Below are positions 1 to 64,000 of a stretch of 64,000 bases of DNA, one piece after another. The stretch is taken from positions 682,001-746,000 of the forward strand of contig JAFCMP010000457.1 of assembly GCA_017506865.1 (NCBI GenBank). The letters run 5' to 3'. A model generated the notes under the pieces. The model searched no databases and was not told the origin of the DNA. It saw only the letters and a list, made by a program, of their open reading frames with translations. Numbering within the stretch: position 1 is the stretch's first letter; every line of letters starts with the position of its first letter. This DNA is from Tribonema minus. Taxonomy: Eukaryota > Sar > Xanthophyceae > Tribonematales > Tribonemataceae. The translations under genes were made by a program, and so were the position numbers.

Positions 1-3000
1 CGAATGGTCCAGGATATATTCGCGACATCTGGCCCAGCCCGGTGGACGGAGAGGCCTGGAAGCTAATAGGATCCTATGCAGCTTTCGAGCTTGCGCTGAT
101 GAGGATTGTGCCTGGAAGGAGGTTTGAAGCGACCGCCACCGCCACTGGCCATGTGTGAGTTGCAGCAATTGCTTGTAGGTTGGCTTGTCTTTGCGAGCTT
201 GGCATCGGTCAGAGCCAGACCTACTTCAGGACAGGGCATCAATGGCAGCAGAGTGGATTATTTGACCACTGTTGATGTTCATCGCACAAGCACTTGAGAC
301 ATGCCATCATACACATGAATGAGGGGCTTTTGGCGTCGCTGCAGCAGCCCTGCCTTCACCACTGCCAGCATCCATCTGTGCCAGTCGCAACAAAAGAGCT
401 AAGAGCCCTTTCGATGACAGTCTCATGAGTGTTTTGCTGAGGCAATGCCAGTTGACTGCGAGGCAATTCTTATTCACTCAAACTTCAGCAGTCGCGTATG
501 AGATACGAAGGCCTGAAAAGGCCTATATGTGTACATGGTGGGAATGTGCAGTTTTCAGCGCAGCAAAGTCAGCTACCAACTGACTGCAACGGACCGCGAA
601 GCAGCGTGGCAACATGCTTCAGCCACGAGCTGTGCCTGGCACACATTAGTGTTGCAGTGAGCCACAGGGAGTCACCCGTGGAAAAAGCAGAATGACAAAA
701 CCGTACATTACAGACATGGTCGCGCGGGGCTCATTGGCCCGTGTTGTGATGGATCAAAACTGCCGCTGATAGTGGCATAACGGCTTTTGTTGCGGGCGCA
801 TTGCGCAACTGCTCAACTAAACTTCAAGTACCTGCCCCCGTGCCGCATAGGCACATGAGTGTAGAAATACCATGTATAGTGTGCACATGGCGGCTTGGTT
901 GTACAGCAGCTGCTCTGCATTTCAATGATTTCATCAAGATGCATGCGGCGTGCGCACACCTCATCGAAAGCAGCACGGCAACAGCAATGCGCCCTCCCTG
1001 CCCCTCCTTTTAAATTCTCACAAGCCGCGTCCCTCCACCTTCTGTGCGCACATTGCCCAGCTTGCATCCCCCTTGCAACCGACCCCCCTTGCGCAGCAAA
1101 GTGTCCCCAGGCCCACGACATGGCAGCTCCTGTTTCGGAATTCTGTCCGTACGTGCTTCCTTCTGAAGCCACAGTGGCACTCAGCGCCAACGCGCCATTG
1201 CGCCCCGCGAGTGGCACCCCCCTCACCCCCCCCCCCCCACCACCACCATGCGCATGCGCAGGCCAGTGTACAGGTGCAGTGGCATGGTGTCGCCCTTCAC
1301 CGCAACTTCATGTCCTCTTCGCTGAAGTCTCCCCCATAACCCCCCAACCCTTTCCGCCCCCCCGCCCTCCACGCCGGTCTACAAGGCCAACGGCATGGCG
1401 TCCTTCGCCCTCACGCTCGCCGCGTACGCGCTGCTCGTCGCGGCGGGGTGTCCCCCTTCGACGCAACTCTATGTCCTCATCGCTCAACTCCCCCCCTATA
1501 ACCCCCCCCGCCCCCCATAACCCATAACCCCCCCAACCCCCCCCCCACAGGCCCGTCTACAAGGCCAACGGCATGGCGTCCTTCGCCATCACGCTCGCCG
1601 CGTACGCGCTCCTCGTCGCAGCGGGCTGGGACAGCGGCGTCGTCTACGACAAGCTCGGTGAGATCCTCTCGGGGCTGTGCGTCTTCTCGCTCGCCTTCTG
1701 CGCGGCGCTGTACTTCAAGGGCCTCTACGCGCCGTCGACGCGCGACTCCGGCACGAACGGCGCGGGCCCCCTGAAAGACTACTTCTGGGGGACGGAGCTG
1801 TACCCGCGCGTCCTCGGCTGGGACGTGAAGCAGTTCACTAACTGCCGCTTCGGCATGATGTTCTGGGCGGTCGGGCTGCTGTGCTACGCGCACCGCCAGG
1901 CGCGCGAGCACGGCGCCGTGAGCGACTCCATGGCCGTGTCCGTGCTGCTCCAGCTCGTGTACATCGCCAAGTTCTTCCACTGGGAGATGGGCTACATGTG
2001 CACCATGGACATACAGCACGACCGCGCGGGCTACTACATCTGCTGGGGGTGCCTCGTGTGGGTGCCGAGCGTGTACACGTCGGCAGGTGAGCGGAGGGGC
2101 GCGGGGGGGGGGGGGGGGGGGGGGGTGAACGCGCATTGAATTCATGCGCGAGGGATGGATGCCATTTGTGCAGTGCGGGGGGGTGGGGGGGGCGCATCGG
2201 GCACCGCGCGAACTGTTGGCATTCACGCGGGAAGCTGCGTTGAGGTTGGGTCTAGCACAGCCTGATGATGATGGCATGTGTTTGCTGAGCATGGGAGCCT
2301 TGTGCTTAGCTCGTGGTGCTGGCGGCGCAGGCCATCAGTGGATCACGTTGTTCAATGAGCTTGTGGTGGGCTGTGGGTTCTCTCTATCGCAGGCACGCAA
2401 AGACCCCAGCACGGCAACTTCACATTTGTTGTCACTGTTGCCACTTGTGTCCTGGCATCTGGTGGCGCGCAAGAGCGCGGACTATTCCCAGTCCCCCGCC
2501 CCTCCCCGCCTGCCTCTGCTAGCTGTCAGCGACAGGAGCCACTGTTGTGCACGTGCTGCATGTAGAGCCTTGTACACCGTAGGCACTTTAGTTGTTCATG
2601 TCACACGCAAGCCGCGCATCTCCTCAGTCAATCCAGTCTCTGTCAAGTACTGGAGCAATCCGCTGGTGATACGGCAGCTCTCTGCCTGCAGCGGCAACTA
2701 CTGATCTCAGCCCCCCCTCCCCCCCCCCCCTTCCCCCCCCCCGCCCGCCCCCCCGCGCAGGCATGTACCTCACGCGCCACCCCGTGCACCTCGGCGCGCC
2801 GCTCGCGCTCGCAATCACTGCCGCCGGCATCGCGTGCATCTGGGCCAACTACGACGCGGACCGCCAGCGCCAGCACTTCCGCGCGGTCGGCGGGCGCTGC
2901 GCCATCTGGGGGCGCCCCGCGGAGGCGATCGAGGCGACGTACGACAACGGCCGCGGCGGCACCTCGCGCTCGCTGCTGCTGTGCAGCGGCTGGTGGGGGC

Positions 3001-4022
3001 TCTCGCGCCACTTCCACTACGTCACAGAGGTGAGTCGATTGCATTTTTGTGTGTGCAGGAGGGGGGGGGGGGGGGGGGCGTGGTCTTGCTCGATGCTGCC
3101 GCGGGGGCAGACGTGGCTACACAGTGGGTCGATTGGGGTTTTGCGTGTGCAGGAGGGGGGGGGGAGTAGCGGGGTGTTGCGTTATCCTGCCGCGGGGGCA
3201 CACGCGGCTACGCTCCACTGCCTTGCAGGCGCGTACGTCAGTAGGTGGTGCTGTTGGTCTGTGTGGGTATGTGTGTGTGGGGGGGGAGGGGGATAGCGGG
3301 GCGTGGTGTTGCTCAATGCCGCTGCGGGGGCAGACGCGCCTATGTTCCGCTGCCTTGTAGGTGCATGCATCAGTAAGGAAACGGTCTTGGGCGGTGGCAG
3401 TAAGCCATGGCTCTCGTGCTGCACACACCAGCAAGGTCATTCGCCCTGTTGCCCGCACGTGCGGCCAGGGACGCTTCTGCTGCCGCACAACATTGCAGGC
3501 GCGCGCAGACGGTCACCTTGGCCTATTTTTCTATTCTCTTTCAAGGCAAACAGTCTACAGAACTCATGCATCCTCGCCCACCTTGAGGCCCGCTCAGTGC
3601 CAATGATTGCTGATGACGAACGCCTGGTGCCTACTCTGCTCCCACAGATTCGTCAGCAATTTCCCATCATGCCGGCACAGTTCGCTTGTCGCCAACATGA
3701 CCATGGCCGCTGTTCGGTCTCTGCCCTTGCGCCTGTAATCAGATCTCAATCATTCTTCAACTTCAACACTGATCTTCAACTCATGCCATACTCGCCACGC
3801 TGGTCGGCCCGCGCTCCACTCCCGCAGATCTCGTCGGCATTCCTGTGGAGCGTTCCGGCGCTGTTCCACAACGCGGCGCCGTACTTCTACGTCGTCTTCC
3901 TCGTCATCCTGCTGGTGGACCGCGCGTACCGCGACGACGTGCGCTGCCGCGGCAAGTACGGAAAGTTCTGGGACCAGTACTGCCAGCGCGTGCCGTACAA
4001 GATCATTCCCGGCGTCCTCTGA
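1..4022 (+). CDS. DHCR7: 7-dehydrocholesterol (sterol delta-7) reductase, 5' partial
   Basis: Reduces the C7-C8 double bond of delta-5,7 sterols with NADPH in the ER membrane, a late step of sterol synthesis. Four exons can be placed: <1-154, 1551-2086, 2761-3029 and 3828-4022; phases 2, 1 and 0 agree at the three introns. The reading begins inside the protein (GYIRDIWPSP), so the amino terminus lies upstream of the window. Family hallmarks are PVYKANGMASF at the start of exon 2, the sterol-reductase motif SGWWGLSRHFHYV ending exon 3, and a carboxyl end with RGKYGKFWDQYC and VPYKIIPGVL, closest to plant DWF5. Several hydrophobic membrane segments are evident. Introns 1 and 3 carry tandem repeats, described separately; introns 1 and 2 end in almost pure C tracts. 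Delta-14 sterol reductase is the main alternative, but the DWF5-like tail favours DHCR7. Confidence 0.92.
1288..1607 (+). repeat. Tandem duplication of a 3' splice region in DHCR7 intron 1
   Basis: Two diverged copies of a unit of about 160 bp lie head to tail (about 1288-1447 and 1448-1607). Each holds the intron end, a C-rich tract and the first codons of exon 2 (coding VYKANGMASFA). The second copy is the functional one, with CAG before 1551. The first has lost the AG at the matching place and is therefore a pseudo-exon start inside the intron. Confidence 0.85.
3040..3370 (+). repeat. Three-copy tandem repeat in DHCR7 intron 3
   Basis: Three diverged copies of a unit of roughly 110-120 bp. 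Each has a GTGTG(TG)CAG-like start, a run of G, and a conserved core GCCG(C)GGGGGCA followed by an 'acgcggctacg'-like stretch. Copies end in CAG or TAG, so the array contains several splice-acceptor-like sites far upstream of the true acceptor at 3827. Confidence 0.7.
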
Positions 4023-4503
4023 GCGTTGTGCTCTGGCGAGGCCCCGTTGTGTGGATGTGCCCCCTTCTGCAGCTGGCAGCGGTCGGGCGCATCGCAACCT
4101 GTGGGTCACGCCAAGCGTGCAGAATGGCTGCGGCATGTCGCTTGCAGCATCAGGTAGCATCCGATGCGGAGTGGTCAGGTAGGCAAGGGCATGAGGAGCG
4201 CCGATGTGCTCTCGCAGGTTGAGCCGCTGGGCACGTCACACGTAGCAGTTACTCTTGTCCGGTGTGACTTTTAAGACGTGTTATGTGCGTGGCCGCCGGT
4301 TTTGGCAGGGGGCCTGTACCGCTGCATGATATAGGCGCAGTACGCTTGCGCGGTGCGCATTGATTTGTGTTTCACACACGCATTAAATTCAACGTTTACG
4401 TGGCACCCTTGTTGCCCTGCCACATTGTGTCGTCATGACAAAGTCATGCGGCTTGCACTTTTGATGACAATGCACTTGCAAAGTGTCAAAGATGTCTGCT
4501 GCT

Positions 4504-4566
4504 GCATCATTGAACTGTTGCAGTGGGGCTGCGTGTGCATCATTGAACTGCTGCAGTGGGGGCTGA
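4504..4566 (+). repeat. 34-bp tandem duplication
   Basis: Two nearly identical copies of GCATCATTGAACTG(T/C)TGCAG plus a G-rich tail, 34 bp apart. No coding role is visible. Confidence 0.8.
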
Positions 4567-5150
4567 GTGTGCAATCCAGACGTCTTGCAGACGCGCGTAG
4601 TGTGTTTGTGAAGCAACGTGGTATTGAAGTTCAACGCCTTTTCGTGTCCACTCGCTGCTTGCTGAACAGTGGCATCAAAGACATTCGTCCAGCATCACAT
4701 GGCCATGTTAGCACTCTATCAATGGGTTGAGGCCCTACAGGGGCGGTGTCTACCAAAGGAGAGAGCTCCATCAAATGTGCTTCAGCGCAACTGCTTGAAT
4801 GTTGCAATATGACTTGGACTTGCAGTACTGGTTCCACCGGGCATGCAAAAATAAGCTAGGCTACATGCCAGTCGCGTGGATCTGCTTGTGGGCTTGCACT
4901 TGCTCACATGTAGACGCTACAAGGGGGGAGTGGACAAACTTATTTAATATGAGGCCCGGTTTTGAAAAAATAATGACCTTCAATGCATCATTATCTGCAC
5001 ACACACAAACACACACACTGTGTCCACTGCATACTGTGACTTCAACATCACCCCACCATCAGGCCGTGGATGACACCGTTTGCACGCACTGTAAATGCAC
5101 CTAACAGGTGGTTTTTAGAAGCAGGCATTTGCTTTGAAGGCATGGCATAC

Positions 5151-5270
5151 GTTCTCACAGCACACCTGCAAAACTTCAACCATTGAAAAAGTCAGTAGCA
5201 TTGACACAAACGTTCTCACAGAACACATGCAACACTTAAACCATTGCTGAAGTCAGCAACATTGACGCAC
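5151..5270 (+). repeat. 61-bp tandem duplication
   Basis: Two diverged copies, about 5151-5211 and 5212-5270, each opening with GTTCTCACAG and ending in a 'gtcag(t/c)a(g/a)cattgac' stretch. The first copy contains the AACTTCAA octamer that recurs through the window. Confidence 0.8.
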
Positions 5271-7771
5271 TGCACATTGCCTCTTCTTGCAATCCTTGAA
5301 AGCACATGTGCACCTGGAGTATGCTACATTCCTTTGTGCTTAGTTCAGAGTGGTGTTGATTCCCAAACGTCCGTCCAACAAACTTAATGGTCAGTTTGAT
5401 CAGTGCCATATTGCGTTCAACAAATGCACCACCACAACCCCAGCGCACCCAGCACCTGCAAATAACCCTTTACTCCGTGTGCAGCAACTGGGACGCTATT
5501 ACTGATTCCACAGAAATGTGTCTTGCTGTCATTCCCAGCCACCGTGAGCGTGCAAACCCAGCACAAGCTGAGCCCTGCGATGGTTGAAAGGCAGCTGTGC
5601 AGTGATCTGTATCAAGGCATCCTCAAGTGACCGCGAGGCAATGTGTCATAGATCTGACATTGCAATGCAGGGCATTGCAGGTGTGGCTCAGTGCCTCGCA
5701 AGACAACAAGCAACACCATTGTGCAAACACATGATGAATCACAGTCTAATGGATATTGGATTGACAAGAAGCACCCTGAAACCAGCAAAATCACCTAGGA
5801 ACCTACAGAGGCATGACTCCAGCAATGCACGGGCGGCGCCTACTGATGACGCACTGCCACATCTACAGGTCAACAAAGCTGGGTTGCAAACTACACCTAT
5901 AGCCAAGGCAAGATTGGCTGCCATTGAATGTCTACCAGATGAAGCTGTGTATGCATTACTCATTAGCGAATACCTATCCGAAAGTCCAGCAGCTTATGCG
6001 GGTGTGTCTATGCAAGCGTCTGCCCGTCTCAGGCTCCAGCAGCTTTGCGTGTAGTCTTCACAGAGTCATCTCTGTCCGTAGCCGCTTCCAATCAACAATG
6101 TCCAAGCCCAGTGCGCCCATTTCTCTCTGCTCACACAAAAGGCGTTCTCGTCTGAATATTGAACGTTGTCATAAGTGGCCCAACAGAGTCAAGCGTATGC
6201 ATACATCAGTATGCTGTGCTGTCACAGCACAACAACTAAGATGGATGCACTTGAGCAAGCAATGAACTCTAATGACATCATGTATGTGCAGGCAATACTG
6301 ATGTACACACTGTGTCAACATATGCCTTCATTAGCGACAAAGAAGTTGCCAGTTGAGCTGCAAAGAACTACCCACAACGATTGATAGCATCATACAGTGC
6401 AGGGGCTACAACGACTAGTCATCCAACCATGCCGTTGGCTTTGTCGCTATTGCTACTGTAGGTTGCTGATAGCTCAGCAAAAGTTGCTTGTCAAGCTAAA
6501 CTCCGTCTACTTGGACATGCAGTGCCTCATAGATGAACCAGCGGCTCAAACTTATTACATTGCATGTTGCACAGAGCCCTGAGCAAGCATCGCACGACAG
6601 GAGCCGCATATGCGCATGAGGCAGTGAACCAGCTGCTGCTCACACAATGTCGACGCCCTTGACTTATGGCGACTCAGCACCTTTGTGATGAGATTCCACA
6701 ATGCATACATATGTAACGCAGGCAGCTGCTAACTGTGAGGCCGGCACGACGCGAACTGCATGCGGTTGATTCACTTACAACTGGCGCCTAGCGTCCGCGC
6801 CTGATCCAAAAAGCACAAAGTCCCTCCGTTCCAAGCAGCGAGGCAACGCGCAACACAGCAGCAGCAAGTCCGTCCCGACACCAGCCAGCAGCGGGCACCA
6901 GCGCACAGCAGCATGCACTCTCTGTTGTATTCTCCTGTTGTACACGAACCTCCGTCCCGCTGCGCCTCAGAGCAGCCAGCAGCACGCGACACCCCTCCCG
7001 TCACCGCCACTGCGCGCAGCCGCTGCGGCCGCCGCGGCGGCACCTGTCTGACACCACGCACGGTTCGCTTTGAGACCCGGCAACAGGGCGTGAAAACGCG
7101 TGTGCACGCATGCACACGCACGTACACAGGACACAGACGGCAAACATCGCGCGCAGCACAGCAGCGGCAGAGCAAAACGATAAGAGAGCCCTGACGCCGT
7201 TCGCAAGCGCCGGCCGGCAATGCGCCGCTGCCTGCCGCGCACTGCCGCCTTGCCTGCAGCTTCTGCGCTGGCACCGGATAGGCACAGCCGCATCCTGTCT
7301 CCCTCCTTGCTGTACGCCTCCTAGTCTCCTACGTGACACTCCGAATCCACTCCGAATCCTTGGGCCGCCGCAGCTTAGCGCCGAAGCAATGCCCCTGCCC
7401 CCCCCCCCCCCCCCCCCCCCCCCCAACTCCAGTTTCCCACTGCAACAACATCAGAACAGAAAAACCACATGAAGGCAGCCGTGAGCGATTGCGATGCTGC
7501 AAACTTGAGGGCCCGGCCTCATCGCTGCACTCTCCCGCCCTCTCCCCGGTGCCGTCCTTACGATGCACCGCTGATGCATCACGTTCCGCTGCTGCTGTTC
7601 TCTCTCCGCAGCTCCCCCTGCCCCCTCCCCCCCCCCTGCCCCCCCTTCCCATGCCCACTTTGTCAATGCCCAGGCCAGCGTCAGCTTCGCCCTCCCATGC
7701 TGCCCATGTCCAGATGCGGCCGCCGCCGCTGCCGCCGCCGCTGTAGACATCCGCTGCTGCCGCGTCCCGCC

Positions 7772-10700
7772 CTACTCGTCCTCTACAGCCGCCATGTCGG
7801 CGCCCGCGCCGCCCGCCGCATCCGCCGCCTCCGCCGCGCCCGCCGCAGCGGCGCCGCTATCCTCCTCCATCCTCTCTGCGCCGCCGCCGTCGCCGTTGCT
7901 GCGCGCGGCAGCGGGGCTCGGCGAGCGCGAGCGTGACCGCGAGCTCGCGCTGCGCGAGCGGCGGCGCCGCGGCGGCGAGCGGCTGCGGCTCCTGCTGCGG
8001 CTGCTCGAGTAGCTGGCGCGGCGGCGCCGCGGCGGCGAGCGCGAGCGCGAGTCGCGCCGGCCGCCGCCGCCGCCGCCGCGCCCGCCGCTCGCGCCGCGGT
8101 GCGGCAGCACGCGTATGAAGCTGTGGTCAAAGGGGTTGCGGAACTCCGAGTCGTCGAGCTTGCGCAGGGCGTACTCCATGTCGTCGCTGTCGGCGTCGCG
8201 CAGAGGGGAGGACAGTTCGGCGGGGAGGTGCGGAGAGGGGGTGAGGGGGGCAGGGGGGGGGGCACTGCGGGATGGATGGCGCCATGCAGCAGATGCGAGG
8301 TATGCCGGTGACGGCGCCTTCAGCCGCGCCGTGTTACGTAGGTGCCAGATGCAAGCAACTGCGCAATGGCCCGAGTGGGGCAGCACTAAGACGGCATTTG
8401 CTGGGGCAACACGCGTGAGCAACACGTGAAGATGCACCGCAGATGCAACACGCACGCGTACGCGACCTACAAGACCCATCAGCTGCGCAACTGACAGGAC
8501 ACGAGACGTACAGACCCACAAACCTCTGCACGAGACCACAACATCCCATACACTCCCGACACTTCTCGCCTATAGCAGCGCGAGCGCGCATGCCCCCCAT
8601 GCGTATGTGTATGCACGTACCGCGTGTTGTAGTGCACGATGCCGCCGCCGCGGTGGTCGACGTCCGTGTACACGACGTCGCCCGCCTTGCGCATGTGGTC
8701 CTTGAGGTCCTGCCAGCTGGCGCTCGGCGGCAGGCCCGTCACGATGACGCGCCACTCCGTCTGCCGCCCGCCGCCCATGGGCTGGCCTGCGCGGCGCGGC
8801 GCGCGCGAGAGAGAGGGAGACCCGCGGCGGCGCGCAGCAGGTGTGAGGGGCAAATGCTGCTGTAGAGTGTTTTCTGTGCGAAGACTTGACCAACTCCGGC
8901 GCTGTCAGAGGCGGCGGCGACGGCGCGTGCGCAAGCAGCGGCGCGTGAATGTCTCGAGACGGTGTACGAAGCTCATGGCAGCGCGCACACCAGCAGCAGC
9001 AGGTGTGAGGGACGTGCATGCTGACATGCATACGCTGCTGTAGAACGAATGGCGGGCGAGGGCGTGCAGCGACTCCGGCGCCATCTGCGCCAGCGGCGGC
9101 GCCTTTGGGCGGCGCCTGTGCCAGCGGCGGCGCTTCAACGTCCCAAAGCGACGTGCCAGACTCGCAGCAGCGCGCAATGCAGCGGGCAGCAGCGGGCTCG
9201 AGCGCGCCGACGGCGGCGCAGCGGCAGATGCGGACGCATGCGCAGCGCGGCAGCATGCACGTGCATCTCCAGTGCGCTGGAGCTGCTGTTGCCATTGTGG
9301 CACAGGCCCGAGGCGATCTGTGCGTATCCCGAGGGAGTCAGCGCGTCTGACACAGCGTACTGCGAGAACTGACATACACGCTGCGGGCAGGACGCAGCGG
9401 CATAGTGCTGTGCACAGAACGCACTGCAGCGCTTAACAGTGACGGGCCGATGGACAGACGATAGACAATACAGAGCAGGAACAGACCGCACGCACGCGAG
9501 AGGGGGGGCGCGGGCGGTGCAGGCACGCGCGTTCGCACGAGAACACGCCAGTGTACAGAGTTCACAGCAGCGAGCCACACCACACGCACCTCCGCCTCCC
9601 GCGCCACCGCGGCCTCCCTCGGGGCCTCCTAAAGGGTGGCAACGTTTTGGGGTGAGAGTGGGGGCAGCGAGAGGTGTCACAGGGCCTTCGTGCATGCATA
9701 CGTGCATGCGGCTGGGTCCTTCGTGTGCTCCCCCCCCTGATCAGGGTACGTTCCACATGTTTGTGCACCTGGTGCTACTCACCTGCTCAGTAGCATGATG
9801 TTTCAGCAGTAAGTTGCTGATTTGAAGCATAGGCAATGACCCCCCCCCTCCCCCCCTCGACAGCTTGCCAGTGACCGACCGCGCTACCACGCACTTCATC
9901 ACTGCCGGCAGCATGCAGCATGTGAGCAACACTGCAAACAGACGCGTTTGGCAGCTCCCAGCATCAGCCGGTCAGCGTTGGCGGGCATACGCGGCTTGCT
10001 CACCACTGTTGAAGTAGTGGATACCCTCCTGCACTACCGTCCTTCGGGTTAACTGGCCACTGCAGCACCAAAGTTCAATCCGCTGCTTCCACACTGACAG
10101 CAGCAGCTCGCCGTCCGACCAAGCTCAGCAGCTACGCCAACACTGCCATCCACTGCCCTACTCGCTCCATCACGATACCCCCCATTCCCCTCTGGCCCCC
10201 CTCCCTGGGATGGCCGTTGAAACCTCAGTGCGCGAAGTCTCGCGTACCTCTCATACCTCCAAAGCCCCCACGGCCGCCCATGCCCGGCGGTCCCCGCGCG
10301 CCACGCGCCAGCTCCACGCGCAGCCGCTCGCCATCCATTTCATAGCCATCGCGCGCTCGCACGGCATCCTCGGCATCGCGGACGTCGTCGAAGGCTACGA
10401 ACGCGAATGCCGGCGGGCGCGCCGGAGTCTTGAGGTCGATGTCACGGATGCGCCCAAACTTGTAGAAGAGGTCCTGTAGAGGCACAGATGCGGGCACGGT
10501 CGAGAGTGTGGTGAGCGATGGGGCAAAGCCGGGTGCAGCACTGAGGGCGAGCCAAGTAGGCAGGCACCGAGGTTTCAACACATTGACGAGCGTCACTGGG
10601 CTGAACGCCAATGAGTTCGCTGAGAAAGCCAGCTGATGGATGTACATCGTTGATCACCAGACGCCTGCACAACAAGGCGATCCTGGTTGTGGCAAGCGGT

Positions 10701-10982
10701 GCCAACGAAGTGATAAGTGCAGAGATACGACAACGACACCTTGCAAAGTCCTGAAGCCTCAAGCGAACGAACATCAACTGAGACGATGACATCAGCGCGA
10801 AGTGAGAGCAAAGCTCGTGAAATCTGAACGAGAACAGATTCGAGCATTGGGGCTTGCCACTACCATCCCAGCAAAATTAGGTGTTCTGGAGCAAAGTGAT
10901 GATATGGCGAATCCAGTGAACTTACCTCGACATCCTTCTCCCTCACATTCATAGGCAGGTTGCCTACGTACACTCGAGCCAT
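7772..10982 (-). CDS. SRSF1: SR splicing factor, SRSF1/SR34 type
   Basis: Nuclear pre-mRNA splicing factor that binds exonic enhancers through its RRMs and recruits the spliceosome through its RS tail. Four exons: 10982-10926, 10473-10248, 8786-8621 and 8186-7772. Phases 0, 1 and 2 fit throughout, giving 287 residues. RRM1 starts at the initiator ([10 protein letters not shown]) and continues [15 protein letters not shown], with RNP1-like FAFVAFDD. A Gly-rich linker follows, then the pseudo-RRM with the signature SWQDLKDHM, which defines the SRSF1 subfamily. The last exon has [10 protein letters not shown] and an RS domain of alternating Arg-Ser, then an unusual Ala-rich acidic end. Exon 2 has two phase-equivalent donors, at 10247 and 10256, three codons apart. 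Intron 2 (8787-10247) is long and repeat-bearing. Confidence 0.95.
8838..9160 (-). repeat. 160-bp tandem duplication in SR-protein intron 2
   Basis: Two diverged copies about 160 bp apart. Both begin GCAGGTGTGAGGG and include 'gctgctgtaga' and a 'ctccggcgc' core, then GC-rich triplets. The unit lies wholly in the intron. Confidence 0.6.
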
Positions 10983-11537
10983 CTTCTATCGCAGGATCGA
11001 GCAAGTCGGGTGTGTTGTATCGGCTCTGTTCTGGCGCTGCCCACGGTTTCCGCTAAAAAGCCGGGCACCTGTTGCAGCTCAGCGAGCCAACTGCTGCCAC
11101 TGTTGCAAACTGGAAAAGAGGGAGCGTGACGAGCTATATCTCTCCGAGCCAACTGAGGGTATCAGTAGCTGTGATCCTTCCTTCACACGAATCGATGATG
11201 GCTGAGCATCACCACGCCAGTGGATTTTGTTGAGCATCACCAGATAGAAGTTCAGCGTGTGCTGCGTGTATACATGTGGAGTGTGTAGGGCGTGAGGCAA
11301 TTGCACCTCACGAATTGCCTTAACTTGAAAGAAATGAGCATGAAAGCATGCTCAGGTCATGGCAAAACACACATCCACGAGCGACGTGCGCGGCAGAAGC
11401 AGCAGCAGCGACCTCACGTGACAACCGCATATGATTTCGCCTCTTCTCTCATTGCCCCGCGCCACCGCGCACACACCACCGATCACACACATCACACCGC
11501 ATCACACAGCAACCCCCGCAACCCCCCCCCCCCCCCC
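10983..11537. other. Intergenic gap between SR-protein 5' end and next minus-strand gene
   Basis: About 550 bp that should hold the SR-protein promoter (near 10983) and the 3' flank of the downstream minus-strand gene (near 11537). No TATA-like box or other clear signal was seen. A C run sits at 11523-11537, next to the stop codon of the neighbour. Confidence 0.4.
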
Positions 11538-13544
11538 TTAATATGTGCCACCAAAAGACGTCAGCGCTCCGAGCTTACGCCGCCGCGGCCCCGGCGCGTC
11601 ATCGCTCCGGAATGCCTTGGCCACGTGCGCCGACACGTCCACCCACAGCGCCCTCTCCGCGTCCTCCCCCTGCCCCTGCTCCGCAGCGCGGTACCGCCGC
11701 CGCCGGTCCTTGATGCGGCGCCGCCGCTCAAACTCCTCCAGCGCGATGCGCGCCGCCGCCGCCGCCTCGTCCTCGCGCTCATTTGAGTTGTTGCTGCCGC
11801 TGCTGAAGTCGCTGCCGCCGCCGCCGCCGCCGCCGTCGAAATAGTCTTCGGCGCGGAAGTGCCGCGACTGCACCGTGGGCGGCGCCACCGCTGCCGCCGG
11901 CTGCAAGTGTGCTACCTTGCCCGCGGGCCCTGGAGCAGCGGGCGCCGCGCCAGTGTGGGGCGGCGCCTTGGACAGGGCCGCAGCCTGTGCGCCAGCGCGT
12001 GGCACCTGCGCTGCCTGCATCTGCTGCGGTGTCGCGGCTGCCGGCTGCATGGGCGCCGCCACTGCCGCCGATGGTTGCGGCGCAGCGGGTCGCCGCGGCG
12101 GCGGCGCTGCAGCAAGCGGTTTCGGCAGCCGCCTGGGGGGGCGCGCTGCCGGCGCCGCTGCAGCAGCTGCTGCAGGTCTCTCGGCAGCAGGCCTCCCTTG
12201 TGGCGGCGCTAGCGCGGGCGGCGACGCTCCCGCTCTTGCCGCCGCCGCCGCAGGAGTCTGTGCGCGACTTCCACCGCTGCGCGGCGGCAGCACGAGGATG
12301 CCAGAGGGCAGAGGCGTGCCGCGCTGCTTGGCGGCAGCGGCGGCCGCAGGCTGCGGCGGCGTCGCTGCCGCCTCCACCGCCGCCGCGGGCGCGGTGTGCC
12401 ACGGCAGGCGCAGCACCTGCGGCGGCGGCAGCGGCGCGCGCACCTCCGCCGCCGCCGTGGCTGTCACTCTCACCGTGGCGTCGGAGGCGCCGACCAACAC
12501 CGCCGCCGCCTCTACCGCCGCCCCCGCGCCTGCAGCTCCCGCCGCCGCCGCCGCTGCTGCTGCCACCGGCAGAGGGCTCTGACTGGGTGGCGATGGCTGC
12601 CCGAGCGGCGGCGTGAGGTCTTCGTCCTCGGCTGCTGTGAGGGGCGCGCGCCGCCGCCCCCTGCTGCGCGTGCGCGCGCGCTGCGACGATATGAGGTCCG
12701 GCGCCTGCGTGAGGGGCTGGGAGTCCATCCCCTGCGTGGCGGTTTCGTAACCGCTCTCGCTGTCGGAGGGTTCCTCACGGCGCAGCTGCGGGGAAATGGG
12801 GGGGGGGGGGGGGGCAGTTGCAGCAGGACCGGTTTGATGAAAACTCACAATGCACTCAGTAGTACACGGAGAACAGAGTCTCAGTTCCGGCTCCGCAGAA
12901 CTGGCATGTGTAGCACTCCATAAACATGGACGGAATCTAGCCAGCCACATGCAAAGCTGATGGAGGAGGCGCCAATTGTTACACACCTGCGCGTGCTCTG
13001 CTCGGGTACCAACACTCTTCTGCAGCAGGCTCGGTCGCCACAAAACTTCAACAGCACCTATAACTGTTACTTGGAGCACCGTCGGCTGACAGTGACCCTC
13101 GACTGCAGGCCAGTTCCTGGCGCGCTTCTTGCAGGCACGACCGACAGCCGAACGATCCGAATGCCCAATCAGCAGACCCGCGACACCATCCTTGCGTACT
13201 CATTGACTGCACAAGCAAGCGCCCCCGTACGAACTCCTTACGCGGAGCATCACCTGCACTGGCGTGGGCTCGCCGTCGTGCGCAGCAGCGGCAGCAGCGC
13301 TCGCCTCCTCGCCATCGCCCTCGTCGCGCGCCTGCGACAGCGGCGGCGTCGCGAGCGGCCGAAACTCCGGCTCCTCCTCTCCCGTGAACACGTTACCCCC
13401 CGCGCCGAGCCCCTCCTCCCCCTCCTCTCCCCCTTCATCGGCCCCCCCTCCGTCGTACTCGGGCGTGAGCTGCGACGGCGAGGACAGTTCCTGGGACTGC
13501 GCCTGCAGAGACGGGGTGAGGCGGTGGGAGCGGCGCGGCGGCAT
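11538..13544 (-). CDS. Low-complexity basic protein of unknown function
   Basis: I do not recognise this protein. Two exons, 13544-13254 and 12785-11538, join in phase 0 to give about 512 residues; an in-frame ATG at 13730 would add 62. Exon 1 begins MPPRRSHRLTPSL and turns acidic (EEGEEGLG, FTGEEEPEF). Exon 2 opens with an acidic Ser stretch (EPSDSESGYETATQG), then a basic patch (RTRSRGRRRAP) and a long Ala/Pro-rich disordered region. The end is better structured: SRHFRAEDYFDGG, a likely helix (ARIALEEFERRRRIKDRRRR) and a basic tail ending GALTSFGGTY. Patches of Arg suggest a nuclear protein, which is inference. The frame stays open for over 1.2 kb despite high GC, and the acceptor is preceded by a C tract on the minus strand. 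GC-rich DNA can keep chance frames open, so confidence is moderate. Confidence 0.5.
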
Positions 13545-13730
13545 GGCGGCGGCAGCAGCGGCGGCGGGGGCTGCTGCGGCCGCGGTGGCGGCGGCGCTCT
13601 CCGGTGGTTGAAGCTGTTGAATGACATATGGCGGGCAGTGCGCCCAGGTCGGCGTCACCCTCTGCAGCGGCAGTTGCGCGGCGGGGCAAGAGTGGGAGCG
13701 CTGAGAGGGCGCATGCACAGCCACAGGCAC

Positions 13731-14191
13731 TCTGCGCGAGAGAGTCGGGTCGCGTGGTCTTCGCAGCAGCGCTCACAACGAGCGTTCGGTGTTCGCAGGA
13801 CCTGGTCACCGCCGCTATACCCCCTCCCCACACACAAACCTTTGAATTGGAAAATTTGTTTTTTGAGAGGGGAGGAGGGGTGCTGACGCAAGGTGGGCGC
13901 TTGTCGTCAATGTTGCTAGCGACTGCCTTGGTTACCAGCGACATCTGTGATCATTTACAAAGTCAATCTGCAATGCACTACAGTATGCTGTACCCAGTGT
14001 GCAAGATCTCACACATGATTGTGGAGGTTGCAGCGCTGATGTCGAGTGCAGGCATGTGCTGTACCCCCTTGCACTGCAACCTCCTCCACTACGAGTGCAA
14101 ACAACACACACCACATACTTACACCATTCACAATGCGCATCGCACGACTGCCTGGCCGTATTCCCGCTCCCGTCCACGCAGCAAATCATCC
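13731..14191. other. Intergenic gap between two minus-strand genes
   Basis: About 460 bp between the longest possible 5' end of the basic-protein gene and the stop codon of the OB-fold gene. No gene, repeat or promoter motif could be identified. Confidence 0.4.
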
Positions 14192-16052
14192 TCAAGTGTG
14201 CCTACCGCAAACCACAAGGCCTACCCCCCAAATCTCAACTACTTCAAAGCAGTGAACTTCAAGTTCATCTGGAACAAAGTCAAGGGGACGCACCGCTGCA
14301 GGGTCCCCGTGGCCCACGTACGCAGGCGCCCGGCACGGCACCCCCGCGGCATCCAGCAGGCACTCCATCGCCTGAGCGCGTTCCAGCTGCGCCACCAGCG
14401 CACGGTGGGACTCGCCGCCCCTGCGTGCGCCGCCGCCGCCGCCGCCCCCGCCGGCCCCTGGCAACGGGCACAAACACAAGGCTTCACGTCAAGTGGTATG
14501 TGTGTGGCGGCAGTGCAGCGGTACTTTGGCGGGGGGGGGTGCAGCTGCTGGTGGCGGGACGGGGCTCGCACGTGCAGCAGAGGGGAAGCGCTTCGCTGCG
14601 CGCAGAGCCTGCGCGTGATGCCGCAGCGGAACGCTCTGCGTGCACACAAGCGGGCGCACACGCGGCGGGCAGGGGAAGCAGATCGCGGCGGTTCGGCCTC
14701 GGCGCGCTTTTCGACTGCGCCGCGCCGGATTGATGCGCCGTGCTGCAACTTTCTTGCATGCAGCGATTGTACGCGCAGAAGATGGTGGTACGTGCAAGGG
14801 CAGCGCCGATACGTGCCCAAGTAGGACGTACACCAACTTCAACTTTGTGTGCGGCGCAGTACCCACCAGACTTCCACTTTGCGTGCAGCGTTCATACATG
14901 CACGTTCAAGCGTCATATGCGCATTGCCGGACGAGCCAGGCGCACCGCGCGCCCCCCCTGCGCACACCATCCGGTCCGCTCACACACGCGGTACACACAC
15001 ACGCGCGTACCATCGCCTCGCAGAACCCCCCCCCCCCCCCCTCCCCCCCCGCCCGCCCCCCCTCCCGCGCGCTGCACAGCGCAGCGCCGCGGCCCTCACC
15101 TACGCGCGCGAGCGCCGCCGTGACGCGCTCGTCCGTGTTGATGTCGCGCGGGTCGCCGCTCGTGCTCGTACCGCGCGCGCCGATGGGCGTCACGTCGCCG
15201 ACATGCAGGCACAGCGGCAGCGTCAGCGCGTAGCCCGCGCGCGCGGGGCGGTCCGACAGCGGCTCGCCGCACGCCGCGACCGTGCTCCAGTGCCACCGCT
15301 CGAGGCGCACTATGGAGTGCGCGAGCGCGGAGAGCGACGTGTTGTGCGCGGCCGCAAGCTGAAAAGGGGGCGGGGGGGGGGGGGGAGGGGACACGGCGTT
15401 TGTTCCGGCTTTAAACACAAGGACATGACATGCTATGAGGGATGGTTATTTGAAAATGGAGAATTTGACACAGATGGGTGAGCGTGCCGGGCGTGGCGTG
15501 ACGGAATTGCGAGGGGGGGGGGGGGGGGGGGCTGCTGCAGCGCGGCGGGTCGGGGGCTGCTACGGAATGGCGCGACGGAATACCAGCGACTGCCAGCGGA
15601 GACGAATGTTTGAGACGCAGTGCTGTGTGATGTCCACATGATGCTCGCAACTCTGGAAAGCGTAGGAGTGAGAGCATGATCTGTTCTCAGCAAGCAAGTT
15701 AAGGTATGTCTGAGCAATCAAAGTCAGGTACACAGGCATATTATGGTGGGGTGCTGCAAACGGCGCCTGCAATGGATCTGCAGCTTCTTCCGCTCACCTT
15801 GCGCACAGCAGCCGGTGTTAGTTTCGCTGCGACGGCGTGTTGGCTGTCAGACAGGTAGAGCAGTCGGGGTTCCTGTTTGACCCAGACGCATTGCATCATC
15901 CGTCTGCCGTTCGTTACTCCGCGAGTGCGCTTAGGTGCACTCGTTGAGTTGCCGGCATCGCCGTCCTGCAGCACCTGCAGCAGATGATTTCGCAACCAAG
16001 GTCTCCCCAGCATACTGCTTTTTTGGTCGCCGCCTGTGCCGACAACCGCCAA
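14192..16052 (-). CDS. Putative OB-fold protein resembling telomere protein TPP1/ACD
   Basis: Three exons, 16052-15798, 15358-15100 and 14457-14192, join in phases 0 and 1 to give 259 residues. Residues about 17-32 read RPWLRNHLLQVLQDGD. After a short basic loop comes RLLYLSDSQHAVAAKLTPAA, then LSALAHSIVRLERWHW. From memory, the human TPP1 OB fold has the same order: RPWIREL, LLEVLQDAEA, LLVSDGTHSVRCLVTREAL and a closing FYLQVDRFSLL strand. In the TPP1 family this fold recruits telomerase and pairs with POT1. The L-x-LSD element also occurs in the RPA70 amino-terminal OB fold, so a replication or CST-type OB protein is possible. The remainder has a Gly run and an acidic end (DFVPDELEVHCFEVVEIW). 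A shorter start, MLGRPW, lies 13 codons in. The exon chain is well supported; the family name is tentative. Confidence 0.5.
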
Positions 16053-16403
16053 CAGCTAGGAGCACCGCTGGTGAGATACTAGAGCTGTACCTCGTGCCTT
16101 AAGACACAGTGACAACGCTGTAGAGGCAGCACTTCTCCTCTCCGGCCGCCTCTCTCTCTCAGTTCGCTTTTCGCGGTTTTTTTGGTGCCCTCAACTCCCG
16201 CTGGGCTAGCTGGTCCAGGTGCGCTTTAAGGCTACGCTATACTGGAAGTGACGGCATCAGCTAGCTGATACGAGGCTACAGGCGGTGTATACAACGTGCT
16301 GTGTCCGTGGGCTAGGTCCTTTTTTTGGTGACCCCATCACGTCAATCAATCTTCAACTGTGAACAGTAAAAGTGTTTTATTCCTCTGGCTGCAGCTGCTG
16401 GCA
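16053..16403. promoter_or_regulatory. Shared 5' region between divergent genes
   Basis: About 350 bp lie between the start of the OB-fold gene (-) and the first usable ATG of the duplicated-exon gene (+). The arrangement implies a bidirectional promoter or two close promoters. A pyrimidine-rich stretch (about 16130-16190) is visible, but there is no clear TATA box. Confidence 0.35.
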
Positions 16404-19317
16404 ATGGGGGGTGCTACCATGAGTGAGGAGCCGCGTTGCCCTCCTGATGACCCATGTTTTTTCAAACGGACGGCGCTCAACTGGACCTTGCGCGGTTTGT
16501 ATCGCGAGCAATGGGAGGCTCTGGAACAACTGATGCCGCAGCGCGACAAAGCGAGGGCCCTGGATGATCAAGATCAGGCACATGCCTTGAGCAGTGAAAT
16601 TGACTGGCGAGAGCAACTTTTGGACGCCTGCAGAACTACCGTGCCGGCCAAGCAGGATGAGGTAAGACTTATCGAAAGCGGTGAGTGTGCATGTGACCAC
16701 GATTTGCCAGGCGCGCCAATCGTCTGCTGCGTGGTAGAGAGCTTGCAGCTGCATGTGTCTCGCAGTGGCGCTCTTCGCACGACATGCATCTACTCATCTA
16801 CTGCGACTGTGAGGACATGACCGTTTAAAACTAGGCAACTTCAAACTTCAGGGCTCGGAAACCACCAGGTGCTGAACAATCATGCTTCCTTGCATAGGCT
16901 TCACCGCTCTTTGCGCCCTCCCACTGTGTCTATCCCTGCAGTCCCGCCAGAGTGGCTGTTCTCGCATCTGCCCCTTGTGGACCAACCCTTCGCACACATT
17001 CTCTCTAGATGCTGTACAGAGGCGCACTTGAGGCGTTTCTTTTATTGCTTCCTAGCCTACCGCGGCGTGTTTACGTGGCAGGATGCCAAAACGCTGCATC
17101 GCGAATCGGCAGAACTCAGCGGTATTCCAAGTGCGCTGGTTGTTCGCCTGCTGGATTACATCCGGGAGATGGAACACCGCTTTGGCGCAGGCAAGGCATT
17201 TTGCATCTTGGGCCCATCAACTTGTGACATGTATATTGTTAAGTTGTGCTCCTGATGGCTGTGACTCAAGAGCTGACCATCACCTTCCCGTAAGCTCAGC
17301 ATGCACGAAATGCACAACCTGGTCATCGAGTAGTTGCATAGCAGCACATCGACTCATGTGCTTTCCTCACTCTCGTGGACTGTTGCCATTTGCATGTGTG
17401 TCCCCTCCATGGCATGTCCTTGTGCAAGTCATAGTTTTGTTGCTGGGCTTTAGTGATGCTGACCGAAATCAAACTTACGCTCCCTGCATGATTCTGTCAG
17501 CATTGGCTTGGCTGGTCTGGTGCCTAGTGTCACCCATGCTTGCGGCATATTTGGTGCAAGCACTGATGCTGTTTCCTTGTTGTGGTTATGCATGCCCTCG
17601 TCGTGTGCAGAGCTCGCAGCTCTGGCGCCTCCGCCCCTGCCACCTTCTGGCAGGCTGCAAGGCCTGCACGATGGAATGACTGCAGGGGGCGCCAGCCTGA
17701 GTGAGGAGCCGCGTTGCCCTCCTGATGACCCATGTTTTTTCAAGTAGACGGCGCTCAACTGGACCTTGCGCGATTTGTACCGCGAGCAATGGGAGGCTCT
17801 GGAACAACTGGTACCGCAGCGCGACAAAGCGAGGGCCCTGGATGATCAAGATCAGGTGCATGCCTTGAGCAGTGAAATTGACTGGCGGCACCAGCTTATG
17901 GATGCCTGCAGACCTGCTGTGCCCGCCAACCAGGATGAGGTCAGACTGATCGAAAGCGGTGAGTGTGCAAGTCACCGCGGTTTGCTAGGCGCGGCAGTCG
18001 TCTGCTGCGTGGTACGCTCCCACAATACTTGCTTCAACCCCTTGAGCTTGCCCATGTATGCATCTTTGGGCATATCATCACAGTAGAGAGCTTGCAGCAG
18101 CATGTGACCCGAAGCGGTTTCCTTGGCACGACATGCACTTCTGCGTCTAACGCGGCTGTGAAGCTATCGCCTGTTGAAGAATAGGCAACTTCAACTTTAA
18201 GGCTCAGGAACTAGGTGCTGCTCGACAATCAGCGCATATCACTGAAGAGGTGGGAAGATTGTCAGCGCGTGCTGCATTGCATAGGCTCAACCGCTCGTGC
18301 GCCCTCCCACTGTGTCTATCCCTGCAGTCCCGCCAGAGTGGCTGTTCTCGCATCTGCCCCTTGTGGACCAACCCTTCGCACACATTCTCTCTAGATGCTG
18401 TACAGCGCCGCACTTGAGGCGTTTCTTTTATTGCTTCCTAGCCTACCGCGGCGTTTATACATGGCAAGATGCCAAAACGCTGCATCGCGAATCGGCGGAG
18501 CTTAGTGGTATTCCAAGTGCGCTGGTCATTCGCCTGCTGGATTACTTCCGGGAGATGGAACATCGCTTTGGTACAGGTGAGCCATTTTGCATCTTGGGCC
18601 ATCAAGCTGTGACATGTATACTTTGAAGTATTGTTCATGCATCCTTAAATCATAAGGATAAGTACCGTATGTCGGGGCTTATGTGACACACATCCGCCAA
18701 GCGTGATGTGCACGTTCCCATATGCTCAGCATGCATGAAATGCACAACCCGGTTATCAGTAGCTGCTTGGCAGCGCATGGAGTCAACCGATGTGCTGTCC
18801 TCACTCTTTTGGGACTGTGCCATCTGCACGTGTGTCCCCTGTGGCAGGTCCTTGCGCAAGTCATAGTCTTGTTGCTGAGCTCGGGCACTTGGTGTTGCTG
18901 ACCAATATGAAATCTACGCTCCCTGCATGATTCTGTCAGCATTAGCCTGGCTGCGCTGGTCTGGTGCCTATTGTCACCCATGCTTGCGGCATATTTAGTG
19001 CAAGCACTGATGCAGTTTCCATGTTGTGGCTATGTGTGCACTCTTCGTGTGCAGAGCTCGCAGCTTTGGCGCCTCCCCCCCCGCCATCGACTGCGCCAAG
19101 CAAGTGCAACGATGTATGGCTGCCAGCAGCACATCAGTGGGTAGGAGAAACAGTGCGGGGACTGTATGGCGGAGCTGCTGCTCATCAGCCTGAGCATACC
19201 TGCATTGGAGACATTGAGCTTCGCAAGCACGAAAGGCTCAAGAAGCTGGTATGCGATCCTGCACTCATACACCCACATTGTACATGTCGGCGGGCATCTG
19301 AGGCCTCAGTATGTTAG
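16404..19317 (+). CDS. Unrecognised gene with an internal tandem exon duplication
   Basis: I do not recognise the family. Copy A has exon 1 (16404-16680, MGGATMSEEPRCPPDD), exon 2 (16942-17190, starting PPEWLFSHLPLVDQPF) and exon 3 from 17611. Copy B repeats this nearly unchanged: exon 1' to 17958, exon 2' at 18328-18576, exon 3' from 19055 to 19248 or the stop at 19317. Exon 3 of copy A runs without an intron straight into exon 1' of copy B, marking the duplication junction at about 17680. All introns are phase 1. Exon 1' carries a TAG at 17745-17747 where copy A has Arg, so the plain reading ends there at 220 residues. Joining exon 2 directly to exon 2' would keep frame and skip that stop. 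Copy A intron 2 begins GC (17191), where copy B has GT (18577). The predicted protein has cysteines and a helical stretch, RFFYCFLAYRGVFTWQDA. Confidence 0.5.
17686..19100 (+). repeat. Second copy of a roughly 1.3-kb tandem duplication
   Basis: This segment matches about 16420-17650 across exons and introns, including the intron borders. Exons differ at only a few residues. Its first intron has about 71 extra bases (18013-18083) relative to copy A. The close match in introns points to a fairly recent event. Confidence 0.85.
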
Positions 19318-19739
19318 TTTCAGGTGTCATTGATGCGATGGCCGTGTACAGCTAGCTGGCTTGAGCGCATGCCCTACACGTATGCAGCTGCCCAGTTAAC
19401 ACTCTCTATAGCTGCCGCTGTGTGCATCAGTGCATGTGTGTTCATGTTGTCACGCTTTGAGTTTGGTGGTGTCATGTTAAAAACGTCTTTGACAGAGCCA
19501 CGTCATATTTGCAGTTTGTCAAGTCACAACAAGATCGCATAATTGTAAGATCATGCTCTACCACTCTGCAGCATGTGCACGTGTTGTACTGTGCAACCAT
19601 CTACAAGATTTGCAAGCACTAGCACATTGGTGGCAGTCACCATGGCATAGTGGACAAGCGCCATTGAAATGGCGCACTTGCCACGATGCTCAGCACTTGC
19701 ATGCGCTTGTGCGTGGTGGCGCTGCGCATAGAGAGGACA

Positions 19740-20580
19740 TGCAGCAGAGCTTGATGGAAGGCAACTTGCAGCAGCGCTCAACTGCAGGGAGCGTTTGACG
19801 CGCAAGGAGGCACAGCGTGCACGGATGGAAGCATGCACCTGACACCCGACACCGCCGGCGGTGCTACAAACCGATAGTGCACGACAGTGCACAGCTGGTG
19901 GCCGCATTGCATCAGCAAGTGACAAGCAGCGGCGCTGCGCGGAGGCACTTGACAGCGACGGCATGCAGCAGCGCATTGTTTGGGACAGCGCATGGCAGCG
20001 CTCAGTTCGGCACAACTGCTGGCAGCATGAAGCAGCGATCAGTCAGCATGATTGGGGTACAGCAGCGCTCTGCAACTGTAGAGCACCTCTGTGGCCGTGC
20101 AGCAGCGGCGGAATCACAAACTTGCCGCATCGGATCACCTCAGCAATTCCATGGCGCCGTCGGCAAGCTGATCAGCAGCTTTGCTTCCAGTGTAGCTTCT
20201 CGCGCACCACCAAGCGTCTTGGCCATGCCTGCTCTCAGCTTTGTGCACAACTCAGCAAGTGACACGGCGGACGATGTGATGCTCACAGACGCCTTTGCCA
20301 CAGGCATGCAGCAGCGCTCAGCCATTGCGATCGGAGCAGGGTGACGTGCAGCAGCATTCAGACAGCGATGGCGCGCGTGAGCATCGGGCGCGCTCAGATG
20401 GCGGTGGCGCACGCGAACAGCAGCGCTCAAGGTGGCACGTGCGCGGGCATCAGCGCTCAGACAGCGCGATGGCGCGCGTGAAGATCAGCGCCCAGATTGG
20501 CGGTGGCGTAGTGCAGCAGCGCTCAGGTGGTGATAGCGCGCGACTGCGCTGTCGTGGCTGGCATGCAGCGGCGCTCCTCT
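19740..20580 (+). repeat. Degenerate AGCAGCGCTCA array
   Basis: The word AGCAGCGCTCA and close variants recur about every 40-80 bases, often with GATGGCGCGCGTGA or GGTGGCGCA nearby between 20340 and 20540. Spacing is irregular, so this is an old, decayed array rather than a clean satellite. Confidence 0.55.
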
Positions 20581-20617
20581 CATGGTGGTTTTCACGTTCT
20601 TCGTTGGCATGTTTCTG

Positions 20618-21413
20618 CATGTCTATTGGGCAGATGCCCAAGAAGTCTATGAAACAAAAAATCTATGACATCCTGTCACTGGAGGTAGAGTCAACAGACC
20701 ACCTTGTAGGGCGATTTAGGGCTGCAGTGATCATGTTCTCCTTCCTTCTGAACGCCTGCGCTTCACATAGTCTCGTTGATAACATGCCGCACGCAGAGAA
20801 TAGCAACCACACTTTCCCATGCAAAAATCCTACACCACGATGCCAGCCGGCAGGTTGTCCACTTCCTGGGCACTTCAGGCAGCAGTCGGAGCGTGCAACG
20901 GTACTTTTTGTTGCTGCAGACATGTTTTTGGCACGCAAAGCGAGCAGTTGCTGCACCATGCAGCCGCAAAGTAGACATATGTAGCCCTTTACTACCATAG
21001 TGAGAGATCTTACTTCGTGTTGTGTCACCAAGTTGAATGCGATCCTGTGCGCGCTGCCCATTGTCGTCTGTTTATGCTTGCATGTGTTTCGAGGCAAATG
21101 CTCGACAGCAGCAAGAAACACAGACCAGAATGACGCAGGAACCTCCCAGGCGCTCCGACAGCTTCCTTAAGATACCCAAGACACGGACAACCTGTTGGAT
21201 CGCATTGTGGTGCGGGCTTTTTGCAGTGAAAGGTGCCGCTGCTCTCTGTGTGCGGCACCATACAAAAGTGAAGCGCGGGCATTCAGAAGGAAGGAGAACA
21301 TGATTACTGCAGCACCCCGAATCGCCCTACAAGGTGGTGTGTTGACTTGATGTTCGATGTCGGGATGTCGTAGAATTTTGATGTGTAGACTTCTTGGTCT
21401 GCCCAATGAAAAT
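20618..21413. mobile_element. Large inverted repeat, possible foldback element
   Basis: The left arm (about 20618-20950) and the reverse complement of the right arm (about 21075-21413) match over roughly 335 bp with many substitutions and small indels. The best-conserved block is ATCATGTTCTCCTTCCTTCT, preceded by CACCTTGTAGGGCGATT. The spacer is about 125 bp. The arms do not keep one reading frame in common, so a non-autonomous foldback transposon or an inverted duplication fits better than two genes. I saw no clear target-site duplication. Confidence 0.6.
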
Positions 21414-22219
21414 GCAGAATCATGCCCCGGAAGGACGCGAAACCGCCTCGTTCTTGGCGTGCAGCGCAATGTCCCCAGCACCTGCAAACCGCAACATGAC
21501 TTCATAAATAGTGTCAAAACAGTGCCTGCTGCTTAAATTGTGCACATGGCGGCACAGGCATGAACCCTCATTTGAATCAAGCCCCCATCACATTGTGTGA
21601 TTTCTGCACCCCTTCCTTTCCACTGAACTGTGTGTGTGCAGTGACAGACTGCAGTTGTGGATGCAGCAGCTGTGTATGCACCCCCAGCCAGGGCATGTGA
21701 GACAGACAAGGTTTCACTGCGAAGATGCACCTTGTTGCCGTCTCGAGCCTCAGGCTACGCTACAATCAAACGGTCAGAGGCTACTGTATACCCGGGCCTC
21801 ATACTGTTACAATCAAAAACGGGAGGGCGAGCCACGCAAACTTTTCAAGGCACGAGCTTGGGGCACAAGCACTCAATGTGAAGCTACAAGGCTGACGCGT
21901 GAGCCTTCGTCAGCCAGCAGCACTCGGCAACACCTTAGCCAAACACATAACGGCGCCGCGATGCACATACTTACAGCGCAAGTTTAACGTGCAGAGCCAT
22001 ATCCTCCGGCAGCTTCTTCGACTGTCTCGCGTCCTCATCTGTCTCGCGTTCTCATCCGCCAGATGCTTGCCAGGAGATCTTCTTTGCTCTCTTTTTTTTT
22101 TTTTTTTGCTCTTTGGTTTTTTTTCCTTCAGTCATTCGAACCTCCTGTGACCCCACCTCGAGCGTTGGGGCCCCATAATTCATCAACTGCCTGCTTCGAG
22201 AAGCGAGAAGCTGCAGCAC

Positions 22220-25200
22220 ATGCATGCAGCCGAGACGCATAAGCTGCAAGCAAGGAGAGCAACTTTGACGCTCCGACGCTCTGAGCCGGCAGGAATGGCC
22301 TTTGGTCAAACTGGCGCGTGTACGACAATGTCCATGTTCGAGCTATCGTTGGGGACAAGCCGAAGCAGAAGCCAGGCCGTGGCAGCCAGCGAGCTGCACG
22401 AGGACAAGAGCAACTTCTATCTTCGCGTGCACAGGCAGTTGCAGCGTGGAGTCGCCAACTACACTGAGCTGCAAAAGAAGTATATGGCGCTATGCTTTGT
22501 GAGTTCACCTGCGATCGGACGATGAGCATTATCTCAACGATGCAACGAAGTGCCAGTAAGCTGCTTTTTTTTTTTCACTTCAGGAGCAGCATTCCCCACT
22601 GCACGCGAGTGTGGAGTGTCTCAATGTAATTCTCTGCGCAGCACTACAGCAGGTGCTGCAGCCGGCCTCTGCAGTTCACGCAGACACCGCTCGGAGCGCG
22701 TTTGCAACAGCACTCTCACAACATACAGCGCCGCTGCACCGCCGCCACCGCCGCCTGCATTTACAGAACGCGAGGCCCCTCGTGAAGCCCTCCGCCGCCC
22801 TCCTCAAGCAGCTGGGGGATGGCGCCCTGCACTGGAACCCCTCCACCTCTGACAGGGCCGAGACGCTCGTTGTCTGCCAACTGCTGCGCTCGCCAGAGGC
22901 GTGGCACGCGCTCACGCGCATCAGCCTTAGTGGCGGCGACATGGAGAACTACTCGGCGAGGAAGCGCTCCAGCGTGCTGTCTGCGGCGCGGCGGTCGAGC
23001 AGGGGGGGGGCGGCGGCGACAGCGGGGGGAGTTGCGCCCAAGGCAAAGTTTGGCGCGGCGGCGGTCGCGCAGGCGGGGAAGGATCCCACGGGCGAGGTGC
23101 ACACGGCAGATGGCCCGATTGCGCTGCCAGTTGCTCTTTTGCGTTGCTGCAAACGAGGTCTTTGAGCGCTCACAGACGGCATGATAGTCTGCTCGGGTCA
23201 TTGGGCAATGCGCTGATCAGAGATTGCAAGGCAACCGCACCCAGTCAGGCGTTTGCGCGTTCTTGGAGCAGCGCAGAACGGGCGTTTTATGTCAGGGCAC
23301 GGATTCTCCCAATCAAATGGTCAAGATGCCTGTCGCCCACCGCAGCTGGCAAACAGTGCTCCCGGACAATGTAGTGGCTCCACAGGCGATGCAGACGACA
23401 ACAGCGCAAGCTCCCTCACCCTGCGATTATTAGTGTGACCTGCAGCAATATTTTGCAGTGTCCTAGGCGCAAGCAGAATTATCATGAAGCTGGCATCCCG
23501 CACACGGGCCACCACCCTCGCAGCGCTGGTGTGCATTTCGTGATATCGCTCCGCTGGCGCCATTGCTCGGGCTCGCACGCAACAGCTCTCAACATCATTC
23601 CATCCTTCACGTAGCACATGGTGGGAGAGCTGGACTCCATACAAACGCAACGCATGCACGGCCATGCGGGCGCCGTCCCGCCTCGCAGCTCGGCCCCCCT
23701 GCACCGCCCCCCACCTTCCCCCCGTCCCCCCCCCCTCCCCCCGCGCAGGCAGCGCTGCTCGACGCGCTGAGCGCCGCCCTCCCCAAGACGACCGCGCTCG
23801 AGAGCCTCGAGCTCGACGGCCTGCGCCGCTCGCTAGGCAGCGCCGCCGCCGCGCGCGCCGCCGCCGCCTCTGCCGCCGGCAGCGCTAAGCGCGGCGGCGG
23901 CGGCGGCGACGCGCCACCGGCGGCGCCGCGCGGCGTGGCGGCGCTCGCGCGCGGGCTGCGCGCCAACGCGTCGCTGCGCGCGCTGAGCGTGCGCAACGTG
24001 AGCCTCGCGGACGCGCGCGCGCTGGGCGCGCTGTGCAGCGCCGTCGCCGCGCACCCACGCATCGCGGCCCTGGCGCTGCCGAACTGCAACGTACGCGGCG
24101 CGGACGGCGCGCGCATCGTCGGCGCCGTGATCCGCGCGCACAGCAACAGGTGAGCGCGGCGGCAGCGGCGGAGCGCCCGTTTGGCTTTGTTGCGGCGGCG
24201 GCGCCGGTGGCGGAGGCTGGCGCATGCGTTGTGCAGCGTGGGGTGCGTGGCAGCGTTGTGAAGTGCTTGCCATGATTGGAGCGCGAGCCAGCAGGAGGCG
24301 GCGAAGGGCGCAGAGCAAGCGGCAGCGGCACACAACCTGCTGTTGACTCTGCGGCGACGTTGTTGTGCACCCCGCAAGTGCACCGTGCAACAGGGGTGTG
24401 GACGTGTCCGGCAGAACCTGCACTCACTGACCGTGCCCCCTGCTGTCCGCGCCGTCAGCGCCCACCACCTCGTGGCCATGCTCCGCAACCCCTGCTGCAG
24501 CGTCACCACGTTGCACCAATGCAAAACCGGCCGCCGCTGCGCCTTCCCCACCACCGCCGCGGCTTCGTCACCCCCTTGGCCCCCCCTGCGCGTTCACAGC
24601 CCCCGACCGCGAACCGCATCGCACCAGCAGCGCTCACCTCGCCAGTCCGCAGAGACGAACGCTGACTCGCCCGCCCGCTGCTGCTGAGCATCCGCGCCTC
24701 CCCCGCTCTCCGCCCGCGCCGCGCCGCCGCCGCTGCCGCCGCCGCCGCAGGCGCGACGGCCTCAGCTGGAGCGCGGGGCTGCGTCGCGCGCGGCCGCGCG
24801 GCGCCGCCACCTCCGCCGCGCCCGCCGCCCTCGCGCGTGCGGGCCTCCTGTCGCTGGACGTCTCGCGCAACCGCCTTGGCGACGCGGGCGCCGCGGAGCT
24901 CGCGCGCGCGCTGCGCGGCGACGCGTGGCTCGTCGCGCTGAGCCTCGCCGCCACGGGGCTGAGCGATGACGCGGCGGCGGCGCTGCAGGAGTGCCTGTCG
25001 GTGAACCAGGTGCGCGCATTTGGGGGGGGGTGGGGGGGAGGGGGGGGGGGTCCGGAATCTGTAAAGATGTTCGTGTGTGCTCCGCGTGGCAGGAGTGCCT
25101 GGTTGTGAGTCAGCTGGGAGTCAGCTGTGCGCATCGGCGGCGGCGGAAGTCAGCTGAGGGTGGCGTAGCGTTGCGTGTGTGCTCCGCGTGCGCGGCAGGG

Positions 25201-27854
25201 TTATGTGTCCGTGAATGAGCAGTCTTTGGCGGCATTAACCCTATGTGCGTGTCCCCCCCCCCCACCGCCCCCCCTTTATGCGACCCCCCGCAGGAGCTCT
25301 GCCTCGTGCTGCTGGAGCACAACCCGCGCCTGTCGCCGGCGGCCATAGCGGCGCTCGACGCGACGCTGCACGAGCGCATCGTGCCGCGCGCCGCAGTGGA
25401 GGACGCCGCCGTCGCCGCCACGCTGGACTCGTGGGGGTTCATCCTGGGGGGCGGCGACGCGCCTAGCCTCGCAGACGTTGAAGTTGGCATGATACATGTT
25501 GAAGTCGAGGGCACGCCGCCGCCGCCGTCACGGCCGTTCGGTGAGCCGCGCCACGCACGTGCAAAGGCACTGTTTCTACGCATGCGTGTATGGACCGTGT
25601 TGCCGGCTGGTTATCTGGTGCCTTGTGCAAGTCCCCCGTCGGCTGTGCGCAGTGCCTGCATGTTTTGTTTCCTGGGCCCTTCTCGCTGCTGCGGTCCACG
25701 AGCGGCCGTGGCAGCCATGCCGCGTGCGCTGCGACCGAAGCGCTGCCTCTGTTGTGCGCGCAGCAGTGCGCAGTCGCTGCAAAATGGCTGTTGACGCATG
25801 GCATATCTCAGCACATGGCGAATTTTGGAGCGGGGCGCATGCCCCTCGATCACTCCTGTGCCTGTGAGCCCTCATTATGAACAGTGTGCAGCAGTCCTCG
25901 ATGTGTGGCACTGCCTCTGTGATGTCCATACATACTGTAAACCTCGGCGCCTTTTGGGACAGCACAGTGCTCAGCCTTCTCATTCTGCCAGATGCATGGC
26001 CCCCCCTCGCGGGCTGCGCAATTCGCGCCTTCGGAGCATCAGCACCATCCTGCTCACTCGCACTCACCCCGTCAGCCACGTCCGAGCCGCATCGTGCCCA
26101 CCTCACTGACTCATCACTCGGTCGCTGCCGCCCAGGTGCAACTGCGGAGCATCGCTGCTGGCTGACTCACTCACTCACTCACTCGCTGCCGCCAGGTGCG
26201 GCCACGCGCCGCTCAGGTGCGACTGCGCAGCATTGCTGACTTGCTGACTCACTCACTTAGTCACTCGCTGCCGCCAGGTGCGGCTGCGGCCATTCAGGCG
26301 CGACTGCGAAGCATGCTGACTCATTGACTCACTCACCTACTCACTCGCTGCCGCCAGGTGCGGCTGCGGACCACGCACCGTCACCGCCCCTGGAGCTGTC
26401 CCCGCACCACCTCAGCGCACTCGAGCTCAGGGACACCAGCGGCGGCGGCGGCGGCAGCGGCAACGGCAGCCAGCAGCAGCGGCGGCGGCAGCAGCACGGC
26501 GGCGCCCCGGCGGTGCCGCAAAAGCCGCCGCGCTACAGCGTGCCGCGCGGCAGCGGCAGCGGCAGAAGCAGCGCTCAAGCAGTTGCGGACGGCGGCGCAG
26601 AGGGCAAAGCGAAGCGGCGGCGGCGGCGCAGCGGGGGCAAGGCGCCGAAGCGCGGCGCCGGCAGCAAGAAGCAGCGCTCCGCTGATGACGGCGGCGGCGG
26701 CGGCTGCGGCGGTGAAGATGCAGATGCGCTGCACGGCGTTTTGGGCAGCTTCTTGTCGGACATCCCGGCGGCTGGCTCGAGTGAGGTGAGGTCAGCTCGC
26801 TTAAGCACCGCCTGCTAGGCTACGTGCTGGCAGAGACATGCGGACGGTAGTTGAGACGTCCTGCTGCGCTGTATAGATTGTGCCAACAGCGCAGCAGGCA
26901 CTGGTGGCGCTTGATCATGACGTTTGCCTCGGGCGCCACTTTTCCTGCACAATGCGCTCATGTACATGCACACAGCCAAAGAAGCTAACTTTAAGATGGA
27001 CTTGAGGCTCTGAGCGCTGCTGCCCTCACTGTGTCCTCTGCACACCTGCCGCGTTGCTCAACACTTATTTGCAGCCCTGGCCCTGCATACGTGCACACAC
27101 ACACTGTGGATCTAGGCGCATCGGCATCCCCCTGGTCATTGCCCCTCTGGCCCCGCCCTTACATCTTCCACACAGGCCACTGACGCACCAGAGCACCGCT
27201 GCACACACATCATCTGATGCATCGCACACCTCTGCACTGCGACGCTCACCGCAGGCTGACGAGGGCCCCGTCACGGCGGGCGACGCAGCCCTTGTGGCAG
27301 CAGCAGGCGTCGCAGCCGCGCCACCGCCGCAGCGCGCCGCCGCCCCGCACGCAGAAGCAGCCGCCGCCACGCCGCCACCGCCGCCCTCATTCCCGGGGTT
27401 TGCCGACGTGAGCGTCGGCAGCACGGACGTCGAAACTGTCGCCGCGCAGCTGGAGGCTATGGTCGCAAACCTGTCGCTGCAGGTGGACAGACTGGAGGAC
27501 GCGCTGGGCACGGGGCGCGGCAGCGCAGCAGCGGCAGCGGCGGACAGTAGTGTCGGCGTCGGTGACGGTGGCGGCGGCGGCGGCGCCGCGGCGGTCGGCA
27601 GCGGCGGCGCTGCGGCGGACGGCGACTGCGCGGCGCCGGCGGCGGCGGCGGCGGACGGCAGCGCCGCAGCTGCAGCAGCCGCTGATAACAGCGGCGCTGC
27701 AGCTGGTGGTGATGCGGGCGGCACGGGTGATGGCGATGGAGGCAGCGGTGGCAGCGACGGCGACGCCGCGCGCGGTGCGCTGCATGCGGCCATGGAGGGC
27801 CTCATCACTGAGGAAGTGACGGCGCGCCTCAGGGAGCTCTGGCAGCTCGGGTGA
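22220..27854 (+). CDS. CEP78: CEP78-like centriolar leucine-rich-repeat protein
   Basis: CEP78 is a centriole-wall and basal-body protein involved in cilium control. Seven exons: 22220-22498, 22584-23096, 23749-24149, 24751-25009, 25294-25540, 26358-26785 and 27255-27854. Phases 0,0,2,0,1,0 fit throughout, giving 908 residues. The amino end has KYMALCFEQHSPLHASVE, aligning with the conserved YEYLCALQNSVPLPAVR of animal CEP78. Residues about 265-540 form LRRs: TALESLELDGL, NASLRALSVRNVSL, GLLSLDVSRNRLGDAGAAEL and LVALSLAATGLSDDAAAAL. The element DGLSWSAGLRR matches the inter-repeat DLDCMAGLRR. A basic low-complexity stretch follows, then a short coiled coil (VAAQLEAMVANLSLQVDRLE) inside Ala/Gly-rich sequence. 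An alternative start is the ATG near 22295 (MAFGQTG). The Gly/Ala insertions look lineage-specific. Intron 5 carries a decoy-acceptor array. Confidence 0.85.
26104..26375 (+). repeat. Four-copy splice-acceptor array in CEP78 intron 5
   Basis: Four tandem copies contain (CTCA)n, CTCGCTGCCGCCAG and GTGCGGCTGCGG-like exon starts. Their AGs end at about 26135, 26195, 26277 and 26357, spaced 60-82 bp. Only the last leads into an open frame continuing the protein (exon 6 from 26358); reading on from the third meets a stop. The array copies the intron-exon border itself. Confidence 0.85.
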
Positions 27855-28338
27855 ACAGCGCGGTTTCTGTGAAAGTGCGAGAGTAAATGTTGTGTTTTCT
27901 CAAGTCTGAATGGAAAACTGCTGTGTATGTGCTGATGACGCCGCCTCTCTGTCCATGCATACATGTGAATTGCGTGCATCTGGTGCTCCTTGCGGCCTGT
28001 TTCTGCGTGCAGCGTGCGTTGCAACCGTGCACACCCCTTGTGTTTCCTGGGGTCGCTCTATGAATGCACACTCATGTGATGTCGCAAGTAACACATGCTT
28101 ATTATGCTGTCATGTTGAGCCAGGCGCCGGGTGGAGCTTGCGTGCATACAGAGAATCAGCCCTGAGAGGGACATGATGGACGTGCAGCACGAACCATGAT
28201 GCTCTGTGTACAGTTGTACTGCGCAGCTCACTTTTTGAAAGCAGACTCTGAGAATCCACAGTGCTTTCAGTAACAGCGCGTATACTGCATGTACTTCACA
28301 AAGTGTACACTTGAGCGTATTGCTGCATGTACATTTAC
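27855..28338. other. Gap between CEP78 and the telomeric tract
   Basis: About 480 bp of moderate GC that should hold the CEP78 3' UTR. No gene or clear polyadenylation signal could be identified. Confidence 0.4.
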
Positions 28339-28358
28339 TTAGGGTTAGGGTTAGGGTT
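28339..28358 (+). repeat. Interstitial telomeric repeat (TTAGGG)3
   Basis: Three perfect TTAGGG units plus TT. This tract immediately precedes the CAG-rich sequence that leads into the LINE remnant. Confidence 0.95.
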
Positions 28359-28979
28359 GCAGCGGCGGCGCACGGCGCAATCACTCCGGCGGCAGCAGCA
28401 GCGGCGGCAGCAGCAGCAGCTGCTCCAGCATCAGAGGCAGCAGCAGCGGCAGCACGTGTTGCACCTCAAGCGGCATCGGCGGCATCACTAGCTGCAGCAT
28501 CACCAGCAGCTGCTGCAGGCATAGGCAACACAGCTGCTCCAGGCCCTACTAGGGCTGCTGCAGCACCTGCAACAGGAGCAGCGGCAGCAGGCGGCGCCGC
28601 AACCGTGTCGGCTGCGACAGCGGCGACGGCGACGGCGGTGGCAGCGGCCAATGCGGCAGGCGCTGCACCAGCACCTGCGGCAGCAGCGACATCAGCAGCA
28701 GCAACGGCAGGCGGCGCAGCTGCTCCAGCGCGCGCAGCAGCGGCAGCCATCAATGCAGGCGCTGCACGCTCCACACCAGCAATGCTACAAGGCGCAGCAG
28801 CAGCAGAGGTGGCGCGCCTGCCCCTCATGCGGACGATCGCCACAGCTGCCGCATCCCTGCGTGCAGCAACAGGTGACAAGCTGGAACATATGCTGCCACC
28901 AGCGCTCATGCATCAGCAGCAGCAGCCACATATGCAGCAGCCGCCGCCACGGCCGCCAGCAGGTGGTGGCACCGGTGCG

Positions 28980-30100
28980 GACGCTGCTCACGGTGTACTT
29001 GACGTCAGCTCTGCAGTTGCAGTGTAGCCTGAGGCGCCTCAATCAGAGTGCGCTTGCAGATGCCGTCGCTACCGAGATTGCAGATAAAGTGGAGGCGGAC
29101 CTGCAACAGCTGCCGCAGGGCACGCAACGCACGCAAGCACTTGCTCGATTCCGGTCGCAGCGCCACATGCACTCGATCGGCATGGCATTCCTCAACGAGC
29201 CCATGTACTCCACAACGGCTTCGTTCGATGGCCTATCCTGGCAGATGGCCGTCAAACGCGCCATCGGAGTAGAGGAGCAGACGGCAGGCTGCAAGCTGTG
29301 CGGGTAGTCGCCGGGCGGCACCCTGCATGCACGGCTGTGTCGAGCGCCACGCGTCAAGGCGCACGACACCATCGTCCACAATAGCGTCAAGAGGGCAACG
29401 CAGCGCATCCTGCGGCAATACCTCAAAACGGGACTGGTGGACGAGGACTACACGCCGTTTCTGGGATCCGCCGGGCCGCCGGGGAGTCGCAGGATGGACA
29501 TCGTGCTGCCTGCCGACGCCTTCCCGGTGACCGGCTACGACAACCCGACACGTCACCTACCGCTTATGGTGGACGTCACCTGCTTCGAGGCACAGGTGGC
29601 GTCGCGGGCAGCGAAGACTGCAGCAGACCCCGAGCGCTGCTGCCGCGACCAAGAGGCCGCCAAATTATTCCACTATTCTGGTCATTATGACCAGAATTGG
29701 TACAAACTTGCCACTTTGGCAATCGGGTCTTTTGGCAGCATCGGGGAGCAGGGGCGGAAGCTGCTGGAGGCTGTGGCGACAATATGCCAGCAGGATGTCA
29801 GTGCCCGGAGGAGCGCGCCCTAAAGCTCTCAAGGGCATCGCCCGCTTGGCACTGTCGGCAGCGCTCCACATGGCATACTCTGGCCGTGTCATGACACACA
29901 TGGCAGAATCCAGGGGGGGGGGGGGGCACATGGAGGAGGACGTAGGGGAGGATCCCGACATGCCATTTGGTGGCGGCGGCGTTTGAGTGGTTGTCGTTGA
30001 GACACTTTCAGAAGTCACACGACATGCAGATTCCGTACAGCAGCATCAAGTTAGACCATCATCTGGGCTTTTTCGCGCCCTGAGCGAGAATTAATAAAAA
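28980..30100 (+). mobile_element. 3' remnant of an LINE with restriction-like endonuclease
   Basis: In one frame the sequence runs from SALQLQCSLRRLNQSALADA to the stop at 29823, interrupted once by TAG at 29305-29307. It matches the carboxyl part of RLE-class non-LTR retrotransposons (R2/CRE/NeSL-like). That part is a pre-zinc region with LARFRSQRHMHSIG, a CCHC knuckle (CKLCG ... TLHARLC), then RRMDIVLP ... LMVDVTCFEAQ ... EAAKLFHY. The end has LATLAIGSFGSIGEQG, like the usual VVETFGRLG. A further tail (KGIARLALSAALHMAY, to about 29986) continues in a different frame, so there is at least one frameshift near 29820. No reverse-transcriptase motifs precede it, so the copy is 5' truncated and dead. 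An AATAAA at 30093 may belong to its 3' end. Confidence 0.7.
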
Positions 30101-30743
30101 GTATATTTGCACGTTACACGTGACGGTGCAAGTCTTCCTAGACAGAATGAAATAGGCAGAACTAAAGTTCGGACTTTTCAAACTTTAGATGGTGAGCTGA
30201 ACGCGTCACTCGTGTTTCGTGTCTTGTCGCCTTGCCTGATTGAATTGATTGCTGCTTTGGAAAAGGATCTTCTGGCAATGCAACGGTTCATAGATATTCT
30301 GAATGCGGTCACGTGCAGACCCCAATCTCATGTAAACATCGCTTGCTGGCACTGCAATTGGTGACATTGCATGTGCAGTAGTTTTTGTGGTGAAGATGCC
30401 TTTCTTCTAAGAAGAGCCTGCCGCTGGCAGGGCGGTAGCAGATACAAACGCGAAAAACATGCATGACCAGTCCAGCACAGTCATGCTCACATTGCATTAC
30501 GGTGTGTGTTGTGATACGTGTAAACCTGCCACCTGAAACGTATGTCGTGTCAAGAGGGTTGAAGCGGAGCTCCACCTGCAAACGCCATTGTCACCTGTGC
30601 CAACCTGGCGATTTACAGCGGACAACTGCTCTACGAATCGCAGGACAAACCTTGTTGGCTATCTACAACCCTCGGATGTCAACAAAACTGCGGCGCACGC
30701 AATCACCCCCACCCTTTGTCCAGTCTATCTACACGCGCTCCCG
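30101..30743. other. Gap between LINE remnant and Mpv17-family gene
   Basis: About 640 bp between the LINE 3' end and the stop codon of the minus-strand Mpv17-family gene. Nothing recognisable was found on either strand. Confidence 0.4.
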
Positions 30744-32636
30744 TCATTGACGGCGGACTTTCAGCTGCCTCCGGCTGCCGGCCTTCCGGCGCGCACTGCT
30801 GCCGCCGCCGCCGTCGCTAAACGCCACCATGCCACTGCTCTTGCCGACGCTGCGGCCGCTGCTGCTGCCGGCGCGCGTGCGCCGCCGCGCCTGCAGCAGC
30901 CGCTGCTGCCCGTCGCCGCCGCCGCCGCTTGCGGCGCCGTCGCTGGCGGCGCCTTCGCGCCCAGCATCCCATACACTCAGCCCGAACGTGTACGCGACGA
31001 GCATCGCGCATGACGCAAGGACCCTATACTCTAGCGGCACGGCGCCGTAGATTAGCACGTTGGCGGGGAGCCACGCTGCGACGGTTGCGGCGAGCATGGC
31101 GGAGTAGCCGCCGCGCACGTGCGCCGCCGTGGCGCGCAGCCCCGCGCCCTCCAGCAGCGCGGTGCCGCCGAGGAAGAGGAGGCAGTACGCGGGCGAGTAG
31201 AGGGCGGCGTCGGCGAGCGTCTTGGCGGCGGCCGCGAGCGCAGTGTCGCCGGCGATGAGCGCGTCGAGCTGCGCATACCAGAGGTGGCCGAGCGCGCCGT
31301 CGACGCACGCGCCGAAGAGCGCCCTGGGAAGGGGGGAGGGAGGGGGGGGGGGGCAACGACCGCATCGTCTGACATGTCAGAGGGTCAGGATTGGGGGGAG
31401 GGGGGGCTGGCTTGCGATGTGCGTAGCTGCTTTGCAACGGCACCCGCACTTGCGGTCTTGCTACAAGTTGGTCTGGTGAACCAGTTGAGCACTGCCATGC
31501 TGTGCTGATGGTGTCAATGCAATGAGGCTGACAGAAAGGCGATTCTGATGTTGAAGTTCAAGTTATAGCACAGAATTGACTGGGGGGTGGCAGCTCTGGC
31601 GGAGAGCGGACGCGGCACGCAGGAGGTGGAGCGCTGCCAACGCCTGTGCCCGGAGCAGCAGCGAGCGGCAGCAGGGATCCGTAGGGTATGGTGTTGTTCC
31701 TGACAACGGCGGTCGCACACGCAGCATGATCAGCAGCGCGCAGCATGCTCTTCAGTCGTTGCAGTTCAGGTCCCGGTGGGCCTTAGTGGCTGACTCCAAT
31801 TGGCGATACTTGGGTGGTTGTAATGCGTGAGCATCAGGTGCACTTGCCTCGCATTCAAGAGATTGGCAACACTGCAAGTACTATACTACACAACGCAGTG
31901 GGGAGCGACATAGCATCTGAGGATGTCACTGAGAGCACTGGCTCTTATGCCACAAAGCTGACTGCCCGATTGCGCAATGCGTACATGTCACTGGGTGCAT
32001 CGGTGTACACTCCAACAGCACAGTGACTGCGCCTAGGCTCGGACGTTGACGTTTGCCCGAACTTTGCAAAGAATCGCGCACCTGTTTGCCCAGCGCCGAT
32101 AGTCAAAGTCGGCTATCTGATGTCTGGAGAGCTGCACAACAGCATCGCTCGTGCTGAAGATAGCACCGGCAATGAGCGCGTCGGTCCGCAAAGGGTGGGC
32201 GTGCAGGCTGCCTGCACAACAGGTCGGGCCACAAGACGACTGCATGAGCATCTGTCAGCGGACTTGCAGGAGCACCAGCTGAACTGAGTTTGTCAGCTGT
32301 CTGTATTTCCGATGATAGAAAATGCCCACCGCGCTGCACGCAGCAGCACAGTACACGCGCGTCATGTGCGTATTTCACCGTGCTCACACACGAACCTTGG
32401 TAAAAGTCCCATAAGGCGGACGCCGACAGCACGGGTTCGATTGCACCTCCGCCTAAAATGCTCTGCAGGTCCATGTTCAGCTGCCCTCGGCGCCCCCGCC
32501 CCAGCCCACCATGTGTGAGGCTTGCCAGCGCTCGCCGCGATGGAGCAGGTGCAAGTCCGGCATGCTGCACAAAGGAACACGAGGGCGCTATCACGACAGC
32601 CAGCGCTAAGACAGGAATGCCCAAGGGTCGTCGCAT
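30744..32636 (-). CDS. Mpv17/PMP22-family membrane protein, probably plastid-targeted
   Basis: Small organelle membrane proteins of this family are thought to form channels or maintain organelle homeostasis. Three exons: 32636-32396, 32211-32082 and 31323-30744. Phases 1 and 2 fit, giving 316 residues. Family motifs in order are SASALWDFYQ, HPLRTDALIAGAIFSTSD, DYRRWANRALFG, VDGALGHLWYAQLD, YSPAYCLLFLGGTAL and ANVLIYGAVPLEYRVL. The leader is MRRPLGIPVLALAVVIA, then PSCSFVQHAGLAP and an Arg/Ser/Ala stretch. That is, a hydrophobic signal, small residues with Phe just after the likely cleavage point, then a basic segment, as in red-lineage secondary plastids. A tail of about 75 residues after the core is Gly/Arg-rich and unusual. 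The exon 1 donor is a weak GTTCGT. Intron 2 ends in a C tract on the minus strand. Confidence 0.9.
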
Positions 32637-33210
32637 CAAGGGTTGTCGACTTCGCGGCAGAACCTCGTGCTGAAGTTGATCAATGGCGTCGGCGTCTGCG
32701 TCGAGAGCAAAGGCAGCGCAAGAGCCGGTTCTCAAATCGCGTTCTCGGGGACCAGAATCTTCCTCGATGTTGAAGTTCAGAAAGCAAACGAGTGCACCAC
32801 ATAACCGCATCGACTCAACATCAACAGCAGCAGCACCTGGAAATATATTCTGAACATGAAAGCACATCGTGATTATTATGACAGTAGTTGATAACACGTT
32901 AAGTGTCCGTGCATTGCGTGCAAGCTACGTTGTGACATTCATGCTGGCGCGAAAAGTGCCTCGTCCATTCTGCTGGCTTATGCCTCCAGTTGTTGTTGAC
33001 ATCGCCAGGAAATGATAATACTTCAAAGTAGTATCTCGACGTCACGAGCTGTCACTTGCCACGCAACGCAGTTTGAACAACAGTAACATCTCGACGCAAC
33101 ACCATCAATACCATCAGCTTCCTTGCACCGATGCCGCTCGCAAACCCTTGGTGCTGCAACACTCACACACACGCACACACGTAATGTCGCTGTGCTTGCT
33201 GGCGGTAGCG
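32637..33210. other. Gap between the Mpv17-family gene start and the coiled-coil gene end
   Basis: About 570 bp expected to hold the Mpv17-family promoter and the 3' flank of the coiled-coil gene. No TATA-like or other motif stood out. One copy of the TTGAAGTT octamer lies at 32770. Confidence 0.4.
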
Positions 33211-36200
33211 TCACTTTCTCCGCCGCACCGCCGCCGCGCTGGCGAGCTCCGCGCCCGCGCCCTGCAGGCCGTCGGCGACGGCGCGCTGCACCAGCGCGCA
33301 GCGCGTCGCCGCGCGCTGCGCCGCGCCGCGCAGCGCCGCCACGCGCAGCCTGTAGAAGCAGCGCTGCAGCGCAGCGTACGCGCACGCGGCGCTCAGCGCG
33401 GCGGCGCACGCGCGGCGGCGGCGCCTCGCGCCGCGCCGCCGCTGCGCGCAGCGCCGCTGCGGCGGCGGCGGCGCGCAGCTGCGCCGCGTGCCGCGCGCGG
33501 CGACGTGCTGCGCCGCGGCGAGCGCGTCCTGCGCGAGGTTCTGGGCGTGCAGCTGTGCGGCGTATGGCCAAGACAGCGGAGCATCCGGTGGGGGGGGGGG
33601 GGGGGGGGGGGTGGAAGTCAACGGAGTGCAGAACTGAGGTGACTGGTTAAAAGTTGTTGCATGTGATGAGAGGGGCTCCAAGGTACCATTACATATAGCA
33701 GGCAGATGGAGGCCAAGAGGGTCAGAGATGCATGCTTCCAGACGGCGGTGGGGATGCGCGAAGAGGCCCTTGCATGCAAGGCAGCATGGCAGCCTCCAGT
33801 GCATGCAGTCACAAGTGCAGGCGCGACGGCGCGCCGGGCCGTCGCGCCGGGCAAGCTTCCCCCAACATGCTTGACCTGGCGTCAGCGGGAGCCGCCACAA
33901 GATGCAGAGATGGCGACGACCAAGGCGCCAACGCTCCGGCGACGACGCCACTTCACGCGCACCAGTGACGCTCCAAACACCGCAGCGGCCGCGGACAATA
34001 CAAACCCTGCTGCGGCAGGCGCGGAACCCACCTCATTCGGCGCCGCCGCGAACGCCTGCGCGCCGCCGCGCATCCTCTCCTCGAGGCGCCGCGCGCGCGG
34101 CGACGCGGGCGCAGCGCCGCCCGCAAACCTGCCGCCGCCGCTGCCATGATACAGCAGCGGCGGCGTGCATGCGCCGTCGCAGCAGTCCGCGGCGGCGGCG
34201 GCGGCGGCGCCGTCGGCGAGCAGCGCGCGCTTGAAGGCGGCGCGCTCCGCGTCGGCCCTGAACGCGGCGAGTGCGCGGTTCTCCTCCATGACGGACGCGC
34301 ACTCGCGGCGGAGGTCGCCGAGCTCGCTCTGCGTGTCCCGGCGCGCGTGCAGTGTGCAGGGCGGCGGCGGCGGGGGTGGGGTCGCAGCGCAGCAGCAGCG
34401 GCAGCAGCATATCGCGGAGCGCGCTGACAGATCAGTAGTGCATGCTGCTGCTCAGCAATTGTGATGGGTGGTGGGGTCAATGGGAGGCCAAGGGGGTTGC
34501 TGCCAGTCTAGCCGGTTTGTAGGGTGACTGGCGGCATGCACGACTCATCTGCCTGTTACGAGCTGCCTCGGTTCATCAAGCATCACTGCTCGGGCATCGG
34601 TGGGCCCACTGGATATCTGTGCTCGCCTCAAGAGCAAAATGTGTTGTCCGACTCGGTCAGAGCTGTTGGCGACTTGCAAACAAGACAAACAACATGTGTG
34701 ACTTTGCATGTCTGTCGTACGACCGGCTGCCAAGGTCAGCGACACTGTTGTGGAAGCTGTCAAACCTTGATGACGCCAACCGATGCAAGAGTCGCAGGTC
34801 GGACGCAGCTGTATTGGCGACCTCGCAGTCGCTTCTGAAGCACATGTGCTTGGGCAACCATCTGGCGCCGCAAACTCCTGCAGAGGCTGTACGAGCCACG
34901 GCCGCTGCGAACGCTACACAAAAGCCTGAAAAAAAAAAAAGAACCACATCAGTTTCACCATGCTAACATACCTGCGCGTGCTCCAGCGCCAGCTGCGTCT
35001 CGTGCACGAGCTTGCCGTCGCCGCAGTGCCCGCACGCGCCCTGCGCCGCCGTCGCCGCCGCCTCCGCCACCGCCAGCCGCGCCTCTGCGGCAGCGCGCGC
35101 GCCGCGCGCCGCGGCCAGCTCTGCCAGCAAATGCTTGCGCGTGCGTTCTGCGAGCTTGTCGCGCGCCGCGAGCGCCTCCGCCGAGCGCTGCGCGGCGCGC
35201 TGCTGCTGCCGCGCCGCGGCGGCGGCGGCGTGCGCGGCGGCGGCGTCCTCGCGCGCCGCGGCGAGGCAGTCCTGCAGCGCCTGCGCATGGGTGCGCAGAG
35301 CGGGACGAGGCGGACGGCGGAGATGAGCAGGACGAGCGCGCATCGCGCAGACGTGCGCTCGCACACTGCGCGCCGAGCTTGCAACCAAGTCACCATGTAC
35401 AATTGCTGCATGCGGTGCGGCGCACTGCTGTTGCGTTTGACTGCGCTACAGAGGGTCGCACCTGCAGCTGCGCCTGCGCTTCAGCAGCGGCGGCCGCTGC
35501 CGCTGCGCGCTCCGCCTCCGCGCGTGCCTCCGCGCCCGCGGCATCGCTGCGCGCTCTCTCCAGGTCAGCGCTCAGCGCCGCCGCGTCCGCAAGCGCGCGC
35601 TCCGCGTGCAGCTCGAGCTCGCGCAAGCGCGCCCCTCCTGGACAGCAGCGGCAGGCACACACGGTGAGCGACTGACCCTAACCCTAACCCATGACCCCCA
35701 CCCTCATTCTAGCTCTAATCCTAGTTGTAACGCTAACCTAACTTTTGGCAGCTTGGCATGTGCGACATAGCGGCGGGCCGGTCACGTTGGTCGCAACGCT
35801 GTGCCGGTGTGCTGTGCGGCAGCGGCGAGCACGGCGGCGGCGACGGCCAATTGCGTATGGCGGCGGCAAGGTGGAAGCGGCGGCGACATGTGACCCGGGG
35901 TGGGTGGGCGCATGCGGGGGTGCGCAAGGGAGACACTTGAGGTGGGTGCGACAGTGGCCATCAAATTTGCCTCAGAGAGGCGCTGTGACTCAACCCATGC
36001 ACAAAGTACCTACACAGCGCCATGGCCTTCCAAGCGAGAGCTAGACGCATAACGTTGCCACCATCCACAGTGCTCAGCAACTCACCGGCGTCCGCCGCCT
36101 CCTTCGCAGCCGCCTTCGCCGCCACCACCGCGCCGTCGAGCTGCGCGCAGGCACCCCGGGCCTGCGTCAGTTCCAGCGTAACCGCCTCGACGCGTGACCT

Positions 36201-36668
36201 GAGCGCTGCTGCCGTGTCGTTCAGCGCAGCCTCGCGCGTCGCCGCCGCCGCGGCGGCGCGCTCCCACTTAGCCTCCGCCGCTGTAAAGACATGCTGCAGA
36301 GTCGCAAGAGCCTGCACGGTGCACGGCAAGGCGGTATGAGGCGTTAGCATGTGACGTGCTGGTGGCGCGCTAGACTATACGAAGCGTGGCGGCAGCCGTT
36401 CTAGCGTCACACGGTGCGGGAGGTGAACTGCGCAACCCACGGGTGGTGAGGTCGGAAATCGTGCTACAGTCGTCTGCATCTCAAGTCGCACGTCTCCGCC
36501 TTCATATCACAGCAGGTGCAGCAGGCACCGCCATAACCTTTCACGAGTTAATCAAGCACACCCGCACTGTCGGCGCCGCACGAGCAAATGGATGCGTGAT
36601 GCACGCCGCGCATGCAGTGCCGCCCGTGGAGCGCCGCTGCAGTACTGGCATCCGTTGCACCAGCCCCC

Positions 36669-36710
<42 letters not shown>

Positions 36711-39700
36711 CGCATCAAGAAAGGCACCGGCACATCGCCCTTCATACCATGAGCACTGCCATTGCGCTCACCTTCGCCGCAGCATCGCGCGACGTGCAGC
36801 AGCGCTCCGCCTCCGCGCGCAGCGCCGCCGCCTGCTGCGTGAGCGCGTCGAGCCGCTCCTCCCGCGCAGCCAGCTGCCGCGCGTGCTCAACTTCAACTTG
36901 AAGTGCGGCGTCCCCGGCGTGCGCGGCGTCGTCCTCGCGCGCCGCGGCGTGCTCCTGCGCCACCGCTTCCGCCCTGTCGGAACACGGAATTCCATCAGTC
37001 TTGATCAGTCTTGCAGGTCAATGTGTGATGCTGCTGCGTTCCCCCCACTGGGGTGCGCCCAGCTACAGCAGTGCGCTGATGCACGCACTTCGAATATGAA
37101 GTTGGAAGCACGCAGCAGCAAAAGTGATAGTCACGGCGCAGGCGCTTGCCGCAAATCGTGCTGTCACTGGCATGTTGAAGTGCGAGCATCGATGAAGACT
37201 CGGAGGCGGCAGCCGCGGGGCGTGCAACATCATCAATGACGGTGCTGCGCAGACACCGCGCAGGAGCAGAATAAGCACGACACAACAGCGTCTACACCCG
37301 CACGCAGCCAGGCAGACATCGGGAACGCGCACCTGTGCGCTGTGTGCCGCCACGCCGTCGCCGCCGCCGCCAGGCACGCGCGCCGCCACGCGTCAAAGCC
37401 GCACGTCAGCCGTCGCCTGCCGGCCGCCAGCGCCAGCCCACGCACGGCCCGCGCGCGCAGCCGCTGCTGCGCGGCGTTGAGTTGCAGCCGCCGCAGCGCC
37501 CCTGCGGCGCGCCGCGCGTCACACGCGCCCGCCACCAGCCACAGACACTGCGCGCAAGCACGCGCTCGCAGCCGCTGCGCTTCCGCCTCCGCCTCTGCGC
37601 GGAGGCGGTGCGCGTATTGCGCGTGTGCCTCGGCGAGCTGGCGCTCGCGCACGTCGCCGGCGCGCTCCGCCGCGCGCGCCGCGTCCGCCGCCGCCTCCGC
37701 CGCTGCCGCCCGCGCGCGCTCCAGCTCCGCGGCGCTGCGCTCCTCGGCAGCGCGTACCGCAGCAGCGCCGCGCTCCTCCGCCGCGTGCGCGGCGGTGACG
37801 GCGGCCTGCAGGTCCCGGCGCGCCTTCGCGAGCTGCCGCGCCGCGGCGCGCTTGGCGGCGGCGTGCTGCGCGGTCTCCGCCCGCAGCTGCGCCAGCTGAA
37901 CGCTGCCGTTCTCCGCCGCTGCCTCCGCGGCGTCCGCGCGCGCGCGCGCCGCCGCCGCCTCCTCCCGCGCCGCCGCCGCCGCCGCGCCGCCCTCCGCCGC
38001 CTCGCCGCGCGCCGCCGCCGCCGCTGCGCTCAGCGCATCGCGCTCGCCGCGCAACGCCGCCGCCGCAGCCTGCGCTGCCTCGTGCGCGCGCCGCAGCAGC
38101 GCGAGCTCCTCGCGCAGCTGATCTGCCTCGCCGCGGAGAGCGGCGCCGGTGGCGGCTTGCGCGGCAGCGTCGGCGCGCGCGGCGTCGCCATGCGACTGCA
38201 GCGCGCCGCAGCGCCGCGACAGGTCCTCGTGCCGCGCCGCTGCCGCGGCTGCAGCGGCGCGTGCCTCGCCGATTTCGGCGTCCTTCGCTGCAAGCGCCGC
38301 CTGCGCCTGTAGCAGCGGCGATCGTGGTGCAGGTTATGAGAGAGGTGATGGTCACTGTTGCGCCGCTGCGGGCGTATTTGACCGCGTGCAGGGACTGCCG
38401 CTGCGTGTGTGTTCCGTGACTCAGCAGCACATGTGCCGCAATGCTCCTGCCCCTTTGCTCTGCATGTGTTCTGCCTCGATGAGCCCTACACCGCCCAAGC
38501 GCGCCAGGGGTCAGGCATAGGGTGAGGCTCAGGCAGGGTCCAGCGGCCTCTCTAGGTTAGGGTTAGAGTGAGGGCTAGGCACTGAGCACTGACTTGCGAG
38601 CCCCCTCACGCGCTTGCCCACACGAGACCTCTCGCGCACGAGCCGCAACGTGGCTTTAGGGTCAGGGTTCGGGGTAGTGCACATGCGCACATTGCCACAC
38701 ACCGCGCACCCAACATGCATACGCTGCGCACCTGATTCAGATCAGCGGCTGCTCGGGCAGCCTCAGCGCGGAGCACTGCCTCAGCCGAGGACCGTTCCGC
38801 GGAGGCCGCTTCCAGGGCGCGTTCCGCAGCACGCGCGCGCTGCTCCGCGGTGTCCGCACGCGCCGCCGCCTGCGACAGGGCCTCCGCAGCGCCGCTCTGG
38901 GCGTCGCGGCGCAGCGCTGCTTCGCGCTCTGTCGCCGCGCGCGCCGCCGCGAGCTCCCGCTGCAGCTGCGCCGCGGCGGCGCCAGCCTGCTCGCTCTGGG
39001 TTTCGCCTGCGCCGGAGGAGAGGGCACAGGCCCGAGAACGCTGTCACGCGTGCGTGTGGCGCGAGGGCGTTTGCGGCGTGCTCTTAGTAGCGAGCGGAGA
39101 TCGTGCGCTGGCGTCGCTGCGTTGACACGCCTGGAAGCGCGCGCCCGCTGCTCGCGCGACTGTGTCCGCTGCTGCAGCGGCACACAGCACGTGGTTCTCG
39201 ACAGCTCGTGCTGTCAGCAGCGGCAGCGGCGTGAACATAGCTCAGAGCCTGCAGATATGCTGCCACAATTGCGATCGCGCACTTCACACGACCACGCCAA
39301 CCTCGCACTGCAGCGTTCTCACCTGCGGCGTCAGCGGCGCGGCAGCGGCGCCGCGCGTCCCGCTCCGCCGCGCGCGCCCGCTCCGCCGCCGCCTCCGCCG
39401 CAGCGCGCGCGTCCGCCACCTCGCCTTCCAGCCGCAGCTTCTCCGCCGCCAGTGCCTCTAGGGCACGTGTTTGAGAGTCCCGCGCACTGCGTGCCTCGTC
39501 GCGTTCGACGAGCGCTGCCGCAAGGGCTGCCTCGGCCGCGCGCGCGCGCGCCGCGCTGGCGGCGGCGGCGGACTGCGCCTGCGGCGGTCGCGGAAGGCGG
39601 TGCGGAGGCATGGCGTTTGGTCAGGCTGCGCGCACGTCGACGATGCTGCAAGTGCCAGCGCAGGGCATGCTCACCCGGCGGTCCAGTCCATGCATCTGCC

Positions 39701-42700
39701 GCGAGCACTGTGACGTGCCATGGAAGTGCCAGAAGACATCTGCCAAGACAGCACACATGAGTCGGTGATGCGGAGCGGCAGCGCCGTTGGCAATGTGCTC
39801 CATACCAGTGCTGCAGTCGCGTCACGGAGGCGCGCATTGCGGCGACGCGGCCTGCAATCTGTGCGTGTCACTCCGCCTGCGCACAACACTCAGCTGCTGT
39901 CGAGGCAACATGAGCCCCCGGCACCTTGCCGCTTACAGTCATGCGCAACACGCCCAGCAGCAGCCAGCAGCAGCAGCAGCAGCGTCAGCGCCAGACAACG
40001 CTGCCGCTGCGTCCCCACCTGCAGCTGCGCCTCGCCCACCGCCAAAGCGTGCCGCGACCGCTCCGCAGACCACCGCTCCGCCGCCGTGTGCGCGTCCGCT
40101 CTCAGCGCCACTGCCGCCGCCTTCGCCGCCGCTGCGGCCTGCCGCGCGGCGTCGCGCTCCTCGGCGGCGGCGGCGACGCGCTGCCCCGCTGCCGCCAGCT
40201 GGTCCTCGTGCTCTGCTGCCGCTCGCGCGCCTGCCGCTGCCACCGCCGCCGCTGCCTCCTGCGCAGCGCGCTCGCGCCGCGCGGCATCGCGGCTCAGCTC
40301 GTTGCGCGCCTGCGCGGCGGCAGCAGCAGCGGCGGCAGCAACAGCGGCGGCGCGCGACGGTGACGCATGTCGCGTTGAGACGTATGCTACAGGACAGGGG
40401 CGTGATGCCTACACGCGTGTGCTGCTGCTGAGCAACGGCAGGCCGCAAACGTGGCACGGCCGCCGCCGGCGCTTCGAAAAAGCGAACTCCTTTACTCACG
40501 CTCGGCTGAGGCTCTGCTGTGCGCTGTGATAAATCTTGGTTTCAGGTCAGCGAGCTGCCGCTGCGAGTCTCCTCGCAGTGGCTATTGCGACAGTGCTGCG
40601 ACGGCGCGGTCGGTGGGCAGCGCCGCGCCGCCCTGCACTCGCGCCATGTACACATGCATCATCATCGTTGAGAGGCACGCATGTGAAACCGCACGTGTGG
40701 GCTGCCGGCTCAGCAGCCCGGTGCGCTGCTTGTCCCCGCTGCTTCTCGTGTAGACACGCCATGGGGCTGAAGCGGCTCACTCCACGCGCACATGCTGCAA
40801 ACGGCCGCTGCTGCGTCTAGTTTGCCGCACTGCTCGGCATCGCCAACCCCTCTACCTACGCATCGATTCCGCACAGCGCGGCATGCACTGCTGCGCACCG
40901 TCTCAAGCGCGGCGCGCGCCTCTCGCGCCTCCGCCTGCGCCGCGGCGGCGGCGTCCCGCGCCTCGCACGACGCCGCCGCCGCCGCGCTCAGCTCCTGCAC
41001 GACGCGCTGCAGCTCGCGCCGCGCCGCCGCCGCGTCCGCCTCCGCCGCCGCCCGCGCCGCTGCCGCCTCGCGCAGCTGCTGCGTGAGGGCTGCCGCGGCG
41101 CGCTCGCCTGCTGCCGCGCGCTCTTCGCCGGCGGCGGCAGCATCTTGCGCGCGCCGCATCTGCTCGCGCAGCGCGGAGACTTCGCCGTTCAGCCGCGCGT
41201 GCTCTGCCGCCGCCGCCGCTGCCGCAGCCGCTGCTGCTGCGTCATTGGTACTGAGCACTGCGCGAGCGCTGTCGAGCTGGCTCTGCAGCTCTGCGTCGCG
41301 CGCCGCGGCGGATGTCGCTGCGGAGCGCTGCTGCTCTTGCAGCTGAGCGACAGTGGCTGCCAGTGCCGCGCGCTCTTCCTCCTGCGTAGCATGCGGTTGT
41401 AGGATGCGCGGGCGGGGGGCATGTTGACGCCATCTTGTTTGAGTGACACCATCGGTTTGAGGCAGACGGCAAGGAACTTGGTGGTGGGATGGTGCGCGTG
41501 CGCGCTGGCCGGGCGACTGGGGGGAGAATTGCCACAGCTGTGGAGACGCTGGAAGATGACCACCTGCAAGCTGGCAAGTGGTAACGTGCCGCAACAGCGT
41601 GTGGCCTAAGTAGAACCTGCGATGCACCCATCCTGTAGCACACGTTTGGACACTTGGATGCTCTACTGCTGCAGTGACAGCCCCGCGCTTCTTCAAGACA
41701 CCCCTTTCCTTCGTTCATTCAGCACAGACTCCACCGCTTCACTACAGCCACACACAGCCCGCAACAGCGCCTAGTCAGGAGTGGCGCCTCACCTTGCGCC
41801 TGGCCAGCTCTTCCGCTGCAGCAGCGCCCCGCGCCGCTGCCGCCGTGCGCTCAGTCAGCGCCGCCACCGAGCGTCGCGCCTCCGCCAACTCGCAACGGTC
41901 CCTGTCCACCACGACTCCGTTGACATCCGCACCGATCCAGGCTGCGAGCGCTTGCTGCCTTATGGCACTTACGCTCTCCCCGCCTAGGACCCAGGACTCA
42001 GTTTCCTCCGCAGAGCGCGAGGCAGGGGCTGCGTGCCGCCTGTGCCCGTCCACGCGCTCCCCCTCCAGGTGCGCGGGGGCGGACGCCATGCGCCGCCGCA
42101 CTTGCGCGAGCGGATCGCCAGGCTCGCTGAGCAGCGCTGCTGCTGCTGCCGCTGCTGCTGGCCTCGCCTCCTCCTGCACATCAGCACCATCTACCGGCAC
42201 CGCCGCCTTAACTGCATGCACGTGCGGCCGCGCCGCGCTGCGCAGGCTGCGCGTCGCCTCCGCCGACGCTGCAACCGCCTTCCGCTGCCCGGCGGTGTCC
42301 GTCGCATGCGCCGCTGCCGGCGCCGCCGCTGCTGCTGCTGCCTCCGCAGCGGCGCGCGCCTCCGCCAGCCCCGCCCGCAGCGCAGCGATATCGGACTCGC
42401 GCTGCCGCGCCGCCGCGCGCGACGCCGCCAACTCCGACTCCGCAGCGCGCCGCGCAATGAGCAGCTGCTGCTCAGCGGCGTCGTGGGCGGCGGCGAGGTC
42501 GCGGGCGGCGGCGATGCGCGCGGCGTGCGCAGCGTCCGCCGCGGCGGCGGCGGCGGCGCCGCGCAGCGACGCCGCCTGCGCCCTCACCGCGTCCAGGTCG
42601 CGCAGCGCTGCCGCCAGCTCCGCCGCCTGCGCGTTGGCACACATGCACACAGTACAGAGGTTGCTGAAGGATCGGTGCTAAAGGTCGAGGAGGAGTACAA

Positions 42701-44236
42701 TGTGGCGAAGATGCTCCGCGTAGGTACTTGTGAAAGACGCCTACGGCATCAGTGTGTTGGCGCTGCCATCGCCTGTTGGCGTGGGTTCACTCCACACTAC
42801 TCGGTCTGACAGGCGCATCAGCTCGCAGCCTGCAACTGCGCGGCGACGGCTCACGCAAGCTTGCGTGCGCCGCTGCTTCTCCGACAGTCGCTTGACGCGA
42901 GACTGCAGAACTCAGTCGCACGGGCTCGCGCCAGGCTGGCGCCAAGCGACTGCTGCTGGCGCGCCTCGCATTGCGCCGTGCTGTACTCTTTGCACTACCC
43001 CTAATGTTGGGATGGAGTGCACTTCAAGGTGCGCGGTGCCGTAGAGGTGGTGAGATATGTAGCTCGGCGGCCCCCGACACACGTCATCAGTGCTCAGCAC
43101 CGCACCTGAGCGCTGCGCGCAGCCTCCGCACCACGCGCCTCCTCGCGCAGCCGCGCCAGCTCCGACGCCGCGCGCGCCGCGCCGTCCCGCAGCACGTCGT
43201 GCTCCGCCGCCAGCGCCGCCAGCTCCCGCTCCCGCCGGTGCGCGTCGCTCGCGGCAGCGGCGAGCGCGTGCGGCAGCGGCGCAGGCGCATCGGCACATGC
43301 GGCAGATGTAATATGGGGGCACTCAATAGACTGCTCGGCGTGTGCTGGGTCGCCGCCGGCGGTGCTGCCCTCATCGCCACTGGCGCCGCCGCCGCCGCCG
43401 CAGCAGCTGCTGCCGTCCCACGCGCGGCAGCTCGGGTCGGTGATCGCGCTGAAGTTGAGGGCCCGCGCGCCGTGACCGCCGCCGCCGCTGTGGTCAACTG
43501 CGCTGCCGCCGCCGCCGCCGCCGCCGCATTTGGACGGTGACTCCTCCGGCGACAGCCTCTGCTGCTGCCGCAGGTGCTGCAGCTGCGAGCGCTGCTTCCG
43601 CGGCGGCGGCGGCGACTCCGGTGCGGCGCGCTCCTCCCCGTGCGCGCGCTGCAGCTGCCGCCGAAGCCCCTCCAGCTGCGCGCGGTACGCGGCGCAGCTG
43701 CGGCAGCGGCGCGCCGCCGCGCCGCCTGGCAGCACGGACGGCCAGTCATCCAGCTCCAGCGTCGCGTCCGCGAGGGCTGCGCGCTGATCGCGCAGCCTGG
43801 CCAGCAGCGCATCGCGAGCGGCGTCGAGGTCGTTGGCATGGGCGGCGGGCAGCGCGGAGAGCAGCAAGTCGCGCTGGCAGTTGAGCTCCGCGAGGGTGCT
43901 CCAGAGGCCCTCCAGCCTGGCGCTGGCGTCGTCGACGGCGGCCTCGCCGTGCCTCACCTCCTCCGCGAAGAGCTCCGCGGTGAGGTCCAGGAAGAGCGCC
44001 AGCGCCAGCGAGTCGTGCTGCGTCTGGTGCTCCTGCTGCGCCTCTTCAAGAAGTTCTTGATGTTGGAAGAGAGGCCTGCCCTCGGGGTGCAGGCGGTCCT
44101 CCACGAGCTGCAGCAGATCGTTGTGCAAGAATGCAGTGCTGCTGCTGGTGGGCGGGCTGAGTGCCGCAGCCTTGCGCAGCTCCAGTAGCACCGCATGCAG
44201 AACCTGCTCGGCGGCCGCTGCTGCATCCATGCTCAT
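33211..44236 (-). CDS. Very large alanine-rich coiled-coil protein, 13 exons
   Basis: Exons: 44236-43106, 42626-41793, 41381-40899, 40309-40019, 39578-39323, 39006-38732, 38306-37333, 36973-36772, 36311-36086, 35637-35462, 35280-34972, 34328-34032 and 33552-33211. All twelve junctions keep frame (phases 0,0,0,0,1,0,2,0,1,0,0,0), giving about 1,931 residues. I do not recognise a family. The amino 180 residues look globular or helical (NDLLQLVEDRLHPEGRPLF, LFLDLTAELFAEEV, LNCQRDLLLSALPAAHANDL). After a Gly-rich linker nearly everything is heptad-like Ala/Glu/Arg coiled coil. Near residues 1330-1410 the pattern changes to Trp/Cys/Arg helices (CAQCLWLVAGACDARRA, GFDAWRRACLAAAATAW), loosely like SFI1 centrin-binding repeats, and exon 13 is similar. 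Most exons end CAG before the intron and begin GCN. A cytoskeletal or centrosomal scaffold is inference. It could be two genes, but unbroken phase argues for one. Confidence 0.7.
35676..35690 (-). repeat. Interstitial telomeric repeat in a coiled-coil gene intron
   Basis: Two and a half CCCTAA units on the plus strand. They lie about 35 bp upstream of the 3' splice site before exon 10 (starts 35637 on the minus strand). A second short tract, TAGGTTAGGGTTAG, lies in the intron at 38553-38566. Confidence 0.85.
36670..36709 (+). repeat. Pure C homopolymer of about 40 bases
   Basis: An uninterrupted C run lies in the intron after exon 8 of the coiled-coil gene. It is the longest homopolymer in the window. 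Such runs are prone to length error in sequencing. Confidence 0.9.
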
Positions 44237-45596
44237 GCCACTACTGCGCCGTGTTGGCGTGTTGGCCGACTTAGGTCAGCCAAGTTCCTTCTGATGTTGA
44301 CAGCAGGGTCTGCATTCGGTGGCTACACAGCAGAGTCACATGACGCCAGACGGTGAGAGTGCAGCGGGCTGTGTCGCTGCAAGACTTTGCGGTACCTGCC
44401 CCTGCAGGCTGCTGCCTGCAGCTGCTGCGCAGGCGAAAAAATTGGGCAACGGCTGCATTTTTGTGGCCCCTCAAAACCTACTTGGCTAGGGTTTAAAAAC
44501 CGTCTTCCTTGAAGGACACATCGAGCAACGAGAAGTCAGATGTTATTTTGTTGCCTGCTGTATCCGTATGACTACGGCATTCAAGCCTGATTGATCCTCA
44601 TGGGAAGTTTTCAACCTTTGCTCTACATAGTGTCGAAGGCACACAGCAGGTTCATCATGCCAACCCAGGACCCACTGCATACATGTGCCAATGAATCTGG
44701 TTCAGTAGCTTTAACCAGCATAGCGAATGCGCGCAGGCTAAACGTGCAACATGCACCGATACACACAAGAAAAAGACGCCCGTCGCTGCGGCTAACTGGG
44801 ATGGCCGAGCAAGAGTTCACAATCGTGGACATGTTAAAAAAACGGCGACCGCCGAATTCTGGTATCGGTAGTGACCATACATGCTGCTCAACGAGGGCAG
44901 ACAACAAGGCAACCGCACTTCAATGCTGAAAGTGCTAAATAGGAGCGCTGCATTGTACACATTCAAATTACAGTGTGGTGATCTGAAGGGCAGAATCCCC
45001 AATGGCGGAGCTGCCAACCACTGTATCCTAACAGGCACGAGTGCCGCTGCCGACCCAGGTAGGTAGGTAAAAGCGCGAGCAAGGACGCTGCCACGCTTCT
45101 TCATAAATGCGCAGTCTGTCCTGAGAACTGACGCCTCCCGCCTTCCCCCACTTGCGCCTATTCCACGCGCTAGGAGCATACCGTCATGAACAGTCTTTAA
45201 ACATGTGAGACGCCTCGCGAGCGCGCTTTCACGCCAGCACGGCACAGCAGCGGCGGACCGTTGGCAACACGTGACTATCTGCAAAGCTTCTGGCGCCGCT
45301 GACAGCGGCGGCGCGGCGGCTGCACTAGCGCAGCATCGCAGCGCCGCAGCGTACGCTGATTTTGCCTGTCACGCCCAAGGCACAGCGGCCGCGTAATTAC
45401 ATGTACACAGCCGCTCAGCACGGTGGCATGATCCGTTGTGCCGTCACAGCGGTCCCTGACTCCCCCCCGTACCAGCCTAGTCCCCCCTTCCCCCCCGCCC
45501 TCTGCCCTCCAGATGGGGGGGGGGGGGGGGGGGGGAGGGGGGGGGGGAGCACAGCGCGCCGCATCTCAGCGGACGTCGCAATGCCGTCAGCACGAG
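44237..45596. other. Intergenic region between coiled-coil gene and MEMO1
   Basis: About 1.36 kb between the start of the coiled-coil gene and the stop codon of MEMO1. It is less GC-rich in its centre (44500-45000), then has G and C runs at 45470-45550. Short open frames on both strands show no motifs. It probably holds the coiled-coil gene promoter next to 44237. Confidence 0.4.
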
Positions 45597-48500
45597 ACAA
45601 CAGCAGAGGCGTAGCTCACGCTGCTGTCGCGATGGCTCGTGCACGCGCTGCTCTGCGCGTAGCGCACAAACAGCACCGACCACAGCGCCGAACCGCCGCC
45701 TGGGGGGTTGGGGGGGGGGGGGGGGACAGCGCGGAATGCGCAGCAGCAGACCGTGAGAGCTTGCACGTAGGCGGAAGAACGCATGGCTAGAGTGACAAGT
45801 CAACGTCCCTGGCATGGCTATTGGAGTGCAGGGTCAGCGCATCGTGCATGCGCTGTGCACAGCTCACTGCGTAACCGCTCAGAGCCGCCTCTGGCCGCGC
45901 AGCTGCAAGCGGTGAAGCGGCCGCACGTCGCCACGTCCACCGCGGCGCATCGTCCTCCACGCACTGTCACCAGAGGCAGACAACACACAGCCCGGAGCCG
46001 TGCAACAGCGGCAAAGCGGCTCTGGCCGCAAAGGTGAGAGCAAGCAGACTGAGAGCAGCTGTCTATGTGCCTCTAGTCACAGGCTGTCGTTCGGCCAGCA
46101 GAGGCAACTGCTGCTGTGGCACGTCGTCGCCGCTGTGCAATGCGCTCCTGCCGCAGTGTCCCGCATGAAACCGCCAGTCGCAAGCAAGCGCGTGAGCAGG
46201 CACTCTGCAGCCCCTCGACACAGCAGCCGGCGCAACGCACACACCGTTCCAGTCGACGGACAAAGACCACTGCCGCCACAGCCTACGGCCAGTATGAAGC
46301 AGCACGCTGCACGCACCGTTCTCGCCCGCGAGCGCCGCCGCCATGGCCGGCTGCGCATCCGCTTCAGCACCTTCGCCGCCGCCGTCGCCACTTGTGAGCG
46401 CGCGCACAGCGTGCATGAACGCGCAGATGGGGTGCCTGCCGCAGATGGTGTTGCGGTGCTCGCGCAGGTACGCGTAGAAGCCGCCGAGGTCCTGCGCCTC
46501 CAGCAGCGCCATGCCCGCGTGGTCGAGCCAGCGGATGTACTCGTGGACAGCGCCGCGCGCCGCGTCGTGCGGCTGAGTGTTGACGCAGCGGCAGCAGCGC
46601 AGGCACAGAGCGTTTTTTCACGGAGGTGTGTTTAGTGGTCAATGTTGACAGTACGTCGGCATGGCGTGGTCGAGCCAGCGGACGTACTCGTGGACGTGGA
46701 CGGCGTCGCGCGCCGCGTCGTGCGGCTGAGCGTTGACACAGCAGCAGCGCAGTTGCAGAATCAGTACCGTTACTCACAGCTGGTGACACAGCAGTGCAGG
46801 CAGCGCATTCACAGAAATGTTACGAGTGCTCGATGTTGGAGGTATGCGCGCACGGCGTCATGCGGCTGAGCGTTGACACCGCAGCAGCAGCGCAGGCAGC
46901 GCATTCACGGAAAACGGAGATGTTACGAGAGCTCAATGTTGGAAGTATGTCGACACAGCGGCGCGGCGGTAGTGGATGACGTGACTTCATTCGGAACATG
47001 ATGATTTTCCAGTGGGGTACGTATGCCTGAGCGCCCCCCATACTCCACCTACATGCCTGGTGCCGGGGGCGCGTGCCCCGGTGGCAGAAGTCGGAGCTGA
47101 CAGGTGGAACTGCCATGACCTCGAGCGCACCCGTATACAACCTTACCTGGCACCAAAAGCACACCTCGGTGGCAGAAAACGGAGCTGACAACTGAAACTG
47201 CCATGACACCATACCCTACCTACCTACCCACCTGGTACCGGAAGCGCGCGCCCCAGTGGCAGAAGTCGGAGCTGACGATGAAGAAGTTGGCGGGGTCTCT
47301 GAGGTACGGCGCCAGCAGCGCTCCGTAGCGCGCCTCCGCGGCCTCGCTCGTCGCGCCGACCATAATGGCCACCACAGAGCACGGCGCGTCGCCCATGCGC
47401 TTCTTCACGTACGGCAGGTGCATCTCTATGCTGCGGTGGGGGGGGAGGGGGGTGACCCAGGGGGGTGGGGGGTGGGGGGTGGGGGGTGGGGGCTTAGGGC
47501 AGCCATGGGAACGTGTGCATGGCATGTGCATGGATCAATGTAATGCTAGAGGAGCAGCGGAGCATTGCGGCTGTTGCGGCGCGGCCGGACATGATCTGCG
47601 TGATTTGTGAGGCGCATGGCGACTGCACTCGCGCGTATGTGTGGGAGGTGGTTGAAGTACATGAATATGGAAACGCATCACAAGATTGTAGAGCTCTAGG
47701 TGACAAGGTGTGTTTAGCCGCCATTGCCTTCCACCAATAACTGTAGTCGCCGCTGTTGCAGTCATTATATATATACATGACCGCCGCTCCCATGGTTTAC
47801 TGGGGATTGAGTAGGGGAAGCGTAAACCTTAGATCACCCGTCTGTACAGTTACTATTAGTAGCTGGCATAGCGTGGTGCCAGGATTTGGAGTTGGCAGCA
47901 AATGAGGCCGCGAAGCACCGCAGAGCACCGGCGGCCGCGGTGCTTTGCGAATGATTCACTCTTAGATGAGCTTGAGACGTCGTCAACATTATACAAAACT
48001 GTTGCGCATAAATTGATTGTGCCCAGCGAGCTGCGAGGTGGACACACCGTAGAATTCAATACTGACCAAATCCACAAGAGACTGCTCTGATATCTAATGC
48101 TCTTACATAGAGTGGCCCCCTGTGTATCCTTTCAAGTATAGCAATCGACACACGTATACCGACCTGTGCTCATCCTCGTCATCTTACATCGAGCGCTCTC
48201 GCGCAGAGTGGCCCCCCTGTGACCCCCCTGTGACCCCTCTCAAGAGTTTACAGCAATTGACACACATACATACCGACCTGTGCTCATCCTCGTCGACGTC
48301 CTGCGCCATCGCCTCAAACGCGCCGGTGCGCATGAGCTGCGCGGCGACTTCCTTGTCCACCGCCAGCTGTCCCCATGGCGTGTCCAAGTACGTGGCCAGC
48401 GGTACGTACCCTTTTCACCATAGCAGCAATTGTAACTTAGGGTTCGCTCAGGGTTACGCTGACCTGTGCTCGTCCTCGTCCACGTCCTGCGTCATCGCCT

Positions 48501-50035
48501 CAAACTTGCCAGTGCGCATGAGCTGCGCGACGACGTCTTTGTCCACCGCCAGCTGCCCCAGCGGCGTGTCCAAGTGCGTCGCCAGCGAGATCGCGCAGCC
48601 GCTGAGGTGGACGTGGTGGCTGGGGCCGAGGATGAACACGCGCTGCGGCGCCGCGGATGCAGCGCAGCACGCAGGCGCAGCGCAGCGGGTGGGGAAGGGG
48701 AGTCAGGCGCATGCGGGCGGCGTGCGGAGCGCTGCGAGTGAGAGTGCGCGCACGATGGCGGGTGCGGCGGAGTGCCTCATGTACAATATGATGGTCAACA
48801 TTGATTGTAAACTTCGGAGTACATGTGCTTTGTTCGAGTATGCTTCTTGAAGTACTTCATAACATCAGAGGGAGCTTCAGCTGCCGTGTGCACTGGTGCT
48901 GCCGCATCCTTGCGGTCAGCTGGACAACGCGACGACTATTCACGTCAGATTTGCTACGGCGTGTTGAGCTTGCGACGTGCTGGAAGGTTATGTGCGCTCT
49001 AGGATGCAGCGGTCGCTGTCATACTGCACGTGCAGCTCCTAGGATGATGTTACCGCAAGGCCCAACCAAGGACAGCTATCTGTTTCTACGTCAAACATGA
49101 AACTGCAAAGTACGACAGGATGGAGAAGGCAGGTGCTGGCTACACTGTCAGACAAAGCATCACAAAAGTATCTGCGAGAGGTAAATAATATATATCGCTG
49201 CAAATGAAGCGTTCATCGTTGTTGGCACCAATGCGAGTTGACAACAGCGATACAAACCAGTACACTGATCAATGAACACAGCTGACTGAAGCATGGTAGG
49301 CTAATGAGAGCGGGGTAGGGTTTGGTTGGTGAGGGGGCTAGGGCTTGATTAGCCCCCATGTAGTTAGGGCTTCAAAGCCTAGGATAGAATGAGCATTTGT
49401 TGGCTTGCTGACAACAAATACAACACAAACAAACATGGTTACATGCTGTGCGTTTGCACTGCTTCTTTCTTGCCTGCAACGACTCCTTGGTCATGTCCTG
49501 CCTGTACAGCTTTGTTCAACCCTGGATCGCAACAGGCTAGGCTAGACACATCTCGACGCACAGAGAGGGATCTGCAGGGAGTTGGCATACCAGGCTCAGA
49601 GTTGACCTGCGCAGTCCCTCAACTCAAGGCCGAGTCTCAAACACCAATGTTTATATGCTGTGAGCAGCAGCTGTCTCTTATACACACTGGTACATGTGGC
49701 GAAAAAAGTCACAGATGCATGAAGCTTGAAAATGCCGAGCCTCGTGTATGGATATGCACATCACTCACCTTTGTCACCCTGGGATCCAGATAGGTGTAAG
49801 CATGGGCAGCAGTGGCACCGCTGTAGCTGTATCCAGCGTGTGGGGCAATGATCGCCCGCACCCGCGGGGGAGGGAGGGATCCCTGCGCCTGCAGGGGGGC
49901 AGGCACCTGCTGTACAGCACTCAGCCACTCCTCCAGCTGCTGATCCAGAGCTTTCCCGTCATCGGTATACCAGCTCCCAGCATGCGAGGCACGCCGTACA
50001 TAGCGGCGAGGGCTGGAAGAGAAGAACGAGGTCAT
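45597..50035 (-). CDS. MEMO1: MEMO1 family protein
   Basis: MEMO1 is a conserved metal-binding protein related to class III extradiol dioxygenases, linked in animals to cell motility and copper/redox control. Five exons: 50035-49769, 48642-48464, 47430-47232, 46572-46371 and 45709-45597. Phases 0,2,0,1 fit, giving 319 residues (human 297). Signature blocks in order are [85 protein letters not shown] and the end VRYAQSS ... [13 protein letters not shown]. The conserved His residues (APHAG, GPSHH) and the Cys of TICGRHP are all present. An upstream in-frame extension to about 50203 is less likely than the ATG at 50035. Exon-border copies lie in three introns. A Gly-rich insertion precedes the last exon. 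Confidence 0.95.
46573..46960 (-). repeat. Exon-start copies in MEMO1 intron 3
   Basis: The true exon 4 acceptor (CAG at 46573-46575) is followed upstream on the minus strand by a copy at about 46658-46753 and a shorter one at about 46850-46910. Each repeats GTCGTGCGGCTGAG(T/C)GTTGAC or a close variant. The first copy also carries codons for a [11 protein letters not shown]-like stretch, so it is a duplicated exon start. Confidence 0.8.
47040..47275 (-). repeat. Three-copy donor array at MEMO1 exon 3
   Basis: Exon 3 ends [11 protein letters not shown] at 47232. Two further diverged copies of this exon end lie downstream on the minus strand, at about 47143-47205 and 47057-47118, about 83 bp apart. 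Each keeps a GT or similar after the copied exon end. Confidence 0.8.
48122..48583 (-). repeat. Duplicated 3' half of MEMO1 exon 2 with donor
   Basis: Real exon 2 (48642-48464) codes [21 protein letters not shown] copy at about 48278-48400 codes [20 protein letters not shown] and ends in the same CAG before GTCGGT. A third, short copy of the donor lies at about 48156-48182. The copy's phase does not allow simple inclusion after exon 2, so it is probably a non-functional decoy. Confidence 0.85.
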
Positions 50036-50288
50036 GGGACCACGGCAGATCCTGCAGCTTTGAGACACCGCCAGTTTAAAGCGCCCCTCCCGGCGCACTC
50101 GCCCTCTGCCTCCCTTCCAACCACGCACAGTAGTGTATGCAGCCAACCAAAGCTGTAAAGACCCTGTTTTTCGGTGACCTCCTCGAGTGAGGAACCCCAA
50201 CATAAGACGAACTTGAAGTTCCTACTTTCAATCACCTTCCGGGGCTGAAATTTCAATTTAAACTCACTTCCTGAGGCTCTAACCGACC
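50036..50288. promoter_or_regulatory. Bidirectional promoter region, MEMO1 / SMYD-type gene
   Basis: Only about 250 bp separate the divergent start codons of MEMO1 (-) and the SET-domain gene (+). It is AT-richer than its flanks near 50180-50270 and contains a TTGAAGTT octamer at 50213. No TATA box is evident. Confidence 0.5.
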
Positions 50289-53200
50289 ATGGAGGAGCAA
50301 TCACGCATTCAAGCAGCAGAGTGTCGAGACGCTCAGACGGCGCACCCAACACCAGCGCCGGCCAAGAAAAGGAAGAGCAAGAAGAAGAGTTTCAAAAATG
50401 TAGAGGTGCAGAACATCCAGCTGCCCGCCGCTGGCGCACGCCGCTTCAGAGTCGAGTCCAGTGCGACGAGGGGACGACACCTAGTTGCGGACGTTGCGCT
50501 TGCTGCGGGTTCTTTAGTCCTAGCGGAGCCCGCCACCGCGTTCGTCATCGACGAACGTTTGACGGAGGAGTACTGCTCTTGCTGCACACAGCCTCTGGCG
50601 CAAACCCGTGTGCGCGTCACGTGCCCCTGGGCTGTATACTGCGGAGACGCATGCTTACAGGTAGGTACAGGTCGGTCGCACCGCCTTGCAGTCAGTGATG
50701 GGAGCGCGCCGTTGCGAAGCGACGTCGCGCAGATCATCAGCATGTACCACACGATCGGCTTGCACAAGAGATTCAACCACAGAAGCCGTGGCAAGACTCC
50801 ATCACCAGAATCAAGAGTCTAACACACAGAAACAGCAGCGCCCTCATGCCAGCAACAAGTGGCTCCACAGTACCCTGGACGCCCTCGTCATGACACACAT
50901 GACAGCTTCATGCACTCAGCCGATTGTTTCAAGACAGAAAGAACTTGAGAGTCCTGGCAGTGATGGCATGCAGCGCAAGGGCGAGAACCGGCATGCTCAG
51001 CAGCCTGCGCTCATTTTCTCCTCTTAGCGTTGCGGCAAGCACAGCATCAACAAGGCACTGGCTCACTGAATCGACTTCAAGATTGGCAGCAGGGTGCTTT
51101 TGACACAACTGCTGTAGCCGCAGTACACGGCTGCCGCGCTTTCGATCAAGCCATCGGATACACTGATCAGCATCGCAGAGAATGACGCAGTACCTGTAGC
51201 ATCATCCACAATTGCACAGGGAGGGTACTGCATGAAGAAAAGGGCATGACATTGAAGTTCAAAAACGTCATACACGTCAGCACATGGGCCATATTGTATG
51301 CACACGAGCACCAGCAAGAAAGTCACGAGCACATCGCACCCATGACGCCATTCAGTAGCAATGTATATTGGTGGCACTGACACACAGGCGCCTCACTAGC
51401 GTCGATGCGAACTGCTGCACGCTAGCGTAGCTCTTGCGCGCGACAGTATGCTTGTCAAGTCTCAGTTGGCTAGCGCCCGTTCAGCCGCCTGTCATCTACC
51501 TCCATGCGCAGCATGTGACACCTTAGGCATGGTAATGTTGTAGCGCCGTGAAGCATGCCATCCTATAAGTTCCAGGGGCGGGTACCATTACTCGTGACGA
51601 AATTGTCTGGATCACCAAAAACAACGAGCTCTGTTGTGATTTGACACTTGCCTCAGTATTTCTCTTTGTGCATCGTCCATATTGGTCATTGGTCATTAGC
51701 ATTCCTGTCGCTGGTGGTCACCTGAGTATCTTGAGGGTAATTTAAAAGCTTGCGGAGCACTCAAAAGCATATCTGCCTACACCGCGCCCAACAAGCTAGG
51801 CATGCTCACACGCGGTCGCGTGGCAGTAGCATATGATGTTGATGATCGTGCCGCTTTCGGCCATGCGGTGCACAAACGTACAGCGTTGAAACGCTTTTCC
51901 CCGCTTTCAAAGCGCCACCATGCGGGCTGCATGCATGGAAGAGCTCATGCTCAGAGGCCCAAGTAGTCTCCACTGCAGCTGTCGGCTGCAACCGCTGTCG
52001 GACTCGTTTGTACCAATGCCAGCGGCGCACCCTGTTGCGACTCGTGACCGGCAGCAAGAGTGTGCAGGCAATGCCCCCCCCCCCCGCGCGCGCCCCAGGA
52101 TGCAGTGAACGGCAGCCTGATGGGTGATTGCAGCTGCACATTCGCTTTTCGCGATGACAGCTGGCTGTGCCTGCATACCAGCATCGACGTTCATGTTTCA
52201 TTTGCATCCTACTGTTGATTTGTTGAACTTGCCAGCGTCCTTGCCTTCCAGCCAGCATCAACCAGGGGGGAGGGGGGGGGGCACCTGAACCTCAGCGCTT
52301 AGCAATCAGACCTGTTCTGGAGCGAATACTGGACTCCATCAAAGGTGCTGAGTATTCGATCCTTGCAGAATCTAAAAACCACATGTAACATCATCTTCAG
52401 CCTCAGCCTTAGCCAGCGAGCCCTCGCAATGCTGCAATACACCTGACTGAGCCCATCAGGCTCATGTGGGTCAGGGCTTAGTCCACCACCCTAAGATCAG
52501 GGTTAGGGTTGGCCTTGCATGAAATCAGTGTTAGGTCTTTGCCAACAGTAGCCATGAGGGAGGGAGGTCATCATCAAATGCTGTGCATTGCGCGTCACTG
52601 CGATGGCGGTTGTGAAGGTGTGGACGCTCCACACAGCAGAACGTGCACTGCTAGGACCGCTTTGCACATGTGCAGGCTATTGAATCAGATGCACGCTTCA
52701 AGTTGAAGCGCTTGCGTAGCTACAGGTGCTTGGCATGCCCTGCACGTTCCGGCAGATCACTGCTCCTGTGGAACAGACAGTGTGGGCGCCCAACAACAAT
52801 ACCCCCAAAGCCGTTGCATACAAACTTCAACGCTGATACCGGCGACACTCCCATGCTCACCCCGTGACGCTCCATCCGCAATGCTTACGCTGCGTCCGCG
52901 GCCGCAGGCGCACGCAGCCATCAGAGACGCGGAGGCGGAGGCGCTGCGGCACGTGCCCGACATAGCGCGGCGCCACGACGTAGACAGCGCGCTGCTGCGC
53001 ATGGTAGCGCGCCTGTGCGCGGTGCGCGCGGCGGCGGGCGCGGACTCCACGACGTGGCAGAATGTGAGTACGATGCACATGTCAACACGTGTGCGTGAGC
53101 GCTGCCGTCATGCCCTCGTGCTGCGCAATGGTCAAGTAGAGGATAGCATCTTACGCACAGGCACATCCTGTCTGTTGTGGGCGCCAGCAGCAGGCCCTAC

Positions 53201-53809
53201 GCTGCGCTCCCGCATGCAAACAACAGGCCGCTCGTGCTGCACTGGCACCGCTCGTGTGATAGCAGGAGTGAGAGCCTGCACAGCATGCAGTGAAGTGGCA
53301 ACGCTCAACCGCGGGGGTGCTGCCGCCCCGCGCGCGCACGCGTGCCCCGCGCCGCGCCCCACAATAGACCGCTCGTCACGCTACTGAATCTGCATCAAAC
53401 TGCAGCCTGCGTGCTTGACTGACGCTGTCCACATGCGTTCACGCCTGCGCGCCACGCATCAGGTGCTGGCGCTCATGCCGCACCGCGACGCCAAGGGCGC
53501 GGACTGGCGCGCCGCCGTGCGCGCCGCCGCCACCGCGCTCGCGCCGCATCTGCCCGGCGCCGCCGCCCCCGCCGCCGCTGCCGCCGCACAGCAGCGCCCC
53601 TCCGCGGACGAGCTCGTGGACCTCGCGTGCCGCGTCAACACCAATGCGCACGGCATGGTGGACCATGGAGGCGGCGGCGGCGATGGCGCTGGCGCGGGCG
53701 CGCTCGGCTTCGGCCTGTTCCCGCTGGTGGCGATGCTGAACCACAGCTGCACGCCCAATTGCGCGTACACGTGGAATGCCAGCAGCGGCTGCGGCGGCGA
53801 CGGCGGTGG

Positions 53810-53840
<31 letters not shown>

Positions 53841-56220
53841 GGTGGCAGCGGCGGGCGCATGGAAGTGCGCACGATCGCGGACGTCGCTGCTGGCGAGGAG
53901 CTGTGCGTGTACTACATCGACCTGCTGCAGGTGAGCGGGAGCACCAACGCTTAAGATAGCTATAGGACTCTATGTCCAGGTGCAGGGTGCTACATACTTC
54001 CCCCCTCCCACACCTGATTTTACCTGCCAGTATGCTCAGCAGTGCACAGTCCCGCACGCGCAGTGTCGGGTCATAGGATGTACGCGAGTTGTATGGCTCG
54101 AGTGGCCCTTTTCAGCTTGGCATGCAACGTCGAAATGGGAGTTCACTTTTACTGGCACGCCACTCCAGTGAGCCCTAGAAAGCGTTACAAATGTCATGGC
54201 AATTTCAACAGCGTGCATGCCGAGGATCTTCCCCGGCTCCAACGCATGCTTCCAGGTCAACCTGGCCGTCTTGCTTGTTGTCCAGCAGTCAAGCGCTGAC
54301 GACCTGTGTCTCACACCAGGCTACTATGCAGCGGTACCACCCAGCCTGCGGCGCACCACAACGCTCAGCAAACGCCTCCGCATGCCAAGCGCTACGACGT
54401 GCGGTCCACGCGACGCAGCACCCTGCCCTAATGCCGCGCCGCACGCACCCGCCACTGTCCATGCGCGTCCGCCCGCAGAGCACGCCCGCACGGCAGGAAG
54501 AGCTGCTGCGCACGAAGCACTTCCTCTGCGCGTGCACACGCTGCGCGAACCCCTCCGACGCGGACCGCGCCCTCGCTGCCGCCTGCTGCCCCTCCTGCGG
54601 CCCGCGCGGAGCGCTGCTGCCCGCCTCCCAGGCGTCGCTGCTGCAGCGCTCAACACCCGACGACGTCGACGCCCTGCTGGCGGAGCTCGAACTGACGGGC
54701 GGCGACAGAGCGCGGAAGGGCGCCAAGGGCGGCAAGGGCGGCAAGAGCAAAGGCGGTGGCGGCGGCGGCAGCGGCGGCGGCAACGGGGGCGGCGGCAGTG
54801 GCAGTGGCGGCGGCGGCGGCGGCAGCAGTGGTGGTGGCGGCAGGGGCAGCGGCGGCAGCGGCAGCAGCGGCGGCGTCGGCGGTGGCGGCGGCAGCGGCGG
54901 TGGCAGCAGCGGCGGCGGCGGCAGTGGTGGCGGCAGCAATGTCCACGCCAACGGCAGTATCACTCCAGCGGCCGCGGGTGGCGGCGGCGGCAGCGCGCGG
55001 CTGAACGGCGGCGTGACGGCCGGCGGCGGGGCACGGGGGCCCGCTGCACGAGGAGCCGCGGAGACGCAGCAGCTGCGCTGCGCGGCGTGCGGCGCAGCGT
55101 TTGAGGCGGACGCGGTGCGCGCCGTCGTCGCGCGCGCGGCGGCCGAGAAGGCAGACTGCGAGGCGCGGAGCTCTGCCGCGTCGAGCGCTGCTGCATGGAA
55201 GGGCTGGCTGGAGCGGTACGACGGCGCTGCCGCGCAGGGGGCGGGGGGGGGGGCGGCTGGCAGGGCGGGCGGCGGCGCCAACGCGAAGCGCGATCAGGCG
55301 CAGGTGAGCGTGCGACGCGCGTTGTGCGGGAGAAGCTTTGAGCACCATAAGCGTGTGCGCCTTGACGATGCTCTTTTTGTTTGGAGGTGGTTGCGTGCCT
55401 GCAGTACATTTAAAGCGTTGCGCATCCACTCCCCCTCGTTCATTACATGGCGCTGTGAAATGTGGTCAGAGGGCGGTGTCGCAGGTCCAGTCTGCCGGGG
55501 CGCGTGAGTAGGACATCGTGCGCAGCGCGCAAGTGCATGGCGTAGTTGCTCAGGAACATTTGCCGTTGGTCTACAGACGCTGTGTGTGTGTGACATGCAC
55601 TTAATAAAATCCATGCTCTCAAGCGTGACCTCATCGTAATGCACAACAAAACGGAGGCACTCCTGGTCCCTGTAGATCACAGCAGCCACCGAGCGCAGCA
55701 CTGCTCCACAACCCATGCCATCACCGCCCCCCCTCTCTCTCTCATGGCCTGCGCTGACCCCCCCCCCGCCCCCCCCCACCCCCCACCCCCTCCCTGCCCC
55801 TCGCAGCCGCGCCTCCACCCGTCCCACGCGCTCGTCGTCGGCGCGCTCGTTGCCCACGCCAACGCGAGCAGCGCTCAGCAGGACCACGCCGCCGCCGCGC
55901 GCGCTCTCGGCCGCGTCGCGCGCGCCATGGAGGCCGTCTACCCCCCCCTCTTCCCGGAGCTCGCGGGGGTGTACGAGGGGTGGGCGGCGGCGCTGCGGCG
56001 CGCGCTCGCGGAGCACGGCGGCGGCGGCGGCGGCAGGGGCGGCGGCGGCGGCGGCGGCGGCGGCGCGCTGCCGCGGCGGCTGCGCGATGGCATGGCCGCC
56101 GACGCGCGTTACGCGCTGCGCCGCTGCCTCGAGGTGCGGCGCGCGTGCCTCGGCGCGGCGCACGCGGCGACGGCGCGCGCCGCGGCGGACGCGGCGGCAG
56201 CGGGCGTCGCCGGCGCGTAG
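50289..56220 (+). CDS. SMYD-type (SET and MYND) lysine methyltransferase
   Basis: SMYD proteins transfer methyl groups from S-adenosylmethionine to lysine in histones and other proteins. Five exons: 50289-50660, 52908-53063, 53463-53930, 54479-55303 and 55807-56220, all phase 0, giving 744 residues. A Lys-rich leader (KKRKSKKK) is followed by the first SET part (RGRHLVADVALAAGSLVLAE). Next is a MYND-like zinc cluster (YCSCCTQPL, then VYCGDACLQ) that seems to lack the usual closing His-Cys pair. The catalytic core has MLNHSCTPNC at about residues 267-276 and GEELCVYYIDLL before the exon 4 join. The post-SET zinc motif FLCACTRC follows. Residues about 415-490 are an almost pure Gly/Ser insertion between CPSC and CAAC. 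The end is TPR-like (HPSHALVVGALVAHANAS, YALRRCLEVRRACLG). ASHR1 and SMYD3 are the nearest named relatives. Intron 1 is 2.2 kb. Confidence 0.88.
52499..52510 (+). repeat. Short telomere-like tract in SMYD-type gene intron 1
   Basis: AGGGTTAGGGTT, within a longer stretch of degenerate CAGGG/CTTAG words at about 52400-52510. Confidence 0.6.
54740..54960 (+). repeat. GGC/AGC trinucleotide-like tract in coding exon
   Basis: About 220 bases built almost only from GGC, GGT and AGC codons encode the Gly/Ser insertion of the SMYD-type protein. The frame stays open throughout, as expected for a coding microsatellite expansion. Confidence 0.85.
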
Positions 56221-57004
56221 CGCGCTGCAGCGGGGGCGAGCTGCGCGAGCCACTTAGGGGCGCGCGCGCTTATGGTGTTGGCGTGCTTGCCAGTGCCGCG
56301 CGGAGGATGTTGGCGATGACGGCGTGCCGCGTGATTGTCAAGTTGCGAGCTGGCCATGTGCCTAGATTGCGCCAACCTTGCTCGCCGGGTTTGTGCTTGT
56401 GGCGCCCGTGCCGGGGGACGTGCACTAGGCGCACCTGGCATCGGGGTGCATAAAAGGAGGGACCGGGGCAACTTTGTGAGTTTGTGAGACGTGGGGCGGC
56501 GGGAAATGTGGGCCTCGCTTCATGGCAGTATTTTGATGGTTGTACTGCCTCTGTCATTCATTTACACACCCAGATCGTCCAGAGTTATGTCGCACATCGC
56601 GATGATGTGGGCTTGTTCGCGCCCCACGCGTAGATGAGATCAACATTTTTTGGGCAGCGTGAGACCCAATAATGAAGTGGCTCCTGCACATCATATCTCA
56701 TCGTTGCATTGCAGGTTATGTATACTTCACCTTCAACAACCCTTTCCCTCCCTTTTCTTTTTTTTCCTCCTCCTGGTTTGAACTCCACTAGTTCGGGAAT
56801 ACTTCTCCTTGTGGTGTGTGTGTAGCCTGGGGCGTCAGGCAGAGGTCGTGTGTGAGCGACATTGCCTTGTCTGATAGCAGCAGCTCCAGCCGCCACCACA
56901 GTGCGAACTTGTATACACGCGAACCCACGCTGTGGGTGCGACGAAAGCACTGCATGCACACGAGGAATTGGTAATCTGGCATCCTGACCAGCAGCTGCCT
57001 GATC
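56221..57004. other. Intergenic region upstream of SLC10A7-type gene
   Basis: About 780 bp holding the 3' flank of the SET-domain gene and the likely promoter of the transporter. A CATAAAAGG word lies at about 56450 and a T/C-rich stretch at about 56742-56775. Neither can be assigned a role from sequence alone. Confidence 0.4.
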
Positions 57005-60000
57005 ATGGGGGCCAAGATCAAGTGCTCTGGGGCGGAGATACAGAGATTTCTACTGAAATGGTTCCTGCCAATCGGCTTTGCAAAGGCCATATTGATTGCC
57101 CTTGCGTGGCCATATCCTGGAGCCACGGTGGGATCGTGGAAGGTTGGGCACTTCAAACTCGTTCAGGCAAGTGTGTTGTGGGAGCAGTCATTTGACAGCG
57201 TGTGGTCCAGTACTTCTGGTTTGCGAGCGCAATTTCATAGGAGCTCTACCAGGCCAGATGACACCCTTGATGTCTCACTGTGGCTTGTGTCAAGCTGGAT
57301 CCTGTCCATGCTGTGTCTCTGCGGTATGTCAAGCTAAATCTGCGCCTGCGCCGTGGCAGTGCCCCATTTCCAGTTTGCGTTTACACTCCTTCAAACCACA
57401 AAACTGCGGTGTGGTGGTTAGGTTAGCATGGAATTCCGTAGCGCGATGCTGCAGTATCGCAGGCGGCAAGTGGCAGCAAGGAAGACGCAAGTCGCTGGCC
57501 TGACATGCTTAGCCCAGAGAGATTCAACGTGCATGCCTCACAGCTGGTGACCATGACACGCGCGCGCTGCAGCAACTCTCTGCGCGCAATCAGCTTTGGC
57601 CCCTGCGCACGCGCATCCCCGGCTACTGCCCCCATGCTTCACAACACCGCGCTTCCGGCATCAGACCCTTTCCCATCCCTCACCGCCATCCCCACTCCCC
57701 CCCTAACCCCCTCCCCCTCCGCAGACGCTGAATGTGATGACGGTGTTCTTCATCAGCGGACTGGGGCTGAAGACGTCGGATGCGAAGAGCGCGTTTAGCC
57801 GCGAGGGCTGGGCGGCGTTCGCATACGGCCTCGTCATGATCCTCGGCGTGACGCCGCTGGCGGGGCTCGCCGCGGCGCGTCTCCCGTTTGAAGTTCCCGA
57901 GTTCAAGTACGGCATGGCCGTCTTCTGCGCGGTGCCGACGACTATTGCCAGGCGAGTGCGGCACTGCGTGAAGGCGTCTTGTAGCTGTGAGGCGGCGCAT
58001 TTGACATCGAGCACTCTTGCACGCCACGGACTGACTTACAGTCAATCAGCCCTTAGTCAAAAGAGCCGAACGTGCCCTCTTTGGAAAAGGTCACTGCTGC
58101 AATTTTTGGTAGAATGAGTGTCCTGGTGTCGTGAGCGAACTTGGTTTCTCTGCGCCATCGTCCGTGGCACTGACTGCGGAGCGGAGCGTGCACGCTTTGC
58201 GGAGGCTGTGGCAACTGCATGTGAAAGTTGAAGATAAACACACTAAAGTAACCTGCCCCAGGGGCATTTCCTGCTCAAACGATATACCCTACCTGCTTTC
58301 AGGAGATTGACTGCACAAATTTGCCTTCCCTTCCTTCCCCCCCTGTGCGGGGTTCCCTTTTCCAAAAACCAATTACTTGTGCCAGATGAACTTTGGATTT
58401 GAAGTTCTCGCTACATCGCCGGTGATCATCATGTCAGGCAACGAACCCCATCTCGAGCATCGTTGAGCATTGCTGCAGCAACGATGCTTCAGGGCTAAAA
58501 GTAACAGACAAATTGAGAGGGTGCCGCGTCATGTTGTATGCATCTTGTTGCGCAGCCACAAGGCGCTTCAGCTCGACGGCACCCCATTTTGAACCCCCCG
58601 GGGCGCTTTTGTTCACCCTAGAAGAGCTCTCAGGCAACAACAAAAACAGATCTCACATGCCCCAATGCCCGATGGGGGGCTGCCGATAATGCCGGCATGC
58701 TCTATGCCCCTACCCTACCCCAAGGATCATCTGCTGCTTCTGACTGAGCTGCAGCATCGAGTCAGCCCCAATGCCAAGCTGCTCCGAGTGCTTAGGGTCA
58801 GGGTTAGGGTTAGGGTTCGTTCAACACGCTGGGCCGCAAGGCGGAGTGATGCGCCGCGCCTACAACAGCATTTGCGAGAACTGCCTTCGCCCTCTAGAAG
58901 GCTCGTGGGTCGTTGTCAGAGGCATGCCCGAGCTTAGGAAAAGCTGTCATCGACCCCTACGACAAGTTGAACATTGCGGCTCGCTGTCGTCCCCCACTGG
59001 AGCTCTCTGTCAACTTCATACGCTCAAGTACCTGGTGGGGTTCTACAGCCGCGGTAATGATTGGCGCGTGAGGACTGCCTTCCGCGAGGCCCTCAGCATC
59101 GCGGACCTGGCCCAGCACCCTGGCAGCATCGGCATCACCTGCACTGCAATGTTCGTGAGCTGGGGGCTCGACGTCACCGTCCCTGCTGTCCCGTTCCCAG
59201 CGGAGCAGGGAACCCCGCTCATCTCCCCCATGGTTGTTGAATCACTGCAGCAGCACAGCAGGGTCGGTGACCTCGAGCCCCCAGCCAACGACCATTGCAC
59301 TGGGGGTGATGCCGATGCGGGCAAGGTGCTGGGTCAGGTCGGTGGTGCTGGAAGGCCTCGCGGAAGGCACCCTATTTGCGCCAATCAACACCGCGCCGGC
59401 GGCTGTAGACCCACAGGCGCCAGAGCGTATTGACAACGCGCTCCAGTGGGGGACGCCTGCGAGCCTCCATGTTGTCATAGTGGTCGACGACAGCTTTTCC
59501 TAAGCTCCCGAGGTCATGCCTCTGACGACCCATGAGCATACTCGACTATTTCATGTGATTTTAGGTCGCAACTGTCTCATATTCAAAATTTAGATGAGCT
59601 GCTGAGTTGTGCACCCATACATATGCAGTACTTCTATGATGCGCATAGTGACGCACGTGTGTATGGTAGTGAAGGACGCACGCGGCGGCGCATGTGCCGT
59701 GGTATCACGGCGTGCGTCTGCGATGCATTTATCGCGTGCAGGGTTCCATTCACCTGCCGTGCCTCATGTTTTCTGCAGTACTGGACATGTTAATGCCCGC
59801 GTTTGCTGCGGCAAACACGCAAATCCGCGGCGACCTGAGCACATGCTGAGTTGTGGATGGCCAGAGTGACGGAGCGCACGATGCAATTCGGCAACTTGAA
59901 GTAGTGAACCGTGCGCACACATAGATCACAGGTGGTGGCCATGCTGTCTGTGGAGCAGCAGCCGTGTTGGCGTGAGGGTCACGGTGGACACCGGCTGCGA

Positions 60001-63000
60001 GTGAGCCCCCAGCGCGCTGGCATCTTCCTGCATTGTGTACTCACTGTCCAACACAGATTATAACACAAAGTCTCCGGTGCAACTGTTATCTCATGCACAA
60101 ATCCCGCGTAGTCTTTTCACGTGTATGAAGCGGATGCATCGCTTCCGGTCCGTGCTGCCCTGTGCCGCTGCACGCGCTGCCTGACCGTAACCCTAACCCC
60201 AACCCTACCCGGTCGCTGCTGTCCTGTTCCGCTGCACGCGCTCCCTAACCCTAAATCTAACCCTAACCCTACTCCTAACCCTAACCTTGCGACAGTGGCG
60301 TGGCCCTGGTGAACCAGGCTGACGGCAACGGCGCGCTCGCGCTGCTGCTGACCGTCGCCTCCAATCTCCTGGGCGTCGTCATCGTGCCCTTCTGGGTGCG
60401 GGGGCTGCTGTCCAGCGAGGACGTGCACATCGACGCGCTGCGCCTGCTCGTCAACCTCCTCATCACAGGTACGTCGCATAGTTGTGATCTTCACATAAAC
60501 GACGGAGTGCAACTGCAGTGCACCAGGAGTACACCGGCATTTTGCTGGAATTCGCTGGAAGAAGAACGCCCTGGGCAGCTTGCGTGCACATCGACACGCT
60601 GCGCCTAATCGTCAACCTGCTCGTCACAGGTGCGCATTTGCGCTGTTCGCAGTGCCGGGCAGTTCATGCCAACCGTACTGAAGTGCACCAAAAGTACACC
60701 GGGAGTACACCAGGACGAAGTACTACAACCATTGCACACCAGCTTGCGTGGCTGCTGTCCAGCTTGCGTGCACATCGACGCGCTGCGCCTGCTCGGCAAC
60801 CTGCTCATCACAGGTACGTTGCATAGTTTAGTTGTGCCGTGAACGGGGGTTGAATTGTTGTTCACGTGAATGGCGGTGCTGGAGTACACCTGCAGTACAC
60901 TGGGATTACACCGGGAGTGCACTGAAGTGCACCCGGTGCACACCGGGCAGCTTGCGTGCACATCGATGGCGTGCGGCTACGCGTTCACCTGCTCGTACAG
61001 GCATCGACCAATAGCTGAGCCTTCATGTAAACTTTATTGAGTACGCCAGATCTTTGCCAAGGTACACCCGCAGCACACTAGGTTGCTATTTGCGTGCACC
61101 ATCGTGCGGCTGCTTATCAACCTGCTCGTCACAGGTACCTTTGGTGCCGCATCCTCGCGCTGCGTGCGTGCTGTGTGACATAGAACCTGCAGTACTGAGC
61201 GGGCATTGACGCAATGCAGTGATGCTCATCATCCCGCTCATCACAGGTGCAGAGGCCACGCACTTGTGTTTGCTGTGTGCATGCTGAACCTTTCATATTC
61301 AAAGCGCGCATCAAAGCACGCCGCGCAGTGCCAACGGCGGTGCATCAGTGCAAGCACCACCAGCGCTCCCGCGTGCACCTTCTGCGCCTTGGTCCGCGCC
61401 TCTCTAGGCTGCCAAACAACGACGGCAGCGCCGCGCGCGCGCTCGTGGGCCGCGTCCTGTTTGGGGTTAGGGTTACGGTAAACTACTTCCAACCCAATCC
61501 TACCCTCACATCCCTTTTACAGTGCGTACGCGAAATATAACGTAAGCAACAGTCAGTGCCCTGAGTCATCATCCATCATCATCACCAAACGCTGAACATG
61601 ACAACGGAGCGCCTCGCCTCGGCAGCGCTGCGCATGGCCTGCGTCCCTCGCTTGCAGCGCTGGCCGGCCCGCGCGCGTGTGCCCTTGACCAGCAACTTAG
61701 TACCAATAAATCTGCAGATACGCTGCAGGCTCACGCACACACCAGAGAATGACGACGGCACTGCTCCGCACGCCCTGTGTTCTGCGTCTCAGTGCTGGCG
61801 CCGCTGCTGGCGGGCCAGGCGCTGCGTGTCGCGCGCCCGGCCGTGCAGCCGTGGGTGGCGCGGCACCGCACGCAGCTCAAGATCGTCAGCAACTCCTCGC
61901 TGGTGAGCGTTCGCACTTCAACAGCGCTCTCTCTCTGCGGCTGCGCATGCGACGGCGGCGGCGCGCTGCGTAGTGGCGATCGCCAGAGCGGGATTGCGCA
62001 GCTGACGCGGTGCGCGTGCCCCCCAACATTGCGTGTAGGTATGCTACTTGCGGTTATGAGTGGGGTCAGGGTCAGGGTTAAACTGAAGATTGGGGTCATG
62101 TGCGCATGCGCGACGCATGTACAGGAGCGGAGGAGGCAAATCTTGCTCATTCTCTTCTCTCAGCAGCAGCAGCAGTGCATTTAATTTCCACTCACCTGTG
62201 GCTCGCACAGGGGATTTCGTTGTTAGAAACATGCGTCCGCAGTCGATCAGCGCAGCGCGCACTGCTGCCGCTGCCATCGCCGCCGCAGGCGCTGCCGCCG
62301 CCACCGCTGCTGGTGCACTGCTGGTGCGGCTCAGCGCACGCTCAGCCAGCCCTCCAGCGCTGTGCGCTGCCGCCGCCGCCGCCACCGCCGCCGCCGCTGC
62401 CGCTGCCGCTGCCGCCGCTGCTGGTGCACTGCTGCTGCGGCTCAGCGGAAACTCAACCAGCCCTCCGGCGCCGCGCGCTGCCGCCACCGCTACCGCCGTC
62501 GCCGCCGCTACCGCCGCCGCCGCTGTCGCTGCCGCTGCCGCCGTCATCATTGCTCAGCTGCTGCTCCCGCGTGTCCTGCCCGCGCAGGTACTCATTGTGT
62601 GGCAGACGATATCGCGGTCGGCGCACGAGATCACCTCCGTCAGCGGCGGCGCGCTGGCATCCGTCATTGCCGCCGGCACCGCGCTGCACGTCTCCTACCT
62701 CGCTGTCAACTACACCCTCGCAGCGTGAGTGAGTGGCTCCCGGCCACGGCAGCAACGCTGCGTGGCGGCGTTGCTCCCCGCGCCCTGACGGCGCTTGCAT
62801 TAATATGCGTTAACGGCCTGTCTGGGACGGTGATGGCCGCCTGCGAGCAGCAGGGTCCTAGGTTTGGATGGTCTTGACACATTTCGCATTTCGCGCATAC
62901 CTCCCGATCAGTGCACGGTTTGCATGAGACATCTAGGGTTACGCTTAGGATCAGAATTGCGGTCAGGTCTAGGGTTAGTACTTGACCGTTTTGCAACATT

Positions 63001-63573
63001 TGCGTGCTTTCCGTTCAGCCCATGCGGCATGTGTGCCCCCTTGCTGCTGGTAGCACGGTACTCGGTCAAGCAAGGTTTCAGAAGGACAGCAACTGTGCAG
63101 TGTTCAGATACGACAACTGTAGCAACTGAACAGGTTCAGAGACTGCATGCCACAGCGTATACCACGATTCATGTAAGCCGATGTTCCGATATCTCTAACA
63201 CTTCATCTGGCAGGACTGAGAGGGACTAGCTGTTTCTGGAACCCCCTCCTCCCCCTGCCCCAATTCACACACACACAATGCTTTAGCACCCAAGTGCTGC
63301 ACAAGCCACTGCAACATGGCCCTGCTTTACTGTCGGCACCACAGTTGAGGGGGGTCAGTATACGAGAGTACCTACGACTCAGCTTGGGCATTCTGCAATG
63401 CACACATTCCCCCGCGCCATTCTGGCACATTCATAGGAGCTCTGCACTCCATTGCTACTGCTTCATGTTTTGTGACTGTACTGCCGCACAGACACGTGTT
63501 CAAGTTCAGGCGGCCCGAGATGAAGGCCGTGGTCATCATGGCCAGCGAGAAGACGCTGCCGGTCTCCATTGCG
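57005..63573 (+). CDS. SLC10A7: SLC10A7-type bile acid/sodium symporter-family transporter, 3' partial
   Basis: Multi-pass membrane protein of the SLC10 fold; SLC10A7 and its yeast relative RCH1 affect cellular calcium. Visible exons: 57005-57166, 57725-57951, 60296-60468, 61793-61902, 62588-62724 and 63492-63573. Phases 0,2,1,0,2,0 fit; the remainder lies beyond 64000. The protein starts MGAKIKCSGAE, with the first membrane segment FLLKWFLPIGFAKAILIALA. Then come MTVFFISGLGLKTSD, CAVPTTIASGVALVNQADGN, LLGVVIVPFWVRGLL, NLLITVLAPLLAGQ, QTISRSAHEIT and VVIMASEKTLPVSIA. These follow the human SLC10A7 order (FFNSGLSLKTEE, VGGNEAAA, GIVITPLL, VVPLIIGQ, CSTHKSLTLGIPM). Introns 1 and 2 begin GC rather than GT (GCAAGT at 57167, GCGAGT at 57952). 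Introns carry telomeric repeats and an array of exon 3 copies. Confidence 0.87.
58792..58818 (+). repeat. Interstitial telomeric repeat in SLC10A7 intron 2
   Basis: One degenerate and two perfect TTAGGG units, within the 2.3-kb intron 57952-60295. Confidence 0.92.
60187..60290 (+). repeat. CCCTAA telomeric tract directly before a 3' splice site
   Basis: CCCTAA units and variants fill 60187-60211 and 60243-60287, separated by a copied GC-rich stretch (CCGCTGCACGCGCT, also present at about 60167). The tract ends about 4 bases before the CAG closing intron 2 (60295), so it occupies the place of the polypyrimidine tract. Confidence 0.93.
60413..61250 (+). repeat. Six-copy array of exon 3 end plus donor, SLC10A7 intron 3
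   Basis: The real exon 3 end (VHIDALRLLVNLLIT, donor GTACGT at 60469) is followed by copies ending at about 60629, 60813, 61000, 61134 and 61246. Copies 2 and 3 are each exactly 51 bases between an AG and a GT (60579-60629 and 60763-60813), open in the exon's phase. Spacers hold short GTACACC-type words. Confidence 0.88.
61461..61475 (+). repeat. Short telomere-like tract in SLC10A7 intron 3
   Basis: TTGGGGTTAGGGTTA. Similar degenerate tracts lie in later introns at about 62060-62080, 62933-62941 and 62969-62979. Confidence 0.6.
62250..62560 (+). repeat. GC-triplet tandem duplication in SLC10A7 intron 4
   Basis: Two copies of a unit of roughly 120 bp: GCTGCCGCC-type triplets, then GCTGCTGGTGCACTGCTG, then 'gcggctcagcg' and a CAGCCCTCC(A/G)GCGC end. 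They lie between exons 4 and 5. Confidence 0.65.
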
Positions 63574-63975
63574 GTGAGTGCCGTGGCGACCGCTTTGTGG
63601 CATTGCTGAAGCGTGGTGCTCCGTTGTCGGCGGCTTGCGGCGGCTTGTGTCCGTGCAATGAGCATCTTCAGTGCCGCAGCAATCGCTTGGTGGCACTGTG
63701 TCAACGTCGGCTTGAGTCTGTGCAATGCGCGACTTCGGTGCCGCAGCGGTTGCCCTGTGGCACAGCTGAAGGGAGCTGCTGAGTTGATGGCAGCTCGTGG
63801 CCGTGCAAACCGCGACCTCAGTGCCGCAGCAATCACTTTGTTGCACTGCGTCAACGGCGGCTTGTGTCCGTGCAATGCGCGACTCCAGTGCCGCAGCAAT
63901 CGCCTTGTGGCAGCGCTGAAGTGTGCTGCTGGCTTGACTGACGGCGGCTCGTGTCCGTGCAAAGCGTGACTAGGG
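63574..63975 (+). repeat. Minisatellite at the window end in SLC10A7 intron 6
   Basis: About five diverged units of 65-85 bp, each with CAGTGCCGCAGCAATCGC, then TTGTGGCAC(T/C)G, then GGCGGCT(T/C)GTGTCCGTGCAA. It begins right after exon 6 and continues to near the window end. Confidence 0.8.
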
Positions 63976-64000
63976 GTGCACTGCAGAATGAGCATCACCT

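Follow-up and report, generated by a model that had tools for sequence, protein, structure and literature searches.

The growth of introns is commonly attributed to transposons. The closest precedent for the arrays described here is found in the potato RNA-dependent RNA polymerase gene, where, by comparison with related plants, a tandem duplication across an intron-exon boundary is summarized as having created a new intron (PMC4974935). As in the DHCR7, CEP78-like, and MEMO1 exon 4 arrays below, the duplicated segment in that case took in an intron's 3' end together with the 5' part of the exon that follows. Unlike it, our locus, judged from sequence alone, appears to have had the same intron lengthened, with up to six copies and with donors copied too. 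The fission yeast cases, as outlined in their report, are also introns of unequal tandem repeats with similarity reaching into the exon, but their units are exonic and made a new intron, whereas here a pre-existing border lies within the unit (PMC3629103). Introners, described in brief as families of similar introns numbering from 5 to more than 2,000 copies per genome, likewise tie repeated sequences to introns and splice sites (PMC9860276); here similarity was found only within each intron. Among the literature matches listed, no title or abstract opening reports border copies arrayed in many introns of a single genome.

The window is a 64-kb stretch of the Tribonema minus genome. Borders were tested in 36 modeled introns of seven genes (71 borders), picked where homology, or clear splice sites plus reading frame, could fix them. 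The coding stretches at 11.5 to 12.8, 16.4 to 19.2, 30.7 to 31.4, and 50.2 to 50.8 kb were omitted from these tests, and several models have approximate gene ends. The expected dinucleotide is missing in 2 of 36 modeled donors and 1 of 35 acceptors, and those models may therefore be one base off or wrong. A border-by-border scan found a clear copy in its own intron for 6 of the 71 borders, and alignments at these six revealed head-to-tail copies that contain sequence from either side of the border, exonic and intronic. Their scores in their own introns were 41 to 95; no border scored above 32 against other introns. The six, two donors and an acceptor in MEMO1, one acceptor each in DHCR7 and the CEP78-like gene, and one donor in SLC10A7, are given here with the other arrays of the window.

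1286-1628, plus strand: DHCR7 intron 1/exon 2 acceptor array, two copies (self-blastn, 80% over 182 columns); functional acceptor predicted at 1550/1551, copy at about 1374 without AG (reads CACG); border score 70 versus at most 23 elsewhere.
3030-3342, plus strand: DHCR7 intron 3 array, about three copies, starting at the exon 3 donor (3029/3030) (self-blastn, 79 to 81%; alignments).
16407-19086, plus strand: duplicated-exon gene, a 1.28- to 1.35-kb tandem duplication with whole exons (self-blastn, 90% and 78%).
26124-26374, plus strand: CEP78-like intron 5/exon 6 acceptor array, four acceptor copies 60 to 82 bp apart, containing about 17 exon bases (self-blastn, 83 to 87%; TRF); border score 59 versus at most 23 elsewhere.
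46517-46955, minus strand: MEMO1 exon 4 acceptor array, three copies (self-blastn, 73 to 88%); first exon base 46572 (predicted functional), 46725, and 46865; border score 41 versus at most 22 elsewhere.
47047-47276, minus strand: MEMO1 exon 3 donor array, three copies (self-blastn, 73 to 85%); last exon base 47232 (predicted functional), 47147, and 47057 (a GC donor); border score 57 versus at most 28 elsewhere.
48116-48587, minus strand: MEMO1 exon 2 donor array, three copies (self-blastn, 82 to 88%); last exon base 48464 (predicted functional), 48278 (including 124 nt of exon sequence), and 48164; border score 71 versus at most 22 elsewhere.
60145-60272, plus strand: SLC10A7 intron 2 array, two copies of 64 bp, wholly intronic (TRF, self-blastn), with telomere-like sequence inside and ending 23 bp upstream of exon 3.
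60403-61252, plus strand: SLC10A7 exon 3 donor array, six copies, the exon itself included (self-blastn, 71 to 91% among nearer copies; multiple alignment); last exon base 60468 (predicted functional), 60629, 60813, 61000, 61134, and 61246, the two farthest placed by alignment and common motif only; border score 95 versus at most 23 elsewhere.
62278-62532, plus strand: SLC10A7 intron 4 array with a unit of 111 bp, confined to the intron and in part of low complexity (TRF; blastn, 81%, provided that low-complexity filtering is disabled).
63577-63970, plus strand: SLC10A7 array in the intron that follows exon 63492-63573, its start 3 nt past the end of that exon (self-blastn, 64 to 90%; alignment).

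The DHCR7 intron 3 array is classed as an intronic array abutting a border because its border segment scores only 19. Two other borders were borderline, the CEP78 donor at 25010 (26 versus 20 elsewhere) and the DHCR7 acceptor at 3827 (24 versus 22), and beyond these and the six arrays no border stood out clearly among the 71 scanned. The sequence-only reading had claimed that splice borders are tandemly copied into the adjoining intron in units of about 60 to 190 bp. The scan recovered all six of its border arrays, and the copies lie 60 to 187 bp apart. Its list lacked the two arrays that begin no more than 3 nt from a donor (DHCR7 intron 3 and SLC10A7 63577-63970). Four of its genes (DHCR7, CEP78, MEMO1, and SLC10A7) stand, but the duplicated-exon gene belongs to another class, and the first exon of its second copy translates with an in-frame stop.

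In DHCR7, MEMO1, and SLC10A7, it follows from homology that the outer copy should be the functional border. Long Pfam matches, obtained with spliced or partial proteins, run across the outer-border joins (ERG4_ERG24, 4e-75, in DHCR7; Memo, 2e-65, in MEMO1; SBF_like, 9e-47, in SLC10A7). These spanning matches suggest that an existing intron was lengthened and not a new one made. In the gene that we take to be CEP78, whose protein has only a subthreshold leucine-rich repeat in Pfam, the acceptor at 26357/26358 is taken as functional on reading frame only. This outermost acceptor is the one of four that joins exon 5 without a stop.

We consider it probable, at about 70%, that small tandem duplications showing no clear preference for splice borders recur in this window, that their inner copies decay neutrally, and that introns grow as a by-product. 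Duplications with copies 60 to 187 bp apart would arise locally in introns with no clear regard to borders. Where one crosses a border, the inner exon end and splice site would be enclosed in the enlarged intron. The protein would be unaffected as long as the outermost border is used, that is, the upstream-most donor or the downstream-most acceptor, and splicing presumably does use it. The inner copies would then decay neutrally, and some arrays, such as the six copies in SLC10A7, would expand further. Several of these stages, from the border-straddling duplication to its absorption into the intron, are legible in the window.

Either break repair by end fill-in or slippage may have produced the duplications. 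At DNA breaks, small tandem duplications are reported to form by CST-guided Pol alpha-primase fill-in and end joining, and those of this main pathway are described as showing less microhomology than polymerase theta ones (PMC8355091). The products resemble ours as short tandem copies of local sequence, but that report concerns induced breaks and insertions under 100 bp in mouse and human cells (PMC8355091), and its link to the T. minus genome is our extrapolation. The junctions here have decayed; the only one read, by eye, in DHCR7, shares about 1 base.

Arrays make up about 14%, or one-seventh, of the modeled intron sequence. The median length of the 8 array-bearing introns is 925 bp, versus 469 bp for the 27 without (P = 8e-6), a comparison that is partly circular because longer introns have more room for arrays. 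After subtraction of the array bases, the difference was not significant (P = 0.13). The earlier proposal that such duplication makes introns grow is borne out to this extent: the extra length of introns with arrays is about that of the arrays themselves.

An alternative is that duplication is biased to borders, with transcription- or splicing-linked breaks making exon-intron junctions hot spots. The sequence-only reading had proposed a local duplication process and implied such a focus on borders. That duplication is recurrent and local held up: the window contains 28 local direct repeats at E < 1e-3, versus none in any of 20 shuffled windows (third-order Markov, 2-kb blocks). No clear preference for borders emerged. 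Copies in the same intron were found for 7.6% of border-spanning 60-nt tiles (27/355) and 9.1% of interior tiles (186/2043). With three tile sizes and three thresholds, the border-to-interior ratio was 0.72 to 1.13, and all nine bootstrap intervals include 1. With the interior rate of each intron as its baseline, the observed-to-expected ratio was 0.88 to 1.57. The copy rate was flat with distance from the border, at 9 to 10% per bin from 20 to 500 bp, and fell to 2.5% farther out. A clear border copy is absent from 31 of the 36 introns.

Other results speak for the bias. In introns of at least 600 bp, 17.3% of border tiles were copied (n = 150), versus 11.6% of interior tiles (n = 1287). When whole arrays were placed at random, 2.6 to 4.3 were expected to span a border, whereas 6 of 10 do (P = 0.02 to 0.21, depending on the null), and two more begin no farther than 3 nt from a donor. 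Local copies were also commoner in modeled introns (91/994 tiles) and mixed-class tiles (15/234) than in intergenic or unmodeled tiles (16/1291), but this last class contains exons of unmodeled genes. Few independent arrays lie behind any of these statistics. The tile test gives a ratio near 1, but the long introns and random placement point the opposite way, and an enrichment at borders of up to about 2-fold is therefore possible. Within the window, copying shows no clear excess at splice borders over other parts of the introns, and we regard a border bias as unlikely.

A second alternative is that the arrays are functional, with inner copies maintained to serve as alternative donors or acceptors or as small cassette exons. 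The SLC10A7 array offers an example. Its copies 2 and 3 form 51-nt cassettes that keep the frame and have donors of normal strength; each, if included, would extend the protein by 17 residues that repeat the end of exon 3. Scored against real sites, 7 of 9 donor copies and 5 of 6 acceptor copies in the six arrays reach at least the 5th percentile, and none of the six aligned exon fragments contains a stop codon. However, the acceptors of the SLC10A7 cassettes are at only the 3rd percentile of real acceptors, the farther SLC10A7 copies contain indels, the DHCR7 copy has lost its AG, and the three inner CEP78-like acceptors all lead into stops, two of them despite being in register.

The coding changes also fit decay. 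Six exon/copy pairs, taken from the better-preserved copies and two of them from the SLC10A7 array, were pooled, as each array has too few changes to be judged singly. The 19.5 nonsynonymous and 15.5 synonymous differences agree with a neutral copy and a constrained exon (P = 0.73), and agree less well with constraint on both at an omega of 0.1 (P = 2e-5) or neutrality of both (P = 0.02). A mutually exclusive or cassette exon would keep both splice sites and coding constraint; the pooled neutrality, the lost DHCR7 AG, and the weak SLC10A7 acceptors point the other way. The earlier suggestion that duplication seeds alternative splice sites is possible judged from sequence, but the pooled coding changes fit dead copies. 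The inner border copies look like dead leftovers in sequence, and we think a functional role improbable. It is more doubtful still that border-focused duplication both lengthens introns and stocks them with donors, acceptors, and mini-exons such as the SLC10A7 cassettes, some of which are used to make protein variants. The arrays caution gene-annotation and alternative-splicing pipelines that an exon end that looks plausible and in frame within an intron may be no more than a neutral remnant.

Ungapped identity of intron- versus exon-derived parts of the copies is 65% versus 90% in MEMO1 exon 2, 75% versus 94% in SLC10A7, 83% versus 94% in DHCR7, and 93% versus 96% in MEMO1 exon 4, which speaks against the favored reading in that the intron-derived parts diverged more than the exon-derived ones and beyond what a simple neutral model suggests, although the intronic pieces are gapped and maybe partly nonhomologous. 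The SLC10A7 alignment gave the idea that donor cores are selectively retained, and this was dropped, as MEMO1 exon 3 has 2 or 3 of 8 core bases changed.

Nested insertions of an Introner-type mobile intron or other dispersed repeat would also place splice sites inside repeated sequence, but this is very hard to credit, as the copies adjoin their own exon and hold that exon's code, and no border segment matched another of the 36 modeled introns above background (maximum, 32). Misassembly can affect GC-rich tandem copies, but an assembly or read artifact is extremely unlikely, since the copies differ by substitutions and indels (9 to 36% over local direct matches) and their substitutions follow a codon-position pattern.

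Rfam and tRNA searches of the window gave no matches, nor did Pfam on ten raw open reading frames, and the DHCR7, MEMO1, and SRSF1-like proteins had no relatives in viral contigs. The window has a GC content of 62.5%, TTAGGG-type repeats, and two GC donors.

We modelled seven genes, giving 36 introns and 71 borders. The window has a GC content of 62.5% and reads as eukaryotic, with GT-AG and some GC-AG introns; two of the 36 have GC donors, both in SLC10A7 (57167 and 57952).

Modelled genes and Pfam matches of their typed products (above the curated cut-off unless stated)
DHCR7, + strand: ERG4_ERG24
SRSF1-like splicing factor, - strand: RRM_1
MEMO1, - strand: Memo
SET-domain gene, + strand: SET
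SLC10A7, + strand: SBF_like
CEP78-like leucine-rich-repeat gene, + strand: leucine-rich-repeat match in exons 3-5, sub-threshold only
33229-44230, - strand: long coiled-coil gene, its 11 predicted introns all short (181-643 bp); two pieces of it without a Pfam match

We take the leucine-rich-repeat gene to be CEP78. The coiled-coil gene lacks tandem arrays, which makes it a helpful comparison for MEMO1 and SLC10A7. In the SRSF1-like gene, there is no AG near the start of the last modelled exon (8202-8260, - strand), which points to a faulty model or an unusual acceptor.

Self-comparison of the window gave 28 local direct matches with an E value below 1e-3, and none occurred in any of 20 shuffled windows. 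We then compared a 60-base segment at each of the 71 borders (40 exon and 20 intron bases) against both the remainder of its own intron and the other introns. Six borders scored far above background against their own intron (41 to 95).

Borders with copies in their own intron
60469: SLC10A7 donor, score 95
48463, - strand: MEMO1 donor, score 71
1550: DHCR7 acceptor, score 70
26357: CEP78 acceptor, score 59
47231, - strand: MEMO1 donor, score 57
46573, - strand: MEMO1 acceptor, score 41

These are exactly the borders that the sequence-only reading had described as copied in tandem into the adjoining intron, and since shuffled sequence has no such repeats, the arrays are real. Copies lie 60 to 187 bp apart. 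Two borders were borderline: the CEP78 donor at 25010 (26 in its own intron versus at most 20 elsewhere) and the DHCR7 acceptor at 3827 (24 versus 22). The best score of any border segment against another intron was 32, and introner-like sharing was not seen between the 71 borders and other modelled introns.

In DHCR7, the end of intron 1 and about 75 bases of exon 2 are present twice, and the inner acceptor copy has lost its AG. The three MEMO1 arrays all lie in the last two modelled introns. The end of exon 2 has one copy with 124 coding bases and another of only the last 17 to 20 bases, and the end of exon 3 and the start of exon 4 have two copies each. Intron 3 of SLC10A7 carries the end of exon 3 in five inner copies, of which four have a GT donor and one has GC. 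The CEP78 array, with acceptors 60 to 82 bp apart, extends about 17 bases past the outermost acceptor, the only one of four that joins exon 5 without a stop. Other arrays abut a donor with no appreciable exon copied, one in DHCR7 intron 3 and one in the final SLC10A7 intron of the window, or are wholly intronic (60145-60272 and 62278-62532). CEP78-like intron 4 contains a decayed array (25060-25290) that may be a seventh border array: a 17-base sequence recurs perfectly at a distance of 102 bp, and 13 bases match the end of exon 4. Separately, 16407-19086 is a tandem duplication of 1.28 to 1.35 kb that includes whole exons. In its second copy, the first exon is interrupted by an in-frame TAG and the second exon is open.

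We suggest, with a probability of about 0.7, that tandem duplication acts locally without clear regard to splice borders, and that copies then decay neutrally while the outermost border stays in use. Duplications straddling a border would be tolerated because the outer copy retains all splicing and coding needs; homology and reading frame point to the outer border as the one probably used. The duplications may originate from fill-in at breaks, which is known to produce small tandem duplications (PMC8355091), and arrays could later grow by slippage or unequal exchange within the array.

The main rival is that exon-intron borders are preferred sites of duplication. We cut introns and their borders into tiles and scored those with a copy in their own intron. 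With 60-base tiles and a score of 36, 27 of 355 border-spanning and 186 of 2043 interior tiles were copied (27/355 and 181/1969 in a first version). With tiles of 40, 60 or 90 bases at three thresholds, the border/interior ratio was 0.72 to 1.13, and all bootstrap intervals over introns included 1. Against each intron's own interior rate, observed/expected was 0.88 to 1.57. In the first version, the interior rate stayed level between 20 and 500 bp from the border; introns of at least 600 bp favored the rival, with 17.3% of border tiles copied (n=150) versus 11.6% of interior tiles (n=1287).

We also placed 10 arrays, with their observed spans, at random within their own genes. This covered six genes, leaving out the coiled-coil gene and the blastn arrays outside modelled genes (5146-5269, 16407-19086 and 20345-20530); the SLC10A7 donor array was entered as 60403-61001. 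A border lay inside 6 of 10 arrays, versus 4.2 to 4.3 expected under a uniform null (P ~0.2). With placement largely sparing exon, 2.6 to 2.8 were expected within the own gene (P 0.02 to 0.03) and 3.2 to 3.3 across all six genes (P 0.06 to 0.07). Together, the two tests show no clear border preference and are compatible with an enrichment of up to about twofold. The earlier emphasis on borders is not borne out by the tile ratios, whose intervals include 1; placement hints at it, with P ranging from 0.02 to 0.2 depending on the null. The long-intron result slightly raises the weight of border bias, which we still hold to be unlikely, and slightly lowers that of border-blind duplication, which stays probable.

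The fate of the copies was followed in six aligned exon/copy pairs. These are the better-preserved copies, two of them from the SLC10A7 array, and changes per array are too few to judge. The 19.5 nonsynonymous and 15.5 synonymous differences give a nonsynonymous share of 0.56. A neutral copy facing a constrained exon predicts 0.60 (P=0.73), whereas constraint on both (omega 0.1) predicts 0.23 (P=2e-5) and neutrality of both 0.75 (P=0.02). No stop codon occurs in any of the six pairs. The six arrays hold nine donor copies, seven with GT and two with GC; seven of the nine reach at least the 5th percentile of real donors, and five of six acceptor copies retain AG and reach that percentile of real acceptors. 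Two more decayed copies in CEP78 intron 4, outside the donor count, have no usable donor. SLC10A7 copies 2 and 3 could be candidate 51-base frame-preserving cassettes, but their acceptors, at the 3rd percentile, argue against this. Intron-derived parts diverged more than exon-derived parts in all four exon-versus-copy comparisons. The simplest explanation, though not a firm one, is that sequence which is partly non-homologous was aligned with gaps.

All 181 copied interior tiles fall in DHCR7, CEP78, MEMO1 and SLC10A7; none of the 677 in the coiled-coil, SET and SRSF1-like genes is copied. Among exon tiles, 28 of 1236 have a copy in the adjoining intron, and all of these lie less than 60 bases from the border. 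Local copies, with partners within 700 bp, were found for 91 of 994 intron, 15 of 234 mixed-class and 25 of 608 exon tiles, and for 16 of 1291 intergenic or unmodelled tiles, a class that includes unmodelled exons; the distant-sequence control gave 0. The number of independent arrays behind these counts is small. About 14% of modelled intron bases are array sequence. The median intron is 925 bp with arrays (n=8) versus 469 bp without (n=27; P=8e-6), excluding the last intron, which is truncated by the window end; once array bases are subtracted, the difference is no longer significant (P=0.13). This agrees with the earlier proposal of local duplication that makes introns grow.

In potato, a new intron arose when a tandem duplication spanned an intron-exon boundary (PMC4974935), and in fission yeast new introns consist of tandem repeats (PMC3629103). 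The outcome in these reports is a new intron, whereas here it is apparently intron lengthening. New here are that lengthening, the several cases within one 64-kb stretch, the donor-side arrays and the up to six copies. A literature search did not find border-copy arrays as a pattern across one genome; this is weak evidence of novelty because its coverage of subscription journals was thin.

The window also contains 27 telomere-like TTAGGG hexamers in 17 interstitial clusters (28339-28356, 35676-35687, 58792-58815, 60191-60284, 61467-61472 and others), with 19 in modelled introns, 8 in intergenic or unmodelled sequence and none in exons. Shuffles gave about 7, but the median for hexamers of the same composition is 23, which leaves just the multi-unit runs as clearly special. 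There are two inverted repeats, one at 20590-20893 / 21151-21442 (76% identical) and the other a long palindrome within SLC10A7 intron 2 (58893-59545, 73% identical), perhaps a transposon remnant.
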